A stretch of DNA of 64,000 bases from an uncultured Flavobacteriales bacterium (GTDB lineage Bacteria > Bacteroidota > Bacteroidia > Flavobacteriales_D > Parvicellaceae), in the NCBI GenBank assembly GCA_943788755.1, contig CALSRM010000003.1, forward strand, positions 1,612,001 to 1,676,000, written 5' to 3'. Shown here piece after piece: positions 1 to 64,000 of the stretch. The position numbers were made by a program, and so were the translations under genes. The notes under the pieces are model-generated. The model made no database searches. It was given only the letters and a program-made list of their open reading frames with translations, and was not told where the DNA came from. Positions within the stretch are counted from its first letter, which is position 1. Each line of letters begins with the position of its first letter.

Positions 1-508
1 GAAACACTACTAGGTTTGTCTTGAGCTACTAGTTCATCTATTTCTTCGTGAAGCGCCTTATGAAGTTTGTTATAGTGGGTAAAAGAATGAAGTACCATTA
101 CTCCAGCTTTGACCTCTGCATTCAAGTTACCTTGGAAGTGAACCATATGAGGGTCGCCATTATGATTTTAAACCACCTTCGAAAGGCTCCAGCTCTTTTC
201 ATTGCCTCGCCATCCCCATGTTCACAAATATATGCAAGAATTGATTCGGGTTGGTTTATAAAGAAAGCTCTGACTATTGCGACTGCAGTTAATTAAATTT
301 TGAAATCAATGGGTTTGTCCTTCTTGACAGACTTTATTTCTTCGATGTTAAAATGATCGATTACGGCTTCAATCTCAATTCCGAAGAGACTAGGTTCTTT
401 GTCGTTTATAAAGAAAAAACAGGAATAAACACTCTAATTATCTGTAGTGAATTCATAATGACCGTCTTCATTCTATACAAATTTATAGGGGTTGCACAAC
501 TCTGACAC
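1..508 (-). pseudogene. Broken DUF6169-like gene, runs off the window start
   Basis: On the minus strand one frame from a GTG at 508 reads as a coherent protein (start region SELCNPYKF, then GHYEFTTDN, YSCFFFINDKEPS, FFINQPESILAYIC, KRAGAFRRWFK). It is interrupted by stop codons at 473-475, 434-436 and 293-295. Near 165-172 an A-run appears to have lost one base, after which the next frame continues as NHNGDPHMVHFQGNLN and KALHEEIDELVAQDKP to the window edge. All pieces line up end to end, so this is one disrupted gene. The sequence style (YEFTTDN near the N-terminus, FF..P..ILAYIC..GDG, then RRWF) resembles DUF6169, a small protein family of unknown function common in Bacteroidota; that match is from memory. 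The start overlaps the 50-codon ORF upstream, as in a two-gene unit. Confidence is high that it is broken, moderate for the family. Confidence 0.55.
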
Positions 509-635
509 CTAAATCCTTCTCTACTTCTTTCAGACTCTCACCACCTCTAACTCTAGTTTTTAGGGCTAGTTTAGTTTCTGCTAATTGCTTTATTAATGCA
601 GCTTTTTGTTTGATGTTTTTCTTTTTAGACTCCAT
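483..635 (-). CDS. Small 50-residue basic protein, function unknown
   Basis: An ATG at 635 opens a 50-codon ORF ending in TAA at 483-485. The product is Lys-rich and looks helical (MESKKKNIKQKAALIKQL, then TKLALKTRVRGGESLKEVEK). It overlaps the start of the downstream broken DUF6169-like gene by 26 bases, which is typical of a translationally coupled pair. No family is recognised. It could be a small DNA-binding or antitoxin-like partner, but nothing in it proves that. Its partner is dead, so it may be a relic itself. Confidence 0.4.
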   Translation of the reverse strand: MESKKKNIKQKAALIKQLAETKLALKTRVRGGESLKEVEKDLGVRVVQPL

Positions 636-704
636 ACAATTGGTTATCTGATATATAAATATACGTAAAAGAGTACTAAATGTTTTGAATAATCAAGCCT
701 TTTT

Positions 705-958
705 ATCCCTCACACAGGGCAAACTCACACTTTCTCATTTTTAGTGATAATAATTAAAAATTAGCAATAATTTAATTGTTTTTGTAGCTTTTGTCAGTTC
801 GAGTGTTCCGATTTTATTCATCGGAATATATCGAGAACAAAAAAGCTTATTCTCGATACACTTCTCGTTCCTCGAAGCACTCGAACTGACAGCTTTTTAC
901 TGTTTTAACAAAATTAACTGTTGTAAAAAAAGTGTGAGTTTGCCTTGATCCCTCACAC
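705..958. mobile_element. MITE-like element with inverted repeats and cloverleaf folding
   Basis: Perfect 16-base terminal inverted repeats lie at 718-733 (GGCAAACTCACACTTT) and 929-944. An 11-base direct repeat, ATCCCTCACAC, lies just outside at 705-715 and 948-958, as expected for a target duplication. Inside, a second inverted pair (793-805 with 878-890, GTCAGTTCGAGTG) encloses two hairpins: 806-812/820-826 (TTCCGAT/ATCGGAA) and 829-837/850-858 (TATCGAGAA/TTCTCGATA). There is no coding capacity. An 18-base part of the interior (861-878) recurs inverted at 1414-1431. I infer a non-autonomous element or a structured intergenic repeat; the transposase that would move it is unknown. Confidence 0.6.
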
Positions 959-1019
959 GTAAAACTTAGTGAGCACGTTAAAAAAGGTTAGATTTGAGTT
1001 ACACAATTAATTCAATAGA

Positions 1020-1214
1020 ATGGACCTAAGTTCCCTTATTTTACCGACCGAATTTCATAATCATTTTACGAGGATAGAAGTTTTGGAATTATGTGACATT
1101 TCCACAAAGGAGCATATTTTAGAACTTCATTTAGAAGAGAAGAATAATCTTCCGTCAGGATATCCTTCTTCAGAATATGAATCAAAAGGATTTTATCCCT
1201 TGATTGAAAACTGA
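1020..1214 (+). pseudogene. ISAon1-family transposase N-terminal remnant
   Basis: A 64-codon ORF begins MDLSSLILPTEFHNHF and ends LHLEEKNNLPSG followed by SKGFYP. This pattern (LLSLxLP near the start, then LxxEExNxxP and SKGF) matches my recollection of the ISAon1-family transposase N-terminal protein, which normally continues with a DFPxRGK and RRRW segment. Here the frame stops right after SKGFYPLIEN, and only weakly similar, stop-interrupted sequence follows to about 1370. No intact catalytic ORF and no IS ends are visible, so this is a decayed insertion sequence fragment. Confidence 0.5.
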
Positions 1215-1836
1215 AAACTGGTTATAGTTTTCGGATTCCCGGGATTAGCAAAGAGGAATAGAAATTACAAGGTTATTTGCTGCTATTTATCTTTTGAGTG
1301 AATCATGAAGTTCCCAAAGTATTTGCAGTCTTTATGGATGTACAAACGACTAGTATTTTCGGCCTTTTTTGATTGATTGAAGTATCGAGTAAAAGGTTTA
1401 GTAAGACCGAATAGCTTCGAGGAACGAGAAGATCATTTGGCCGCACTTAAGCTTTGCGCTGATGGTGATTGAATATCAAAAGTAGCCGCATAGTAAGCGT
1501 CCTTTTTTGCCTACTTTTTTTGACGCAGGAAAAAAAGTAGGAAGAGTTGCTCTTTACAAACTATTCGATAAAAAGTCTTTCTAATCATTCATTTTGAATT
1601 CAATAGCTTTTCGGCCCCCACTGAGCTGACTCTACTGAGCTGGTCGAAGTGCTGAAGGCACTAGAGTTCTGAATGAAATTTTTCTAGTAATGTTTTGCGT
1701 CATTCAGAACAATGTACAATAGTTTAAAATAATTGTCCATTACCTTCGGTGATAACGCTTCGCTAAGTGCGAATGCTTCCTGTTTTTTCATCGGGATTGT
1801 ATCGAGAATAGATATTTTTATTATCCCAAACTCATC
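1215..1836. other. Gene-free stretch with hairpin and intergenic repeats
   Basis: No credible ORF is present. A 12-base perfect inverted repeat with an 8-base loop lies at 1510-1521/1530-1541 (CCTACTTTTTTT and its complement) and could form a terminator-like hairpin. Positions 1414-1431 (GCTTCGAGGAACGAGAAG) are an inverted copy of part of the 705-958 element. A CGGCCCCCA motif near 1612 recurs near 4815. The region looks like accumulated repeat debris between an IS remnant and broken polysaccharide genes. Confidence 0.5.
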
Positions 1837-3177
1837 CTAAATATTTCTTTTTTCCTTTTTGGTGTTTAAAGAATAAATCAAATAAATAGCTGAGAAATAA
1901 TAGGGCATAAATGGAATTTTATAGCGTGTTAATGCTCCAAAATTAGTGCTAGCCATTCCCACTCCAAAGGCGAGTAATAAACTAAAGAATATGGAGTATA
2001 AGATTAAGGGTTCGCTAAGAATTATGCGGAATATTTTTCTAGGATTTGTTTTAAGAAGAGAAATAATGTTAGAGTAAAAGAATCGTATTTTCTAATGCAG
2101 AAATTACCATCATAGGAGACCCTATCTCAAAAAACAAGGGACGGTAAAGGCTGTAAATATTGCAAGCGGAGCAATAGAGGTCATCCCTCCTGCTGTTCCG
2201 TCAATCTCCCCTAAATTATAATTATTACCACCATATTGTTCTTCACGTAGTAAATCTTGTTGAATAATTTTTGCTTTTTCTACAGCCTGATCAATGTTTC
2301 CATAATCTCCCATTAAACTACCCATATTTCTGTAAAGAAAAACCCACCACCAAGAATGATCAATCCTAGTAGTGGCATTACCAAGATTTTTACAAAACCG
2401 GAAGAAACCTGCTTTAAGTAAGCGTTGTTTAGCCATAATAAAGCTCCAGGAAGAATAGAGAGAATTACATATGGTTTCAAGGTCATGATAATTGAGATAT
2501 TGATAATGAGAAGTAATGCATTTATTAATATTTTTTTTCTTATAATAAACACATGATAGAAATTGTAAGAAAACCAGCACGCGGCTCCGAGTACATAAGA
2601 ATCTTTCATTATTCCTGATCCCCAAAATATCAATGAGGGCATAAATAATATACAAATTGCCAATGCTTTTTTTGTGTCAGGGTAATTAATGGTAAATAAC
2701 CGATACAATTTCCACATTCCGATATAAGAAAATGATGCTGTTAATAAACTAGTAATAAGGAAGCTTTTTGCTCCCAGTAAACAAAATATTGCGGAATATC
2801 TTGAAACGGCAAACGAGTTAGGATCTCTCCAAATGTGCCATGCAGGGTTTCCTGTTTCTTTGTAAAAGCATACCAGGTTTTTCTCTAATTCATTTTCAAA
2901 TACAATGGAGTAGAAAGCATCAAAATCTTCTGTCATTAAATTAGCTAGAGCAAGTGAGCCTTAATAATAATCTACCGTGTCACCTCCGCCATAGTAAAGA
3001 CCATAAACCAAACAAAATGCTGTAACTCCAATTAACTTTGCGGTCAGTCCACCAATAAAATATTGACTATCTATCCCATTTTTTTGTTGCTGTGATTTAA
3101 GTCCATAAGCTACGGCATAGATTATACCCAAATAAACTATACCTAAAAAAATATCTTGTATTCCGAAGTAAATTCAT
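1837..3177 (-). pseudogene. Broken multi-spanning polysaccharide-type membrane protein
   Basis: Minus-strand fragments join into one ~440-residue membrane protein. The N-terminal part (LGIVYLGIIYAVAYGLK, then LVYGLYYGGGDTVDYY) is interrupted by a TAA at 2961-2963. The frame then continues to about 2330 (WHIWRDPNSFAVSRY, FMPSLIFWGSGIMKDSY, MTLKPYVILSILPG), shifts to RNMGSLMGDYG, shifts again near 2148 to RPLFFEIGSPMMVISALENT, and again near 2068 to a C-terminus containing ASTNFGALTRYKIPFMPYY. A GGGDT segment near the N-terminus and a C-terminal NFG.L.RYKIP segment are familiar from Bacteroidota exopolysaccharide-locus membrane proteins, possibly polymerase-like. With one nonsense and at least three frameshifts it is not functional as read. 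It is divergent from the broken glycosyltransferase next door. Confidence 0.65.
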
Positions 3178-3209
3178 TGCTTATATTAGCGACTTCAAAT
3201 ATATGCAAA

Positions 3210-4436
3210 ATGAAGATACTTTACCTCTCATATGACGGAATGACAGATTCATTGGGGCAATCTCAGGTATTGCCTTACCTTCTCAGGTTGGCTGAGAAAG
3301 GAATTGCATACACAATAATTAGTTTTGAAAAGAAAGAAAACTTTATTACCAATAAAACTACGATCGAAAATTTGCTGAAAGGAACCTGTATTAAATGGGT
3401 TCCTTTAAAATATACGAAAAGACCACCCGTATTATCTACTATTTTTGATGTTTGGAAATTGAAGAAGGCGGTTAAAAAGGAACTTCAACAAGGCAAAGTA
3501 GATATTATTCATTGCCGCAGTTATATTAGTGCACTGGCAGGTTTGTCATTCAAGAGAAAAAGACAATATTCCTTTTGTTTTTGATATGCGCGGTTTTTAT
3601 GCAGATGAAAGATTAGACGGTGAGATTTGGAGCCTTAAGAATCCTGTTTTTAAATTAGTCTATAATTTCTTTAAAAAGAAAGAAAAGGAATTCCTCACAG
3701 AATCGCAAGCGGTAGTTTCTTTGACAGATTGTGGTAAGCAAGTAATAGAATCCTGGAAATTACCGAATCAATCTCCGATTTCAGTTATTCCTTGTTGTAC
3801 AGACGAAACACATTTTGACCCTGCTAAAGTGGATTTAGAGCGTTTAAAAGTCGCTCAAAAAAGAATTAGGAATTGAAGAAAAGGATTATGTGATATCCTA
3901 CTTAGGCTCAATAGGTACTTGGTATATGTTGGATGAAATGTTGGATTTTATTAAAGTTTTGTTTACTAGAGAAAAAAAATTCAAAAGCTTTGTTTATAAC
4001 AAGAGAACCTAAAGAAATGGTGCTTTCTGAAGCCAAAAAGAGAGGGTTGGACACTTCGAAAATAATTATTCAATCAGCAAATCGAGAAGAGGTCCCAACG
4101 ATGGTATCATTGAGCGATGTCTCCTTGTTTTTTATTAAGCCTGTTTTCTCTAAAAAGGCTTCTTCACCGACCAAGATGGGGGAGATATTGAATTTAAATA
4201 TCCCTATTGTTTGTAATTCAGACGTAGGTGATGATGATTTAGTGATGAATGAAATTCTACCGGAATATTTAGTAAAAGAGTTTTCTAATGAAGAATACGA
4301 AAGAGTGGTTGCCGCTCTTTTAGAGAATCAAAATAACCCAAACACAGAATTAAGAAAATATGCTTCAGATTTCTTTTCTTTAAACAATGGAGTCGAAACG
4401 TATTTGAAAATTTACAATCTTAGTTCGGAAACTTAA
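3210..4436 (+). pseudogene. Broken GT4-type glycosyltransferase
   Basis: The ATG at 3210 starts MKILYLSYDGMTDSLGQSQV, a typical N-terminus of retaining GT-B (GT4-like) enzymes. The reading frame then shifts near 3550 to FVFDMRGFYADERLDGEIW, near 3860 (A-run) to KELGIEEKDYVISYLGSIG, and near 3975 (run of eight A) to SKALFITREP. It finishes with the donor-binding-type segment SSPTKMGEILNLNIPIV. Joined, it is about 408 residues, full length for the family, so only the frameshifts disable it. All shifts are at or near A-runs, so sequencing indels are an alternative, but the neighbouring genes also carry nonsense codons. It would have transferred a sugar from a nucleotide donor during surface-polysaccharide synthesis. 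Confidence 0.75.
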
Positions 4437-4553
4437 TTATGGTTTCATTGAGGTTTCCGTACTTTACTACAGCGTAAAGTTCGCAATGAACTGTGTTAAA
4501 AACCAAATTTAATTAAGTTTAATTTCCAAATTTAATTTTGGTTCTACATAATT

Positions 4554-4698
4554 TTAAAGTTTTGTCCCAATGGCAAAAGCTTGTTTTATTAATTTATTCA
4601 TTACCGCAACTAAAGCCACTTTTTTCGGTTTACCTTTTTCTACTAATCTATTAAACATTTGTTTACAAACTAAGTTATGCCTGGAGGCTTTAAGGACC
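4554..4698 (-). pseudogene. IS110-family transposase C-terminal remnant
   Basis: On the minus strand the final ~48 codons read as HNLVCKQMFNRLVEKGKPKK followed by VALVAVMNKLIKQAFAIGTK and a stop at 4554-4556. A GKPKKVALVAVMxKL segment is the usual C-terminus of IS110/IS116/IS902 transposases (Transposase_20 part). Nothing of the N-terminal DEDD domain is seen upstream; 4700-4962 has no recognisable gene, only AT-rich sequence and a CGGCCCCCA motif also found near 1612. This is a truncated relic. Confidence 0.55.
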
Positions 4699-4962
4699 TT
4701 ATTCTAGTTCCTTTCTCTTTCTGTTCTGTTTATAATTCATAAACAAAATTATATTTGCTTTTTAACAATAAAAAATCCTTTTTACAAACATAGGATGACG
4801 CTGTAAAAAATCTTTCGGCCCCCAGGGAATTCACAACAGTGCTGAAACTCGGTTTTTACAATACCATCCCATAATTTTATACAAATAATGGGTAAAATAC
4901 GATATCTTTAAAAAAAACATTAATACCTTGCGTATAATACCATAATAATTCTAATAGAAATC

Positions 4963-5715
4963 ATGGAAAAAATACTTATCGTTGAAGATGAGCAAGGCAT
5001 TAGAGATACTTTACAAGAGATTCTTGAATTAGCAGGCTACACGGTTTTAATCGCTAGTGATGGAAAAATAGGGTATGATGTTATTGTTGAGAACCAACCA
5101 GATTTGGTGCTTTGTGATGTAAATATGCCAGAATTAGGAGGCTTTGAATTACTTGAAGCTGTTAATCAACGATTTAAAGATGAAATCATTCCACCTTTTC
5201 TTTTTCTTACGGCTAAAGTAGAAGTAGAGAGTTTGCGCTATGGGATGAGCTTGGGTGCTGACGATTATATTTTTAAACCTTTTGCTACCAGCGATATTTT
5301 AAAAACAGTAAGACTGCGTTTGGACAGACGCAATCAATTGTTAGACCAGCGGTCTGCTAGTAAACCAGAAACTGTAATAGCAGATGCAAATAAATTAGCG
5401 CTGCCTTGCAATGATGGATTAGAACTAATTTCTTTTGATAAAATAATTAAGTGTCAGGCTGATAGAGCTTATTGTAACTTTTATTTAGCTGACAAAAGGA
5501 AAATACTTGTTTCTAAACCTATGAAAGATTTTGAAGAAGTATTAACGAGTAAAAACTTTTTAAAAGTTCATAAATCTACCATTGTAAATATTAAGCATAT
5601 TGAAAAATTTGTGAGAGGAAAAGCAGGTTATTTATTAATGTCGGATGGTTCAAGTGTAAATGTTTCGGTTCGCAAAAAAGAAGAACTGATGCACTTATTA
5701 ATAGGAAATACTTAA
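4963..5715 (+). CDS. LytTR-family response regulator
   Basis: This 250-residue two-domain regulator has an N-terminal receiver domain (residues ~3-125) with acidic pocket E8/D9, phosphoacceptor D52 (CDVNMPE), T83 and K105 (FKPF), so all the phosphotransfer residues are present. The C-terminal half (~150-248) is a LytTR DNA-binding domain, shown by FDKIIKCQADRAYCNFYL and FLKVHKSTIVNIKHIEKF. It should bind direct-repeat promoter sites as a phosphorylation-dependent transcription factor. No histidine kinase lies nearby, so it is an orphan regulator here. The downstream gene has a closely similar receiver domain, which suggests duplication. The ATG at 4963 begins the receiver directly (MEKILIVEDE). 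Confidence 0.9.
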   Translation: MEKILIVEDEQGIRDTLQEILELAGYTVLIASDGKIGYDVIVENQPDLVLCDVNMPELGGFELLEAVNQRFKDEIIPPFLFLTAKVEVESLRYGMSLGADDYIFKPFATSDILKTVRLRLDRRNQLLDQRSASKPETVIADANKLALPCNDGLELISFDKIIKCQADRAYCNFYLADKRKILVSKPMKDFEEVLTSKNFLKVHKSTIVNIKHIEKFVRGKAGYLLMSDGSSVNVSVRKKEELMHLLIGNT

Positions 5716-5873
5716 GTACATCTTGTAAGAGAAAAGTGAAGTTTGACTAACATGTTGAGGCCGCTATAAAATGACCTAGCTTGTCACATTTTTTAGTGGT
5801 AGTGTACGATTACGTTGGGTGAACAAAAAGTAATTTTCGGAAAGTTAAAGTATTACAATACGAAATAGTTAAC

Positions 5874-5881
5874 TAGGTTTG
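5874..5881 (+). promoter_or_regulatory. Candidate -7 promoter element before RR-phosphatase gene
   Basis: TAGGTTTG fits the Bacteroidota -7 consensus TAnnTTTG and ends 21 bases before the ATG at 5903. I do not see a clear TTG -33 box at the preferred 17-23 base spacing, so this is a one-box match. Confidence 0.4.
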
Positions 5882-5902
5882 TATTAAACAAAATTCATTT
5901 GC

Positions 5903-7156
5903 ATGGGTAAAATATTAGTAATTGAAGATGAAGCATTAATTAGAGAGTCTATTTGCGATGTTTTGGATTTAAATGGCTTTGAAGTAGAAAGTGAGCCTGA
6001 TGGAGAAAAGGGATTACAAAGAGCATTCAGTTTAAAGCCAGATTTAATACTTTGCGATATAAATATGCCTAAAATAAGTGGCTTAGATGTATTAAAAGCA
6101 ATCCGTGCCGATGATGAATTAAAACATACACCTTTTGTTTTTTTAACTGCGCTATCCACAATGGATGACCTCCGAACAGGAATGAACCTAGGAGCAGAGG
6201 ACTATTTAGCCAAACCCTACCGCAATAAGGAATTGATAGCCATTATTTCACATCAGTTAAAAAAAGTGGAAGACTTAAAAAATATTGAAAAAGAACATTC
6301 AAGAAAAAAATTAAACGATTTTAAGGTTAAAATAAAGGAAAAATCCAAGGGGTTCCATGATAGCTTAAACCGTGCAAGAACAGTACAAAATGTGATTTTG
6401 CCAAGTGATCAAAAAATGAATGAATTATTTCCTGAACATTTTAATTATTTTCTTCCAAAATACAGTATATCAGGTGATTTTTATTGGGCAAAAAAACTGA
6501 ATGAAGTTACCCTAATTGCTGTTGCAGATTGTACCGGGCACGGAATTCCTGGCGCATTAATATCAATGGCTGGTAACATAAGTTTAAATAATGCAGTGGA
6601 TCAGTTTGGTCTAACGAAACCTGCAGAAATTTTAACGAAAGCAAATGAACTTTTTTTAGACTTTATGAATGCAAATGAGAGTAATGTTTCTCATGATGGC
6701 ATGGATATTTGTCTATGTTCCATAGAGAATAATTCTAATTTAATTCGTTTTGCCGGAGCAAAGCGCCCCTTATATTTAGTCACTAAAAAAGATAATTTTG
6801 CGCCTGTAAGCGGAGTTGATAATTATTCAGAATTAAACCTAGAAGAAATGGCTCTTTATGAAATGAAGGGGAATAACTGCTCAATAGGGGCCGACGATCT
6901 ATCTTTTCATGTTGAAGATAGGGTATTTGAATACAATAAGGGAGATGCTATTTATTTGAGTTCAGACGGTTATGTAGATCAGTTTGGAGGAGAAGGAGAC
7001 AGGAAGTTTAAATCCAAAAGACTAAAAAATAGACTATTATCTATTCAAGGTAAAAGTATGTCCGAGCAAAAAGATGCCTTAGCTCAAGAATTCCAGAATT
7101 GGAAAGGAGATAAAGAACAAATTGATGATGCAACAATTATTGGTATTAAGTTGTAA
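5903..7156 (+). CDS. Response regulator with SpoIIE/PP2C-type phosphatase output
   Basis: The 417-residue protein starts with a receiver domain (E8/D9, D52 in CDINMP, T82, K104 in AKPY). A charged, probably coiled-coil linker (~125-165, Lys/Glu-rich) follows, then a PP2C-like SpoIIE domain (~185-417). The phosphatase metal and core motifs are visible: SGDFYWAKK, VADCTGHGIPGALISM and YLSSDGYVDQFGG. Such RsbU-like proteins dephosphorylate anti-anti-sigma factors in partner-switching systems, with activity set by receiver phosphorylation. No STAS or anti-sigma partner is in this window, so its target is unknown. It follows the LytTR regulator after 187 bases and the receivers are near-relatives, but a separate promoter is likely. 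Confidence 0.88.
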   Translation: MGKILVIEDEALIRESICDVLDLNGFEVESEPDGEKGLQRAFSLKPDLILCDINMPKISGLDVLKAIRADDELKHTPFVFLTALSTMDDLRTGMNLGAEDYLAKPYRNKELIAIISHQLKKVEDLKNIEKEHSRKKLNDFKVKIKEKSKGFHDSLNRARTVQNVILPSDQKMNELFPEHFNYFLPKYSISGDFYWAKKLNEVTLIAVADCTGHGIPGALISMAGNISLNNAVDQFGLTKPAEILTKANELFLDFMNANESNVSHDGMDICLCSIENNSNLIRFAGAKRPLYLVTKKDNFAPVSGVDNYSELNLEEMALYEMKGNNCSIGADDLSFHVEDRVFEYNKGDAIYLSSDGYVDQFGGEGDRKFKSKRLKNRLLSIQGKSMSEQKDALAQEFQNWKGDKEQIDDATIIGIKL

Positions 7157-7510
7157 TTGAAATAATGCCTCCTTTAATCACAAGACCTTTACTTAAAGTA
7201 AAGCTATATTAATTTATGTATAATTATCTGATTTTAAATTACATGTGTTAAAATATTTTACAGAATTAGAGCTTTTAGGTTTGTCTTTGGAGTTACACTG
7301 AGATTTTCATGTAGCACCCCACGAGGCATTTCATATAAACTAGTTTAGGCCAAGTCTAAATTATAAAAACCTCCTCTTTTTTCCTTTCTCTGAATAGAGC
7401 GTGATGCGGCACATAGCCAATCTTGATTCAATAGTTACTTATCAAAGGACTCCATAATATTCATCTATTACAGGAGCTGAGATAATGGGGATACGAGAAA
7501 ACCCAAATCT
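7157..7510. other. Gene-free intergenic stretch
   Basis: There is no supported ORF in these 354 bases between the phosphatase gene and a convergent gene. A small hairpin (CTTTACTT/AAGTAAAG at 7187-7194/7196-7203) follows the phosphatase gene but lacks a T-run. No repeat or RNA structure was recognised in the rest. Confidence 0.4.
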
Positions 7511-8365
7511 TTAAAAGAGTTTTTTTAAATAGTCTTTACTATTTTCTTTCTTTATTAAATTTGCTTTAAGTAAAAAAGAGATTACTGAGTCAATATGTTT
7601 TGGCTCAGTATTTTTTTCTTCTGCCCATTCGGTTTCTTTAAGCCAGTTTTTGACTTCTTGCTTTTCAAGATGATATCTCCAAGATAATTTTTCGATTGCT
7701 TCCGGATCTTTTTTGAGTTTCGCGGCTCTTTTGCATACAATTTGAATCATCTCAAACAATTCTTTTTCGTATTGCTTTTTGATTTTTTCAGATGCTACAA
7801 TAACAAAACAAGGCCATGGCGTTACTACTTCTCCAATAAATTTGCATTTATTTTGTTTTACAAATGGGTTGGTTGTATATTTTTCCCATAAAAAACCTTG
7901 AGCTTTGTTGTTCTCAAGTGACCATAACCCGCCATATAAATCACCAACAACTCTAAATTTAAGTGAATTTATATCCCATTTTTGTTTTTCTGCTTCAACA
8001 TATGTCATTAAATGTGATCCAGACCCTTCGCGTGAAATGGCAAATGTTTTTTTATTTAAATCAGCAGGTGTTTCAATGTTTGATTTAAATGGAACATGGA
8101 TGCCCCATCTAAGCGGTGAGGTCACATAATAGGATAGTATTTTGGCTGGTAAACCTTCTAATATTGCTTTACTTACTCCTTCTGTTAATAAAACAGCAAT
8201 GTCAATTGATTCACTTTCAAGCCCCCGAATCATTTGTCCTGTGCCTCCAGGCATGTCACTCCAATGCAGCTTCATGTTAATTTTTTCAAAAGACCCTTCT
8301 TCAATGGCAAGTCTCCACGGAAGATTAAAATGCTCTGGAACTCCCCCGATTTTTAATCGAATCAT
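7511..8365 (-). CDS. NMT1/SsuA-like solute-binding protein, no signal peptide
   Basis: This 284-residue protein has the fold signature of type 2 periplasmic binding proteins of the NMT1/nitrate-sulfonate class: KIGGVPEHFNLPWRLAIEEG near the start, DMPGGTGQMIRGLESESIDI, then LRWGIHVPFKSNI and KKTFAISREGSGSHLM. The start at 8365 is preferred because homology-like sequence begins at once (MIRLKIGGVP); the frame is open further upstream to 8446. There is no signal peptide or lipobox, so it appears cytoplasmic, and no ABC permease or ATPase is adjacent. It may bind or act on a small ligand inside the cell rather than serve import. The function is not resolved beyond the fold family. Confidence 0.7.
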   Translation of the reverse strand: MIRLKIGGVPEHFNLPWRLAIEEGSFEKINMKLHWSDMPGGTGQMIRGLESESIDIAVLLTEGVSKAILEGLPAKILSYYVTSPLRWGIHVPFKSNIETPADLNKKTFAISREGSGSHLMTYVEAEKQKWDINSLKFRVVGDLYGGLWSLENNKAQGFLWEKYTTNPFVKQNKCKFIGEVVTPWPCFVIVASEKIKKQYEKELFEMIQIVCKRAAKLKKDPEAIEKLSWRYHLEKQEVKNWLKETEWAEEKNTEPKHIDSVISFLLKANLIKKENSKDYLKKLF

Positions 8366-8443
8366 AATGTAAATTGTTTGTCGTAGAGTTTTCTGTAATG
8401 TCTCTTGGTATTCATTAATTTTTGTTACTCTGTTAATTGGGAA

Positions 8444-8451
8444 CAAAAGTA
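8444..8451 (-). promoter_or_regulatory. Candidate -7 element for the solute-binding-like gene
   Basis: On the minus strand these bases read TACTTTTG, a match to TAnnTTTG. It implies a leader of about 70 bases before the start at 8365, which supports that start over the open frame at 8446. The element sits in a 12-base palindrome (AAAAGTACTTTT, 8445-8456). No -33 box was verified. Confidence 0.35.
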
Positions 8452-8529
8452 CTTTTATTATTATTTCAAAGTGTCATTTATACGAAATAGATTGTTCCTT
8501 TTAAGAAAAGTTTAAAGCCAGTCTAGGAG

Positions 8530-8808
8530 TTGGGAAAAAGAGTGCTATTATTAGGTAAGTATCAATTATCTAATGAAGATTGCGATTTGCGTTTACTTCT
8601 AGGTTACCGTTTAAAAGATGCATTTGTGATTGGGGTGGGAATGAGGTACAAAGATTTTGTTGGAATGATTAGTTACGATTTTAACACTTCTTATTTGTCC
8701 AATTACACGAATGGTAAAGGTGGTTTTGAGTTTGGGATATCTTATCAAGGATTCTATAAAAATGAAAAGATAAAATCCATAATGAAATATAATGCATCGT
8801 TTGATTGA
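8530..8808 (+). pseudogene. PorP/SprF-family C-terminal relic
   Basis: The translated piece (GYRLKDAFVIGVGMRYKD, then ISYDFNTSYLSNYTN and GGFEFGISYQ) matches the last strands of the PorP/SprF family. It is directly comparable with ISYDFNISTLSSATN and GGFEFSLTY at the end of the intact family member at 31634-32611. An in-frame TAG lies immediately upstream (8524-8526) and no signal peptide or N-terminal two thirds of the barrel exists. It is therefore a truncated remnant of a second PorP-type gene. Confidence 0.7.
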
Positions 8809-8998
8809 TATTGCTCCAAATTAGTCTAGTCTTTTAAGTCTTTGTTTTAATGCACGCCAACGTTTAGACGATGCGCCGTTGCTTTTGAATAAAGATAAAA
8901 CTAATTTCGGAGTAAGGCCTTACGAGTTTGAATGATTTATCATTCGAAGCGAGATTTAAGCAATGGAGTATCGGTGATGTTATAGGCTCTGCTCATGA

Positions 8999-9538
8999 TC
9001 AATTATTTGTATGCGTAGCAAACCGATATTTGTCTTTGTGACAAATTGTGGGAATAATAATACCAATTGAGGATGCCGCACAAAGTATAGAGCCCATTAA
9101 AATAAGGCCACCACTATCTCGAACCACAGTCTTGGTCCCTCCGCCACCTAATCCTACAAAATTAACGGTTTCTTTTTCAATATATTTTGGGTTTTCCTTA
9201 CGTTGAAATCCTTTAACAATGAGCGCTGTTCCAGCAGAGAATAGAATACCACCAAGAACTTTAATTCCCGGTTTATGCGCTGAAACCATGGCAATTTCGT
9301 TTAAATCAATTCTAACGCTTTCCACTATTATATAGGTATCACCAATTTCATCAATAAAACCTTTAATAACATTTTGATTATCTGATTGAGTATAATTAAC
9401 TTTCAATTTCTCACCTTCTTTAAACACCACTTTAATTTTGTTGTGGTCAGAAAGTTTTGTTACAAAAAACGTATTAACATTTTGTCCGTAAATACAGAGC
9501 GATAGTAGGTAAATTATTTAAGTTAGTAAATACTTCAT
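8999..9538 (-). pseudogene. Small secreted/membrane protein, stop codon in signal peptide
   Basis: From the ATG at 9538 the frame reads MKYLLT, then TAA (9518-9520), then IIYLLSLCIYGQNVNTFFV and on without interruption to 8999. Without the stop this is a classic signal peptide ending in GQN. The mature part has a 50-residue strand-rich region (KLKVNYTQSDNQNVIKGF, VRIDLNEIAMVS) and two hydrophobic segments (GIKVLGGILFSAGTALIV and LILMGSILCAASSIGIIIP). A GTG at 9430 could give a 143-residue product lacking a signal. The family is not recognised. Either the gene is freshly inactivated, the stop is a sequencing error, or the short form is used. Confidence 0.6.
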
Positions 9539-9851
9539 CCTAAGATTTTTGCAGTAAAGATAAACACAATTAAGCAACTGATTATCACAAGAGATTTTTT
9601 GATAGTTGCGTTTTTTACAATTGTCATAACAAGTAGATAACACACGTATATGTGTTATCTGAACTGTGTCTTTACCGTAAACATAGAGAATATATTACAG
9701 TTTTTAATTTTATGACATACGATTTTAGCAAGCTTTTTATAATCACTCCCTTACCTCCTCAACGAAGGTGAATAAACGGATTAGATCAAATCGAAGAAAA
9801 GTACTGGCTGAAGATAGAAGAATGAAGAGGGTTATCGATTACTAACTTTTT
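9539..9851. other. Gene-free stretch containing a perfect palindromic hairpin
   Basis: No ORF is supported here. A 10-base perfect inverted repeat with a 6-base spacer lies at 9635-9644/9651-9660 (AGATAACACA and its complement). It could be an operator for a dimeric regulator or a hairpin; there is no T-run, so it is a poor terminator. It lies downstream of moaA and upstream of the broken secreted protein gene, both on the minus strand. Confidence 0.5.
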
Positions 9852-10862
9852 TTACCCTCCAATTGCAATCATTGCCCTGTTTTTCATGTTCTCAACAAAA
9901 TCCTCATCAAACTCTTCTGCACCACCTCTTTGTTTCTTTTTAGCAAGAATTGCAGAAATAATTAAGGGTTTGATATCTAAGTTTTCTCGCTGTGCTTTTA
10001 GCAAGTCTGTTTCAGTTTGTGAAAATAAACAGTTTTTAATTTTCCCATCAGCGGTTAAACGTATCCTGTTACAAGTATCGCAAAATGGGTTGGTAACTGA
10101 ACTTATTATTCCAAAAGTTCCAATTCCATCTACCAACTGATAGCTTCTGGTAGTATCATTCTTGCTGTCTTGTATTTTTGTAATAGCGTTTTCTCCAAAA
10201 GCCTCATTTGCTATATCAAGAATTTCTTTAAATGAAACTTTCTTGTCCCAGTTCCACTTATTTCCATCAAATGGCATAAACTCGATAAAACGAACGTGAA
10301 TAGCTTGTTTCTTCGTCCATTCAATAAAAGCGGGTATTTCATGTTCGTTCAAGTCACGCATTACAACTACATTGACTTTAACGATAAAATCATTTGCAAT
10401 GAGCAATTGGATGTTTTTCATGATTCTGTCGAAATAATTTCTTCTAGAAATCATGTTAAACCTTTCTTCTTGCAATGAGTCCAGACTTACGTTAACTGAT
10501 TTTATTCCAGCTTCTTTAAAGACATCAATAAATTGATCTACGAGAACAGCGTTAGTCGTAATAGCCAATTCTACGGGGAGTTTTCCTAATTCTCTGATTA
10601 TGTTGGCAGCATCTTTTTTGACGAGAGGTTCACCTCCCGTTAAGCGAATTTTTTTTACGCCCATTCCAACAAAAACTTTAGCAATTGCCAACGTTTCTTC
10701 ACTAGACATAAACTCCGACTTTTCTCGCAGAGGTATTCCTTCTTCAGGCATGCAATAAAAGCATCTCAGATTGCACCTTTCTGTTAACGAAATACGCAAA
10801 TAATCGTGCACTCTACCAAAAGTATCGACAATATTTGCTGTAGGTTGGTCCATCAATTTCAT
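9852..10862 (-). CDS. moaA: GTP 3',8-cyclase MoaA
   Basis: MoaA is the radical-SAM enzyme that, with MoaC, turns GTP into cyclic pyranopterin monophosphate, the first step of molybdenum cofactor synthesis. The 336-residue protein is of normal length. It has the N-terminal 4Fe-4S motif C30-x3-C34-x2-C37 (ERCNLRCFYCMPE), the SAM-binding GGEP (RLTGGEPLVKK), the C-terminal cluster motif FCDTCNRIRLTADGKIKNC, and the terminal GG needed for activation. It is the last gene of the minus-strand Moco run, separated from moaCB by 247 bases that contain a repeat, so it may have its own promoter. The start at 10862 (MKLMDQP) fits; M4 is an alternative. Confidence 0.96.
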   Translation of the reverse strand: MKLMDQPTANIVDTFGRVHDYLRISLTERCNLRCFYCMPEEGIPLREKSEFMSSEETLAIAKVFVGMGVKKIRLTGGEPLVKKDAANIIRELGKLPVELAITTNAVLVDQFIDVFKEAGIKSVNVSLDSLQEERFNMISRRNYFDRIMKNIQLLIANDFIVKVNVVVMRDLNEHEIPAFIEWTKKQAIHVRFIEFMPFDGNKWNWDKKVSFKEILDIANEAFGENAITKIQDSKNDTTRSYQLVDGIGTFGIISSVTNPFCDTCNRIRLTADGKIKNCLFSQTETDLLKAQRENLDIKPLIISAILAKKKQRGGAEEFDEDFVENMKNRAMIAIGG

Positions 10863-10973
10863 TTAGTGCATCTGATATTAAAACCGTTATGTTTTGATAA
10901 AGATATCGCTTTACAAAGTAAATCCTTTTAAGCAGTAAATAGGTGTAAAAAAAGAATAAACTGTATAAACAGT

Positions 10974-11043
10974 CCCCCACGTGTCGTCATTGCGAACTTT
11001 GCGTTTTAGCAAAGTGCGGCAATCTCATCAATCGAACGTGGGG
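10974..11043. repeat. REP-like intergenic palindromic repeat
   Basis: Nested inverted repeats are present: CCCCACGT (10975-10982) with ACGTGGGG (11036-11043), ATTGC (10989-10993) with GCAAT (11019-11023), and ACTTTGC (10996-11002) with GCAAAGT (11009-11015). The motif CGTCATTGCGA...GCGGCAATCTC is a type of dispersed extragenic repeat seen in many bacterial genomes. It lies between moaCB and moaA. Confidence 0.55.
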
Positions 11044-11109
11044 TTGCCACAGGCTTCGCCTTATCAATGACTACAGATAGGCAAATAATAAAAACTATAA
11101 ATAAGTAGA

Positions 11110-11961
11110 TTAATCGTGTCTTGCGCCCTTAAATATTCTAAATACATGTAAGACTGCAGGGAATAATGCATCCATAGATTCGGCAGCTCCTTTGGTAGAT
11201 CCAGGTAAGGCAAGTACCAATGTTTGATCCTTTACACCAGCAACGCTTCTTGAAAGCATTGCATAGGGAGTTCTATCTTGTCCGTAACTTCTTGCAGCCT
11301 CAGCAATCCCAGGAATTTCTCTATCCAATATTGGTTTTAATGCTTCAGGAGTGACATCTCTTTTAGATAATCCAGTTCCTCCTGTAAATAGTATCATGTC
11401 CGTTTTTTCAGCAGCATGCTTTAATACCGCTTTTTGAATGGCTTCAATTTCATCCGGAATAATTGCATACTCTTTAATTTCAACAGAAGACTCTTCTAAT
11501 TTTTGAATAATCGCTTTTCCAGCTTTGTCTTCTTTCTGCCCTGCTGATATAGAATCGGAGCATACAATAACAGCGGCTGTAAGATCTGTTCTATACTTAT
11601 CTTTAAAATCAGATTTGCCCCCTTTTTTACTCAGGAGTTTAATCGTTTGTATTTCAATACCTTTATCAATAGGCTTAAGCATGTCGTACATGTTTAATGC
11701 TACAATGCTAGCACCATGCATAGCTTCAACTTCAACACCCGTTTTATAGATTGTTTTAACGGTCATTGTGATTGTTATTTCTAATCCTTCAATGTTGTAT
11801 TCAATACCGGTAAATTCAATTGGCATTGGATGACAATCAGGTAGTAAATCTGCTGTTTTCTTGACACCCAATAAACCGGCAGCTTTACTCATTGCAAAAA
11901 CATCACCTTTAGGAACGGTTTTATTATTAATTGCATCAATCGTTTCTTGCTTACTCACCAC
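11110..11961 (-). CDS. moaCB: Bifunctional MoaC/MoaB, N-terminus cut by a frameshift
   Basis: This is a two-domain fusion. Residues ~1-130 are MoaC, which rearranges the MoaA product to cyclic pyranopterin monophosphate (KGDVFAMSKAAG, LLPDCHPMPIEFTG, GVEVEAMHGASIVALNMYDM, SKKGGKSDF). Residues ~130-283 are MoaB/MogA-like, normally molybdopterin adenylyltransferase (LFTGGTGLSKRDVTPEAL, LPGSTKGAAESM). The only in-frame start is a GTG at 11961, but the true MoaC start is visible in another frame at 12020 (MVDITFKASTLRIATAQAEL). That frame ends at 11955-11957, and the main frame is closed upstream by a TGA at 11965-11967. A missing base in 11958-11966 therefore separates them. As read, the product lacks about 20 N-terminal residues. 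A sequencing error, a recent mutation and recoding are all possible. moaD lies 13 bases upstream of the 12020 ATG. Confidence 0.85.
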   Translation of the reverse strand: MVSKQETIDAINNKTVPKGDVFAMSKAAGLLGVKKTADLLPDCHPMPIEFTGIEYNIEGLEITITMTVKTIYKTGVEVEAMHGASIVALNMYDMLKPIDKGIEIQTIKLLSKKGGKSDFKDKYRTDLTAAVIVCSDSISAGQKEDKAGKAIIQKLEESSVEIKEYAIIPDEIEAIQKAVLKHAAEKTDMILFTGGTGLSKRDVTPEALKPILDREIPGIAEAARSYGQDRTPYAMLSRSVAGVKDQTLVLALPGSTKGAAESMDALFPAVLHVFRIFKGARHD

Positions 11962-12033
11962 AACTCAGCTTGCGCTGTTGCTATTCTCAGTGTGCTAGCC
12001 TTAAAAGTTATATCTACCATTTATCTAAAGTTT

Positions 12034-12270
12034 TTAGCCGCCCGCGAAAGGAGGAAGTAAAGCTATTTCTACAAATTCAGACTTCGTATCAATAACCTCT
12101 GTTAAGGTTTGATTTACTGCTATTTGATAATCTATTTCATTTAAAAATGGATATTCTTGAATGAAATAACTGCGTAAATTAGATTGGTTTTTTTCGTCCA
12201 AATCAACCGATTCTTCTGATTTCCCAATCTTTTCAGCTATCATTCCAAAATATTTAATGTTTGCTTTCAT
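12034..12270 (-). CDS. moaD: Molybdopterin synthase small subunit MoaD
   Basis: MoaD is the ubiquitin-like sulfur carrier of molybdopterin synthase; its C-terminal Gly-Gly is adenylated by MoeB, thiocarboxylated, and then used by MoaE. The product of about 78 residues (MKANIKYFGMIAEKIG) is typical in length and ends LLPPFAGG, with the required GG. An ATG two codons earlier (12276) is equally possible. It overlaps the 3' end of mobA by 17-23 bases, so translation is probably coupled. Its partner MoaE is encoded about 4.3 kb away on the other strand. Confidence 0.9.
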   Translation of the reverse strand: MKANIKYFGMIAEKIGKSEESVDLDEKNQSNLRSYFIQEYPFLNEIDYQIAVNQTLTEVIDTKSEFVEIALLPPFAGG

Positions 12271-12835
12271 GGGCAATGCTGATCAATTCATTTTTGGTGT
12301 TAATATTACTGAATATCAATTCATCAAAATTAGCATATTCTTTTTCAATGTCTATTATTTCACAAGCCATATCCTTGTTAACTTGGCTTAATTTTAAATG
12401 TTCTTTTTCTGTACTCTCTTTAAAATTTGATAAAACTTGTTTTGAATAAACGCCAATCATTTGGTGTATTTTGTCTTTGTACATCGGAAGTGTTATGGAT
12501 GCGTTTCCACTTTTATTTAATAACCAAAAAATGAAATCCGATGAAATCATTGGAACATCACAGCTAATACAAAAATTTAATTCTGTTGTAGAATGGTAAA
12601 GGCCCGTATAAATTCCTCCAACAGGTCCTTTGTCTTTAATAATATCTGAATAGACAGGAACACGAAATTTATTATAGGATGCGTTATTAGAAATTATAAT
12701 AATATCCGAAACAACTTCTTTTAAAGCTTCAATAACGTATTGAATCATTGGTTTGCCGTTTAGCAGAACCAGGCCTTTGTCTTCACCCATTCGAGAACTT
12801 TTACCTCCTGCTAATATGATCCCAGTTGCCTGCAT
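12254..12835 (-). CDS. mobA: Molybdenum cofactor guanylyltransferase MobA
   Basis: This 193-residue nucleotidyltransferase is expected to attach GMP to Mo-molybdopterin, giving the bis-MGD form used by DMSO-reductase-family enzymes. The N-terminal signature LAGGKSSRMGEDKGLVLLNG is canonical, with the GTP-binding loop and K20. A CDVPMIS motif supplies the metal-binding Asp. Length is normal for MobA. It lies between moeA (53 bases upstream) and moaD (overlapping), so it belongs to the minus-strand Moco operon. Its presence suggests the cell uses an MGD-type molybdoenzyme, although none lies in this window. Confidence 0.92.
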   Translation of the reverse strand: MQATGIILAGGKSSRMGEDKGLVLLNGKPMIQYVIEALKEVVSDIIIISNNASYNKFRVPVYSDIIKDKGPVGGIYTGLYHSTTELNFCISCDVPMISSDFIFWLLNKSGNASITLPMYKDKIHQMIGVYSKQVLSNFKESTEKEHLKLSQVNKDMACEIIDIEKEYANFDELIFSNINTKNELISIAHESKH

Positions 12836-12888
12836 CTTTAAAAACTATTTTTTTTACTCTAGTCGATTTATTTTAAAATCTAAGGTTG

Positions 12889-14061
12889 TTAAATTGGAAG
12901 GATGTAAACAAGAACTTTATCTCCTTTTTTTATTTCGCTATCCTCTTCTGACAAGTAAATTAAACTATTTGCACCTACAAATGAACTTAACATAGCAGAA
13001 CTTTGTCCTGCATGAACTTGAACTCCTTCAGGTGCAATGTAAGCCTTTAAAAGGTGTGCTCTATCTCCTTTCTTATTGAAGTCATGCAATATAGATACTT
13101 CTCTTTCTTCTAACATTGGAGTTGAAATACCTATTAATGATTGAATTGCTGTGCGGACATACATATAGTAACAAGTTAAAACTGCAGCAGGATTTCCTGG
13201 CAATGCAAAAATACTTTTGTCTCCTTTTTTACCATAAAAAAGAGGTTTACCTGGTTTCTGTTTTACCTTATAAAAAACTTCTTCAACGTGTAATTCTGCG
13301 AGTGCTCTTCCAACAAAGTCATAATCACCAACAGAGATGCCGCCTGTAATGATAACAACATCATTCTGATCAATTGCATTTCCAATGGTTTCTTTTGTCG
13401 AATTAAAATCATCTTTTACGGTAACTAGACTTGAGTCGAAACCTGCATGGTTTAATACTGCTGTTAATGTTGCAGAATTAGATTCATAGATTCTACCAGG
13501 AAGCAGTTTTTCTCCAGGTTTAGTGAGTTCATTTCCTGTGACAATTACGGCAATTTTAGGTTTACGATATACATTTACTTCCTGAATCCCCAAGCCACTT
13601 AAAAACCCTATTGCTGCTGGGGTTAAATAAGTTTCTTTAGAAATGGCAATGTCATTTATCGCTAATTCTTCTCCTTTTTTTCGGATACTCGTTCCTTTTC
13701 TCACATCCTCTAATAGCGTTATTGTTTCCCCATCTCTTTTTACAATTTCTTGTTTTGCAATTGAAACCGTTCCCTCCGGAATCATAGCTCCCGTAAAAAT
13801 TCTTGCAGCTTCACCACTGGACAGTGATTTACCATTAGCCGATGCACCGGCTTGAATTTCAGTAACGACATTATATACTAAAGCCTCTCCTCCTAAAGCA
13901 TAGCCATCCATAGCAGATTGATCAAATGGTGGCATATTTATCGGGGATTGAATACTTTCTGAAAGTACGCTTCCTAATGCATTCAATAAATTAACATTTA
14001 CAGAGTCTAACTTGGCTGTGTTTTCCTTAACTCTCGCCAGGGCTTCTTTTATGCTTATCAT
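12889..14061 (-). CDS. moeA: Molybdopterin molybdenumtransferase MoeA
   Basis: MoeA inserts molybdenum into adenylated molybdopterin. The 390-residue protein is full length, with the N-terminal MPPFDQSAMDGYAL motif, the internal VIVTGNELTKPGEKL, the MPT-binding IITGGISVGDYDFVG, and ALPGNPAAVLTCYYMY toward the C-terminus, followed by a small C-terminal barrel domain. It is the first gene of the minus-strand Moco run, and its start at 14061 faces the divergent helicase gene across a 169-base intergenic region that should hold both promoters. Confidence 0.95.
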   Translation of the reverse strand: MISIKEALARVKENTAKLDSVNVNLLNALGSVLSESIQSPINMPPFDQSAMDGYALGGEALVYNVVTEIQAGASANGKSLSSGEAARIFTGAMIPEGTVSIAKQEIVKRDGETITLLEDVRKGTSIRKKGEELAINDIAISKETYLTPAAIGFLSGLGIQEVNVYRKPKIAVIVTGNELTKPGEKLLPGRIYESNSATLTAVLNHAGFDSSLVTVKDDFNSTKETIGNAIDQNDVVIITGGISVGDYDFVGRALAELHVEEVFYKVKQKPGKPLFYGKKGDKSIFALPGNPAAVLTCYYMYVRTAIQSLIGISTPMLEEREVSILHDFNKKGDRAHLLKAYIAPEGVQVHAGQSSAMLSSFVGANSLIYLSEEDSEIKKGDKVLVYILPI

Positions 14062-14204
14062 AATACGCTGTATAACTGTTTTACTTGTCTAAATATAGGC
14101 ATTATGAACTAATTAGAGCTTTCTGCCATGCTGATAGAAAAATGCGTCGATAGAAGTATATTGAAGCCGAATGGCATTAGTTTATTATTATCCACTTATT
14201 CATT

Positions 14205-14212
14205 TACCTTTG
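14205..14212 (+). promoter_or_regulatory. Candidate -7 promoter element of the helicase-moeB-moaE unit
   Basis: TACCTTTG matches TAnnTTTG exactly and lies 18 bases before the ATG at 14231. No TTG is seen at the ideal -33 position, so only one box supports it. Confidence 0.45.
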
Positions 14213-14230
14213 TCAGCTTAATAAATATAA

Positions 14231-15508
14231 ATGACATTTAAAGATTTACATATAATAGAACCTATTCTTAGAGCAGTTGAAGAAGAAGGTTATACACACC
14301 CAACCCCAATTCAAGAACAATCAATTCCAATATTACTTAAGGGTAAAGATTTATTGGGGTGTGCGCAAACCGGAACCGGTAAGACGGCATCTTTTGCTAT
14401 ACCTATTTTACAGCATATTTACCTAGATAAACAGCAAAATACGGGAGCTCGAACAGTTAAAGCTTTGATTGTGACACCTACTAGAGAACTGGCAATTCAA
14501 ATTGCCGATAGTTTTACTTCTTATGGAAAACACACAGGGATTAAAAATACAGTCATTTTTGGTGGAGTGAAACAAGGGCAACAGACCAACGCATTAAGAG
14601 CTGGAGTGGATGTTTTAGTTGCAACACCGGGGAGGTTATTAGATTTAATGCAACAAGGGTTTATTACTTTAAAGCATATTGAATATTTTGTATTGGATGA
14701 AGCTGACCATATGTTAGATATGGGTTTTATCCATGACATAAAAAAGGTGATTGCACAATTACCGCAAAGAAGGCAATCTTTATTCTTTTCAGCAACAATG
14801 CCAAAATCCATTGTAGAGTTATCTGGGAAGATATTAGGTAATCCAGAAAAGGTAACGATTAAACCTCAGCAGGCGACAGCTGAAAAGGTAGATCAAGCTT
14901 TGTATTATGTTACTAAACCAAGTAAGACCAAATTATTGATTCATTTAATTGAAGAAAAGCAGGCAAAGTCTACATTGGTTTTTTCAAGAACAAAGCATGG
15001 AGCAGATAAAATTGTAAAAAATTTAATAAAATCAGGAATTAAAGCTGCAGCAATTCACGGGAATAAGGCGCAAAATGCAAGGCAAAGAGCCCTTAATGCT
15101 TTTAAGGATGGTGATTTAGCCGTTTTAGTAGCTACGGATATTGCAGCACGTGGTATTGATGTCGATGATTTATCCTTAGTAATTAATTTTGATTTACCCA
15201 ATGTGCCTGAAACGTATGTCCATCGAATTGGAAGAACAGGCAGAGCAAAAGCAAGTGGTATTGCATTGTCTTTCTGCGATGCTATAGAGAAAGCCGATTT
15301 AAAAGAGATAGAGAAGCTGATAAAACAAAAAGTTCCAGTCATATCAGATCATCCTTTTGCGCATGAAGGAGTAGAGCAGGCACCAATGGAAAAGAAAGCA
15401 CCACAACAGCAAAGATCTAGACATTCTAATAGCCAAAAGAATAGAGGAGGAGGTTCTGGAAACAGTAACAGTGGAGGCAACAAGAGAAACTGGAAACAAC
15501 GTAGGTAA
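14231..15508 (+). CDS. DEAD-box RNA helicase, RhlE-like
   Basis: This 425-residue ATP-dependent RNA helicase probably remodels ribosomal or mRNA structures. All core motifs are present: the Q motif (THPTPIQEQSIP), Walker A AQTGTGKT (residues 45-52), PTRELAIQI, ATPGRLLDL, DEAD in VLDEADHMLDMGF, SATMP, and domain 2 motifs ATDIAARGIDVDDLSLVI and YVHRIGRTGRA. After the core there is a low-complexity tail rich in Gln, Ser, Asn, Gly and Arg that probably binds RNA non-specifically. It is the first gene of a plus-strand unit with moeB (15 bases downstream) and moaE, although helicase and Moco synthesis have no known functional tie. Confidence 0.93.
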   Translation: MTFKDLHIIEPILRAVEEEGYTHPTPIQEQSIPILLKGKDLLGCAQTGTGKTASFAIPILQHIYLDKQQNTGARTVKALIVTPTRELAIQIADSFTSYGKHTGIKNTVIFGGVKQGQQTNALRAGVDVLVATPGRLLDLMQQGFITLKHIEYFVLDEADHMLDMGFIHDIKKVIAQLPQRRQSLFFSATMPKSIVELSGKILGNPEKVTIKPQQATAEKVDQALYYVTKPSKTKLLIHLIEEKQAKSTLVFSRTKHGADKIVKNLIKSGIKAAAIHGNKAQNARQRALNAFKDGDLAVLVATDIAARGIDVDDLSLVINFDLPNVPETYVHRIGRTGRAKASGIALSFCDAIEKADLKEIEKLIKQKVPVISDHPFAHEGVEQAPMEKKAPQQQRSRHSNSQKNRGGGSGNSNSGGNKRNWKQRR

Positions 15509-15523
15509 GAATTCGATTATTTA

Positions 15524-16597
15524 ATGCCATTAACCGCTGAGGAAAAATATCGTTATAGCCGACACTTATTGCTAGAGGAGGTTGGATTGGAAGGCCAAGA
15601 GAAATTGAAGCAGGCTAAAGTACTTGTTATAGGTGCTGGAGGATTAGGGTGTCCTGTTTTACTTTATTTAGCCGCTGCTGGAGTTGGTACCATCGGTGTT
15701 ATTGATTTTGATACGGTTGATGCATCAAACCTGCAACGTCAAATACTGTTTAGCGCGAATGATGTTGGTAGGAGCAAGGCTGAAGCTGCAAAAGAGAAAT
15801 TGAATGCCAACAATCCATTTATAGATGTCATAGCTTATAATGAGGAATTGACAAATGAAAATGCCTTAGAGATATTTAGCACATTCGATATAATTGTGGA
15901 TGGCGCAGATAATTTCCACACCCGTTATATGGTGAATGATGCTTGTCTGATAGCAAATAAGCCATTGGTGTATGGAGCGATTCATAAATTTGAAGGACAA
16001 GTATCGGTGTTTAATTATCAAGCAGGACCTACTTATAGATGTTTGTTTCCTACTCCGCCCGAAGCAGGAAGTATTCCTTCTTGTTCTGAAGTCGGAGTTG
16101 TTGGTGTTTTGCCTGGAATTATAGGAACACAACAAGCAAATGAAGTAATTAAAATCATTTTAGGAATCGGAAAAGTGTTATCTGGCAGATTATTGATGTA
16201 TAATGCACTTCAATCTTCATTTATGGAGATAAAACTTAATAAAACCGTTGTTGAAGTTTTTAATAAAGAGGAGTTTTTAAAATTTGATTATCAAGGTTAT
16301 TGTAAAGTTTCAATAGGTATGGGAAAAAGTATTACGCTAGAGGAATTAGTCAAATTATCTTCAGATGTTTTTGTTGTTGATGTTAGAGGGGTTTGGGAGC
16401 AGCCGCAATTAGAAAGTAAACATGTTTTGCATGCGCCATTGCACGAAATTGCCGGTTATGTAAATGAAATTCCGACAGACAAAAAAGTATATGTTATCTG
16501 TCAACATGGAGTAAGAAGTAAAGTGGCAATTGATTATTTGGAAAAGGAGTATAATTTCACAAACCTAATAAATATTGAAGGAGGAATGTTAGGGTAG
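15524..16597 (+). CDS. moeB: Molybdopterin-synthase adenylyltransferase MoeB with rhodanese domain
   Basis: The 357-residue protein joins an E1-like ThiF/MoeB domain (residues ~1-240) to a C-terminal rhodanese domain (~265-357). The ATP-binding loop GAGGLG is at 37-42, and DFDTVDASNLQRQILF follows. The rhodanese loop C326-QHGVRS carries the persulfide cysteine. The predicted role is to adenylate the MoaD C-terminal glycine and then thiolate it using the fused rhodanese. Of the two CxxC zinc pairs known in E. coli MoeB, only one Cys of each seems present (TYRCLF and QGYCKVS), so structural zinc may be absent. It is cotranscribed with moaE, 18 bases downstream. Confidence 0.93.
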   Translation: MPLTAEEKYRYSRHLLLEEVGLEGQEKLKQAKVLVIGAGGLGCPVLLYLAAAGVGTIGVIDFDTVDASNLQRQILFSANDVGRSKAEAAKEKLNANNPFIDVIAYNEELTNENALEIFSTFDIIVDGADNFHTRYMVNDACLIANKPLVYGAIHKFEGQVSVFNYQAGPTYRCLFPTPPEAGSIPSCSEVGVVGVLPGIIGTQQANEVIKIILGIGKVLSGRLLMYNALQSSFMEIKLNKTVVEVFNKEEFLKFDYQGYCKVSIGMGKSITLEELVKLSSDVFVVDVRGVWEQPQLESKHVLHAPLHEIAGYVNEIPTDKKVYVICQHGVRSKVAIDYLEKEYNFTNLINIEGGMLG

Positions 16598-16615
16598 TTC
16601 TGTAAAACATTAAAT

Positions 16616-17059
16616 ATGAGTGAAAAAAAAATAAAAAACGTTTTTGTAGATGGAGCAATAACTCCGGAAAAAATAGCTACATCAATAGCCCATCATCAGG
16701 TGAAAACAAATATAGGGGCGCACGATATATTTTTGGGACAAGTTCGAGCAGACACCATAGAAGAGAAAGAGGTTGTAGCTATAGATTACTCTTGTTATGA
16801 AGAGATGGCTAATCAAACTTGTCATGAGATTCGTGAAGCTGCATTTGAAAAGTATGATCTTACTTGTATGCATATTTATCACAGTAAAGGAGTTGTAAAA
16901 ACAGGTGAAATCTGTCTGTTTGTATTTACTTCTTCAGCACATAGAAAAGATGCAATGGATGCTTGTGGTTATTTAGTAGAGGAGATAAAGGCAAAAGTTC
17001 CTGTATTCGGGAAAGAATTATTTTCGGACAACACCCATGTTTGGAAAGAGAATAAATAA
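16616..17059 (+). CDS. moaE: Molybdopterin synthase catalytic subunit MoaE
   Basis: MoaE forms the heterotetramer with MoaD that inserts the dithiolene sulfurs into cyclic pyranopterin monophosphate. The 147-residue protein shows the family pattern HDIFLGQVRAD, the central AIDYSCYEEMA, HIYHSKGVVKTGEI, the substrate-pocket segment SSAHRKDAMDACGYLVEEIK, and KVPVFGKELF containing the active-site lysine region. Its position after moeB completes the sulfur-transfer set, with MoaD encoded in the facing operon. Confidence 0.94.
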   Translation: MSEKKIKNVFVDGAITPEKIATSIAHHQVKTNIGAHDIFLGQVRADTIEEKEVVAIDYSCYEEMANQTCHEIREAAFEKYDLTCMHIYHSKGVVKTGEICLFVFTSSAHRKDAMDACGYLVEEIKAKVPVFGKELFSDNTHVWKENK

Positions 17060-17250
17060 TTAAAATATTCTATACAGTTGCTTTAATAAACGGGTTTATC
17101 AGTTCTCATTAATTTAAATGAATATTCAAAAAATAATTAGAGTCTATTTATTCTTGATTCTAACTTTAGGTATTATACATTAAATCAAATTGTTATATTC
17201 ATTTACTCTAGATAACTCTATCCATAGTTAAGAATCTTTGGAAATAAAAC

Positions 17251-17258
17251 TACATTTG
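17251..17258 (+). promoter_or_regulatory. Candidate -7 element before the LRR protein gene
   Basis: TACATTTG matches TAnnTTTG. The first downstream ATG (17267) would be almost leaderless and does not begin a signal peptide, whereas the ATG at 17315 does, leaving a leader of about 50 bases. No well-spaced -33 TTG is seen. Confidence 0.4.
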
Positions 17259-17314
17259 ATGATAAGATGGCACAGAAATTGGAAAGTGCGAGTCGAACTA
17301 AAAAACAAATAATT

Positions 17315-18892
17315 ATGTTAAAATCAATACTATCAACATCACTTATACTATTATCGGTAGCTGGAAATGCGCAAAGTGATAAATCAAAAAAGGTTAAAAC
17401 ACAATATATGCAATTGCCTTCTTATGATGTTTCAGTAACTAGTCCTTCTTCTATCGGAATTGAATTTGCGATGAATGAAGTTTCTTATGGAACTGAAAAA
17501 CTAAAGGACACAAAATCTAAATGTATGCCCAAAGGAGGAGGCTTGAAAGATATAATAGAAATAACAGCTTATCATTATGAAGTTTCCCAAACATTGCCTG
17601 AGTCTTATGTTGTAGCGAAAAGCTTAGATGGAACAATTGTTTATGCGGTTAAGTCTTCTGAGGTGGGTGCGTCTTCAGTAAAATTTGGTTGGGATGATAA
17701 AATGAAACAATCTTTATGCGAATATTGGCAAGTAGCGCAATTAAAGAAGGACTGGGCTAGTAAAGCCACCTTGTTTAAAGACCAGGAGGCTGAAGCTTAC
17801 GAAGAGAAAATATATAAAAAAGCATATGCGGAAGCTGTAAATAATGTTTCTATCAATTATGTGCTGCAGGAATTTTCTGTTTTTACTGCAAAAGGAAAGG
17901 GGTTTGATTACTCGGAATTAGATGTAGCATTTGAAAGCGCATTGACCGCTTACGAGGGTATTAGTGAAAATGGGTACAATGAAAAAGATTTCGGAATATT
18001 GAAAGAATCAATAGTTATATGGGAAAAAGAATTGGCTAGTGCCGATCTGGAAAATAAGAAAGCTAGAATCAATAGAAAGATTGCAAAGGGATTAGAAGAA
18101 AATTGTACGCGTGCTTATTTCCATATTATGGATTACGATAATGCTAAGAAGCATGCAGAAGCTTTTGATAAATTATTTGGAAACATGAGTACAACAAGAT
18201 CTCAAAATTTTGAATTCGTTGCAAAAAGAATTCGTTTGCAAAGTGTTGCTGCTTCCAAAAATAAATCAAGTCTCAACGATATAGCTGCATTAAACGCAAA
18301 AGCAACTGCTGAAAAAGGAGGTTTAGCTGGAAAAAAACTAGAAAGTATTAATGTTGAGAGATTAAAAACTGATTATAATGCTTTGCGAAGCACTCAAAGT
18401 CTAGAGGTAGCTGATGAATTGAAGCAAGGAGAGGCGGATGCAATTGCAAGCGGTGAATTGAATCCTTATCAGAAATTTTATATCGATGCTGCAGCCGGTG
18501 GAGCAGGAGTGATTATGAGTCTTCCGCCTTCTACTCTTAGCGGAATTCCTGAGCTAACTGAGTTCCCAAAAGAAATATGTCAATTCACAGAAGCGAAGCA
18601 AGTGGTGATATTAAAAAATAAAATTGCAAGTATTCCTGCAGAAATTAGTAAGATGACGAATTTGAAAAAGTTAAATTTATCAAATAATAAGTTAACTGCT
18701 TTACCCTCCGAAATAGGAACGTTAGGAAATTTGGAAACATTAAAGTTGGCCAATAATCCTTTAGAAAGTCTTCCTGCTGAGTTGGCTAATTGTAAAAACC
18801 TTAAAAGTCTTGTGCTAAAAGGTACAAAAATACCTGCTGATCAGATAAAAGAGCTACAAGCTAAATTACCAAATTGTAAAATAAAAATTTAG
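17315..18892 (+). CDS. Secreted protein with C-terminal leucine-rich repeats
   Basis: I chose the ATG at 17315 because it begins a signal peptide (MLKSILSTSLILLSVAGNAQ); the open frame upstream adds 16 residues without signal character. The ~525-residue product has a long N-terminal part of unrecognised family, mixed strand then helical with several Lys/Glu-rich segments (~residues 150-420). It ends in three to four leucine-rich repeats (EICQFTEAKQVVILKNKI, EISKMTNLKKLNLSNNKL, EIGTLGNLETLKLANNPL). No T9SS sorting domain is seen, so it is probably periplasmic. It is followed after 5 bases by a lipoprotein gene, so the two are cotranscribed. LRRs suggest protein binding; the role is unknown. 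Confidence 0.75.
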   Translation: MLKSILSTSLILLSVAGNAQSDKSKKVKTQYMQLPSYDVSVTSPSSIGIEFAMNEVSYGTEKLKDTKSKCMPKGGGLKDIIEITAYHYEVSQTLPESYVVAKSLDGTIVYAVKSSEVGASSVKFGWDDKMKQSLCEYWQVAQLKKDWASKATLFKDQEAEAYEEKIYKKAYAEAVNNVSINYVLQEFSVFTAKGKGFDYSELDVAFESALTAYEGISENGYNEKDFGILKESIVIWEKELASADLENKKARINRKIAKGLEENCTRAYFHIMDYDNAKKHAEAFDKLFGNMSTTRSQNFEFVAKRIRLQSVAASKNKSSLNDIAALNAKATAEKGGLAGKKLESINVERLKTDYNALRSTQSLEVADELKQGEADAIASGELNPYQKFYIDAAAGGAGVIMSLPPSTLSGIPELTEFPKEICQFTEAKQVVILKNKIASIPAEISKMTNLKKLNLSNNKLTALPSEIGTLGNLETLKLANNPLESLPAELANCKNLKSLVLKGTKIPADQIKELQAKLPNCKIKI

Positions 18893-18897
18893 TAGCT

Positions 18898-19299
18898 ATG
18901 AAGAATTTACTGAATGCAAGTTTAATTTTAATGGTGTTTATTTCATTGGGATGCAAGAAAGAAGAAGCAGGGCCGAGTGCTGCGGAATTGGTTGCTGACC
19001 AATGGACAATTGATTCGTCAGAAATTTTAGGGGCAGTTGTTCCTGGTGATGGTTCTTACTTGCGCTTTGATGCATGCGGCTCTTCATGTAGCGGGGTAGA
19101 TTACAAAGTAAGCGATACAACATCAGGTATTTTTACCTATACGATTAATGAAGAAGCTACGATTCTAGCGATAACAGATAACTCAAGTGATGGAGGAAGT
19201 TGGTCTGGAGAATGGGATATTCTTGAATTAACAGAATCAGATTTGAGAATTACTACAACGACAATTTTTGGAAGTATGAAAGTTGAAATGTCGAAGTAA
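18898..19299 (+). CDS. Small lipoprotein, lipocalin-like
   Basis: The 133-residue product has a lipoprotein signal MKNLLNASLILMVFISLGC, with lipobox SLGC followed by KKEE. The mature part is strand-rich and begins VADQWTIDSSEILGA, resembling the short lipocalin-like domains common in Bacteroidota lipoproteins; two cysteines (CGSSC) lie midway. It is the second gene of a two-gene unit with the LRR protein and is closed by a strong terminator. No specific ligand can be inferred. Confidence 0.7.
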   Translation: MKNLLNASLILMVFISLGCKKEEAGPSAAELVADQWTIDSSEILGAVVPGDGSYLRFDACGSSCSGVDYKVSDTTSGIFTYTINEEATILAITDNSSDGGSWSGEWDILELTESDLRITTTTIFGSMKVEMSK

Positions 19300-19318
19300 A
19301 CTTGGTATTTTTTTATTG

Positions 19319-19349
19319 AAAGCCCTTTTTTATAAAGGGCTTTTTTTTT
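19319..19349 (+). terminator. Rho-independent terminator after the lipoprotein gene
   Basis: AAAGCCCTTT and AAAGGGCTTT form a GC-cored hairpin followed by a run of T. It lies 20 bases after the lipoprotein stop codon and just before a convergent gene. Confidence 0.85.
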
Positions 19350-19374
19350 GCTAATTATTACACAGATAAATTCA

Positions 19375-21168
19375 TTACTCAGTTTCTTTTATAAATTGGC
19401 TTATCAGTTCAATTGTAGTCTTTGGGTGAATCATATAAAAAAGGTGCTCTTTAAAGAGTTCTTTCTCATTTGTATTTGTGACATCAATAATTGTCGTGTT
19501 GCTGCTAGTCTCGTATAAGTGAGGGACAAACTTAGCTATTGGGTCAATATCACTTTTTAAGACTAAAGTCGGTATATGGTTATTTTCAAATCCAGTGAGG
19601 GCTTTAATCTTGTCCAATTCTTTGGATTCTCTTAAGGCAGATTGTATTTGAATGGCAAATATTTTAATTGGCAATTTATTTAGTGTATGTTCAATGGGTA
19701 TTTTATTTAGCTCAGGAAGCATGTCCATTTCTGAAACCAAAACCATTACACGTTGTTTTATTGCCTTCCATATTCTATTATGAACTGTGGAGTCTGATTT
19801 TATCAACCAATTGGTTAAACCAATGGCGAGGTAGCGCATTCCCTTTTTAGTTTCAAAAGGTCGCATAGTCCGTAAAGCTAGAAATAGGGACTTATCCACC
19901 ACAGAAATTTTGGATTTGAGAATTACATTATCCATAAATCTTGCTGTGGCATGTTTCGTTTCAGATCCAAAAAACGGATTACAGGCAATTCTTCCTTTTA
20001 GGTAGGTTTTTATAGCATCATATTTCTCAATATTCTCACTGATCATAAGGAGGTATGTGTTTGCCATTGAATGATCAAAAATGTATACAGGGTGGCCAAG
20101 TTTACCAAAGTAACCTACAGTATGGTTGATGTTTTTCGCTACAAATTTTGAATATAGTTTTGGAGGTAAAGCATGTGGGATTGAACCATAATGCATTGCA
20201 GCAGCAATATATTTATCGGAAGGAATAAAAGCTAATAAGGCATCAAAAGTATTTAACCCTAAAAACCCGTGAACCATAATTATGACGGGCAATTTTTTTT
20301 TCTTTTTTTCATCGAAAGGCAAGGCCATGTCTATGGTGATATGCGAATCTCCAAATTTTGACGCTCTTTTCAATTTTACCTGTGGCCAAGTTAATGCCTG
20401 ATCATCAATAAATACAGTCATTCTACTTTTAACATCATCGATAAATCGCAAAAAATTGGGGCTTTCATTTTCTTTTCCCCATCTGTAATATAGCCAAGCA
20501 AGCGGCATTCTTTTTTCAGATTTAGTAGCTAGGAACGCAATTCTAGCGGATTTTTTTAAAAAGTCTGGAGTATACGTCAGTTCGGGCTCTGCAGTATCTT
20601 TTACTATAACCACTAAGTCTTTTGATTTAAAAGCTGTTGAGTTTTTTGTTATCCCTGCAACTTGCCCAGTTGTAGTAGAGGCTACAAAAACATAATCAAG
20701 GCCATTTTTATTTAGTTTATTGAGGGATTTTGCCAAAGAGGTGTTTAGCCCATTTTTATAGGCTTCTATATTTTCACGATCCAAACTTCTTCCTAAAATT
20801 TGATCCTTCCTTATTTTTTTAGTCTCGATTAAAGCTTTCAAAAATGAAATTGCATCCATAACATCAACCAATCCTCTCTGCCTTTTTAACCGAGAGTTGA
20901 TGCATGTGTAGTTAATTCTTTCTGGGTGCAAGATTTCATCATAATGAGCCAGAATGTAAGTGTATGCTCCAGAGGGTGATTGTCCGTGCGATAACCCCAC
21001 TAAGAACTCTTCATTATTCTCAGTTACTTGGTTTGCATTTCTTATAAAGTCGGAACCTATTTCTTGATCGAATTCCTCTTTGCTTTTACAATAGATAGTT
21101 GTAGGTGCTAAATATCGCAATGACTCTTTAAGTGTAGGTATTATTTTAGCTATCGCTTCGGTCAGCAT
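19375..21168 (-). CDS. Sugar-phosphate-isomerase-like domain fused to an alpha/beta hydrolase
   Basis: The ~597-residue protein has two parts. Residues ~1-240 resemble the NagB/6-phosphogluconolactonase (RpiA/NagB-like) fold: VGLSHGQSPSGAYTYILAHY fits its sugar-phosphate loop, followed by INYTCINSRLKRQRG and GLDYVFVASTTTGQVAGITK. Residues ~300-597 resemble an alpha/beta hydrolase: oxyanion-type VIIMVHGFLGLNTFDAL, a nucleophile candidate in FDHSMANTYLL, an acid candidate in LKSDIDPIAKF, and a terminal His candidate in KEHLFYMIH. The nucleophile elbow is D-H-S-M-A rather than G-x-S-x-G, so activity is uncertain. The start at 21168 is preferred to an open frame up to 21243. It has no signal peptide and so is cytoplasmic. 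It is divergent from an acyltransferase gene. I do not know this architecture as a characterised enzyme. Confidence 0.6.
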   Translation of the reverse strand: MLTEAIAKIIPTLKESLRYLAPTTIYCKSKEEFDQEIGSDFIRNANQVTENNEEFLVGLSHGQSPSGAYTYILAHYDEILHPERINYTCINSRLKRQRGLVDVMDAISFLKALIETKKIRKDQILGRSLDRENIEAYKNGLNTSLAKSLNKLNKNGLDYVFVASTTTGQVAGITKNSTAFKSKDLVVIVKDTAEPELTYTPDFLKKSARIAFLATKSEKRMPLAWLYYRWGKENESPNFLRFIDDVKSRMTVFIDDQALTWPQVKLKRASKFGDSHITIDMALPFDEKKKKKLPVIIMVHGFLGLNTFDALLAFIPSDKYIAAAMHYGSIPHALPPKLYSKFVAKNINHTVGYFGKLGHPVYIFDHSMANTYLLMISENIEKYDAIKTYLKGRIACNPFFGSETKHATARFMDNVILKSKISVVDKSLFLALRTMRPFETKKGMRYLAIGLTNWLIKSDSTVHNRIWKAIKQRVMVLVSEMDMLPELNKIPIEHTLNKLPIKIFAIQIQSALRESKELDKIKALTGFENNHIPTLVLKSDIDPIAKFVPHLYETSSNTTIIDVTNTNEKELFKEHLFYMIHPKTTIELISQFIKETE

Positions 21169-21281
21169 CTTCTTTTTGGTTTGATAAAAAAAAATATACA
21201 ATCTACAATATACTGGTTTATCGAATGCAAAGAGGCTATGCATGGTATATATTCGCCGATTAATTATTATCTTTAGGTTTA

Positions 21282-22133
21282 TTGAATGATTTACTAAAAA
21301 AGCAGAATAGCAGCAAGATGAAAAAAAAAGAGGTGAAAGAGATGTATTTAGCCAAGAAGTCGGCTAAAATTCTTAGGCCTTTATTAGAAAAGTATTATCG
21401 TGCAAAATTTATTGGTATTGAAAATATTCCAGACACTCCATTTTTAGGAATTGGAAATCATTTGGGAGTTTACTTTATGCCTGAATCTTTTTTGTGGCTT
21501 ACGAAGTATTATTCTTTGAAAAACAAACCTCCCATGAAAGTGTTGGTGCATAATACTTTACATAATATTGCAAAATTTCTTGTATTACCTGAAAAAGAAT
21601 TTGGAATCTTAGATGCGAATCCAAAAAACGCTGTTGAATCTTTAAAAAATGGTAATTCTATAACAGTTTATCCTGGGGGAGACCGGGAGAATGCTAAACC
21701 TTTTTCAGAAAGAAATGAAATAAACTTCTACAATCATCTTGGGTACATAAAATCAGCATTAAAAGCGAATGTGCCAATTTTACCAATTGTTGGTGTAGGA
21801 GGGGGAGAAACGCTTTTTGTGTTGTCATCGGGAGAGGATATTGCTAAAAAAACGGGATTGACTAAATTATTTAACCTAAATACTTGGCCGATTTATTGGT
21901 CGTTTCCTTTTGGTTGGCATGTAGGCCATTTTCCATTCTTATCTTTGCCGCTCCCTTCGCAAGTTACACTTAGTATATTACCAGCATACTTTTTGGATGA
22001 ATATACTGCTGAGGACGCAAATAACACTGAAGTTTTGGAAGTAATTAACAAAGACATTATTTCCCTAATGCAAACGGAATTGGATAGATTAGCGAAAGGT
22101 AGAATACCGATTATAGGCAATATTAACCCTTGA
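21282..22133 (+). CDS. Lysophospholipid acyltransferase-family protein
   Basis: This protein of up to 283 residues belongs to the PlsC-like glycerolipid acyltransferases. The first block reads IGNHLGVYFMPESF: the catalytic His is present and an acidic residue lies eight positions on (E) rather than in the standard HxxxxD spacing, as in the NHSG..P.D variants. The later block YPGGDRENAKPF is the substrate phosphate-binding motif, followed by VPILPIVGVGGGETLF. An alternative start is the ATG at 21318, preceded by AGCAAG; the TATCTTTA sequence at 21268-21275 would make the 21282 start leaderless, so 21318 may be right. The acceptor lipid is unknown. The neighbour across the divergent promoter is a hydrolase fusion, possibly linked in lipid turnover. 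Confidence 0.75.
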   Translation: MNDLLKKQNSSKMKKKEVKEMYLAKKSAKILRPLLEKYYRAKFIGIENIPDTPFLGIGNHLGVYFMPESFLWLTKYYSLKNKPPMKVLVHNTLHNIAKFLVLPEKEFGILDANPKNAVESLKNGNSITVYPGGDRENAKPFSERNEINFYNHLGYIKSALKANVPILPIVGVGGGETLFVLSSGEDIAKKTGLTKLFNLNTWPIYWSFPFGWHVGHFPFLSLPLPSQVTLSILPAYFLDEYTAEDANNTEVLEVINKDIISLMQTELDRLAKGRIPIIGNINP

Positions 22134-22181
22134 TATAAGAATAAAAATATTTTTATGCCAAGACCTTTTTAGATAATTTTT

Positions 22182-22979
22182 CTAAATAGTAAGTCTATTT
22201 TTATTTGCTGGTTTTCCCTTCAGTATTATATCATTAATTGCATCCCAAAGGGAAATTCTATTCGATAATGATTGCTTCGCCACTGCTAACGTTTCAATCC
22301 ATTTTTCGTCGTCATTAACACATAGTTCTGAAATCATCTTAAGAGAAAGTGGTCCATGTTCGTCCCCGTCTAAATCTATATGCCTTTCAAGATAATATGT
22401 CAATTTATTGTATATGGTATTTTCCGAGTCTGCAGATTTCAGGATTTCAATAAACATATCTGGAATAACATCTTCTCGTCCAAATGTGAATGCAGAAGCA
22501 ACAAGATGAGCCTTGTTAGTTTCAATAATTGAAAAAGAAAATTTCACGAAATCAGCTACTCTTTTATCAAGGTTGATTTGGTTTAAAGAATATTCAATTG
22601 TATTTCCAGCTTCAACAAGCCTTATGAAATTAGTAATATCGGAGGTGTTTCCATTGAATTGATGCATTGCATCTAAATACATTTCGAAATGACTTTTAGG
22701 CTCTCCTAATTCATTAATGTCACTTTCCTCTCCGTGTACGATTTCATTTATGAATCTGGAAAGAGTGGCGTTTTTAGCGGGAGTCCACGGAATTTGAACA
22801 TTTGTCAATTCGATTTGAAGATATTTTACAAGTGACATAAAGTCCCACACGGCAAATACATGATTCTCCATAAAAACCGTTATGTCATCTACAGTTTTTA
22901 AATTTTCATACAACTTATGATTATGCAACTGATTTCTTAGCGCTGAAATTTCATTTTCTATATGTTGTATTCTATTCAT
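22182..22979 (-). CDS. DUF3050 protein, heme-oxygenase-like fold
   Basis: The 265-residue protein matches DUF3050, a Bacteroidota/Proteobacteria family predicted to have the heme-oxygenase-like helical fold. Conserved His and acidic residues occur in [20 protein letters not shown], in [13 protein letters not shown] and in [18 protein letters not shown], placed as in heme-oxygenase-like diiron oxidases. The actual substrate is unknown. It has no signal peptide, so it is cytoplasmic, and it sits alone with its own promoter overlapping the end of the upstream BNR gene. It converges on the acyltransferase gene. Confidence 0.85.
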
Positions 22980-22989
22980 GTTTTAATTG

Positions 22990-23021
22990 CAAAGATAATT
23001 CAAATTTAGTCCATTTTCCAA
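22990..23021 (-). promoter_or_regulatory. Two-box Bacteroidota promoter for the DUF3050 gene
   Basis: On the minus strand a TTG (23019-23021) is followed after 21 bases by TATCTTTG (22990-22997). This fits the -33 TTG / -7 TAnnTTTG arrangement with 17-23 base spacing. The -33 box lies within the last codons of the upstream BNR protein gene. The start codon follows after 10 bases. Confidence 0.6.
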
Positions 23022-26000
23022 TCTGGTAAAGGAATTCTGCCAGGAGTATATGGAGCTTTGTATTTGTCTAATTCTTTTTCCATTTCTTCCACATCTGTTA
23101 TCAGTTTTTTAAGTTGGTTAAGAAGAGGTTCAAATTCTTGTCCTGCTTCTTCATACAGCCTAATAGAAGTTTGTGAGGCAGTTGATGAATGACTTAGGGT
23201 ACTCCAAATAGCTGTTTCAATTCTATCTGAAAGACTATTTTTAACTTCGAACTCTCTAGATGATAAACTTGATTCACCATAGAATGCTGTTTCTAAATTG
23301 ATAATATCATTTTCTGCTTTTTTAACTTTTGGCATTAAAGAAAGCGGTAGTTGAGGAACAGATTCGACAGCAACCTTTATAAAATTCACGCGAGTATCTA
23401 TATCCGAGAGGATTTTTTCAGCCCCACGAACAGCTCTTTGCAAGTCACTTATTTTTTGTTGAAAAACTAAAGCTTTTTCCTTATTTAATTCAGGAAGAGA
23501 AAGGTTGTTTAATGTTTTGATTTCAAACGATACAGGGCCTGTTAATTTTGAAATAACTCCATTATGGCTTTTGTACATTTCTACAGAATACTTTCCAGGA
23601 ACTGCAATTGGTCCCTCATCAGCTCCAGAATACCTTCCAATAACTTTTGGTTTAAGTCGCAATGGAACCGATGGAGCGTGTCTGAAATCCCAAACTAATC
23701 TGTTTATTCCTGTTGTAACTTTAGTTTTTAGCTTTCTAACTTCAGTCCCTTTTGAATCTCTTACAAGGAACAAAAGGAAAGGTTTTTCTTCATTGTCCTC
23801 AGCTTTAATTTCGTCTAACGATGGATAGAATACATCTCCTCCCAATTTTTTTATTTTAGCTTCTTCAGTTTGTCTAATTTCTTTTATTGTTTTTAGAGTA
23901 TCATTCATTATATAAGTAAATACAGCACCAACTGGAGGGTTTGGTGAAGTGAAAAATGATTCGCCCATTGAACTTTTGCCTTTCATTCCCTTAGGACTAC
24001 TTTCTTGGAACATTAAACCTTCTTTGATTGGGTATAACTTACTTTTTACTTCAAAGTCCTGTGGGTTTAAATAGCGAAGAGGAGTGTAGTTATCTAGGAT
24101 GTAAAACCCACGTCCAAAAGAAGCTAGAACCAAATCGTTTTCGCGTTCTTGAATTTCGATATCTCTAATCGCAATAGTTGGAAGTCCTGATTTTAATTGT
24201 GTCCAATTTTTTCCACTGTCGTCAGAAAAGAAAAGCCCAAACTCGGTACCAGCAAATAATAGGTTTGGATTTATATGATCTTCGGCAATATCATATACAG
24301 AACCCTTTTCTGGTAAATCTCCCTGAACAGGATTCCATGTGGTTCCTTTATCAATACTCTTAAGTATATAAGGTTTAAAATCACCTCTTTTATGATTGTT
24401 AAATACTGCATAAACAGTATTGATATCATGTTTAGAACAAACAATTGCATTTACATATGTCATAGGTGAAATTCCTGGGAAGGCTTCTATTTTTTTCCAA
24501 GTACTGCCGTTGTCTTCTGTAATTTGTATTAGCCCGTCATCTGTACCAACATAAAGCAGTCCTTCCTTTAAAGGAGATTCATCTAAAGCAACAATATTAC
24601 CAAATATAGTAGTGGATTTATTTTTCATAACGGCGTCCATTCCCCAAACACGGTCCATTGTTTTCATTTTATTTCGATCCAATTGCCTTGTTAAGTCACC
24701 GCTTATTTCTTGCCAACTATCTCCTCTGTCATCACTTCTAAAAAGCTTGTTAGCTGCAAAATATAAGCGTTTGTTATTATGCGGTGAGATTATTAATGGC
24801 GCATCCCAATTCCACTTAAGAGCGGGGTCTCCCTTTTTGTGCTGCGGTTTTATTGTTACTCTTTCGCCACTTTGTTTATCGTATCTAACTAACCAACCAT
24901 ATTGACTTTGTGCATAAACAATGTTTGGGTCAATTGGGTCAATTGCAGATTCGAATCCATCACCTCCATTGGTAATAAACCAATCTTCATTCATGATTCC
25001 ATGATTTGTAATCGTACGCGATGGACCACCTTGGCTATTATTATCTTGTGTTCCACCATAAACATTGTAAAAAGGAAGGTTGTTGTCTACAGCTACTTTA
25101 TAAAACTGCGTTAACGGAAGATTTGGTTTGTATTGCCAATTTTCGGCATGATCCCAAGTTTCGTAAAGACCGCCATCACATCCTACAATCCAATGATTTG
25201 TGTTTTTAGGGTTTATCCACATACAGTGATTATCAACGTGCTTTGATTTTTCTCCGGTTTTAACAAATGTTTTACCACCATCGTTAGTGTGATGCAGCCA
25301 TGTATTCATTGAAAATACTTTATCAACGTCAATTGGATCACAGTATATTTCTTGATAATAATTCCCACTCGTGCTATAATCACTCATTTTACGCCAACTA
25401 GCACCTCTGTTTGTAGTCTTAAAAAACCCACCTTTTTTATCAGAAGCTTCGATAATCGCATATAAATAATCTGGATTTACCGGTGAAATGGCGAGACCAA
25501 TTCTTCCAACATCCACGGTTGGAAGCCCCGAGGATAGTTTGTTCCAAGTTTTACCCCCGTCTGTTGTTTTGTGTACCCCCGAACCGGGACCACCTCCGAT
25601 ATAAGTGTATACATGTCTTCTTCTTTGTTGAGAAGCTGCATATATTACGTGTGGGTTTCTTGGGTCCATCACAATATCAGAGACACCTGTATTTTTATCA
25701 ATTTCTAGAATTAGATTCCAAGTTGTACCACCATCAACCGTTTTATATACTCCTCGTTCTCCTCCTTCATTCCAAAGAGGCCCCATTGCCGCTACATAAA
25801 CGGTATTAGAGTTATTGGGGTCTACAATAATTTTTCCAATATGCTCAGATGTTTTTAATCCAACATTTTTCCATGAACTCCCACCATCTTCAGATTTGTA
25901 AACACCGTCACCATAGGCAACACTTCTTTGGTTATTGTTTTCTCCTGTTCCAACCCATATTACATTTTCATTGTTAGGGTCAATTGTTACGCAACCAATA

Positions 26001-26299
26001 GAGTAGGAGCCTTCATTATCAAAAATTGGTTTATATGTGGTTCCTGAATTTGTTGTTTTCCAAACCCCTCCAGATGCTACCGCTATGTAATATTCGGATG
26101 TGTTATTTGGGTTTACAGCAATGTCTGCAATTCTTCCCGAAGTTAATGCAGGTCCTATATTCCTAAATCGTAAGCCACTAAATGTAGAGGATTTATACTT
26201 TGTCTCTTTTTTGTTCTTTTCATCTTTTTTATCTATTGCTAGCGCAGTGTTAAAGGAAATTATTCCAATAAGTAGAAATACAAGTTTAATTTTTTTCAT
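23006..26299 (-). CDS. Secreted BNR/sortilin-like (VPS10-type) beta-propeller protein
   Basis: The ATG at 26299 begins a signal peptide (MKKIKLVFLLIGIISFNTAL), giving 1,097 residues; the frame is open 21 codons further up but less plausible. I count about eleven Asp-box/BNR repeats of the form S/T-x-D-x-G-x-x-W, for example GVYKSEDGGSSWKNV, GVYKTVDGGTTWNLI, LFRSDDRGDSWQEI and ILKSIDKGTTWNPV. They occupy residues ~40-750 and should fold into one or two propellers as in VPS10/sortilin-like proteins. The last ~300 residues include a strand-rich region and a helical segment (EKALVFQQKISDLQRAV). It is often annotated as a glycosyl hydrolase, but no catalytic residues are evident. There is no T9SS tail, so it is probably periplasmic. 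The function is unknown. Confidence 0.8.
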   Translation of the reverse strand: MKKIKLVFLLIGIISFNTALAIDKKDEKNKKETKYKSSTFSGLRFRNIGPALTSGRIADIAVNPNNTSEYYIAVASGGVWKTTNSGTTYKPIFDNEGSYSIGCVTIDPNNENVIWVGTGENNNQRSVAYGDGVYKSEDGGSSWKNVGLKTSEHIGKIIVDPNNSNTVYVAAMGPLWNEGGERGVYKTVDGGTTWNLILEIDKNTGVSDIVMDPRNPHVIYAASQQRRRHVYTYIGGGPGSGVHKTTDGGKTWNKLSSGLPTVDVGRIGLAISPVNPDYLYAIIEASDKKGGFFKTTNRGASWRKMSDYSTSGNYYQEIYCDPIDVDKVFSMNTWLHHTNDGGKTFVKTGEKSKHVDNHCMWINPKNTNHWIVGCDGGLYETWDHAENWQYKPNLPLTQFYKVAVDNNLPFYNVYGGTQDNNSQGGPSRTITNHGIMNEDWFITNGGDGFESAIDPIDPNIVYAQSQYGWLVRYDKQSGERVTIKPQHKKGDPALKWNWDAPLIISPHNNKRLYFAANKLFRSDDRGDSWQEISGDLTRQLDRNKMKTMDRVWGMDAVMKNKSTTIFGNIVALDESPLKEGLLYVGTDDGLIQITEDNGSTWKKIEAFPGISPMTYVNAIVCSKHDINTVYAVFNNHKRGDFKPYILKSIDKGTTWNPVQGDLPEKGSVYDIAEDHINPNLLFAGTEFGLFFSDDSGKNWTQLKSGLPTIAIRDIEIQERENDLVLASFGRGFYILDNYTPLRYLNPQDFEVKSKLYPIKEGLMFQESSPKGMKGKSSMGESFFTSPNPPVGAVFTYIMNDTLKTIKEIRQTEEAKIKKLGGDVFYPSLDEIKAEDNEEKPFLLFLVRDSKGTEVRKLKTKVTTGINRLVWDFRHAPSVPLRLKPKVIGRYSGADEGPIAVPGKYSVEMYKSHNGVISKLTGPVSFEIKTLNNLSLPELNKEKALVFQQKISDLQRAVRGAEKILSDIDTRVNFIKVAVESVPQLPLSLMPKVKKAENDIINLETAFYGESSLSSREFEVKNSLSDRIETAIWSTLSHSSTASQTSIRLYEEAGQEFEPLLNQLKKLITDVEEMEKELDKYKAPYTPGRIPLPDWKMD

Positions 26300-26445
26300 T
26301 GAGTTGGGTTTTCGTGACTCCGAAAGTAATTCATTCTTATCAACAATAGAAACAATTTCCATAAGAGGTAAGAAAGGTAACTCAAGGAAAGCTAGGATTT
26401 GAACTTTAGTAATAAGTAATTTAGCTCTTGTTACTGTGTTGTTAT

Positions 26446-27639
26446 TTAATCTAAAATAGCAGCAATACCAGGAAGTGTTTTTCCTTCCAAATATTCTAGC
26501 ATTGCACCACCTCCGGTACTAACGTGGCTAACCTTATCAGCTAAGTCAAATTTATTGACAGCTGCCACACTGTCTCCTCCACCAATTAGAGAGAACGCTC
26601 CATTTTGTGTTGCTTCTGCTACAGCGAGTGCTATTTCCTTTGTCCCTTTCTGAAAGTTATCCATTTCAAAAACTCCCATAGGACCATTCCAGAGTATGAG
26701 TTTTGAATCTAATACAGCTCGTTTAAATTTGGTTATGGACTCTTCAGCAATATCTAGTCCCATCCATCCATCAGGTATAGACTCTGTGGAGCAAGATTTT
26801 CTATTTGCATCATTTGAAAAAGAATCAGCAATAACTGTGTCTATCGGAATTAAAATATTAACTCCTTTCGCTTTAGCATTTGACATGATATCTTTAGCCA
26901 TTTCTAGAAAATCATCTTCTACTAAAGAGTTTCCTATTGTTCCTCCTTTTGCTTTAGCAAAGGTATAAGCCATTCCACCACCAATAATTAAATTATCTAC
27001 TTTATCGATCAATTTATTAATGATGGTTATTTTAGAAGAGACTTTAGCTCCCCCAACAATTGCTGTAAGTGGCTTTTCAGAACTGTTCAGTACTTTGTCT
27101 ACACTTACAATTTCTCTTTCAATTAAGTAGCCAAACATTTTATCATTCGGAAAGAATTCAGCAACTACCGTTGTAGAAGCGTGAGCTCTGTGGGCTGTTC
27201 CGAAGGCATCGTTTATATAAAGATCTCCATGTTTTGCCAATTTTTCGGCAAAGGACTTATCTCCTACTTTCTCCTGCGGGTAAAAACGAAGATTTTCCAA
27301 CAATACGACTTTCCCTGGCTTTAAATTTTCGGTAATCGCATAAGCACTCTCTCCAATGCTGTCTCCAGCAAAAATAACTTCTCGGCCTAATTCTTTTTCA
27401 ATTTCAAAAACTATATTTTCTAATGAATACTTCGGTTCTGGACCTGATTTTGGTCTTCCCATATGTGACATCAGTACAGCACTTCCCCCTGCATCAAGAA
27501 CTTTTTTAATCGTTGGAATTGCTGCCTTAATTCTCGTATTGTCAGTTACCGTTAATATCTCTTTATTCATAGGAACATTAAAGTCTACTCTAATCAAAGC
27601 TCTTTTACCAGAAAAATTGTATTTGTCGATTACTGCCAT
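26446..27639 (-). CDS. pgk: Phosphoglycerate kinase
   Basis: This glycolytic enzyme interconverts 1,3-bisphosphoglycerate plus ADP and 3-phosphoglycerate plus ATP. The 396-residue protein is normal in length, with the family signature ALIRVDFNVPMNKE near the N-terminus, LMSHMGRPKSGPEPKYSL, the LLENLRFYPQE loop, AFGTAHRAHAST, and the nucleotide-binding C-terminal NGPMGVFEMDNFQKGTKEI and GGGDSVAAVNKF. The start at 27639 (MAVIDKYNF) is chosen because a -7 promoter element lies just upstream; an ATG six codons earlier would fall too close to it. Confidence 0.96.
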   Translation of the reverse strand: MAVIDKYNFSGKRALIRVDFNVPMNKEILTVTDNTRIKAAIPTIKKVLDAGGSAVLMSHMGRPKSGPEPKYSLENIVFEIEKELGREVIFAGDSIGESAYAITENLKPGKVVLLENLRFYPQEKVGDKSFAEKLAKHGDLYINDAFGTAHRAHASTTVVAEFFPNDKMFGYLIEREIVSVDKVLNSSEKPLTAIVGGAKVSSKITIINKLIDKVDNLIIGGGMAYTFAKAKGGTIGNSLVEDDFLEMAKDIMSNAKAKGVNILIPIDTVIADSFSNDANRKSCSTESIPDGWMGLDIAEESITKFKRAVLDSKLILWNGPMGVFEMDNFQKGTKEIALAVAEATQNGAFSLIGGGDSVAAVNKFDLADKVSHVSTGGGAMLEYLEGKTLPGIAAILD

Positions 27640-27654
27640 TATTGAAATTTTGAA

Positions 27655-27702
27655 CAAATGTAAAAATGATATTCACAGTAACATTTTTTAAAAGTACTTT
27701 TG
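27655..27702. promoter_or_regulatory. Divergent promoter pair between pgk and xth
   Basis: On the minus strand TACATTTG (27655-27662) lies 15 bases before the pgk ATG. On the plus strand TACTTTTG (27695-27702) lies 18 bases before the xth ATG. Both match TAnnTTTG. A further match, TAATTTTG, lies at 27709-27716, probably too close to the xth start. Matching -33 boxes are not clear. Confidence 0.45.
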
Positions 27703-27720
27703 ATCAAATAATTTTGATAT

Positions 27721-28488
27721 ATGGCACAAAAACTAATTTCGTGGAATTTAAATGGCATTCGAGCCGTCGCAAAAAAAGGCTTAATTGATATTTTACATAG
27801 CGTTAATGCTGACGTTTATTGCTTTCAGGAAACAAAAGCCCAGGATGATCAGGTTATTGAGGCGCTAACTGGTTTGGAGGGGTATCATATTTATTCTTTT
27901 AGTGCTGTAAAAAAGGGATATAGTGGAACGGCTATTTTAACAAAAGAAAAACCAATTTCTGTTGTTAACGGATTAGGAGTGGATGAGCACGATGATGAAG
28001 GTAGAGTATTAACCGCTGAATTTAAAGATTACTATTTAATTACGACTTATGTTCCCAATAGTAAAAGTGGGTTATCGCGATTACCCTACAGAAAAATCTG
28101 GGACGCAGCTTTATTGTCGCACATGCAAGAACTTGAAAAAGCAAAACCTGTTATTATTTGTGGAGATTTGAATGTAGCCCATCAACCATTAGATTTGAAA
28201 AATGATAAAGCAAACTTTAATAAAACTCCTGGATATACTGAACAAGAAATAGGAGGGATGGACAACTATATTAAAGGTGGATTTACCGATAGTTTTAGAC
28301 ACTTTTATCCAAATGAAGAAAAATACTCCTGGTGGAGTTACCGAATGAATGCCAGAGCAAAGAATGTTGGATGGCGGCTCGACTACTTTTTAGTAAGCGA
28401 TGGCTTAATGAATAAAGTAGAAGACGCTTTTATTTTAAATGATATTTTTGGAAGTGACCATTGTCCAGTTGGAATCGATATAAAATAA
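27721..28488 (+). CDS. xth: Exodeoxyribonuclease III (AP endonuclease)
   Basis: This is a base-excision repair enzyme that cuts DNA at abasic sites. The 255-residue protein is full length with the metal and catalytic residues of the ExoIII/APE1 family: SWNLNGIRA, CFQETKA (E36), TYVPNSKSGLSRLPYR, CGDLNVAHQPLDLKN, RLDYFLVS, and the terminal GSDHCPVGIDI with the Asp-His pair. It converges directly on the OmpA-family gene: the two stop codons abut at 28488/28489 with no intergenic base. Confidence 0.95.
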   Translation: MAQKLISWNLNGIRAVAKKGLIDILHSVNADVYCFQETKAQDDQVIEALTGLEGYHIYSFSAVKKGYSGTAILTKEKPISVVNGLGVDEHDDEGRVLTAEFKDYYLITTYVPNSKSGLSRLPYRKIWDAALLSHMQELEKAKPVIICGDLNVAHQPLDLKNDKANFNKTPGYTEQEIGGMDNYIKGGFTDSFRHFYPNEEKYSWWSYRMNARAKNVGWRLDYFLVSDGLMNKVEDAFILNDIFGSDHCPVGIDIK

Positions 28489-30666
28489 TTACCTGTTATT
28501 TTTGAATTCAATTCCAGTAATTTTAAATTCAGTTCTCCGATTCATAGCTCTTCCATCTGGAGTAACATTTGTGTCAATAGGTGCTGTTTCTCCATAGCCT
28601 TTGTAAGTCATTCTTTTTGAGCTAATCCCATAAGCCAATAGGTAATCTACAACTGCTTGTGCCCTTCTGTCTGATAAGCCAATGTTGTATTGATCAGACC
28701 CATTACTATCAGTATGTCCGGATATTTCTACTTCAAGGTGTTTGTTTTTTTCTAAGAAATCACCAATTTTTTCCAATTCAATTATAGATTTCTTTTTAAG
28801 AGTAGATTTATCATTATCGAAGAATACATTGTTTAGCACAACTTTATTTCCAACTTCTAATCGAGTTAGTTCATTGTCTTTTTCAATTTCGATATCTTCT
28901 TCAATTCCAGTTTCTCCCTCAATTCCGGAGACTTCTTCATCTAAGGTGTCTTCTTCAATAGCTTCATTTTCTGAGTACAACATATAATTATCTGAGGTAA
29001 TAGTACTGTCATATTTATTATCGGATTTAAGCGGGATTAAAAATTCATCTGATTCTGGCACACTAATTTTGGGCTCTTCTTCATCTACGGTGTCTACATT
29101 AATTCCGATGCTTTTTTCAATTCCAGTGTCTCCCTCAATTCCGGAGACTTCTTCACCTAAAGTGTCTTCTTCAATAGCTTCATTTTCTGAGTACAACATA
29201 TAATTATCTGAGGTAATAGTACTGTCATATTTATTATCGGATTTAAGCGAGATTAAAAATTCATCTGATTCTGGTACACTAATTTTGGGCTCTTTTATTT
29301 TGGCTAAGATCGAACTGTTTTCTATAGATAGTAAATCATCGTTATTACTTAAGAAACCGATTATTTTTGTCCCTAAAAAAGTTATTTCGTAAATATCTTT
29401 ATCATTCATTTCTTCTCCTTGAGAAGCATAATATGCTTTTTTGTTATCCAATGAAGTTGTGTAGCTAATATCATCTCCAATACTATTTATAGGATATCCC
29501 ATATTATTTAAATTGATAGGCTCTCCTTTGTCATTTATTTTTGCATTAAAAACATCATAACCTCCCATAGAGTTATGGCCCTTTGAACTGAAATAAATTT
29601 CATCTTTAATTGGGTTAACAAAAACTGTGGTTTCATCATATTTTGAATTTACAACATCACCTAAATTTTTAGGTTCAGACCAAATTCCATCGTCTTGCTT
29701 TTTACTTACGTATATATCTTTTCCTCCATATCCACCTGGTCTATTCGAAATAAAATAAATAGAATTTTGATCTGATGAAAAACAAGCTGACGATTCGTGA
29801 TACTGTGTGTTAATTCCTTTAATAGCCTTTGGTTTTCCCCATTCGTTTTTATGCAAATTGCTTATTAATACATCTCCTCCATTTATGTCTCTATAAACCA
29901 GCATAGTTTCCCCATCCATTGACAAACCTATTATCGCATCGTTTGTTTTTTTATTTATTCGGCTAGGTAAACGGGTTGAAGGTGTCCAATTATAATTCTC
30001 CTTAGATGACATGTAAGTGTCTTCATAATACAGCCCATCAAATTCTGCTAAATTTCCACCTTTACCAGAAGGTCTTCTCGATGTGTAATAGAGTTTTTCT
30101 TTATCGCTAGTCAAGAAAATGGCATAGTCTTCGTTGTTTGAATTAATGTTGCTATCGAGTTTGCTGATAATTATTCGGGTGGGGTTACTGGTTAACTCTT
30201 TTGCAGACAAACATTCTTTTTTTTTCTTGTCAACTGGTAATATGTTTTCATTAACCAGACCATCATATCGATTAAAGCATAGCAGTGCTGAATCTATTAA
30301 GTTACTTTGCTGAAATGCAACCCCGAGATAATAATAAATTTCTGGGCTACTATATCCTTTGTCTTTTGCCTCGTAAAGATGATTAAGAGCTATTTTATGA
30401 TTTCCGCTAGTTTTTGTATAATATACTCCTAATTTAAAGCTAGGAACATTAGACTTTTCAAAATCTTGATAGATTGTTAAATACAATTCTAAAGCTTTTT
30501 CATAATATAATGGTCCGGCGTCAAAATATCTATCTGCTTTTCTAATTCTTTTGGTCAATTCCTTGCTCGTGTTCAAAGAATCAACATCAGCAGCAAACCC
30601 AAAAGAATAGTTACAGGCAAAAAGCGCTATAAATACAAATAAATATTTCAGATATATCAGTTTCAT
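28489..30666 (-). CDS. PorE-like TPR/PD40/OmpA peptidoglycan-anchoring protein
   Basis: The start at 30666 gives a signal peptide (MKLIYLKYLFVFIALFACNY) and ~725 residues. Order: TPR-like helices (~35-140), PD40/WD40-like propeller repeats (~165-430; SIYFISNRPGGYGGKDIYV, EIYFSSKGHNSMGGYDVF), an acidic low-complexity linker with a 72-residue tandem duplication, and a C-terminal OmpA domain (~605-720; GHTDSNGSDQYNIGLSDRRA). This is the layout of PorE-type T9SS proteins, which bind peptidoglycan through the OmpA domain. It is the last gene of the adhesin operon, 2 bases after the TPR gene. I infer it anchors or supports export of the giant surface protein rather than being the core PorE. Confidence 0.85.
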   Translation of the reverse strand: MKLIYLKYLFVFIALFACNYSFGFAADVDSLNTSKELTKRIRKADRYFDAGPLYYEKALELYLTIYQDFEKSNVPSFKLGVYYTKTSGNHKIALNHLYEAKDKGYSSPEIYYYLGVAFQQSNLIDSALLCFNRYDGLVNENILPVDKKKKECLSAKELTSNPTRIIISKLDSNINSNNEDYAIFLTSDKEKLYYTSRRPSGKGGNLAEFDGLYYEDTYMSSKENYNWTPSTRLPSRINKKTNDAIIGLSMDGETMLVYRDINGGDVLISNLHKNEWGKPKAIKGINTQYHESSACFSSDQNSIYFISNRPGGYGGKDIYVSKKQDDGIWSEPKNLGDVVNSKYDETTVFVNPIKDEIYFSSKGHNSMGGYDVFNAKINDKGEPINLNNMGYPINSIGDDISYTTSLDNKKAYYASQGEEMNDKDIYEITFLGTKIIGFLSNNDDLLSIENSSILAKIKEPKISVPESDEFLISLKSDNKYDSTITSDNYMLYSENEAIEEDTLGEEVSGIEGDTGIEKSIGINVDTVDEEEPKISVPESDEFLIPLKSDNKYDSTITSDNYMLYSENEAIEEDTLDEEVSGIEGETGIEEDIEIEKDNELTRLEVGNKVVLNNVFFDNDKSTLKKKSIIELEKIGDFLEKNKHLEVEISGHTDSNGSDQYNIGLSDRRAQAVVDYLLAYGISSKRMTYKGYGETAPIDTNVTPDGRAMNRRTEFKITGIEFKNNR
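28861..29292 (-). repeat. 216-base tandem duplication in the OmpA-protein linker
   Basis: Two adjacent 216-base copies (29077-29292 and 28861-29076) encode 72-residue segments starting EPKISVPESDEFLI. Only a few substitutions are seen across most of the length (for example S/P after FLI, G/D after EEDTL), with the ends diverging more. The copies lengthen the acidic linker between propeller and OmpA domain without breaking the frame. Confidence 0.85.
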
Positions 30667-30668
30667 TG

Positions 30669-31634
30669 TTATTCGCAAGTACTTTTTACATGTTGAGTTG
30701 CAGCATTAAATCCTAAGTTAGATGCTTTAATCCAGTCTTCACATGTACTTTCTTTATTCATTAACTGCATATTGCACATACCTCTATTAAAATAAGCTAC
30801 ACCATATTTGGAATCTAATATGATTGCATCATTAAAATCTTTTAACGCTTCTGAATATGACTCCAATTTATACATTGCATATCCTCTATTATTGTATGCG
30901 AAGGCATAAGTGCAGTCAACTTTAATTGCATTGTCAAACTCAAGAATAGCCTTCACGTAATTCCCTAAGGAAAAAAAACAAGTTCCTTTATTGTTATATG
31001 GGATAGCGTATAGAGAATCCAAATCAATTGCTCTATCATAGTCAGCAATTGCATCCTCGTACTTTTTCAACTCTCTGTAACAGCTACCTCTATTATTATA
31101 GACATATGCCAAAGTAGGAGCAATTTCTAATGCTAAAGAATAATTTATTATCGCATTTTCAAAATCTCCTTTTTGTCTATATGCACTAGCCATGTCATTA
31201 TATGCATAAACATAGTCCGATTTAATTTCTAAACATTCTTTGTATGCATCAATTGATTCATCGTATTTTTGATTTAAGAAGTAAGCCCTTCCTAAATAGA
31301 AGTGAGTTTTATAATTGCCATGATTTAATTCCACTGCAATTCTTAAATCAGTGATTCCTTGCTCAATTTTTCCTTTGTCTACGTACAGGTTTCCTCTTCC
31401 TATCCTTGCAAGTTCAAATTGAGGGTGTGCGGAAATAGCTTTTGAAAAGTATGTCACAGCGCTATCCGGTTTTCCAGTCGATAAGAAATCTATAGCATCG
31501 TTATAATGGGTTTCAGCAGCTTGAATTTTCCCCAATTGTTCATCTAATAGAATAGCCGTAGAATCATTTTCCATTTGAGCTGCACCGGATATACAAACAA
31601 AGAATAATAAGGTATGTACAATCAGTTTCTTCAT
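30669..31634 (-). CDS. Secreted TPR-repeat protein of the adhesin operon
   Basis: The 321-residue product has a signal peptide (MKKLIVHTLLFFVCISGAAQ) and about eight tetratricopeptide repeats covering most of the mature protein, for example YAYNDMASAYRQKGDFENAI and YAFAYNNRGYAMYKLESYSE. TPRs form a superhelical scaffold for protein binding. It starts one base inside the porP stop codon (TGATG overlap at 31634) and ends 2 bases before the OmpA gene, so it is translationally coupled to both. Likely a periplasmic adaptor for the secretion or anchoring of the giant protein; this is inference from context. Confidence 0.85.
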   Translation of the reverse strand: MKKLIVHTLLFFVCISGAAQMENDSTAILLDEQLGKIQAAETHYNDAIDFLSTGKPDSAVTYFSKAISAHPQFELARIGRGNLYVDKGKIEQGITDLRIAVELNHGNYKTHFYLGRAYFLNQKYDESIDAYKECLEIKSDYVYAYNDMASAYRQKGDFENAIINYSLALEIAPTLAYVYNNRGSCYRELKKYEDAIADYDRAIDLDSLYAIPYNNKGTCFFSLGNYVKAILEFDNAIKVDCTYAFAYNNRGYAMYKLESYSEALKDFNDAIILDSKYGVAYFNRGMCNMQLMNKESTCEDWIKASNLGFNAATQHVKSTCE

Positions 31635-32611
31635 CAGTAAATACTAGGAAGTAATCCTTCCAAAGATTTTTTATAGGTTAAACTAAATTCGAATCCTCCT
31701 CTATAATTTGTTGCAGAAGAAAGTGTACTAATATTAAAATCGTAACTAATACCAAGCCTTATACTTCTATAAAGTCCTCCAAAATGAATAGCAGCAGCAT
31801 CAAAGTATCGATAGTAAGGTCCTGCAAATACATATAAGTCAGACGCAGAAAGGTATTTGTTCCAAAGAAATCCAATGTTTAATTCATTTACATTTTGTTG
31901 TCTCATAAATAAAACATGAGGCTCCAAGTAGTTTTTATTAGCCATTTCAAATCGGACTCTTGAATATAAAGTCCATCTTATAGGTAGTTTATTGTCTGTA
32001 TCTATAAATGTTTCTTTAGGACTTGTTAAATGATGAGCAGAAACTCCTACAGTTGGTTTTACTTTACTTTTTTTCGTGTTATTAAAATAACAAACTCCAA
32101 AATTTAATTCCGGAAGCATCATACTTATGTTTGCAAATGATTCATAGCTAGGTATTCCTGAATTATATCCACTTACAGAATTTTCGAATTGATTATTATA
32201 TACGAATTGGTTGGAACTGATACTTTTCTGAATAAAACCTAATTGGATCCCAGTAGTTAAATGATGACCATCAGTAGGAGTGTTGGTTATTTCATAAGCT
32301 GTCGATAATGTTAGGTTGGTAACGGTATAGTTGCTTAGACCAGCTTTATTATTCATAGCGAGTAAACCAAATCCAAATTTTTTGTAAGGTTTGTCATATG
32401 AAAATATGGAGGTAGTAAATGGATTTGAAGCGACAGCACTCCACTGATTTCTGTATTGAATATGAGCTTGATATTGTCCTTTAAACATTCCTGTTATTGC
32501 CGGGTTGGTTTGAAGTCTTGATTGATAGAATTGCGACAAATGAGCATCCTGAGCATGCATTGAAATGCAGGTCATTATTAATACATATATGCTAAATATT
32601 TTTCGAATCAT
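31634..32611 (-). CDS. PorP/SprF-family T9SS outer-membrane protein
   Basis: The 325-residue protein has a signal peptide (MIRKIFSIYVLIMTCISMHA) and the family's opening QDAHLSQFYQSRLQTNPAIT, followed by YRNQWSAVASNPFTT. Amphipathic strands of a beta-barrel run to the end (GISYDFNISTLSSATN, GGFEFSLTYK). SprF-like members are required for secretion of specific type B CTD adhesins; in Flavobacterium johnsoniae SprF serves SprB. Its gene follows the giant adhesin after only 7 bases, so it is probably that protein's dedicated partner. Confidence 0.92.
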   Translation of the reverse strand: MIRKIFSIYVLIMTCISMHAQDAHLSQFYQSRLQTNPAITGMFKGQYQAHIQYRNQWSAVASNPFTTSIFSYDKPYKKFGFGLLAMNNKAGLSNYTVTNLTLSTAYEITNTPTDGHHLTTGIQLGFIQKSISSNQFVYNNQFENSVSGYNSGIPSYESFANISMMLPELNFGVCYFNNTKKSKVKPTVGVSAHHLTSPKETFIDTDNKLPIRWTLYSRVRFEMANKNYLEPHVLFMRQQNVNELNIGFLWNKYLSASDLYVFAGPYYRYFDAAAIHFGGLYRSIRLGISYDFNISTLSSATNYRGGFEFSLTYKKSLEGLLPSIY

Positions 32612-32618
32612 TCTACTA

Positions 32619-35600
32619 TTATCTGACTAAAGTTATATCACCTTTCATAGTATACTCTTTTTCATTTAGAGTTACTGCTCTTACTGTATAAACATAAACA
32701 CCAATTGGTTGATCACTATTTAATTTCATTCCATTCCAACCATTACTCTGCTCGGTTGATTGAAAGATTAATTCTCCCCAGTTATTATATATTCTAAATT
32801 CGAATTCTAAGAATGGTCCTCCATCTACAAATAAAATATCGTTTACTCCATCTCCGTTTGGAGTAAAACCACTCGGAACAAAAGGCACTCCATCTAATAT
32901 TGGGCATTCTCCACTAACAAGATTCGTAACAGAATCTCCGCAGCCATTCATTGTGGTAACTGTCAAGCTTACGTAATAATCACCTTCAACTTCATAACTA
33001 TGAGAGGGCTCGATTAATGTGGAAGTATTTTCATCTTCAAAGTCCCAATAATAGCTAATTATGCTATCTCCAGTTACTGCGGTTGAATTTACGAAGGTTA
33101 ATAAATCTGTAACACAATCTCCTTCAAAAGTAAATTCTGCTGCAACAGTTTGTATCGAAACAGATTGTCTTATTGTATCTGAACAACCAGCAACTGTTGT
33201 TACAATTAATTGAACAGAGCTAGTGTCAAGTCCAAAAGCATAGGTTGGGTTTTGAACCAAAGAGCTATCTGTTCCAAAATTCCAATTCCAATCTGAAATT
33301 ATTCCATTTGAAATTGTGGATAAATCGATAAACGGAACTAGTGAGTCGTTACACAATAGATTAAAGCTGAAGTCAGCAACTGGTGATTCAAAGAATGATA
33401 AATCAATTGAATCAAAGTACATTGGACAATTAGGAGATTCTATAAATAATTGTACTCCTCCGTTACTTATGTCGTTGTCACTAGGTATATACGAAGCATT
33501 GAGGACCGAATCGTTTGGTGAAAACACCCCTGTTCCAGTTGTTTGCCATACTAAACTACTGTTACCTCCAAATACGTATACGTCCATGTTTACTGGTAAT
33601 TGTCCAAGACAAACGGTGTCTGGATTTAATATTGAAATGATAGGAGGTATTTCCCAATTTACCATTAATGTATCAGAAATTTCAGGACAACTTCCGTTAT
33701 TTGTAGTAGTTAATATTAAGTTTGCAAACCCTTGCGCTGTATCTGCCTGACTTGGTATATATATCGAATTTAAGACTGTGTCTGAAGGAAAGAAGCTTCC
33801 GGTTCCGAGTGAGCTCCAGCTTCCAGTGGAAGTCCCAGTAGAAACGTTTCCGTTTAATTGAACGTTTATTCCATTAACCGTACAAATTGTAATGTTGGCA
33901 CCGGCATCAGGATTAGGATAAGGATTAAATAATATATCTGTAGATACAGTTACGGCATTGCAAGTGCCATTTCCAGTACTTGTAAGCGCAACAGTAACGA
34001 TTCCAGCAGTGCTATCATTTGCATCACCAAAGTATTGTGTTGATAGACTGGTTTCATCACTAAACATCCCTGTTCCTATTGAGTTCCAGTTAGCCCCGGA
34101 TGCATTATTTACAGTGCCTTCTAAGTCAATCAGAATGTTTTCAATACATACTGGACTTACAACTGAAATTGTAAGTTCTGGAGCTGGAGTTACTTCAATG
34201 TCTATGGTGTCAGAAGCTTCTATACAGGCATTTACTGAAGATAGAACTAGTTGATAGGATCCGGCACCAGGTGGATTGATAAAGTTGGTGTTTACCAAAC
34301 TACTGTCCGTAAAATATCCTCCATTTAGAGAAGTCCACTCGGTTTGTCCAGATCCACCTATTATCGATCCGTTGAGTGGCAGCGGCACGTTAGAGCAAGT
34401 AGTGTCATTTAATCCTGCAATAATTAAGGGAATCGATGTGATTATTATTTCTAAGGTATCATTCTCCGGAAAGCAGTTGCCATTGTCAATAGATTCCAGA
34501 ACAAGTGTTACAGCATGTGCAATAGTATCCGCACTGCTTAATACATATGTTGCATTTAAGGCACTATCATTTGGTAGAAAATATCCAGTTCCTAAAGTAG
34601 TCCATACTCCAACTGTACTTCCAAGTGATACATTTCCTGCCAAAACAGCGGTTGTGTCACCTTCACATAGTATTTGATCTATACCTGCATCAACCAATGG
34701 GGCTGGAGTAATCACCACAAGCAGAGAGTCTTGTTCAAGACATGCATTAGTTGAAGATAAAGTTAATGTGGCAAACCCCGCTAAAGAATCTTGAGAGCTT
34801 GGCTTATAAGTTGCGTTTAAAGCGGTGTTGCTAGGAGTAAAAATACCTGTACCCGAAGTAGACCAGATACCAGTGGCTGTGCTTCCGGAAACATTTCCTG
34901 ATAAGAATACATCTGAGTTGTTTGAACAAACCGTATCATTAGGGCCAGCTATAACGACTGGTCTAGAAGTGAATTGAACAACAATTGAATCGCTAACATC
35001 AATGCAGAATGTTGAGTCAATAGTTTGAGCACTAATAATGATATTTGCAACGGTTGTATCCATTCCACTTGGAATATAAGTAGCGTTTAAATCACTGTTA
35101 TTAGGCAAGAAGCTTCCAGTACCTGATGAACTCCAAATAACACCGATAGAACCACCTCCAATAATAGCGTTTAATGGAATAACGTCATCATTACAAACAA
35201 CTAAGTCAGTGCCAACATCAACGGTAGGAGCAGGAGTTATCGTGATTAAAACCAAATATGTTTCTTCAGAACATATTCCATTGTTAGTAGTAGTAAGGGC
35301 TAGAACTACAAAACCTGCCATTTTATCTGCTGCACTTGGAATATAAACATTATTAAGAATAGTTTCATTTTCAGTGAAAAATCCAGATCCAAAGGTACTC
35401 CAAATACCAGTAGAAGTTGGTCCAAATATTTGACCTACAAGATAGGCTGTGTCGTTATTTGCACATATACTAATATCTGGACCACCATTGGCATAAGGAG
35501 CAGGAGTTATTGTGGTAATCATGGTGTCAATATCGGCAACGCACCCGCTAAAATTAGTAGGCGTAAAGGTTAATGTTACATTTCCTGCCAAAGAATCATC

Positions 35601-38600
35601 AGAGCTAATTACATAAGTAGCATTGAAATCAGTTGCATCCGGCACAAAATATCCTGTTCCAAGTGATTCCCACAGGCCTTCAGAGGCTCCAGTGATTGTT
35701 CCTCCTAACTGTATGGGCACGTTTGCGCAAACAGTTTGATTATTTCCAGCACTAACAGTTGGGTTATCAACAATATGTATATATATTGTATCTTCTTCAG
35801 GATTACAAGATCCGTTATTTGTTGAGGTAAGGGTAATTTCTACAAGTCCAGCAATAGTGTCTGCAGGGCTCGGTATATATGTTGCTGTTAAAGTCGTATT
35901 ATTAGGACTAAAAGAACCTGTTCCAGATGTTGTCCATGTCCCTGTTGTACTTCCTCCTGAAACACTTCCATTCAGAGCAACATTTGGGTTTGAAATACAT
36001 ACAAAAACATCAGGGCCAGCATCTACAACAGGGGATGGAGTGTAATTGATGTAAACTGTGTCTGCCTTATTACAACTATTTGTACTGTTTAATATCAATT
36101 GAACAAAGCCAGAATTTTGATCGGTTTGACTTGGTATATAATTTGTCGTTAAGAGTGTATCTGACGGTGAGAAGTTACCTGTTCCTAAAGTACTCCATTC
36201 TCCGCTAATCGCGCTTCCACTGACAGTTCCGAATAGATTTACTATTCCATTATTTCCGCATGCAGTTTCATCATTCCCTGCATTAACAAAAGGGGTAGGA
36301 ACTATTGTTATTAGGAGTGTGTCACTTACGGTATTGCATGTTCCATTATTTGTTGAAGTTAAAGCTATATTTACGAAGCCATTAGTAGTATCCGCAGGAC
36401 TAGGGACATAAGTTGGATTTAAAACTGTATTACTTGGTAAGAATGTTCCGGAACCACTACTAGTCCATTCTCCCGAAGCAGACCCACCTGAAACCGATCC
36501 AAGAAGAGAAATATTATCTGTTGTACAAATCAATTCATTAATTCCTGCTTCAACCAATGGAGGAGGGGTAATCGTAACCAACATTGCATCTGCATTAGGG
36601 TTACAATCACCATTGTTTGTAGATGTTAAAGTTAAAATTACACTCCCATTGTTTTTGTCTGGAACACTTGGCACATAATTTACAATCAAACTACTATTAT
36701 TCGGAATAAAGATTCCTGAGCCACTACTGGTCCATAAGCCAGTAGAGGATGCACCTGTTATTTCTCCAATTAAGGATATTGCAGGGTTATTATAACAAAC
36801 CACTTGGTTGCTTCCTGCTATAGAAACAGGAGGTTTAGAAACTAAATAGTTTACTGTGTCACTTTTATCAATGCAAGCATCAGTCGAAGTTAAAATTAAA
36901 TTTACCGATCCAGTAGCGGTTTCTGAAGTTCCAAACGAATATATAGGGTTCATACTAGAACTATCGGAGAACGTACCATTACCGAGGGTCGTCCAGACAC
37001 CAGTAGTTGTTCCTCCACTTATGCTTCCAATTAAGACTACTTGTGTGTTGGCACAAGCTGAATTATCAAATCCAGCATTAACCAGGGGAGCAGTAGTTAT
37101 GGTTATTGCAAGAGTGTCATCATTTGAGTTACAAACACCATTATTGGTTGATGTCAATATTATCGAAGTTCCATTAGCCGCAATATCATCAGGGCTAAGA
37201 ACGTATAACCCATTTAATGTCGAATCATTTGGGGAAAAATAACCTGAACCGAGTGTAGTCCATATTCCTGTAGTTGTTGCACCAGAAACAAATCCTACTA
37301 AACTAGCAGAAGTGTCTCCAACACAAACAGCAATGTTGTTACCTGCATTAACCGTAGGTGGTGAACTCAAATAAATTTTAAGAGAATCCAAATCAGAATT
37401 ACATTCACCATTGTTAGTTGTAGATAGTATTAAGCTAATACTATCTTGTAATATATCTGCTGCACTTGGTATATAGGAAGCATTAAGTGCGCTGGGATTT
37501 GGAGAGAAAATACCTGTGCCAGATGAGGTCCAAATACCTGTCGTGGTTATGCCACTGATAATTCCATTCAGGTTAATATTTACATTATTTGAACAAACAG
37601 TTGTATCATTTCCTGCATTTGATATTGGACCTGGGGTTACAACTAATTCTAAGGTGTCGCTAATAGAAGCGCAAGCAAGTGTAGAGTGCAGCACTATATT
37701 AACATTTCCTGCTGAAATATCCCCAGCTCCAAATTGATATTGAGCATTAAGATCTGAAGTGTCTGGTGTGAAATTGCCGTCACCTAAAGTTTCCCACCCA
37801 CCAGTAGTTGGTCCTCCTGATACATTTCCTGATAGAGAAACTAATGCATTTGAACAAGAAGTATCAGGAATTCCGGCATCAATAATTGGTACGCCGGTAA
37901 TGGTAATTGTTAATGTGTCAGTGTTTTCGCTACACGTTCCATTATTAATTGAAGTTAAAATTAAATCAAATCCTCCAGCTATGCTATCAGCTGTACTAAG
38001 ATTGTATGTTGCGTTTAATATGCTGTTATTCGGCGCAAATGTTCCTGAGCCTGAACTAGACCAGACACCTTCTGTTGTAATGCCTGAAACTGAACCATCT
38101 AAAACAGCATCCATATCTCCAAAACAAATAAATTGATCAACATTGGCATTAACTTGCGGAGCTGGAGTGAAATATGCAGTTGCAGTATCCGTGGAAGCAC
38201 ATGAGTTGGTTGAAGTTAGAGTTATCAGAACGCTACCCGCCGCAATATCTGCTATGCTTGGTATATAGGTAGCTGTTAATGATGAGTCATTTGGAGTAAA
38301 TGATCCAGTACCTGATGAAGTCCATATTCCAGTGGTGCTGCTTCCTGAAATGTTTCCGTAGATATTAATATCTGCATTATTTCCACAAACTGATCCGTCT
38401 AAGCTATCTATAGCAACCAATGGACGTGGTGTGAAATTAACAACAAGTGTGTCGTCCACTGCTAGGCAGCCTAAGTTATTTGTTGAGGTTAAAACTAACT
38501 GGACGGTACCTGCTAACGTATCCGCACTTCCCGGAACATAATAAGCGTTTAAATCTGTACTTATTGGATTAAACGATCCAGTTCCTAAAGATGACCAAAT

Positions 38601-41600
38601 AGCTGTATTAGATCCCGAATTTATCATCCCATTTAATTGCAGACTATCATCATTACAGATGGATGGAGCAATTCCAGTATTTATTAATGGAGGTTGAGTT
38701 ATGTTCAACCTAACTGTATCCGCAATAGGTAAGCAAATTCCATTATTCGTTGATACTAAAAAGAGGTCTACAAAACCGACAGCTATATCAGTTGGACTAG
38801 CAGTATAAGTAGCATTAAATGTTGTGTCATTAGGGAAGAATGATCCTGATCCCAATGAAAACCATCTTCCTGAGGTACTTCCCCCAGAAACAGTTCCTGA
38901 TAATATTATTGAGGGATTATTAGCACAAATATTTTCATCCAGGCCTGCGTCTACTGCTGGCATTGGAGTGTAGGTTATTAAGATCGAATCCTTCTCCAGT
39001 AAACAACCTCCATTATTTGTGGAAGAAAGGGTTAAATAGACAGAGCCAGAATTATGGTCAGCTGCAGACGAGTTGTATGATGCCGTTAGTAAACTATTGT
39101 TAGGGTTGAAATCTCCTGACCCACTTGTAGACCAACTTCCTGTTGAGGTAGCTCCCGTAATTATCCCATTCAAGTTTATTGTATCGTTATTTTCACAAAC
39201 TGTCAAATCAATTCCTGGATCAACTATTACACCATTTGAAAATGACAATTCAACAGTATCAACAATAGCTTGACACATTCCGTTAAGTGTTGAGGTTAGA
39301 TATAAGTTTACTGATCCAGCGGTGGTATCTGTATCTCCTGCAGTATAAATAGCATTCAAATCTGTAGTAGGGATTGAAAACGCTCCATCTCCATCTGTAG
39401 TCCATATACCTGAGGAAGAACCTCCACTGATAGTACCGGAGAGGTTAAAAACTGGATTCGTCGCACAAGCCGATAAATCTAAACCTGCATTTGAAACAGG
39501 TGGAGCTGTCATAATAATAAAAATTGTGTCAGTAACAGCGATACATCCTCCATTTCCAGTAGAACTTAATACTACCATTACCGAATCAAATATTGTGTCG
39601 GATGCAGTAGGTAGATAAGATGCTGTTAATAAGGAATTATTTGGAGAGAAGGATCCGCCACCATTGGTAGACCATTGGCCGCCGGTTGCTCCGATAATAG
39701 TTCCAGTTAAATCAATACCTGCTGTATCGGCACAAACAGTTTGACTACTTCCAGCATCAACATAAATCCCTGGGTTTATTGTTACAATAATAGAATCAAT
39801 TGCAGCTGCGCATCCTCCATTATTGGTAGATGTTAATGTTAATGTTACCTGGCCAGCAGTTGAATCGGCAATTGTTGGAATATAAGATGCAGTCATCAAA
39901 CTATTATTAGGGGAGAAGCTTCCCGTTCCGCTTGTAGACCATATTCCTGAAATAGGAACTGTTCCATTTAGGTTTACATTAGCTGCATGGAAACAAACAA
40001 TATCATCTAATCCTGCATCTACATTTAAGGAGTCTAAAATTGAAATGTTAAAGCTGGCGGTGTTAGGGCATATGCCAGTAGTGGTGTATGTAATGGCATA
40101 AGGACCTCCAACTGTTGATGCTGATAAATTTATTTCACCTGTTCCAGCATTTATGCTAACACCTCCTGGTGCAGAAAAAGTACCTCCAGATAAACCAGTC
40201 AACGAAGGAATAGGGTTTGACTCACTTTGACAATAAGTAGAAACATCAAATATAAACGAAGGATCATCTTCGGAGTCAATTGTAATGTCAAATGTAGTTG
40301 CACTAGAACATGAACCTGCTGTCGTGTATGTTATTGTGTATGGACCTCCCAATGTACTTGAGATGAGGTTTATTTCACCAGTACTTCCATTTAAAACAAC
40401 ACCTGCTGGAGCAGTAAATGTTCCTCCCGCAGCTCCCGTAACAATTGGAACCGGGTTTATATCTCCCTGACAATAAGTGTTAGATGAATATGCAAATGAA
40501 GGGTCGTCATCTGTAACAATTGTAATATTGAATGTAGTATTATTAGGACATAACCCTGAAGTAGAATAGGTCACAATATAAGGACCTCCAACTGTGGATG
40601 TTGCAACGTTAATTTCTCCTGATCCAGCATCAATTGAAAGACCAGCTGTAGCGGTAAATATTCCTCCTGCAGCACCACTAACCGTAGGCGTTGGATTTAA
40701 ATCTGTTAAGCAATAACTAGCAGCGCCATAAGTAAATGCTGGATCATCTTCGGGATTAATTGTAAGATCAAAAGTTGCACCAATTGGGCAGGATCCAGAA
40801 GTGGTGTATGCAATGGTATATGGTCCACCTACAGCAGAAGTAGAAAGATCAATGACCCCAGTAGAAGCATTTATGGATACAGCAGCCGGAGCAGAGAAGG
40901 ATCCACTAGCTGTACCAGTAATGGTAGGAGACGGATCGGCATCCCCTTGACAGAATGCAGCAGCTGCATAAGTAAATGAAGGATCATCAAGAATGATGGT
41001 TACGTTAAAAGTTGTTGCGTTAGGACAAGTTCCACCAGTAGTATAGGTAACGACATATGGTCCACCTGCAGTAGAAGCAGAAGCATCAATTACACCAGTA
41101 CCTGCATTAATGATAAGTCCAGCGGTGGCAGTAAATATACCACCTGATATTCCAGTAATAACAGGGGTCGGATCAGCTCCTCCTTGACAATACGAAGGAG
41201 CTACATATGTAAATGAAGGATCATCTTCTGGATCAATCGTAACTTCAAAAGTAGCACTATTTGCGCACCCTCCAGGAGCAGTATAGGTAATTGTGTAAGG
41301 TCCACCAGCTGTGGAAGCTGAAAGGTCAATAACTCCAGTACTCAAGTTAATTGAGATGGCGGCAGGAGCTGAGAAAGCCCCTCCTGGATCGCCAGTTATA
41401 ATCGGAGCTGGGTCAGCTGCACCCTGGCAATAATTAGTAGATGCATAAGTAAATGAAGGGTCATCTAATACTATTGAAACGTTATACGTTGTACTGTTCG
41501 GACAAGTACCTCCTGTTGTATAAGTTACAGTATAAGTAGCTCCTGAAGTTGAAGCAGAAAGATCAATTACGCCAGTCCCTGCATTAATGATAAGTCCAGC

Positions 41601-44600
41601 AGTAGAAGTAAATGTACCACCAGCAGTTCCCATAATAGTAGGAGTAGGGTTAGCATCATCTTTGCAATACGTAGCAGCGGGATACGTAAATGAAGGATTG
41701 TCTTCCGGTAGGACATCGATATTAAATGTGGTAGAGCTATTACAAGACCCTGGAGTAGTGTATGTAACGATATAGGGTCCACCTATACTAGAAGCTGCGA
41801 GGTCAATTTCACCAGTAGAGAGGTTAATAACTAAGCCAGTAGTAGCGGAGTAAGTTCCTCCAGGTCCCCCTGTAACTGTAGGTAATGGATTAGCATCACT
41901 TTGACAATAATTATTAGCGGTATAAGTAAAAGAAGGATCCCCAGTAGTTACAATTGCTATGTTGAATGTGGTGCTATTAGGACATATTCCCCCAGTTGCA
42001 TAGGTAACAGTATATGCTCCGATAGCAGATGTAGCTAAATCTACTTCTCCAGTTCCAGCATTGATTACAAGACCGGCTGTTGAGGTAAAAGTACCCCCTG
42101 CATTACCAGTAATGGTAGGAGTAGGATTAGGATCACTTATACAATAGCTAGCAGCTGTGTATGAAAATGCAGGATCATCTTCCGGATCAATAGTTACATC
42201 AAAAGTTGTGCTGTTGGAGCATGTTCCAGGAGTGGTGTAGGTAATGGTATAAGCCCCACCCACAGTAGAAGCGGACAGATCAATTTCACCAGTAGAAGCG
42301 TTAATAGATACCGCAGCAGGTGCAGTAAATGTACCCCCAGCGGTACCAGTAATGGTTGGAAGTGGATCAGCATCCCCTTGACAGAAAGAAGCCGCGGCAT
42401 AAGTAAAAGCAGGATCTTCTTCTGCTTCAATGGTTACATCGAATGTTGTGCTATTAGGACAAATCCCTCCAGTGGTATAGGTTACAGTGTAAGTAGCTCC
42501 TGTAGTAGAAGCCGATACATCGATTACTCCAGTACCGGCAATAATGGAAAGTCCCGCAGTAGAAGTAAATGTACCCCCTATGGTACCAGTAATAGTAGGG
42601 GTAGGGTCAGCATCCCCTTGACAGTATGAAGCTGCAGGGTAAGTAAAGGCAGGATCATCTTCAGCATCGATTGAGATATCAAAAGTAGCCCCAATCGGAC
42701 AAGCTCCTGAAGTAGTGTAAGTAATGGTATAAGGTCCACCCACAGTCGAAGCAGATAAATCAATTACCCCAGTAGAAGCGTTTATGGAAACAGCAGCAGG
42801 AGCGGAGAACGAACCACCTGGGGTACCTGTAATAGTAGGCGAAGGATCAGCATCTCCTTGACAGAAAGCAGCAGCAGCATAAGTAAAAGACGGATCATCT
42901 AAAATGATTGTGACATTAAAAGTGGTAGCATTAGGACAGGTACCAGCTGTAGTATAAGTTACAACATAAGGTCCACCTGCAGTGGAAGCCGACACATCGA
43001 TTTCCCCCGTAGCAGCATTAATGGAAAGGGCAGCAGGCGCGGTAAATGTACCACCGACTGTACCCGTAATAGTAGGGGTAGGATCAGCGCCCCCTTGACA
43101 GTAGGAAGCTGAAGCATAACTGAATGAAGGATCATCTTCTGCAACCACATCCACTGTGAAAGTGGTAGCATTAGAGCAAGTCCCTGGAGTGGTGTATGTA
43201 ATAACATAACCAGCTCCCACCGTAGAAGCAGAAAGATCAATCACTCCAGTGGATGCATTAATAGAAACTGCAGCCGGAGCGGTAAATGTCCCCCCAATAG
43301 TTCCGGTAACCGTAGGAGAAGGATCAGCATCTCCTTGACAGAAAGAAGCGGCAGCATAGGTAAAAGCAGGGTTCTCTTCTAGCTCAATGGTTACATCGAA
43401 TGTTGTGCTGTTCGGACAAGTTCCGACAGTAGTATAAGTTATTGTATAAGTAGCTCCACCAGTAGAAGCCGAAAGATCGATTACTCCGGTACCGCCAACA
43501 ATGGAAAGACCAGCAGTGGAAGTAAATGTACCACCGGCAGTTCCAGTAATAGTAGGCGTAGGATCGGCATCATCCTGACAGTAAGAAGCCGCAGGATAAG
43601 TAAACGAAGGATCATCTTCTGGATCAACAGACACATCGAAAGTTGTACTACTATTACAAGATCCAGGAGTTGTATAGGTCACTGTATAAGGTCCACCTAC
43701 TGTTGAAGCTGACAAATCGATTTCTCCTGTTGAAAGGTTGATAGAAAGTCCCGCAGTGGCGGTATAAGTTCCTCCTGGAGTTCCTGTTACGGTTGGTAGT
43801 GGATCAACATCACCTTGACAGAAAGAGGCTGCGGCATAAGTAAATGAAGGATCCCCAATAGTAACAATAGATACATCAAAAGTGGTACTGTTTGGACATA
43901 TACCTACGGTGGTATATGTCACCGTATATGGTCCGCCAACGGTAGAAGAAGCAATGTCGATTTCACCGGTAAGGGCATTAATAGATAAACCAGCAGGAGC
44001 TGAAGTAAAAACACCGCCAACTGTTCCAGTAATGGTTGGAGTAGGGTCGGGGTCGCTGAAACAATAGCTTGCAGCGGAATACGTAAAGGCAGGATCATCT
44101 TCTGGATCAATGGTTACATCAAAAGTTGTACTGTTGGAGCACCCTCCAGGAGTTGTATAAGTAATAGTATAAGCCCCACCCACAGTAGAAGCGGACAGGT
44201 CAATTTCACCAGTAGAAGCGTTAATAGACACCGCAGCAGGTGCAGTAAATGTACCACCCGCTGTTCCGGTAATGGTTGGAAGTGGATCAGCATCCCCTTG
44301 ACAGAAAGCAGCCGCTGCATAGGTAAATGCAGGATCATCTTCAATATTAATTGTCACATCAAAAGTTGTACTGTTCGGACAAGTACCTCCCGTAGTATAA
44401 GTCACGGTATAAGTAGCCCCAGCAGTAGAAGCAGAAAGATCAATCACTCCGGTACCTCCAACAATGGAAAGCCCTGCATTAGAAGTAAATGTACCACCCG
44501 CTGTTCCTGTAATGGTAGGCGTAGGATCTGCATCATCCTGACAATAAGCTGCTGCAGGATAAGTAAATGCAGGATCATCTTCCGGATCAATAGTTACATC

Positions 44601-47600
44601 AAAAGTTGTGCTGTTGGAGCATGTTCCAGGAGTGGTGTAGGTAATGGTATAAGCCCCACCCACAGTAGAAGCGGACAGATCAATTTCACCAGTAGAAGCG
44701 TTAATAGATACCGCAGCAGGTGCAGTAAATGTACCCCCAGCGGTACCAGTAATGGTTGGAAGTGGATCAGCATCCCCTTGACAGAAAGAAGCCGCGGCAT
44801 AAGTAAAAGCAGGATCTTCTTCTGCTTCAATGGTTACATCGAATGTTGTGCTATTAGGACAAATCCCTCCAGTGGTATAGGTTACAGTGTAAGTAGCTCC
44901 TGTAGTAGAAGCCGATACATCGATTACTCCAGTACCGGCAATAATGGAAAGTCCCGCAGTAGAAGTAAATGTACCCCCTATGGTACCAGTAATAGTAGGG
45001 GTAGGGTCAGCATCCCCTTGACAGTATGAAGCTGCAGGGTAAGTAAAGGCAGGATCATCTTCAGCATCGATTGAGATATCAAAAGTAGCCCCAATCGGAC
45101 AAGCTCCTGAAGTAGTGTAAGTAATGGTATAAGGTCCACCCACAGTCGAAGCAGATAAATCAATTACCCCAGTAGAAGCGTTTATGGAAACAGCAGCAGG
45201 AGCGGAGAACGAACCACCTGGGGTACCTGTAATAGTAGGCGAAGGATCAGCATCTCCTTGACAGAAAGCAGCAGCAGCATAAGTAAAAGACGGATCATCT
45301 AAAATGATTGTGACATTAAAAGTGGTAGCATTAGGACAGGTACCAGCTGTAGTATAAGTTACAACATAAGGTCCACCTGCAGTGGAAGCCGACACATCGA
45401 TTTCCCCCGTAGCAGCATTAATGGAAAGGGCAGCAGGCGCGGTAAATGTACCACCGACTGTACCCGTAATAGTAGGGGTAGGATCAGCGCCCCCTTGACA
45501 GTAGGAAGCTGAAGCATAACTGAACGAAGGATCATCTTCTGCAATAATAGTAATGTTGAAAGTTACCCCTATTGGACAAGCTCCAGATGTAGTATAAGTT
45601 ATAGAATAGGGGCCTCCAGCCGTTGAAGCTGATAAATCGATTACACCGGTGGAAACATTAATAGACACAGCAGCTGGGGCAGAAAAGGTTCCTCCTGCAG
45701 TTCCAGTTATTGTGGGAGAAGGATCTGCATCTCCTTGACAAAATGAAGCAGCAGCATAGGTAAATGATGGATCATCAAGTATTATTGTAATGTTAAAAGT
45801 TGTGCTGTTTGGACAAGTTCCACCAGTGGTATAAGTAACTACATAAGGGCCTCCAGCTGTAGAAGCTGATACATCAATCTCTCCAGTTCCTGCATTTATG
45901 GAAAGACCAGCAGTAGAAGTAAAGGTTCCACCTCCAAGTCCTGTAATGGTTGGGGTAGGGTCAGCTCCTCCCTGGCAATAAGATGCAAAAACGTATGTAA
46001 ACGAAGGGTCATCAATTGGATTAATTGTAATATCAAAAGTTTCTACTACACCGATACAACCACCAGATGCTGGAATTGTGTTAGATATTGTATAAGTTCC
46101 TGGTGTTGATGCTGTTAAATCTACTTCACCAGTATTTATGTTTACAAAACTAAGCCCACCAGGTATAGCTGAAAAAGTTCCTGGACTACCAGTAGTGTAA
46201 ACAGGGGATGGGTTGATACCTTGTTCGCAATAAGGTGATCCAACGTAAGAGAATTCAGCATCAAATCCTGACGTTAATGTTACATCAACCGTTAGGCTAT
46301 CTGGGCAAGGTCCGTTTGTTACATAGTCGATACTATAAGGTCCACCTAAAGTACTAGCGGATACATCGATTTCTCCAGTTGCTGTACTTATGAAGATAAT
46401 GTTTCCGGAAGCTTCGCTAAAAGTTCCACCACCTAAACCAGTAATAGTTGGAGTTGGATCTGATCCTGTTTGACAAAAAGTGGCGGCTGTATATGTAAAC
46501 GCAGGATCGTCATTAGCAACAATTGTTACATCAAACGTATCAAAGTTTGAGCATGTTCCTGGAGTTGTGTAAGTAATAACGTAAGGTCCTCCAGCAGTGC
46601 ATGCAGATAAATCCAGTACTCCTGTTAAAGCATCTAATACGATACCTGCTGGAGCAGTAAATGTTCCTCCGCCTGTTCCAGTTATTGTTGGAGTTGGATC
46701 TGCAATTCCAGTACAATAGCTTGCCGCTGCATAGGTAAATGCAGGATCATCTTCAATATTAATTGTCACATCAAAAGTTGTACTGTTCGGACAAGTACCT
46801 CCCGTAGTATAAGTCACGGTATAAGTAGCCCCAGCAGTAGAAGCAGAAAGATCGATTACTCCGGTACCTCCAACAATGGAAAGCCCTGCAGTAGAAGTAA
46901 ATGTACCACCCGCTGTTCCTGTAATGGTAGGCGTAGGATCTGCATCATCCTGACAATAAGCTGCTGCAGGATAAGTAAATGCAGGATCATCTTCCGGATC
47001 AATAGTTACATCAAAAGTTGTGCTGTTGGAGCATGTTCCAGGAGTGGTGTAGGTAATGGTATAAGCCCCACCCACAGTAGAAGCGGACAGATCAATTTCA
47101 CCAGTAGAAGCGTTAATAGATACCGCAGCAGGTGCAGTAAATGTACCCCCAGCGGTACCAGTAATGGTTGGAAGTGGATCAGCATCCCCTTGACAGAAAG
47201 AAGCCGCGGCATAAGTAAAAGCAGGATCTTCTTCTGCTTCAATGGTTACATCGAATGTTGTGCTATTAGGACAAATCCCTCCAGTGGTATAGGTTACAGT
47301 GTAAGTAGCTCCTGTAGTAGAAGCCGATACATCGATTACTCCAGTACCGGCAATAATGGAAAGTCCCGCAGTAGAAGTAAATGTACCCCCTATGGTACCA
47401 GTAATAGTAGGGGTAGGGTCAGCATCCCCTTGACAGTATGAAGCTGCAGGGTAAGTAAAGGCAGGATCATCTTCAGCATCGATTGAGATATCAAAAGTAG
47501 CCCCAATCGGACAAGCTCCTGAAGTAGTGTAAGTAATGGTATAAGGTCCACCCACAGTCGAAGCAGATAAATCAATTACCCCAGTAGAAGCGTTTATGGA

Positions 47601-50600
47601 AACAGCAGCAGGAGCGGAGAACGAACCACCTGGGGTACCTGTAATAGTAGGCGAAGGATCAGCATCTCCTTGACAGAAAGCAGCAGCAGCATAAGTAAAA
47701 GACGGATCATCTAAAATGATTGTGACATTAAAAGTGGTAGCATTAGGACAGGTACCAGCTGTAGTATAAGTTACAACATAAGGTCCACCTGCAGTGGAAG
47801 CCGACACATCGATTTCCCCCGTAGCAGCATTAATGGAAAGGGCAGCAGGCGCGGTAAATGTACCACCGACTGTACCCGTAATAGTAGGGGTAGGATCAGC
47901 GCCCCCTTGACAGTAGGAAGCTGAAGCATAACTGAATGAAGGATCATCTTCTGCAACCACATCCACTGTGAAAGTGGTAGCATTAGAGCAAGTCCCTGGA
48001 GTGGTGTATGTAATAACATAACCAGCTCCCACCGTAGAAGCAGAAAGATCAATCACTCCAGTGGATGCATTAATAGAAACTGCAGCCGGAGCGGTAAATG
48101 TCCCCCCAATAGTTCCGGTAACCGTAGGAGAAGGATCAGCATCTCCTTGACAGAAAGAAGCGGCAGCATAGGTAAAAGCAGGGTTCTCTTCTAGCTCAAT
48201 GGTTACATCGAATGTTGTGCTGTTCGGACAAGTTCCGACAGTAGTATAAGTTATTGTATAAGTAGCTCCACCAGTAGAAGCCGAAAGATCGATTACTCCG
48301 GTACCGCCAACAATGGAAAGACCAGCAGTGGAAGTAAATGTACCACCGGCAGTTCCAGTAATAGTAGGCGTAGGATCGGCATCATCCTGACAGTAAGAAG
48401 CCGCAGGATAAGTAAACGAAGGATCATCTTCTGGATCAACAGATACATCGAAAGTTGTACTGTTAGAGCACCCTCCAGGAGTTGTATAAGTTATAGTATA
48501 AGCCCCACCCACAGTAGAAGCGGACAGGTCAATTTCACCAGTAGAAGCGTTAATAGACACCGCAGCAGGTGCAGTAAATGTACCACCCGCTGTTCCGGTA
48601 ATGGTTGGAAGTGGATCAGCATCCCCTTGACAGAAAGAAGCCGCTGCATAGGTAAATGCAGGATCATCTTCAATATTAATTGTCACATCAAAAGTTGTAC
48701 TGTTAGGACAAGTACCTCCCGTAGTATAAGTCACGGTATAAGTAGCCCCAGCAGTAGAAGCAGAAAGATCAATCACTCCGGTACCTCCAACAATGGAAAG
48801 ACCAGCAGTGGAAGTAAATGTACCACCGGCAGTTCCAGTAATAGTAGGCGTAGGATCGGCATCATCCTGACAGTAAGAAGCCGCAGGATAAGTAAACGAA
48901 GGATCATCTTCTGGATCAACAGATACATCGAAAGTTGTACTGTTAGAGCACCCTCCAGGAGTAGTATAAGTTATAGTATAAGCCCCACCCACAGTAGAAG
49001 CGGACAGGTCAATTTCACCAGTAGAAGCGTTAATAGACACCGCAGCAGGTGCAGTAAATGTACCACCCGCTGTTCCGGTAATGGTTGGAAGTGGATCAGC
49101 ATCCCCTTGACAGAAAGCAGCCGCTGCATAGGTAAATGCAGGATCATCTTCAATATTAATTGTCACATCAAAAGTTGTACTGTTCGGACAAGTACCTCCC
49201 GTAGTATAAGTCACGGTATAAGTAGCCCCAGCAGTAGAAGCAGAAAGATCAATCACTCCGGTACCTCCAACAATGGAAAGCCCTGCATTAGAAGTAAATG
49301 TACCACCCGCTGTTCCTGTAATGGTAGGCGTAGGATCTGCATCATCCTGACAATAAGCTGCTGCAGGATAAGTAAATGCAGGATCATCTTCCGGATCAAT
49401 AGTTACATCAAAAGTTGTGCTGTTGGAGCATGTTCCAGGAGTGGTGTAGGTAATGGTATAAGCCCCACCCACAGTAGAAGCGGACAGATCAATTTCACCA
49501 GTAGAAGCGTTAATAGATACCGCAGCAGGTGCAGTAAATGTACCCCCAGCGGTACCAGTAATGGTTGGAAGTGGATCAGCATCCCCTTGACAGAAAGAAG
49601 CCGCGGCATAAGTAAAAGCAGGATCTTCTTCTGCTTCAATGGTTACATCGAATGTTGTGCTATTAGGACAAATCCCTCCAGTGGTATAGGTTACAGTGTA
49701 AGTAGCTCCTGTAGTAGAAGCCGATACATCGATTACTCCAGTACCGGCAATAATGGAAAGTCCCGCAGTAGAAGTAAATGTACCCCCTATGGTACCAGTA
49801 ATAGTAGGGGTAGGGTCAGCATCCCCTTGACAGTATGAAGCTGCAGGGTAAGTAAAGGCAGGATCATCTTCAGCATCGATTGAGATATCAAAAGTAGCCC
49901 CAATCGGACAAGCTCCTGAAGTAGTGTAAGTAATGGTATAAGGTCCACCCACAGTCGAAGCAGATAAATCAATTACCCCAGTAGAAGCGTTTATGGAAAC
50001 AGCAGCAGGAGCGGAGAACGAACCACCTGGGGTACCTGTAATAGTAGGCGAAGGATCAGCATCTCCTTGACAGAAAGCAGCAGCAGCATAAGTAAAAGAC
50101 GGATCATCTAAAATGATTGTGACATTAAAAGTGGTAGCATTAGGACAGGTACCAGCTGTAGTATAAGTTACAACATAAGGTCCACCTGCAGTGGAAGCCG
50201 ACACATCGATTTCCCCCGTAGCAGCATTAATGGAAAGGGCAGCAGGCGCGGTAAATGTACCACCGACTGTACCCGTAATAGTAGGGGTAGGATCAGCGCC
50301 CCCTTGACAGTAGGATGCAGCAGGGTATGTAAAAGCGGGATTATCTTCTGCTTCAATATCAATTGTAAAAGTTGTGTTGTTTGTACAAGTCCCTGGAGTT
50401 GTATAAGTAATGACATAACCAACGGCCACAGTAGAAGCCGATAGATCAATCATGCCAGTCGAGGCATTAATAGAAATACCAACAGGAGCAGTGAAAGTTC
50501 CACCGATAGTACCTGTAATAGTAGGAGACGGATCAGCATCACCTTGACAGAAAGAAGCGGTAGTATAAGTAAAAGCTGGATCTTCTTCGGGAGCAATGGT

Positions 50601-53600
50601 GACATCAAACGTTGTACTGTTCGGACAAGAACCTCCTGTTGTATAAGTTATAGTATAAGTAGCTCCTGAAGTTGAAGCAGAAAGATCAATTTCTCCAGTC
50701 CCTGCGATAATAGAAAGCCCAGCAGTAGAAGTAAATGTACCACCGGCAGTTCCCGTAACAGTTGGAGTTGGATCTACATCATCTTGACAGTAGGATGCAG
50801 CAGGGTATGTAAAAGCGGGATTATCTTCTGCTTCAATATCAATTGTAAAAGTTGTGTTGTTTGTACAAGTCCCTGGAGTTGTATAAGTAATGACATAACC
50901 AACGGCCACAGTAGAAGCCGATAGATCAATCACGCCAGTCGAGGCATTAATAGAAATACCAACAGGAGCAGTGAAAGTTCCACCGATAGTACCTGTAATA
51001 GTAGGAGACGGATCAGCATCACCTTGACAGAAAGAAGCGGTAGTATAAGTAAAAGCTGGATCTTCTTCGGGAGCAATGGTGACATCAAACGTTGTACTGT
51101 TCGGACAAGAACCTCCTGTTGTATAAGTTATAGTATAAGTAGCTCCTGAAGTTGAAGCAGAAAGATCAATTTCTCCAGTCCCTGCGATAATAGAAAGCCC
51201 AGCAGTAGAAGTAAATGTACCACCGGCAGTTCCCGTAACAGTTGGAGTTGGATCTACATCATCTTGACAGTAGGATGCAGCAGGGTATGTAAAAGCGGGA
51301 TTATCTTCTGCTTCAATATCAATTGTAAAAGTTGTGTTGTTTGTACAAGTCCCTGGAGTTGTATAAGTAATGACATAACCAACGGCCAAAGTAGAAGCCG
51401 ATAGATCAATCACGCCAGTCGAGGCATTAATAGAAATACCAACAGGAGCAGTGAAAGTTCCACCGATAGTACCTGTAATAGTAGGAGACGGATCAGCATC
51501 ACCTTGACAGAAAGAAGCGGCAGTATAAGTAAAAGCTGGATCTTCTTCGGGAGCAATGGTGACATCAAACGTTGTACTGTTCGGACAAGAACCTCCTGTT
51601 GTATAAGTTATAGTATAAGTAGCTCCTGAAGTTGAAGCAGAAAGATCAATTTCTCCAGTACCGGCATTGATAATTAAACCAGCAGTCGAAGTAAATGTTC
51701 CTCCCACAGTTCCCGTAACAGTAGGAGTTGGATCTACATCATCTTGACAGTAGGATGCAGCAGGGTATGTAAAAGCGGGATCATCTTCTGGGTCAATTGT
51801 AAGATCGAAAGTTGCTCCAATTGGACAAGACCCTGAAGTAGTATAAGTAATCGTATATGGACCACCCGCTGTAGAAGCAGATAGGTCAATAACCCCGGTA
51901 GAAGCATTAATAGAAAGACCAGCTGGCCCCGCAAATGAACCCCCAGCCGTCCCCGTAATAGTAGGAGAAGGATCAGCATCCCCTTGGCAAAATACAGCCC
52001 CGGAATAAGAAAATGAAGGATCATCCAATATAATAGTAATATTAAAAGTTGCGCTGTTAGGGCATGCACTAGCGGTTGTGTAAGTAACGGTATATGCCCC
52101 TCCAGAAGTGCTTGCAGAAACATCAATTTCTCCAGTAGCAGCATTAATAGAAACTCCAGCTGGCGCAGAAAATGTACCTCCAACTGTCCCTGAAATAGTA
52201 GGAGTAGGATCAGCACCACCTTGACAATAAGAAGCAGATGTATAAGAGAAAGAAGGGTCATCTTCAGCGACAATATCTAAAGTGAAGGTTGTGTTATTAG
52301 CACAAACACCTGGCGTAATATATGTAATAATGTATCCAACTGCCACAGTAGAAGCAGAAAGATCAATTTCACCAGTAGAAGCATTGATAGAAAGCCCAGC
52401 CGGTGCAGAGAAGGTTCCTCCAGTAGTCCCCGTAATAGTAGGGGTAGGATCAGGGTCCCCTTGACAGAAACTTGCAGCGGTATATGAAAAAGCAGGATCC
52501 TCTTCAGCCAAAATTGTAATTGCAACGTTACTACCAATTGGACAAGAAATACTTGTACTATAATTTATAAGGTACGGCCCTCCAACTGTTGATGCATCCA
52601 GATCAATCAGACCAGTTACAGCATTAATTGATACTGCGACAGGAGCGGAAAAAGTCCCTCCTCCGGTACCTGTAACGGTAGCAATTGGGTCTGCATCTCC
52701 TTCGCAATATGAGGCTGCAGGGTATGTAAATGTTGGATCATCTAAAATAATAACAATATCAAAAGTTGTGAAATTAGGGCAGGTTCCTCCGGTTGTATAG
52801 GTAATTGAAAATGGACCGCCCGCTGCGGAAGCAGATACATCAATTACCCCTGTTCCCGAATTAATTGAGATTCCAGCGGGAGCCGTAAAAGTTCCTCCAG
52901 CTGTTCCCGTTATGGTTGGAGTGGCATCTGCTCCAGCTTGACAGTAACTTGCAAATGGATATGTAAATGACGGGTCGTCTTCAGCAGCAATAGCAACGTT
53001 AAAAGTTGCTGAATTAGAACATACGCCACCAGTTGTATATGTAATAATGTAGATTCCACCAGAAGTTGAAGCGGACACATCAATCGCACCAGTTCCAGCA
53101 TTAATAATTAATCCAGCTGGAGCAGTAAATATACCGCCTGCGGTTCCTGTAATTGTTGGAGTAGGGTCTGACTCTCCTTGACAATAACTAGCAGCACTAT
53201 ATCCAAAAGTGGGATCATCTTCAGCTATTATGGATAGGTTAAAAGTCGTATTACTTGAACAAGTTCCAGGAGTAGTGTAAGTTATGGTATAAGGCCCTCC
53301 AATTACGCTTGTGGATAAATCTATTGCACCAGTAGTGGTATTGATAGAAACTCCAGCAGGACCTGAAAAAAGTCCGCCAGGAGTTCCTGTGATAGTAGGA
53401 GCAGGATCAGTACCTGCTTGGCAAAATATAGTTGATGAATAAGTAAAATTAGGATCTTCCATTTGATTGATAGTCAAAGTCATATCATTGCTTGCAACAG
53501 GGCATCCGCCATTTCCAGTGGAGGTTAATGTTAAAGTTACACTGCCGGCAGTTATTTCACCGGCAGTAGGCGTGTACGTAGGGTCGATAGTATTTTCATC

Positions 53601-54671
53601 CGGTAAAAAGACTCCTGCACCCCCAGACCATGTTCCGCCGGTTGCCATTGTAATTGTTCCATCTAGTGAATAAGTTGGGTTATCTTCACAAACAGTATTA
53701 TCAAATCCAGCGTTTGCTGTAATTGGAGATGTAAATTCTATAACGGTAACCGAATCTCTTACGGATCCGCAATCCAAAGTATCGGATATTTCAACCCAAT
53801 AAATTCCAGTAGCAGTAGCAATTATAGACTGTGTTGTTTCACCTGTATTCCATAAGTAGGTGTAAGGTTCCGCACCTCCACTTCCATTTGCGGTCATTCC
53901 AGTACCGGTTCCTCCAAAACAAATGACAGGGTCTTTAGGATCAATGGCGACGGCTAAAGTTGAAACAAAAAACACACGAACAGTGTCAACTGAAGTTGAA
54001 GAAACGCATCCAGCTAACGGACTTCCTGATAATTCAAAATCTACATATGGAGGATACCCTGGCGCAGGAGTTACTAAAACAGTGTCACATCCTGTGTTGC
54101 AATCAATGTAGCTGTCATAATCTCCATTGGCTCCCGGGAAAACAGATGTCCAAATCACAGAGGTTTCATCATATCCTGTAGCAATTAATGTGTCTTGACA
54201 GCCTTCACTTACGGTTATATCGTTTGAAACTTCAGTTTCTTGAACAGATGTTATTTGATAGTCATTTGTGTTTCCGCCTGGCTTACAGAAAACTACATAA
54301 AAAGGTCCAGTTCCTTCTAGGCAAACCAATTGATTAGCGGGTTGAGCTGGAACCTCACATTCTGTATTAAGAGCATCCATTAATTGCCATTCAATAATGG
54401 AGGGTGCGGCACCACCCGTTATCTCAAATACAATTCCATCAGAATCAGGATGCAGTGTAACTTCAAATTTTACACAAGGCTGATTATTGGGTCGTCCACA
54501 GCAATTTTTTAAAGACCTGCCAACGCTAGCCATAGTCCATACACTATCTGCGTTGTTGGATAAATCTACAACAATAATAGGTGAGTTTGGGCTACAAGCA
54601 CCAACTTGTGCGTTTACATTATTTGAAAATAGCGCAAAAACAAGCAGATGTATTATGGCAATCTTGCGCAT
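32619..54671 (-). CDS. Giant repetitive T9SS surface adhesin
   Basis: The start at 54671 gives a signal peptide (MRKIAIIHLLVFALFSNNVN) and a 7,350-residue protein. Order: signal peptide; Cys-rich N-terminal region; one SprB-like repeat (GGAEPYTYLWNTGETTQS) at about residues 265-310; one B-type module; 56 A-type modules of ~80 residues (F-T/S-Y...YCQ/FCQ, TPTITGT.GGTFTAPAG, TG.IDLSAST, YTITYTT); about 25 B-type modules of ~85 residues (DAG....VC, GTGSFSPN, LTSTNNG.C); two PKD-like domains; and a C-terminal type B sorting domain (SGFTPNGDGVNDIL, RIYNNWGELIF). It should be exported by T9SS and displayed at the cell surface as a very long flexible adhesin like SprB. The whole frame is open. GC content looks higher than in its neighbours. 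It heads an operon with porP, a TPR gene and a PorE-like gene. Confidence 0.95.
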   Translation of the reverse strand: MRKIAIIHLLVFALFSNNVNAQVGACSPNSPIIVVDLSNNADSVWTMASVGRSLKNCCGRPNNQPCVKFEVTLHPDSDGIVFEITGGAAPSIIEWQLMDALNTECEVPAQPANQLVCLEGTGPFYVVFCKPGGNTNDYQITSVQETEVSNDITVSEGCQDTLIATGYDETSVIWTSVFPGANGDYDSYIDCNTGCDTVLVTPAPGYPPYVDFELSGSPLAGCVSSTSVDTVRVFFVSTLAVAIDPKDPVICFGGTGTGMTANGSGGAEPYTYLWNTGETTQSIIATATGIYWVEISDTLDCGSVRDSVTVIEFTSPITANAGFDNTVCEDNPTYSLDGTITMATGGTWSGGAGVFLPDENTIDPTYTPTAGEITAGSVTLTLTSTGNGGCPVASNDMTLTINQMEDPNFTYSSTIFCQAGTDPAPTITGTPGGLFSGPAGVSINTTTGAIDLSTSVIGGPYTITYTTPGTCSSNTTFNLSIIAEDDPTFGYSAASYCQGESDPTPTITGTAGGIFTAPAGLIINAGTGAIDVSASTSGGIYIITYTTGGVCSNSATFNVAIAAEDDPSFTYPFASYCQAGADATPTITGTAGGTFTAPAGISINSGTGVIDVSASAAGGPFSITYTTGGTCPNFTTFDIVIILDDPTFTYPAASYCEGDADPIATVTGTGGGTFSAPVAVSINAVTGLIDLDASTVGGPYLINYSTSISCPIGSNVAITILAEEDPAFSYTAASFCQGDPDPTPTITGTTGGTFSAPAGLSINASTGEIDLSASTVAVGYIITYITPGVCANNTTFTLDIVAEDDPSFSYTSASYCQGGADPTPTISGTVGGTFSAPAGVSINAATGEIDVSASTSGGAYTVTYTTASACPNSATFNITIILDDPSFSYSGAVFCQGDADPSPTITGTAGGSFAGPAGLSINASTGVIDLSASTAGGPYTITYTTSGSCPIGATFDLTIDPEDDPAFTYPAASYCQDDVDPTPTVTGTVGGTFTSTAGLIINAGTGEIDLSASTSGATYTITYTTGGSCPNSTTFDVTIAPEEDPAFTYTAASFCQGDADPSPTITGTIGGTFTAPVGISINASTGVIDLSASTLAVGYVITYTTPGTCTNNTTFTIDIEAEDNPAFTYPAASYCQDDVDPTPTVTGTAGGTFTSTAGLSIIAGTGEIDLSASTSGATYTITYTTGGSCPNSTTFDVTIAPEEDPAFTYTTASFCQGDADPSPTITGTIGGTFTAPVGISINASTGVIDLSASTVAVGYVITYTTPGTCTNNTTFTIDIEAEDNPAFTYPAASYCQDDVDPTPTVTGTAGGTFTSTAGLSIIAGTGEIDLSASTSGATYTITYTTGGSCPNSTTFDVTIAPEEDPAFTYTTASFCQGDADPSPTITGTIGGTFTAPVGISINASTGMIDLSASTVAVGYVITYTTPGTCTNNTTFTIDIEAEDNPAFTYPAASYCQGGADPTPTITGTVGGTFTAPAALSINAATGEIDVSASTAGGPYVVTYTTAGTCPNATTFNVTIILDDPSFTYAAAAFCQGDADPSPTITGTPGGSFSAPAAVSINASTGVIDLSASTVGGPYTITYTTSGACPIGATFDISIDAEDDPAFTYPAASYCQGDADPTPTITGTIGGTFTSTAGLSIIAGTGVIDVSASTTGATYTVTYTTGGICPNSTTFDVTIEAEEDPAFTYAAASFCQGDADPLPTITGTAGGTFTAPAAVSINASTGEIDLSASTVGGAYTITYTTPGTCSNSTTFDVTIDPEDDPAFTYPAAAYCQDDADPTPTITGTAGGTFTSNAGLSIVGGTGVIDLSASTAGATYTVTYTTGGTCPNSTTFDVTINIEDDPAFTYAAAAFCQGDADPLPTITGTAGGTFTAPAAVSINASTGEIDLSASTVGGAYTITYTTPGGCSNSTTFDVSVDPEDDPSFTYPAASYCQDDADPTPTITGTAGGTFTSTAGLSIVGGTGVIDLSASTAGATYTVTYTTGGTCPNSTTFDVTINIEDDPAFTYAAASFCQGDADPLPTITGTAGGTFTAPAAVSINASTGEIDLSASTVGGAYTITYTTPGGCSNSTTFDVSVDPEDDPSFTYPAASYCQDDADPTPTITGTAGGTFTSTAGLSIVGGTGVIDLSASTGGATYTITYTTVGTCPNSTTFDVTIELEENPAFTYAAASFCQGDADPSPTVTGTIGGTFTAPAAVSINASTGVIDLSASTVGAGYVITYTTPGTCSNATTFTVDVVAEDDPSFSYASASYCQGGADPTPTITGTVGGTFTAPAALSINAATGEIDVSASTAGGPYVVTYTTAGTCPNATTFNVTIILDDPSFTYAAAAFCQGDADPSPTITGTPGGSFSAPAAVSINASTGVIDLSASTVGGPYTITYTTSGACPIGATFDISIDAEDDPAFTYPAASYCQGDADPTPTITGTIGGTFTSTAGLSIIAGTGVIDVSASTTGATYTVTYTTGGICPNSTTFDVTIEAEEDPAFTYAAASFCQGDADPLPTITGTAGGTFTAPAAVSINASTGEIDLSASTVGGAYTITYTTPGTCSNSTTFDVTIDPEDDPAFTYPAAAYCQDDADPTPTITGTAGGTFTSTAGLSIVGGTGVIDLSASTAGATYTVTYTTGGTCPNSTTFDVTINIEDDPAFTYAAASYCTGIADPTPTITGTGGGTFTAPAGIVLDALTGVLDLSACTAGGPYVITYTTPGTCSNFDTFDVTIVANDDPAFTYTAATFCQTGSDPTPTITGLGGGTFSEASGNIIFISTATGEIDVSASTLGGPYSIDYVTNGPCPDSLTVDVTLTSGFDAEFSYVGSPYCEQGINPSPVYTTGSPGTFSAIPGGLSFVNINTGEVDLTASTPGTYTISNTIPASGGCIGVVETFDITINPIDDPSFTYVFASYCQGGADPTPTITGLGGGTFTSTAGLSINAGTGEIDVSASTAGGPYVVTYTTGGTCPNSTTFNITIILDDPSFTYAAASFCQGDADPSPTITGTAGGTFSAPAAVSINVSTGVIDLSASTAGGPYSITYTTSGACPIGVTFNITIIAEDDPSFSYASASYCQGGADPTPTITGTVGGTFTAPAALSINAATGEIDVSASTAGGPYVVTYTTAGTCPNATTFNVTIILDDPSFTYAAAAFCQGDADPSPTITGTPGGSFSAPAAVSINASTGVIDLSASTVGGPYTITYTTSGACPIGATFDISIDAEDDPAFTYPAASYCQGDADPTPTITGTIGGTFTSTAGLSIIAGTGVIDVSASTTGATYTVTYTTGGICPNSTTFDVTIEAEEDPAFTYAAASFCQGDADPLPTITGTAGGTFTAPAAVSINASTGEIDLSASTVGGAYTITYTTPGTCSNSTTFDVTIDPEDDPAFTYPAAAYCQDDADPTPTITGTAGGTFTSNAGLSIVGGTGVIDLSASTAGATYTVTYTTGGTCPNSTTFDVTINIEDDPAFTYAAAAFCQGDADPLPTITGTAGGTFTAPAAVSINASTGEIDLSASTVGGAYTITYTTPGGCSNSTTFDVTIDPEDDPAFTYSAASYCFSDPDPTPTITGTVGGVFTSAPAGLSINALTGEIDIASSTVGGPYTVTYTTVGICPNSTTFDVSIVTIGDPSFTYAAASFCQGDVDPLPTVTGTPGGTYTATAGLSINLSTGEIDLSASTVGGPYTVTYTTPGSCNSSTTFDVSVDPEDDPSFTYPAASYCQDDADPTPTITGTAGGTFTSTAGLSIVGGTGVIDLSASTGGATYTITYTTVGTCPNSTTFDVTIELEENPAFTYAAASFCQGDADPSPTVTGTIGGTFTAPAAVSINASTGVIDLSASTVGAGYVITYTTPGTCSNATTFTVDVVAEDDPSFSYASASYCQGGADPTPTITGTVGGTFTAPAALSINAATGEIDVSASTAGGPYVVTYTTAGTCPNATTFNVTIILDDPSFTYAAAAFCQGDADPSPTITGTPGGSFSAPAAVSINASTGVIDLSASTVGGPYTITYTTSGACPIGATFDISIDAEDDPAFTYPAASYCQGDADPTPTITGTIGGTFTSTAGLSIIAGTGVIDVSASTTGATYTVTYTTGGICPNSTTFDVTIEAEEDPAFTYAAASFCQGDADPLPTITGTAGGTFTAPAAVSINASTGEIDLSASTVGGAYTITYTTPGTCSNSTTFDVTIDPEDDPAFSYTAASYCISDPNPTPTITGNAGGTFTSTAGLVINAGTGEVDLATSAIGAYTVTYATGGICPNSTTFNIAIVTTGDPSFTYTANNYCQSDANPLPTVTGGPGGTYSATTGLVINLSTGEIDLAASSIGGPYIVTYTTPGSCNSSTTFNIDVLPEDNPSFTYPAATYCKDDANPTPTIMGTAGGTFTSTAGLIINAGTGVIDLSASTSGATYTVTYTTGGTCPNSTTYNVSIVLDDPSFTYASTNYCQGAADPAPIITGDPGGAFSAPAAISINLSTGVIDLSASTAGGPYTITYTAPGGCANSATFEVTIDPEDDPSFTYVAPSYCQGGADPTPVITGISGGIFTATAGLIINAGTGVIDASASTAGGPYVVTYTTGGTCPNATTFNVTIILDDPSFTYAAAAFCQGDADPSPTITGTASGSFSAPAAVSINASTGVIDLSTSAVGGPYTIAYTTSGSCPIGATFDLTINPEDDPAFTYGAASYCLTDLNPTPTVSGAAGGIFTATAGLSIDAGSGEINVATSTVGGPYIVTYSTSGLCPNNTTFNITIVTDDDPSFAYSSNTYCQGDINPVPIVTGAAGGTFTAPAGVVLNGSTGEINLISSTLGGPYTITYTTAGSCSSATTFDITIDSEDDPSFIFDVSTYCQSESNPIPSLTGLSGGTFSAPGGVSINAGTGEINLSASTVGGPYAITYTTTGICPNTASFNISILDSLNVDAGLDDIVCFHAANVNLNGTVPISGIWSTSGTGSFSPNNSLMTASYIPTIADSTAGQVTLTLTSTNNGGCAAAIDSIIVTINPGIYVDAGSSQTVCADTAGIDLTGTIIGATGGQWSTNGGGSFSPNNSLLTASYLPTASDTIFDSVMVVLSSTGNGGCIAVTDTIFIIMTAPPVSNAGLDLSACATNPVFNLSGTISGGSSSGIWTTDGDGAFSIPTTDLNAIYTAGDTDTTAGSVNLYLTSTLNGMCQAIVDTVELSFSNGVIVDPGIDLTVCENNDTINLNGIITGATSTGSWSTSGSGDFNPNNSLLTASYNSSAADHNSGSVYLTLSSTNNGGCLLEKDSILITYTPMPAVDAGLDENICANNPSIILSGTVSGGSTSGRWFSLGSGSFFPNDTTFNATYTASPTDIAVGFVDLFLVSTNNGICLPIADTVRLNITQPPLINTGIAPSICNDDSLQLNGMINSGSNTAIWSSLGTGSFNPISTDLNAYYVPGSADTLAGTVQLVLTSTNNLGCLAVDDTLVVNFTPRPLVAIDSLDGSVCGNNADINIYGNISGSSTTGIWTSSGTGSFTPNDSSLTATYIPSIADIAAGSVLITLTSTNSCASTDTATAYFTPAPQVNANVDQFICFGDMDAVLDGSVSGITTEGVWSSSGSGTFAPNNSILNATYNLSTADSIAGGFDLILTSINNGTCSENTDTLTITITGVPIIDAGIPDTSCSNALVSLSGNVSGGPTTGGWETLGDGNFTPDTSDLNAQYQFGAGDISAGNVNIVLHSTLACASISDTLELVVTPGPISNAGNDTTVCSNNVNINLNGIISGITTTGIWTSSGTGIFSPNPSALNASYIPSAADILQDSISLILSTTNNGECNSDLDSLKIYLSSPPTVNAGNNIAVCVGDTSASLVGFVSGATTTGIWTTLGSGYFSPNDSTLNGLYVLSPDDIAANGTSIILTSTNNGVCNSNDDTLAITITTAPLVNAGFDNSACANTQVVLIGSISGGTTTGVWTTLGNGTFSDSSSMNPIYSFGTSETATGSVNLILTSTDACIDKSDTVNYLVSKPPVSIAGSNQVVCYNNPAISLIGEITGASSTGLWTSSGSGIFIPNNSSLIVNYVPSVPDKNNGSVILTLTSTNNGDCNPNADAMLVTITPPPLVEAGINELICTTDNISLLGSVSGGSASGEWTSSGSGTFLPSNTVLNPTYVPSPADTTNGFVNIALTSTNNGTCNTVSDTLLITIVPTPFVNAGNDETACGNNGIVNLFGTVSGSAISGEWSTLGTGNFSPSDTLLTTNYIPSQTDQNSGFVQLILNSTNSCNKADTVYINYTPSPVVDAGPDVFVCISNPNVALNGSVSGGSTTGTWTTSGTGSFSPNNTTLTATYIPSPADTIAGLVEITLTSTNNGSCNPEEDTIYIHIVDNPTVSAGNNQTVCANVPIQLGGTITGASEGLWESLGTGYFVPDATDFNATYVISSDDSLAGNVTLTFTPTNFSGCVADIDTMITTITPAPYANGGPDISICANNDTAYLVGQIFGPTSTGIWSTFGSGFFTENETILNNVYIPSAADKMAGFVVLALTTTNNGICSEETYLVLITITPAPTVDVGTDLVVCNDDVIPLNAIIGGGSIGVIWSSSGTGSFLPNNSDLNATYIPSGMDTTVANIIISAQTIDSTFCIDVSDSIVVQFTSRPVVIAGPNDTVCSNNSDVFLSGNVSGSTATGIWSTSGTGIFTPSNTALNATYKPSSQDSLAGFATLTLSSTNACLEQDSLLVVITPAPLVDAGIDQILCEGDTTAVLAGNVSLGSTVGVWTTLGTGYFLPNDSALNATYVLSSADTIAHAVTLVLESIDNGNCFPENDTLEIIITSIPLIIAGLNDTTCSNVPLPLNGSIIGGSGQTEWTSLNGGYFTDSSLVNTNFINPPGAGSYQLVLSSVNACIEASDTIDIEVTPAPELTISVVSPVCIENILIDLEGTVNNASGANWNSIGTGMFSDETSLSTQYFGDANDSTAGIVTVALTSTGNGTCNAVTVSTDILFNPYPNPDAGANITICTVNGINVQLNGNVSTGTSTGSWSSLGTGSFFPSDTVLNSIYIPSQADTAQGFANLILTTTNNGSCPEISDTLMVNWEIPPIISILNPDTVCLGQLPVNMDVYVFGGNSSLVWQTTGTGVFSPNDSVLNASYIPSDNDISNGGVQLFIESPNCPMYFDSIDLSFFESPVADFSFNLLCNDSLVPFIDLSTISNGIISDWNWNFGTDSSLVQNPTYAFGLDTSSVQLIVTTVAGCSDTIRQSVSIQTVAAEFTFEGDCVTDLLTFVNSTAVTGDSIISYYWDFEDENTSTLIEPSHSYEVEGDYYVSLTVTTMNGCGDSVTNLVSGECPILDGVPFVPSGFTPNGDGVNDILFVDGGPFLEFEFRIYNNWGELIFQSTEQSNGWNGMKLNSDQPIGVYVYTVRAVTLNEKEYTMKGDITLVR
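32622..32911 (-). other. Type B C-terminal sorting domain (CHU_C class)
   Basis: The last ~95 residues carry the gliding-motility-associated C-terminal domain signature: FVPSGFTPNGDGVNDIL, FEFRIYNNWGELIFQS, NGWNG, and IGVYVYTVRAV. This class directs T9SS export and depends on PorP/SprF-type partners, matching the next gene of the operon. Confidence 0.93.
33390..40035 (-). repeat. B-type module array, about 25 diverged copies
   Basis: By reading the translation I count about 25 consecutive modules of ~80-90 residues with a shared pattern: DAG or NAG, VC or IC, L-G at a turn, TTG.W.SSGTG.F.P, LNA.Y.PS..D...G, and LTSTNNG.C near the end. These look like Ig-like beta modules. Copies have diverged, so this array is older than the A-type array. 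Two PKD-like domains (NWNFGTDSS, YYWDFEDENTST) at about 32912-33389 separate it from the sorting domain. Confidence 0.85.
42165..50315 (-). repeat. Four near-identical blocks with a ten-module higher-order period
   Basis: Blocks at 42165-43106, 44565-45506, 46977-47918 and 49374-50315 (942 bases, about four modules each) show no difference in my line-by-line reading. Their spacings are 2,400, 2,412 and 2,397 bases, all multiples of three. Blocks one and three stay identical for about 1,466 bases (42165-43630 and 46977-48442). In module order they are numbers 14-17, 24-27, 34-37 and 44-47, exactly ten apart. Confidence 0.85.
50316..51755 (-). repeat. Triple 480-base tandem repeat within the A array
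   Basis: Three direct copies of a 480-base (two-module, 160-residue) unit start at 50316, 50796 and 51276. They differ at only a few positions, for example CATGCC/CACGCC near 50450/50930, except that the third copy diverges over its last ~100 bases. They correspond to modules 8-13. Confidence 0.85.
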
Positions 54672-54902
54672 TAATTTACTTGCTAGTGTTAATTGTAATG
54701 TTATTTGTTCTCTTGCCCCCATGTACAAAAACTAACTTTGCGAAAAAACAAAGTATTTTACCTGTATATGAGGTCACAATATAGTAATTAACTTAGGAAT
54801 GTTAGTAAGTTTCGTTATGTTTTATGCATTACTTGTAGAAATTTTAGAATAAACTTCATTTTCATAAGAAATTAATCAAGGTTAAGTGGTTTTATGTGGC
54901 AT

Positions 54903-54932
54903 AAAAAAAGCCGATTAATTAGAATCGGCTTT
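54903..54932 (-). terminator. Rho-independent terminator after the coiled-coil protein gene
   Basis: Read on the minus strand, GCCGATT and AATCGGC pair across a short A/T loop and are followed by seven T. It lies 18 bases past the stop of the gene at 54950-56284 and isolates it from the adhesin operon downstream. Confidence 0.85.
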
Positions 54933-54949
54933 TCAATATTGAATACGTA

Positions 54950-56284
54950 TTATTTTTTATACTTCTTTTTAATCTTTTTGACTTTTTCCTCAATCTTGGA
55001 TTGACTTCCGTCTAGTTTGGAATGCTTAGCATCTATTTTAGCTTGTTCTTCTTTTGCTTTTTCAGCATCCATCTTTCCTTTCTTAATTTTTTTATCCAGC
55101 TTTTTCTGCTCAGCATCTATCTTACTTCTTTTATCATCGATACTAGATTGACTCGACTTTAATTTTTCAAGTTCAGCTTGGTATTTTGCTTCTACTGCTT
55201 TTGCTTTTTCAGCTTCTTTCACTTTCTTTTCTGCTTCTTTAGCTTGCTTTTCCGCCTCTTTAACTTCTTTTTCTACTTCTTTTTGCTCTTGTTCTGCTTC
55301 TTTTTTAGCTTTTTCTTGCTCTTTTGCTTTTTCTTTTGCTTCCTTTTCTTCCTTTTCTGCGTCTTTCTGTTCCTTTTTTGCTTCTTCTTCTTTTTCTTTC
55401 GCTTCTTCTTCTATTTTTCCTGTTTCTTTTTTAGCTTCTTTTTCCGCCTGATTAACATCTTTCTTGGCATTTTTTTCAGCTTTTTTAGCTGCTTCTTCAG
55501 CTTTTAATCTCGCTTGTTCTTCTTCTAGACTTGTTAGATTAGCTTCTCTTTCTTTAGCTAATCGAGCTCTTTCTTCAGCTCCTTTTGCTCTATCATCAGA
55601 TGTGTTTGAAATCTCTTTCTCCGCATCGGTACTTATCTTAGAAGCTTCTTCACGTATTTTATCTGCATTTGCTCTTTTTTCGGTGGTTTTCTTTCTAGCT
55701 TCTTCTGCTTTCTTTCTTATCTCTTCAGTTTTGTTATTTGCAGAAACAACAGCATCTTCTGTTTTCTTTGCTTGTTCATTATACCTTTCTGTTCCCTCAT
55801 GCGCTTTTTCAGTATCTGAGACATGTTGTTCTGCCTTTTTCCCAATTTTATTTACTTTGTCTTCAGATTTAGAATAAATCGATTCAACCTTACTTTCAAT
55901 AATAGTAGTTGCAGAACCTGTTCCTTTCATTAGGCTAACATTGATAGTTTTGCCACTGCTTAATGCAGTGCCATCAATTGTGTTACTTTGATATCCGCCT
56001 AAAGATGTTGTAATAGATACTATGCTGCCATTATAATCAGTTATGTTTATAGTTGCTGTGCCTTTTTCATTGGTAGTAGCTGATCCAATACTTTTGCCGT
56101 CTTGCATAACATTTACAGAAGCTCCTGAAAGAGGGTTCCCAGAATAGGTAACATTTACAGAAAATTTTACGCTGGAAACGTTTGTAGTTTTGTCAATGTT
56201 TTTGTCTATTGAATTGTTGATTGCAGCGGCATTCAAATTTATTGTAGCTGCTATAATTCCAAAAAGGATTAAATTCTTTTTCAT
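54950..56284 (-). CDS. Secreted protein with Ig-like domain and long charged coiled coil
   Basis: The 444-residue product has a signal peptide (MKKNLILFGIIAATINLNAA). A ~90-residue carboxypeptidase-regulatory/Ig-like domain follows (VTYSGNPLSGASVNVMQDGK, GTATINITDYNG). Residues ~130-444 are an almost uninterrupted Glu/Lys/Ala-rich coiled coil (for example EEARLKAEEAAKKAEKNAKK). No enzyme motif, sorting domain or membrane anchor is seen. It may be a periplasmic spacer or scaffold. The low-complexity half makes homology searches unreliable. It has its own two-box promoter and terminator, so it is monocistronic. Confidence 0.7.
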   Translation of the reverse strand: MKKNLILFGIIAATINLNAAAINNSIDKNIDKTTNVSSVKFSVNVTYSGNPLSGASVNVMQDGKSIGSATTNEKGTATINITDYNGSIVSITTSLGGYQSNTIDGTALSSGKTINVSLMKGTGSATTIIESKVESIYSKSEDKVNKIGKKAEQHVSDTEKAHEGTERYNEQAKKTEDAVVSANNKTEEIRKKAEEARKKTTEKRANADKIREEASKISTDAEKEISNTSDDRAKGAEERARLAKEREANLTSLEEEQARLKAEEAAKKAEKNAKKDVNQAEKEAKKETGKIEEEAKEKEEEAKKEQKDAEKEEKEAKEKAKEQEKAKKEAEQEQKEVEKEVKEAEKQAKEAEKKVKEAEKAKAVEAKYQAELEKLKSSQSSIDDKRSKIDAEQKKLDKKIKKGKMDAEKAKEEQAKIDAKHSKLDGSQSKIEEKVKKIKKKYKK

Positions 56285-56303
56285 AATAAGTTTTCTAGTG
56301 TTA

Positions 56304-56334
56304 CAAATATAACGTTATTCATAAATCATTCCAA
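56304..56334 (-). promoter_or_regulatory. Two-box Bacteroidota promoter for the coiled-coil protein gene
   Basis: On the minus strand a TTG (56332-56334) is followed after 20 bases by TATATTTG (56304-56311), an exact -7 consensus match at preferred spacing, 19 bases before the start codon. Confidence 0.6.
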
Positions 56335-56342
56335 TTTAAATC

Positions 56343-57806
56343 TTATGTGGTTTTCTTCACCCATCCATTTCTACCACTTTTTTTCAGTGTGTTTTTTGCT
56401 TCATTTGCAGTTGGAAATAGACCTAATGAAACACTTTTTAAATTTCCATTTTGGAAAATAAGAGCATTGTTGTATCCTTCCTCATTAAGTGATTTCATCA
56501 AGTTTATTGCATTCTTATCTTTAGAAAATGAGCCTACAACAGCATAGTAACTTGCTTTGTCTGCATTTTCTATCTGGGTTATCTCTTTAGGTTCAATTAT
56601 CGTTTCTTCTACTAAAACTTCTTCCTCTTCTGCGCTATCCAAAGTTTGATTGTCACCCTCTAAATTTTCGATTTCTTCAGGAATTATTTCCGGCTTAATA
56701 ATTTGTTCTACCTTTTCTCCTTCTTCTTCTATAGTAATTTGTTCTAAAAGTTCTTCTTCGATTTTTTCTTCCTCTCCATTGTTGTCCAATTCAGAACCTA
56801 CTATTGTATTGGAAGATGGGTTATGCGAAAGTTGCTCGGAGTTTTCAAACCAACCTACAATAACGCCCTGTTTTAAGTACCCTATTATACTGCCCCCGCT
56901 GAGAATACAAATTAGCGCCAACCAAAAAATAATTTTATTTCTTTTTCTCCCTTTAGCTTCCTTTTCTATCTTGATTGCTCCTTCAGTAAGTACGACCAAA
57001 TCTTCCTCTTCTTTCGTTTCTGTATTTTCAATGTCCTTCTTTTTTATTGAAGGCATTGTAATTTCTGTTTGTATTCCCTTTTTTTGAGTCGGTACGATTA
57101 CCTCTTCTTTCTCAGGAATTATATTATCCGCAATTTCTTTTTCAAGAACTATTTTTAATATATCACTTTCTTTGGCCACTTGTTCTTTAACTTCTTTTTC
57201 TGAAGCCTCTTTAATAGCAATGCGTTTGACGTCTTTATTTTTATCTGGTTTTATTTGAGAAGCTTCTAGGATATCTAATTCGGCATTATCAATATTATTG
57301 AGTGACTTTAACTTTTGGTTTAACGTTTCAATAATTGATTTTCTTTTGTCACCTCTAGTAAAATAAATAATTTCTTGTTTGTCTTTTAATGCTTTTATTT
57401 TTTCCTGCGCTTCTTTTACGGGAAAGTCTATAGACAAATTAGTAGCTATTTTTTTAGTTTGTTTTTCCTTGGGAGCTGATTTATCCTCTTCTTTTTCAGC
57501 AGTGAAAGACAATTGTTCTAGTTTTATCTTTCCATCTATTAGGTTTAGCGTTCCAATCTCATTTAAAGAAAAACTTCCTGTTGCCGCGAGAGCGGTCTTT
57601 ATTTCTTTAATGAAATCATCAATTTTAACATTTGCCTCTTCTTTGCTAAGCCCATCAGTTTCTTGTAAGAATTTAGAAAATTTTCCATCATTAAATTTTA
57701 GGAATTCGTTAAACATGTAGGATGACCCCATTTTCATGATCCCGCCAAAATTAGGAAGGGTAACGTTGTTAGAGCTATTAAGGGCTTCTAATAAGGATTT
57801 TAGCAT
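56343..57806 (-). CDS. HU-CCDC81-like and SPOR domain membrane protein
   Basis: The 487-residue protein starts with an HU-CCDC81-type domain (~1-100; NNVTLPNFGGIMKMG, AATGSFSLNEIGTLNL). A charged, disordered region follows, with one transmembrane segment near residues 287-310 (IIFWLALICILSGGSIIGYL), an acidic Glu-rich linker, and a C-terminal SPOR domain (~412-487; ASYYAVVGSFSKDKNAINLM, SVSLGLFPTANEAKNTLKK). SPOR domains bind denuded peptidoglycan at division sites, so it is probably an inner-membrane protein with the HU-like part in the cytoplasm. This architecture recurs in Bacteroidota; the role is likely cell envelope or division. Confidence 0.85.
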   Translation of the reverse strand: MLKSLLEALNSSNNVTLPNFGGIMKMGSSYMFNEFLKFNDGKFSKFLQETDGLSKEEANVKIDDFIKEIKTALAATGSFSLNEIGTLNLIDGKIKLEQLSFTAEKEEDKSAPKEKQTKKIATNLSIDFPVKEAQEKIKALKDKQEIIYFTRGDKRKSIIETLNQKLKSLNNIDNAELDILEASQIKPDKNKDVKRIAIKEASEKEVKEQVAKESDILKIVLEKEIADNIIPEKEEVIVPTQKKGIQTEITMPSIKKKDIENTETKEEEDLVVLTEGAIKIEKEAKGRKRNKIIFWLALICILSGGSIIGYLKQGVIVGWFENSEQLSHNPSSNTIVGSELDNNGEEEKIEEELLEQITIEEEGEKVEQIIKPEIIPEEIENLEGDNQTLDSAEEEEVLVEETIIEPKEITQIENADKASYYAVVGSFSKDKNAINLMKSLNEEGYNNALIFQNGNLKSVSLGLFPTANEAKNTLKKSGRNGWVKKTT

Positions 57807-57903
57807 TTAATATATTGTATTAATTAACAAGGTGATAAAAATAGAAGAGTGATAGGTATTTTCAAAACTTAACTATCAACAATAGTTAAGTTTTTATTAA
57901 TAA

Positions 57904-58731
57904 TTATTTAATAACATCTACAGTAATGAATAAATCTTCAATAGGTCTATCATAAGCATCAGTGCTTTGCGTTGCAATTTTATCGACGACACTCATTCCT
58001 GAATAAACTTCTCCAAAAACTGTGAAATCGCCATCGAGGTGTGGCACTCCTCCATACTTGTTATAAGTGTTTCTGTTTTTAGCAGGGATGGTAAATTTAT
58101 ACCGCTTTTCAATTTTATTCATATAATTTTCTGATAAGGGTTTTTGTTGAACAATATAAAAATTGTAGGGGCTTGATCTTTTGTCTTTCTCGCTTTCCGG
58201 GATGTCGTTTTGCTCGTGAACAGCCATTGCTATTACTCCTCTTTTATGTATGTGGTGAGAATGGATTTCATCGGGGACTCTGTATTGCCCAATTTTAGCC
58301 ATTTTTACAGCTACATTGTCTCTGTCTGAGTTTCCACCTTGGACTACAAAGTTATTGATCACTCGATAGAATAGGGTAGAGTCGAAATAGTTCCTTTTAG
58401 TGAGCATAATGAAATTAGCTCTATGTAATGGAGTGTCTTTAAAAAGTCGAATTTTTATGCTTCCAAACTTGGTTGTGATATTCACTTTAGTTTCCTGATT
58501 TTCTTGGCCATATTCTGTTAGTTTTTCCAAAACATTAGAATTGTTAATTAAATTTTGTTGTTTTTCGACAATAGTTGAAATAGGAATAAAATTGTTGTCA
58601 ATAATTTCAATAGAATCTTCTTGAATGTCAACTCTAGAAATCAGTGGGCCAGAATGATTACCTTCCTTTTCTGACGAACATGAAAAGAGTAGTAATGGAG
58701 TTATTAATAATGTAATAATACTATATTTCAT
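57904..58731 (-). CDS. Cyclophilin-type peptidyl-prolyl isomerase lipoprotein
   Basis: The 275-residue protein has a lipoprotein signal with lipobox LFSC (C18) followed by SSEKE. A cyclophilin domain from ~80 to the end shows TKFGSIKIRLFKDTPLHRAN, FYRVINNFVVQGGNSD and DFTVFGEVYSGMSVVDKIA. The core Phe-x-Arg region is present; the insert from RVPDEIHSHHIHKRGVIAM to IEKRYKF is typical for the Bacteroidota lipoprotein form. It should assist folding of exported proteins at the periplasmic face of a membrane. The J-domain protein gene lies just upstream on the same strand. Confidence 0.88.
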   Translation of the reverse strand: MKYSIITLLITPLLLFSCSSEKEGNHSGPLISRVDIQEDSIEIIDNNFIPISTIVEKQQNLINNSNVLEKLTEYGQENQETKVNITTKFGSIKIRLFKDTPLHRANFIMLTKRNYFDSTLFYRVINNFVVQGGNSDRDNVAVKMAKIGQYRVPDEIHSHHIHKRGVIAMAVHEQNDIPESEKDKRSSPYNFYIVQQKPLSENYMNKIEKRYKFTIPAKNRNTYNKYGGVPHLDGDFTVFGEVYSGMSVVDKIATQSTDAYDRPIEDLFITVDVIK

Positions 58732-58742
58732 AAAGTGTAAAA

Positions 58743-58943
58743 TTACAATAAGGCTACTAATAGTGCAATAAAAACGAAAATGGGTAAATAAGCATTTACA
58801 TGAACAACCACTAAATAAAGTGTGTTAGGACCTCTTATTGCAAAATTTAGAATCGGTAGAAGAAAATAACACAATAAAAACCCAAAAAGCAATATAAATC
58901 GAAAATCGGTTAAGCATTGATGTTTGGTATGTATCATCTGCAT
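58743..58943 (-). other. Out-of-frame membrane-protein tail overlapping the J-domain gene
   Basis: A second minus-strand frame from about 58943 to a stop at 58743 encodes a credible two-helix membrane segment: LLFGFLLCYFLLPILNFAIR, then PNTLYLVVVHVNAYLPIFVF. It overlaps the last ~120 bases of the J-domain gene and ends 11 bases before the cyclophilin gene. It is probably the true C-terminus of the J-domain protein, separated by a frameshift, but it could be a separate small gene. Confidence 0.4.
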
Positions 58944-59598
58944 GAGAAAAAGAAATGTTTTGATTTAATATTCTCGACTTGTAAATTTTTATAAAGCTAT
59001 TGTATTTCAGGCCCTTGAAATTGTCACCAGAAAAAGCTGTAGAAACTTCATATTCCCTTTTTTCTGTTGGGATTTGATAGTTTAAATCATATACATTGTA
59101 CACTACATTATCAATGTTATAATATTGGTTCAATATTACAGCTGTTTCAGCCTTGGGTTCTAAAACTGAATAATCAAGGAATAATATAGATCCAATGATA
59201 AGGCTACAAACAGCTACAATATTGGAAAATTTATAGAGAAATGATTTTCTTAAACCCTTGTAAGAAATTGAAAGAATGTATTCTTCATACATTTCTTTGT
59301 ATTTATTGTGTTCTCGAGCTTTCTGTCTTCTTTTTGCTATATCTTCCTTGGTAAGGTTTTGGTTATATTTTTTGTAAAACTCATTCGTTTCCGGTGGAAT
59401 AGTTTCGTCAATATTTTCAAATGTCCCGCTCGTTAAATTTTGATATGCATCACAAACTTTAATGAATTCGTTTTGTGCATTGTCGCTTGGGTTTTTATCT
59501 GGATGAAATTGTAAAACCTTTTTTTTCCAAGCTTTTTTTATTTGCTCATCACTAGCATCATCATTTAAGCCTAATATCTTCAAATAGTCTTTCCTCAC
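58825..59598 (-). CDS. J-domain (DnaJ-like) membrane protein
   Basis: The 257-residue product starts at a GTG (59598) with a J domain at residues ~3-65 (DYLKILGLNDDASDEQIKKA; HPD at 32-34), so it can stimulate Hsp70 ATPase activity. A charged helical region and one transmembrane segment near residue 115 follow (FSNIVAVCSLIIGSILFLDY). There is no zinc or substrate domain as in full DnaJ. The C-terminus (FSIYIAFWVFIVLFSSTDSK) looks poor, whereas another frame over the same DNA gives better membrane helices, so a frameshift near 58880-58930 is likely. The gene is probably cotranscribed with the cyclophilin lipoprotein. Confidence 0.8.
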   Translation of the reverse strand: MRKDYLKILGLNDDASDEQIKKAWKKKVLQFHPDKNPSDNAQNEFIKVCDAYQNLTSGTFENIDETIPPETNEFYKKYNQNLTKEDIAKRRQKAREHNKYKEMYEEYILSISYKGLRKSFLYKFSNIVAVCSLIIGSILFLDYSVLEPKAETAVILNQYYNIDNVVYNVYDLNYQIPTEKREYEVSTAFSGDNFKGLKYNSFIKIYKSRILNQNISFSHADDTYQTSMLNRFSIYIAFWVFIVLFSSTDSKFCNKRS

Positions 59599-59677
59599 AA
59601 GCTTTTAATCTTCTTTAATTAATAAATAAACGACTAAAAATTGTTTTATCCATGTATAATATAAAAAATTAAAAATG

Positions 59678-59703
59678 TTGCAATCGGTTAATTTTTATAT
59701 TTG
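59678..59703 (+). promoter_or_regulatory. Promoter of fabI
   Basis: TATATTTG (59696-59703) matches the -7 consensus. A TTG (59678-59680) lies 15 bases upstream, slightly closer than the usual 17-23. The start codon follows after 35 bases. Confidence 0.5.
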
Positions 59704-59738
59704 CAAAGAATTTACGTGAAACTACAACTGGTTAAAAT

Positions 59739-60551
59739 ATGTCAAACAATTTATTAAAAGGAAAAAGAGGGATTATTTTTGGTGCTTTAAATGAGCAATC
59801 AATTGCTTGGAAAGTGGCGGAACAAGCTCATGAGCAAGGAGCGACGTTTGTGTTGACAAATGCTCCGATAGCAATGCGAATGGGAGAGATAAATAAATTA
59901 GCTGAAGATACTGGTAGTCAGATAATTCCAGCGGATGCTACTAGTGTCGAAGACTTAGAGAATTTGATTTCTCAGTCAATGGAAATATTGGGCGGGAAGA
60001 TTGATTTCATTTTACATTCCATTGGTATGTCTGTTAATGTAAGGAAAGGAAGACACTATACAGATGAGAAATATGATTGGACTATGAAAGGCTTAGATGT
60101 TTCTGCATTGTCATTCCACAAGGTTCTTCAGGTTTCTAAAAAATTGGATGCGGTAAATGATTGGGGTTCTATTGTAGCATTAACCTATATTGCTGCGCAA
60201 AGAGTATTTCCTGATTACAATGATATGGCTGATAATAAGTCTTATTTAGAGTCGATTGCTCGCAGCTTTGGATATCATTATGGTGTTGATAATAAAGTCC
60301 GTATAAATACAATTTCTCAATCCCCTACAATGACCACAGCAGGAAGTGGAGTTAAAGGTTTTAATGAGTTTATTAACTATTCAGAGGCAATGTCACCTCT
60401 TGGTAATGCAACTGCTTTAGATTGTGCCAATTATTGTATTGCAATGTTTTCTGATTTGACTCGATATGTTACAATGCAAAATCTTTTTCATGATGGAGGA
60501 TTTTCAAATACGGGTGTTACCAAAGAAGTAATCGATAAATTTTCGGATTAA
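59739..60551 (+). CDS. fabI: Enoyl-ACP reductase FabI
   Basis: FabI catalyses the final NAD(P)H-dependent reduction of each fatty-acid elongation cycle. The 270-residue short-chain dehydrogenase-type protein has the nucleotide-binding start GKRGIIFGALNEQSIAWKVA, HSIGMS, and the FabI catalytic spacing Y150...Y160-x6-K167 (ALTYIAAQRVFPDYNDMADN), equivalent to E. coli Y146, Y156 and K163. Length is normal. It is monocistronic, with a promoter upstream and a strong terminator after it. Confidence 0.94.
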   Translation: MSNNLLKGKRGIIFGALNEQSIAWKVAEQAHEQGATFVLTNAPIAMRMGEINKLAEDTGSQIIPADATSVEDLENLISQSMEILGGKIDFILHSIGMSVNVRKGRHYTDEKYDWTMKGLDVSALSFHKVLQVSKKLDAVNDWGSIVALTYIAAQRVFPDYNDMADNKSYLESIARSFGYHYGVDNKVRINTISQSPTMTTAGSGVKGFNEFINYSEAMSPLGNATALDCANYCIAMFSDLTRYVTMQNLFHDGGFSNTGVTKEVIDKFSD

Positions 60552-60571
60552 ATAGTATTATATATTTTACC

Positions 60572-60607
60572 AAAGGTCATTCTATATTATAGGATGGCCT
60601 TTTTTTA
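60572..60607 (+). terminator. Rho-independent terminator after fabI
   Basis: The arms AAAGGTCATTCTATA (60572-60586) and TATAGGATGGCCTTT (60588-60602) pair fully if G-U pairs are allowed, and a T-run follows. It begins 20 bases after the fabI stop codon. Confidence 0.8.
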
Positions 60608-60648
60608 TGGAAATTATTTTTTCGTATCTTGTTATAATATAGTTAAAT

Positions 60649-61242
60649 ATGAAGCCAGGTAAAAAAGCAATCCATGAAAATCCATGTTCCGAAACATGGG
60701 AAAATATGAAGGATTTCTCTGAAGGAAAATTTTGCGGAGTATGTAATACCAAGGTTTATGATTTGTCAGAGAAGTCCTTGGAGAAAATTGAGTCAGATTA
60801 TATCAATAAAGATTTTTGTGTAAAAATGACAGAAGAACAAGTAGATGCTTTTCGTTATGTTCATCCAGTTAAACGTTTTGCAATAGCTGCTTTTTTTATT
60901 TTTGGAACTTCCCTTTTTACAATAACTTACAGTCAAGAGCTCGCTGATTCCATACCAATGTATAAGTCTAATGAATGCAAAGTTTTTGGTAGGTTTGTTT
61001 TTAGAAAATCAAGTAACCAGGTAATAGGAAAATCCGTTGTGATTGAAACTGAAACCAATATATATACTGCAAAAACAGATGAGAAAGGAAGATATGCCAT
61101 TGCAGTGCCTCATGGATCGAAAATAACAAAAATTGATAAACAAAATGTTACTCTTTATATTAGCAATAAAAAGGCTATTAATTTAGGTAAAACACGCCTT
61201 ACAATTAATAGATTCGGGTTAATCGGATGTCCATCATTTTGA
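60649..61242 (+). CDS. Membrane protein with N-terminal Cys motif and regulatory-like domain
   Basis: The 197-residue protein has an N-terminal cysteine region (NPCSETWENMKDFSEGKFCG, then VCNTKVYDLS) that looks like a small metal-binding or redox motif. One transmembrane segment lies near residues 74-94 (RFAIAAFFIFGTSLFTITYS). A C-terminal strand-rich domain (VFGRFVFRKSSNQVIGKSVV, KTDEKGRYAIAVPHG) resembles carboxypeptidase-regulatory-like domains. The Cys part would face the cytoplasm. Similar Cys-plus-one-helix architectures are familiar in Bacteroidota, but I know of no assigned function. Confidence 0.65.
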   Translation: MKPGKKAIHENPCSETWENMKDFSEGKFCGVCNTKVYDLSEKSLEKIESDYINKDFCVKMTEEQVDAFRYVHPVKRFAIAAFFIFGTSLFTITYSQELADSIPMYKSNECKVFGRFVFRKSSNQVIGKSVVIETETNIYTAKTDEKGRYAIAVPHGSKITKIDKQNVTLYISNKKAINLGKTRLTINRFGLIGCPSF

Positions 61243-61264
61243 TTTTTAGTTACAATAGTTCCTT

Positions 61265-61292
61265 TTGCTTTCAAGTAACATACCTACATTTG
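61265..61292 (+). promoter_or_regulatory. Two-box promoter almost abutting the ytxJ start
   Basis: TTG (61265-61267), a 17-base spacer, then TACATTTG (61285-61292) fit the Bacteroidota promoter exactly. The -7 box ends only 4 bases before the first ATG (61297), so transcription would start at or near the start codon. Confidence 0.6.
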
Positions 61293-61296
61293 CATT

Positions 61297-61665
61297 ATGA
61301 TGGGACTATTTTCAAAAGATAAAGGCGAGACGATTAATTGGAAAATACTTGAAACAGAAGCTCAATTAAAGGAATTTATAGCGCTTTCTAAACGTAAGCC
61401 AATAGCCATATTTAAGCACAGTACCAGATGCTCCTTGAGTTCTATGGTCAAGTCTCGCTTAGAGAGAGGTTGGAATATTAATGATAATGATATTGAGATG
61501 TATTATTTAGACTTATTAAACTATCGCAATATTTCGGATAAAATTGCTTCGGTTTTTAATGTAGAACACCAGTCTCCTCAATTAATAGTATTGAGTCAAG
61601 GAGACGTTTTGTACCATGCTTCTCATGGAGAAATTGATGCAGGAATTTTAAAGAATAGCATCTAA
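61297..61665 (+). CDS. ytxJ: YtxJ-family monothiol bacilliredoxin
   Basis: The 122-residue thioredoxin-fold protein matches YtxJ, found in bacillithiol-producing Firmicutes and Bacteroidota. It carries a single active-site cysteine, C45, in FKHSTRCSLSSM, preceded by KPIAIF and followed by the cis-Pro-containing QSPQLIVLSQG. It is expected to remove bacillithiol from protein mixed disulfides in the cytoplasm. The start may be either of two adjacent ATGs (61297 or 61300); the promoter position slightly favours the second. Confidence 0.88.
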   Translation: MMGLFSKDKGETINWKILETEAQLKEFIALSKRKPIAIFKHSTRCSLSSMVKSRLERGWNINDNDIEMYYLDLLNYRNISDKIASVFNVEHQSPQLIVLSQGDVLYHASHGEIDAGILKNSI

Positions 61666-61690
61666 AATTGACTCCATAGGTAGGCAATAA

Positions 61691-61716
61691 AAAAGCCACT
61701 TTAAACAGTGGCTTTT
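61691..61716. terminator. Bidirectional terminator between ytxJ and gltA
   Basis: AAAAGCCACT and AGTGGCTTTT form a perfect 10-base stem with a 6-base loop. A-rich and T-rich flanks allow termination of both the plus-strand ytxJ and the convergent minus-strand gltA. Confidence 0.85.
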
Positions 61717-61737
61717 ATTTATCTAGAAAGGATTTAG

Positions 61738-63021
61738 TTATCTGTTGTCTAATTCAACAAATGGTCTATCTGTTTCACCATTATATACTTGCCTTGGTCT
61801 ACCAATAGGTTCTCCGTTTAATCGCATTTCTTTCCATTGAGAAATCCAACCTGGTAAACGGCCAATAGCAAACATCACAGTAAACATATCTGTTGGTATT
61901 CCTAGAGCTCTGTATATTATGCCAGAATAGAAGTCTACATTTGGGTATAAGTTTCTCGATTTAAAATATTCATCTTCTAAAGCAACTTTTTCTAATTTCT
62001 TTGCGATATCTAAAACAGGATCCTCAATTCCCAAAGCTCCTAAAACATCATCAGCAGCTTTTTTGATAATTCTAGCTCTTGGATCAAAGTTTTTGTAAAC
62101 TCTATGTCCAAATCCCATCAAACGGAATGAATCGTTTTTATCTTTTGCTTTTAAGATAAATTTATCTATGTCTCCACCATCAGCTTTAATAGCTTCTAAC
62201 ATCTCAATTACTGCTTGATTAGCCCCACCATGAAGAGGACCCCATAAAGCAGAAACTCCTGCAGAGATAGATGCAAATAATCCAGCGTGGGAAGAACCAA
62301 CGATTCTTACTGTTGAAGTTGAACAGTTTTGCTCGTGATCAACGTGTAATATTAATAATTTGTCTAGTGCATTAACTATTTCCGGATTAATCTTGTATTC
62401 TTCTGTAGGTATTTCGAACATTAACCTCAACAGGTTTTCTACATAACCTTTAGAATTATCATAATAATTTAGAGGGAGTCCAACATGTTTTTTGTAAACC
62501 CAAGAAGCAAGCACCAAAAATTTACCGAGCATTTTGCAAACAGCATTATACAGCTGATCTTCAGAATTAATGTCTAGCGATTTTGGATTGAATGCTGTGA
62601 GTGCACTTGTAAGTGAAGACAAAACTCCCATCGGGTGCGCTGATTTTGGAAATCCATCAATAATGTTTTTCATTTCCTCATCAATCATTGTGTGCTTTCG
62701 AATATCGTTTTCGAATTTCGTTAATTCAGCTTTAGAAGGTAAATTTCCAAAAATTACTAAATAAGAAGTTTCTAAGAAATCAGCGTTATCGGCCAAGCTT
62801 TCTATTGAGTGCCCTCTATATCTTAATATACCTTTTTCACCATCTAAATAAGTAATTTCACTTCCACACGAACCTGTGTTTTTAAACCCTGGGTCAATGG
62901 TTATATATCCCGTACTTCCTCTAAGTTTTGAAATGTCAATTGCTTTCTCATTCTCTGATCCCTCAATAATAGGGAATTCAAACTCTTCTCCGCCAAGTAT
63001 TAATTTTGCTGTCTCACTCAT
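61738..63021 (-). CDS. gltA: Citrate synthase
   Basis: This TCA-cycle enzyme condenses acetyl-CoA and oxaloacetate. The 427-residue length fits the hexameric type II (E. coli-like) class. Catalytic equivalents of E. coli H264, H305 and D362 are visible in LWGPLHGGANQAV, MGFGHRVYKNFDPR and LYPNVDFYSGI. The N-terminal GSENEKAIDISKLRGSTGYI and the HVDHEQNCSTSTVRIVGSSH segment are also typical. Confidence 0.96.
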   Translation of the reverse strand: MSETAKLILGGEEFEFPIIEGSENEKAIDISKLRGSTGYITIDPGFKNTGSCGSEITYLDGEKGILRYRGHSIESLADNADFLETSYLVIFGNLPSKAELTKFENDIRKHTMIDEEMKNIIDGFPKSAHPMGVLSSLTSALTAFNPKSLDINSEDQLYNAVCKMLGKFLVLASWVYKKHVGLPLNYYDNSKGYVENLLRLMFEIPTEEYKINPEIVNALDKLLILHVDHEQNCSTSTVRIVGSSHAGLFASISAGVSALWGPLHGGANQAVIEMLEAIKADGGDIDKFILKAKDKNDSFRLMGFGHRVYKNFDPRARIIKKAADDVLGALGIEDPVLDIAKKLEKVALEDEYFKSRNLYPNVDFYSGIIYRALGIPTDMFTVMFAIGRLPGWISQWKEMRLNGEPIGRPRQVYNGETDRPFVELDNR

Positions 63022-63162
63022 GTTTAAAAAGGTTTTTTGTTTTCAAAATTTGAAGCGTAAAGATAAGCAAATTGTCAAGTTTTAAAAGCTTTTCGCTACT
63101 AAATTCTTTTGTCATTGTTTCCGTTTAGTCTGTTTTGTAGAATAAATAGAAGCAGCAGGAGT

Positions 63163-63999
63163 CTATCTTAAAATCTTTCTAACAAATGCAACCGTAAAAT
63201 AGCTCATCATAAATACACCAATCCATCCTTCTAGTGGTGCTATTATTTTGAAAAATCCTTCTGGAGTGCATTCTCCATATCCAATAGTTAAGAAGGTAAC
63301 CGCACTAAAGTAGAAAGAATCAATTATTTTTTCCCATGCCGACATGTTTTCAGTGATACAGCTAATTTGACCATGCCCTGTTAATTCGAAAAGCACATAA
63401 AGTAAGCTATAAAGACCATAAACCATATATATGCTAAATAAAACTCTGAATGGACTTGTTGCATAAAGTCCCATGTAATCAAAGACAAGCTTTTGTGAAA
63501 AGGCAGATGGATATACCCAAATTGTATTCCATTTATTCTTCTTGATTTTCTCTATTGTTTTGTATTTGAGTTCATAACGTTTAAATTCTACATATGCTTT
63601 ATCTTCATCGTTGTATTGCCCAGAATCGTGAAAGTCTTCTTTTAGAATGCGGTATTGATCTGCTTTTTGAAGAGGTGTAGTTTTGGTTTGTTGACCAATT
63701 AGTTTGGGTATGTTATTGAACCTCCATGACACAAATATTTTACCCAAGTTCTTAACACCATAGATATATAGAGTATCAATGTCAACTTTGGAAACACCTG
63801 GTTTTAAATCGATAATGTCTCGAATTATTGTATTGGATAAGTCGAGTACTTTGCATTTTTCTAGCCGCATGTCTACGTAGTTAGAAAATCGGCAGTTTTT
63901 AAATGAAATTTTTCTGGCTTCAGCTTTTAACAAAGAAAGGTTTCCGCTACCAAATTCTGTTTCATCAAAGATTACATCAGCATCACCAAAAAGCGCCAT
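63163..63999 (-). CDS. Potassium-channel-like protein, 5' end cut by the window
   Basis: The open frame reaches the window edge, so the N-terminus is missing; the Met at 63999 is probably internal. The visible 278 residues begin with a pentapeptide-like series (FDETEFGSGNLSLL, KISFKNCRFSNYVDMRLEKC). A charged helical region follows. The C-terminal part has a transmembrane helix (FRVLFSIYMVYGLYSLLYVL), a pore loop with selectivity filter TIGYGE, and a last helix (IGVFMMSYFTVAFV). This is a two-helix ion-channel (Ion_trans_2) pore on a repeat-type N-terminal domain, likely selective for K+. Confidence 0.8.
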   Translation of the reverse strand: MALFGDADVIFDETEFGSGNLSLLKAEARKISFKNCRFSNYVDMRLEKCKVLDLSNTIIRDIIDLKPGVSKVDIDTLYIYGVKNLGKIFVSWRFNNIPKLIGQQTKTTPLQKADQYRILKEDFHDSGQYNDEDKAYVEFKRYELKYKTIEKIKKNKWNTIWVYPSAFSQKLVFDYMGLYATSPFRVLFSIYMVYGLYSLLYVLFELTGHGQISCITENMSAWEKIIDSFYFSAVTFLTIGYGECTPEGFFKIIAPLEGWIGVFMMSYFTVAFVRKILR

Positions 64000-64000
64000 C

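Follow-up and report, generated by a model that had tools for sequence, protein, structure and literature searches.

The window, a stretch of 64,000 nucleotides of Flavobacteriales DNA, carries on its minus strand a cassette of four open reading frames, which encode, in 5′ to 3′ order, a giant CTD protein, a PorP, a TPR protein and a PorE-like protein. The features of the locus are as follows, in the direction of transcription.

54895..54930, minus strand: probable intrinsic terminator of the upstream gene, AGCCGATT-CTAATT-AATCGGCT followed by a T-run, recognized by eye
32619..54671, minus strand: giant T9SS type B adhesin, 7,350 amino acids, stop at 32619 and ATG at 54671
40026..53456 (approximate), minus strand: about 56 tandem type-1 repeats of the giant, 79–81 amino acids each (240 bp), from repeat analysis
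33396..40025 (approximate), minus strand: about 25 type-2 repeats of the giant, 86–90 amino acids each and usually with two Cys, from the translation
32930..33106, minus strand: PKD domain of the giant (PF18911, 57.1 bits), with a second PKD-like unit just before it, seen by eye
32622..32879, minus strand: type B C-terminal sorting domain of the giant (TIGR04131/CHU_C), from profile matches
31634..32611, minus strand: PorP/SprF-family outer-membrane carrier, 325 amino acids
30669..31634, minus strand: periplasmic TPR protein, 321 amino acids, with a predicted signal peptide
28489..30666, minus strand: PorE-like protein with a PD40 propeller and an OmpA_C domain, stop at 28489 and ATG at 30666

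The giant and PorP genes are separated by 7 bases, the PorP and TPR genes overlap by 1 base, and 2 bases lie between the TPR and PorE-like genes. Re-reading all four genes on one strand thus confirmed the preliminary description of this DNA, which had listed a CTD protein of 7,350 amino acids, a PorP, a TPR and a PorE-like protein with 7-base, overlapping and 2-base junctions. As far as gene spacing indicates, the −1 and +2 base junctions imply translational coupling. The upstream gene ends at 54950 and the terminator-like hairpin lies in the gap before the giant, which suggests that the giant starts its own transcript; this hairpin was seen by eye only and was not reported by a consensus terminator scan. 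Downstream, a convergent gene for exodeoxyribonuclease III (27721–28488) ends where the PorE-like gene ends. The tight junctions, the hairpin upstream and the convergent gene downstream make it likely, albeit unproven, that the four genes form one operon. Sigma-70-like promoter sites occurred at chance level only and no promoter was assigned, while a crude Bacteroidota-type promoter pattern, itself near chance overall, gave nothing upstream of the giant.

The giant starts with MRKIAIIHLL (its 7,350 residues being counted from the ATG at 54671) and carries an N-terminal Sec signal peptide, MRKIAIIHLLVFALFSNNVNA-Q, read from the sequence without a predictor. Its C-terminal end matches TIGR04131 (42.2 bits, cut-off 35) and PF13585 CHU_C (56.9 bits), i.e. 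a type B CTD. The protein is strongly acidic, with 30 K+R against 659 D+E (0.4% and 9% of residues respectively), and contains 183 Cys. Two Cys stand at fixed positions in nearly every type-1 unit, a pattern compatible with one disulfide per domain. Two consecutive type-1 repeats, modelled by AlphaFold2 with only the window's own repeats as alignment input, gave an all-beta structure (mean pLDDT 90.6) whose best PDB matches in Foldseek were cadherins and Ig domains (E 2.7e-6 and weaker, TM ~0.4); the type-1 repeat is thus predicted to be an Ig/cadherin-like beta-sandwich, these Foldseek matches being weak. DUF642 and similar Pfam matches on the giant were set aside, none of them passing the stretch threshold.

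Typical repeat units of the giant share 68% of their bases, and the gene also contains exact direct DNA repeats of 1,467, 1,343 and about 1,000 bp. Four copies of a block agree in every base over 720 bp. Such identical blocks reflect either recent amplification or assembly copying, and because of the perfect repeats of 1.0–1.5 kb the copy number and exact length of the giant depend on the assembly and are uncertain. The same repeat is found in one other cassette of the genome (C3:666683-670288), behind a metalloprotease-like N-terminus and together with a PorP and a short PorE-like gene. At L012 (9010-16899, minus strand), a CTD gene combines a metalloprotease-like HEMGHTFGLEH motif with these 80-amino-acid repeats and is interrupted by an in-frame TAA. 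The PorE-like protein next to it is short (434 amino acids) and did not match the OmpA part of its counterpart in the window.

The carrier encoded 7 bases from the giant is a clear member of its family (TIGR03519, 164.6 bits, cut-off 90.55; PF11751, 118.6 bits). Its C-terminal tail, TYKKSLEGLLPSIY, lacks the Cys-X-Cys of SprF-type mobile carriers and has no Cys at all. The earlier proposal that this PorP is the cognate partner of the type B CTD agrees with published work (PMC9143113, PMC12618676), and such a pairing is probable here. Elsewhere in the window, a weak match to the PorP C-terminus lies in a 93-amino-acid frame at 8599-8745 (plus strand), possibly a remnant.

The TPR protein matches Pfam TPR_1 with 165 bits. 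In the PorE-like protein the OmpA (PF00691, 84.5 bits) and PD40 (PF07676, 34.3 bits) matches exceed their cut-offs, while those to NCBIfam PorE (NF052230) and CHU_0125 over residues 37–432 remain below theirs (249 against 600 and 260 against 620 bits respectively); as these scores are far under the cut-offs, we call the protein PorE-like and not PorE. The best PorE candidate found in the genome, at L157, reaches 511 bits against NF052230 (cut-off 600). At the N-terminus of the PorE-like protein the NF052230 alignment starts at residue 37, but there is no Pfam TPR match at E 0.01, and a possible lipobox, LFAC, occurs at residue 22, although its Cys is not conserved in relatives (this residue and the triad below are numbered as in P0001, a frame that begins 4 codons ahead of the ATG). 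The three residues with which PorE binds DAP (Asp576, Asn584 and Arg591; PMC7192894) are retained in the OmpA_C domain of the window protein as Asp657, Asn665 and Arg672, with spacing identical to that in 6TOP, which supports a role of this domain as a peptidoglycan anchor by analogy with PorE.

Both the TPR and the PorE-like protein have their best matches away from PorP. All 29 of the 29 best TPR matches were TPR genes with a PorE-like neighbour standing alone, without PorP; the window TPR is homologous to the TPR gene that precedes these stand-alone PorE-like genes, and the gene order is the same. The copies inspected in the window's own genome (L128 and L148) are likewise not adjacent to PorP. 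Many genomes of the order carry one or two copies of this conserved TPR and PorE-like pair (L128-L148), away from PorP; no name or function was found for it. The window PorE-like protein scores up to 345 bits against the stand-alone proteins and at most 200 against the PorP-linked ones. In a 66-row tree it falls on the stand-alone side of a split with 97% SH-aLRT, and a reduced tree groups it with the TPR-paired relatives (86/81 support); in an AU test on the reduced set, grouping with the PorP-linked proteins was not rejected (p=0.36). Its lineage thus appears moderately resolved. No nearer copy of the gene was found in a phylum-wide sample or in one collection scan. The most economical reading, which we infer with moderate support from these comparisons, is that a TPR–PorE unit was recruited from a PorP-free lineage and replaced the usual PorE behind the CTD–PorP pair. 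For P. gingivalis, PG1057 was also considered as a TPR protein that partners PorE and was ruled out, being a QueE homologue.

Neighbourhoods were read locus by locus. The genome as a whole has about 20 genes of the PorP family and 35 type B CTDs that exceed the cut-off, and most of these PorP genes are immediately preceded by a CTD gene. A PorE-like gene follows a CTD–PorP pair at five further loci of the same genome (L009, L012, L016, L020 and L021), and this order recurs across relatives. At L025 (6890-9001, minus strand), a type B CTD gene is followed by a single 703-amino-acid fusion of PorP with an OmpA-type domain; this natural fusion, which has no Cys in the whole protein, argues for physical coupling of the two components. 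The core CTD–PorP–PorE cassette is therefore of an already known kind, and what is unusual in the window is the type of anchor. Of the suggestion that the same gene order be sought elsewhere, the two halves stand, CTD–PorP–PorE and TPR–PorE each being conserved, whereas all four genes together, with a separate TPR gene, were seen in no other genome inspected; lower-ranked TPR matches were inspected only in part, and another four-gene cassette may exist. Two further genes, a PorE-like gene at L021 (5804-8018, minus strand) and a PorP at L026 (7966-9023, minus strand), are split over two frames through frameshifts or sequencing errors. Double cassettes, CTD–PorP followed by CTD–PorP–PorE, occur at L079, L080, L083, L086 and L088, the first PorP having a highly charged, Cys-free tail.

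Cargo length was compared in 53 CTD–PorP pairs and in the window. The median was 1,257 amino acids for cargos with PorE and 1,203 for those without, many of the latter lengths being lower bounds, and the two groups did not differ overall (Mann–Whitney p=0.66). The other PorE-linked cargos measured 364–1,428 amino acids (three of them cut by a contig or locus end), with the exception of the L012 gene (about 2,630 codons, one in-frame stop), while all other cargos of more than 1,900 amino acids lacked an adjacent PorE, e.g. a 5,284-amino-acid frame with PorP in the same genome. Among the cassettes sampled, the window alone joins an intact cargo of more than 2,000 amino acids with a PorE-like anchor. 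The preliminary description had seen the TPR and OmpA proteins as a platform for an unusually long cargo; the peptidoglycan anchor is upheld by the intact DAP residues, but the link to length is not, given this comparison and the short cargos that have PorE.

Cys residues were counted from alignments in the 61 adjacent PorP–PorE pairs in which both sites were readable. In 33 of these (L079, L080, L020, L093, L201, L205 and others) PorP had a Cys among its final 14 residues (typically CPRL or CPDY) and PorE had at least two in an insert in its last propeller blade; the other 28 (L169-L197 and the window, whose PorE-like protein has no junction Cys) had neither, and no pair had one site alone. 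On the PorP tree each Cys trait changes only twice, at one deep split and in the window itself, so the 61 pairs are not independent and an independent-pairs or sign test has no power. The window PorP falls inside the Cys-bearing group at 87–88% SH-aLRT, a value under the customary threshold. A tail Cys also occurs in many PorP proteins that lack an adjacent PorE, so it may have other partners. The co-occurrence nevertheless predicts an intermolecular PorP–PorE disulfide, i.e. a covalent bond from an outer-membrane carrier to a peptidoglycan-binding protein, and a full-text search of open-licence papers found no description of one. Permanent intermolecular disulfides between periplasmic proteins are almost unknown, and the movement of SprF depends on the bonding of its tail Cys-X-Cys to a single Cys of GldK (PMC12635249). 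The predicted bond follows the same twin-Cys and single-Cys logic as SprF/PorG–GldK, but with the twin on PorE instead of on SprF/PorG. We tentatively suggest, at somewhat less than even odds, that two anchor chemistries exist, a disulfide between the PorP tail Cys and the PorE twin Cys and a non-covalent one, and that the window is a natural swap in which a carrier related to the Cys lineage lacks the tail Cys and is combined with a TPR–PorE-like unit without junction Cys. The Cys co-occurrence offers a simple sequence test of how a carrier is tied down.

Taken together, we consider it probable that the cassette forms a single operon serving a T9SS type B surface fibre that is displayed without moving, anchored to the wall through the PorP, PorE-like and TPR proteins. 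Sec would carry the giant across the inner membrane, and the general SprA translocon of the genome would pass it through the outer one. There the neighbouring PorP would take it off by its CTD and stay bound as an outer-membrane base, which the OmpA domain of the PorE-like protein would tie to peptidoglycan with the TPR protein as a putative adaptor. With PorP tied to the wall, the fibre would stand still and not ride the gliding track. These binding steps are modelled on systems in which they have been studied: a PorE–PorP–PG1035 complex was demonstrated in P. gingivalis by pull-down and crosslinking, and the same publication has SprF bound to SprB (PMC9143113); static wall anchoring has been proposed for five CTD–SprF–PorE operons of F. 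johnsoniae, one such cargo having been seen to be static (PMC12618676).

A SprB-like gliding adhesin, carried on the track by PorP with the TPR and PorE-like proteins as accessory motility factors in the manner of sprC and sprD, is an unlikely alternative that keeps some weight because the genome encodes GldJ (over its cut-off, also elsewhere in the genome) as well as SprA (2,515 bits, 1.4 Mb from the cassette). SprB is of similar size (about 6,500 amino acids, 150 nm; PMC13104615), and sprB shares an operon with sprC, sprD and sprF. The Cys pair through which SprF is bonded to GldK is, however, missing from the window PorP tail, although this absence alone does not prove a static state, and the mobile cargos of F. 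johnsoniae are not in operons with PorE-like genes (PMC12618676).

We regard as more improbable still an export platform made of the TPR and OmpA proteins, dedicated to pushing out an unusually long cargo and needed for it. The window is alone in the sample both in pairing an intact cargo of this length with a PorE-like anchor and in having a separate TPR gene, but long cargos elsewhere, such as the 5,284-residue frame, manage with PorP and no PorE, and short ones have PorE. Moreover, the PorP–PG1035 complex of P. gingivalis formed without PorE (PMC9143113); since PorE is dispensable there, anchoring is the better reading of the added proteins. The label of a self-contained export module had to be dropped in any case, as export needs the general T9SS, with SprA encoded far from the cassette. 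It seems equally improbable that the TPR–PorE pair is an unrelated stand-alone envelope unit that lies downstream of CTD–PorP by chance. Such a unit was indeed away from PorP at every other locus inspected, those of the same genome included; against this stand the coupling implied by the two tight junctions, the recurrence of PorE-like genes behind CTD–PorP, and the absence of the usual PorE from the locus, so that the TPR–PorE pair takes its place. Static anchoring of the fibre therefore remains the reading that we prefer.

Among known arrangements, the stand-alone TPR and PorE-like pairs of the order provide the best matches of both window proteins in the same order, but have neither PorP nor CTD genes beside them on that strand. 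The sprCDBF gliding operon of F. johnsoniae resembles the cassette in its giant type B adhesin (SprB, about 6,500 amino acids), its own SprF and its four genes; it differs in that the SprF tail Cys-X-Cys is bonded to GldK, SprB moves and no PorE-like gene is adjacent (PMC9143113). The P. gingivalis PG1035–PorP–PorE complex (PMC9143113) has the same three component classes and is the direct physical precedent for the proposed chain, although it has no described TPR partner and PG1035 is far smaller, with bands near 50 kDa. The F. johnsoniae operons of the Fjoh_3952-3951-3950 type (PMC12618676) share the type B cargo, the adjacent PorP/SprF and the downstream PorE-like gene in one operon, whereas the window has a TPR gene between PorP and PorE, a PorE-like protein that resembles another subfamily and a cargo of 7,350 amino acids. 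What assigns some type B adhesins to the moving gliding track and others to static anchoring at the wall is a live question (PMC12618676, PMC12635249), and to the anchors known so far the window adds a variant in which the TPR protein is separate.

Follow-up and report, generated by a model that had tools for sequence, protein, structure and literature searches.

Recently homogenised cores and a two-module register in the repeat array of a giant T9SS adhesin from an uncultured Flavobacteriales bacterium

The adhesin gene and its genomic setting

The window (the whole 64,000-nt stretch of DNA that was analysed) contained a giant adhesin gene, located in a cassette together with genes for a PorP/SprF family protein, a TPR protein, and an OmpA/PD40 protein (Table 1). 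The open frame of the adhesin extended from 32619 to 54728 on the minus strand, with the probable start at 54671, and was uninterrupted across 7,369 codons (22 kb), array included. From the N-terminus, the order was a signal-peptide-like start, an unrepeated region, 56 modules, a second array, a PKD domain, and a T9SS type B tail. The unrepeated N-terminal region had relatives at 35–48% in other genomes and in a paralogue of the same genome (C3:1294640). The C-terminus matched CHU_C (PF13585) with 58.2 bits (cut-off 27; E = 9e-16) and TIGR04131 with 42.9 bits (cut-off 35). SprB repeats (PF13573) were represented by a single match of 19.4 bits at the N-terminal end, below the cut-off of 28. Matches of the repeats to Pfam DUF642, Fe-S_biosyn and similar families were disregarded, being weak and scattered with no single stretch passing. 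Exact repeats of at least 25 nt were sought in the C-terminal array and none were found.

Table 1. Features of the adhesin locus (positions in the window)
Feature	Position	Strand	Description
Cassette	28489..54898	.	26.4 kb; lacking at this site in three other species of the genus
OmpA/PD40 protein	28489..30678	-	Cassette member
TPR protein	30669..31634	-	Cassette member
PorP/SprF family protein	31634..32611	-	Presumed to carry/anchor the adhesin in the outer membrane; no cysteine in the C-tail
Giant adhesin gene	32619..54671	-	~7,350 aa from ATG at 54671; C-terminal T9SS type B sorting domain
C-terminal array	33141..40025	-	At least 25 older modules, ~89 aa each
N-terminal array	40026..53453	-	56 modules, 79–84 aa each, two-module register
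Core block 4 (modules 44–47)	42165..43106	-	Identical 942 bases
Core block 3 (modules 34–37)	44565..45506	-	Identical 942 bases
Modules 29–33	45531..46745	-	Drifted, inside ten-module "block 2"; without a close counterpart elsewhere in the array
Core block 2 (modules 24–27)	46977..47918	-	Identical 942 bases
Module 20 chimera	48663..48902	-	First 102–116 nt as module 22, remainder as module 18; one breakpoint
Core block 1 (modules 14–17)	49374..50315	-	Identical 942 bases
Module 14 chimera	50103..50339	-	First 24–37 nt as modules 10/12, remainder as core module 24; one breakpoint
Modules 8–13	50340..51779	-	Two-module unit three times in tandem, 93–100% per module; 455-base exact repeat at lag 480

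The structure predicted for modules 16–18 (mean pLDDT 93.7, pTM 0.76) consisted of three beta domains in a row. The best PDB neighbours of this model were cadherin ectodomains, with TM-scores that were low across the entire three-domain chain, and a sequence search of solved structures gave no match. The ~80-residue modules, which have invariant cysteines and one fold in common, are predicted to be cadherin-like domains.

The gene adjoining the adhesin scored 164.6 bits against TIGR03519 (cut-off 90.55). Its product had no relative above 39% identity among the PorP/SprF proteins of 25 related genomes, and its C-tail (...FEFSLTYKKSLEGLLPSIY) lacked a Cys-X-Cys motif. Genome-wide, GldJ was present, and 19 loci scored above the cut-off of the PorP/SprF family. 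The adhesin is most likely a T9SS-exported surface protein held by its PorP/SprF partner.

In three congeners (L092, L093, and L094), the genes corresponding to 27721–28488 and 54950–56284 were adjacent, with flanks that were contiguous and 79–89% identical. The cassette was thus found in one of four congeneric species, a distribution that either gain or loss may have produced. The hexamer ATAAAA occurred at both cassette edges and could be a target duplication or a chance occurrence in AT-rich DNA. No tRNA genes were found within the window. A foreign origin by composition was considered and rejected: third codon positions matched those of the host, and the raised GC content was located at codon positions 1 and 2 because of the amino-acid content.

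DNA identity, module register, and chimeric modules

Comparison of the four core blocks confirmed as exact the 942-base identity that a preliminary description of this DNA had reported from the letters alone. That description had also noted two blocks identical over about 1,466 bases, for which 1,467 bases were measured (46977–48443 vs. 42165–43631). Its observation that nearby modules had drifted was correct for the old modules between the cores, but it missed further exact identities of 1,343 bases containing blocks 1 and 3 (44164–45506 and 48973–50315), 1,045 bases (44480 vs. 46892), 1,027 bases (46892 vs. 49289), and 455 bases with an offset of 480 bases (50454 vs. 50934). The cores were spaced by 2400, 2412, and 2397 bases, corresponding to ten modules of 79–84 codons.

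As a control, synonymous codons were shuffled 20 times with the protein unchanged. The longest exact repeat after shuffling was 26–51 bases vs. 1,467 bases observed, indicating identity at the DNA level rather than protein constraint. Between the cores, none of the 159 fourfold sites in modules 15–17 differed, and the four-module cores of blocks 1 and 4 differed at 2 of 210 such sites, both in module 14; in most drifted module pairs, 40–75% of fourfold sites differed. The recent exchange previously deduced from synonymous-site identity was thereby upheld, as was its frame-preserving character, since the array lies open throughout the adhesin frame. With no differences among four copies, the upper 95% bound under a star tree was approximately 3/(4 × 942) = 0.0008 changes per site. 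Divergence of the cassette flanks from the nearest congener was 11–14%, roughly 0.06 per lineage. If rates were alike, homogenisation of the cores would be estimated to fall in the most recent one or two percent of the period that has passed since the congener split.

Alignment of the modules and codon-by-codon comparison, with core pairs left out of the non-core lag means, gave a mean identity of 69.1% at a lag of ten modules. This was the same as at other even lags (71.3, 70.6, 71.1, and 68.8% at lags 4, 6, 8, and 12, respectively; odd lags 65–66%), indicating that there is no true ten-module repeat outside the cores. Module pairs with at least 90% identity occurred 49 times among 756 pairs at even lags and not once among 784 pairs at odd lags, where DNA identity reached a maximum of 74%. 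When the order of the modules was permuted 2000 times, the even-odd difference was never matched. Among the drifted modules alone it was small (62.7 vs. 61.0%), indicating that strong alternation is largely a feature of the section of the array with recent rearrangements. The sole ten-module recurrence was that of the four-module core; modules 29–33, for example, were 51–72% identical to their partners at lag 10. Recent copies were found at lags of 2 (modules 8–13 and 19/21), 10, and 20 modules, interspersed with drifted modules, and since copies never crossed module types, every step was an even number of modules. The array is therefore not the ten-module higher-order repeat that had been proposed, as no recurrence at ten is seen in the modules separating the cores, nor did exchange proceed in steps of ten modules, given the copies at lags 2 (480 bases) and 20. 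The real register is two modules, and the core merely happens to recur at ten. An ancient periodicity of eight or ten modules was also considered and discarded, the similarity at lag 8 being weak and patchy (e.g., modules 44–45 vs. 52–53, 76–81%).

Two modules were chimeric, each with a single breakpoint. Module 14 had 11 informative sites of the type of modules 10/12, followed only by sites of module 24, placing the breakpoint between nt 24 and 38. Module 20 had 15 informative sites as in module 22 followed by 25 as in module 18, so that its breakpoint lies between nt 102 and 117. At both breakpoints, 13–14 nt were common to the two parents. Both chimeras directly record unequal exchange in register, and module 20 is the product of a two-module duplication: the order of modules 18–23, e-f-(g/e)-f-g-h, is the pattern expected when unequal exchange is offset by two modules. 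Module 19 was examined as a chimera of modules 39 and 41 and rejected, its informative sites being mixed. Paralogues were likewise dismissed as donors of the cores, the nearest modules elsewhere in the genome having at most 60% protein identity. Homogenised modules had a fourfold-site GC of 0.258 and drifted modules one of 0.176, but as the copies do not count as independent and the values of host genes ranged from 0.15 to 0.31, no claim of GC-biased gene conversion is made.

The array module was present in 33 of 40 surveyed genomes of relatives. Exact in-frame duplications were found in two adhesins with the same module, one of 2,519 bases at lag 1692 (L095) and one of 1,652 bases at lag 1653 (L063, a Vicingaceae MAG). 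The duplicated units in both were composite, consisting of a propeller-like stretch plus two modules. An assignment of these as "seven-module" repeats was abandoned after inspection of the translations, and their module counts are not comparable with those of the array described here.

Spread of the core and alternative explanations

Starting from the exact repeats, the restriction of close copies to even lags, the junctions in the two chimeras, and the drifted modules between copies, we consider it fairly probable that modules of two alternating types, recombining in even numbers and in frame, spread the core within the stalk of this giant T9SS adhesin. The tandem amplification of modules 8–13, the open frame, the three-domain model, the T9SS type B tail with its PorP/SprF neighbour, and the long in-frame duplications in other adhesins with this module also speak for this explanation. 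Homologous recombination, either as unequal crossing-over between sister copies or as replication slippage, would pair modules of the same type, and DNA would be gained, lost or overwritten in even module numbers, always in frame. A few events at lags of 2, 10, and 20 modules would have carried one four-module core to four places, leaving cores too young for any mutation and older intervening modules that stayed put. The exchange would presumably be performed by RecA-type recombination. The analysis covered one genome of this species; such events would be expected to alter adhesin length among living cells, with reach or binding as the presumed selected trait, and the variation in length between strains that the preliminary description anticipated is plausible.

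Some observations fit this explanation less well. Three times the core returns after exactly ten modules, even though the intervening modules differ, and because they differ, simple duplication fails to explain the recurrence without later replacement. Modules 20–21 and 40–41 were old and unlike, though the modules before and behind them were identical, and modules 28–33 and 48–53 were likewise old and unlike, though preceded by identical modules; duplication alone is therefore insufficient, and conversion or later replacement is also needed. The patchy identity at modules 20–21 vs. 40–41 and in module 28, which holds three isolated sites of module-22 type, could equally have arisen by gene conversion. 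It is accordingly possible, if on the improbable side, that the core was pasted non-reciprocally and in register onto older modules by gene conversion at a fixed array length. The interruption of identical tracts by old drifted modules with the register kept, the isolated module-22-type sites, and the constant number of modules between cores would all agree with this, but the two-module duplication traced by module 20, lying between its parents 18 and 22, and the tandem amplification of modules 8–13 both change array length, and with conversion alone the three equal spacings would be a coincidence. The common fold and invariant cysteines might also suggest that purifying selection on the protein kept the modules alike in the absence of recent exchange, an explanation with practically no probability left, already refuted by the lack of fourfold differences in modules 15–17 against the 40–75% seen in most drifted pairs and by the synonymous shuffles, whose repeats never exceeded 51 bases.

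An assembly artefact, with copies multiplied or misjoined, appears unlikely. The assembly comprised five contigs and does break at other repeats: four contig ends (the C1 end, the C4 end, and both C3 ends) lay at arrays of a 201-base unit repeated at 98–99%, one contig began at an rRNA operon, and several draft genomes of relatives had matches near contig ends. However, at 1,467 bases, the longest exact repeat in the adhesin falls short of the near-identical stretches that stopped this assembly, of 3.2 kb (both C3 ends, inverted) and 6.8 kb (C1 and C4 ends). Each core moreover is bordered by flanks of its own, the reading frame stays open for 22 kb, and the chimeric joins have just 13–14 nt in common, while assembler overlaps or k-mers are usually longer than this. 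It is very improbable that the cassette was acquired by horizontal transfer with its blocks preformed and that nothing happens to them in this lineage. The lack of the cassette at this site in three congeners and the isolated position of its SprF, at most 39% identical to any relative in the 25 genomes searched, would be in line with such an origin; the third-position composition, by contrast, fits host genes, and the full identity of the cores indicates very recent copying, wherever it happened. Recombination of same-type modules in even numbers thus remained our preferred explanation.

Comparison with known systems

The recombination seen in this giant adhesin is real, recent, and resolved in detail, and it is ordinary in kind. 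Higher-order repeats of the alpha-satellite type consist of multi-monomer units copied as a block. The present array resembles them in having a unit several monomers long that was copied as a block, but only four of ten monomers recur per step, so it is not a regular higher-order repeat. Adhesins with DNA-identical repeats are already known, as is length change by repeat recombination in bacteria; here, exchange is limited to even numbers of domains and leaves unlike neighbours. Identical neighbouring domains are prone to misfolding, and it is conceivable, although doubtful, that the alternating two-type layout evolved to reconcile recombination with correct folding. The two types would then be too unlike to recombine, as suggested by the absence of any odd-lag pair above 74% DNA identity, and exchange of even blocks would never set identical domains side by side. 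If this were true and general in giant adhesins of Bacteroidota, they would form a distinct "interleaved" class of length-variable adhesins. The locus offers a well-resolved snapshot of such an adhesin being rebuilt, with breakpoints placed within 13–14 nt and an even-module rule, and a test case for why very large repeat proteins avoid identical neighbours yet retain the DNA identity needed for recombination.

Ilm of Yersinia ruckeri and other adhesins contain DNA-identical Ig-like repeats whose number is strain-dependent and underestimated by short reads (PMC6868369). The present adhesin likewise has a long tandem series with DNA-identical domains, but those of Ilm are described as uniform tandem copies, whereas in the present array old modules and identical blocks form a mosaic. 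The locus also resembles SprB/SprF of Flavobacterium johnsoniae (PMC12635249) in that the gene for a giant, repeat-rich substrate of the T9SS (type B) is directly followed by a PorP/SprF gene and in having GldJ in the genome. In F. johnsoniae, the Cys-X-Cys motif of SprF is invariant in close SprF homologs and needed to keep the adhesin on the gliding track (PMC12635249). The protein described here differs in its sub-threshold PF13573 match and in its carrier; because the carrier tail is without Cys-X-Cys, we do not call it a gliding adhesin, and it may be static rather than gliding.

The closest comparison is with the Periscope Proteins (SasG, Rib, Sgo_0707, and CdrA), for which intragenic recombination between highly alike repeats is the proposed mechanism of stalk-length change (PMC8201768; PMC9704523); the text of these two papers does not mention Bacteroidota. 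As in these proteins, a monomeric surface adhesin has a stalk whose folded domains are very highly identical in DNA and an N-terminal domain distant from the C-terminal anchor. Judged by the Periscope definition of tandem repeats (more than 50 residues with at least 80% identity), identity reached 100% at lags of 2, 10, and 20 modules and at most 74% (amino acids) between neighbours, and the predicted three-module model showed separate domains in a row. Differences from the Periscope Proteins are the unlikeness of adjacent modules (mean amino-acid identity 64%), the persistence of drifted modules between identical ones that lie 2, 10 or 20 places apart, and the T9SS anchoring. By analogy, the adhesin most likely functions in the manner of the Periscope Proteins, in that recombination within the stalk could alter the length or reorder the modules, which would extend the idea of length-variable adhesins to those of the T9SS.

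Cassette site and features of the window

The 26.4-kb adhesin-SprF-TPR-OmpA cassette was missing entirely from the corresponding site of three congeners (L092, L093, and L094), in which its flanking genes were still adjacent to each other. The motif ATAAAA was present at both edges of the cassette. Two long antisense open frames within the repeats are most likely by-products of module composition. A repetitive stretch with units of 11, 21, and 42 bases was located inside the neighbouring gene for a 444-aa protein.

Features in the window and the source genome (G000)
Feature	Location	Strand
Cassette	window 28489-54898	
Antisense open frame, 403 aa	window 48627-49838	+
Antisense open frame, 243 aa	window 44298-45029	+
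Repetitive stretch	window 55190-55442	
Paralogous adhesin-SprF pair	C3:1286853-1295791	
Interrupted paralogue (L029)	C3:666686-670291	
PorP/SprF gene adjoining L029	C3:664944-665900	
201-base array (L028)	C3 end	
201-base array (L031)	C1 end	
201-base array (L032)	C4 end	
201-base array (L033)	C3 end	

Paralogues and repeat families in the source genome

A paralogous adhesin-SprF pair had an N-terminal region in common with the giant adhesin (48%) and no match to the 80-residue module, which suggests that adhesin tip and stalk may be swapped independently of each other. The same module was carried by another paralogous gene, which is broken by an in-frame TAA and adjoins its own PorP/SprF gene.

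A 201-base coding repeat forms tandem arrays (98–99%) at four contig ends and represents a second adhesin-like repeat family, spread over several loci in near-identical copies. Both ends of C3 carried an inverted repeat (3.2 kb, 99.6%), and the C1 and C4 ends had 6.8 kb in common at 99.2%.

Adhesins of relatives

Adhesins with the same module in L095 and L063, the latter a Vicingaceae MAG, contained 551–564-residue units combining propeller-like stretches with two 80-residue modules, and the copies of these composite units were identical over 1.6–2.5 kb.
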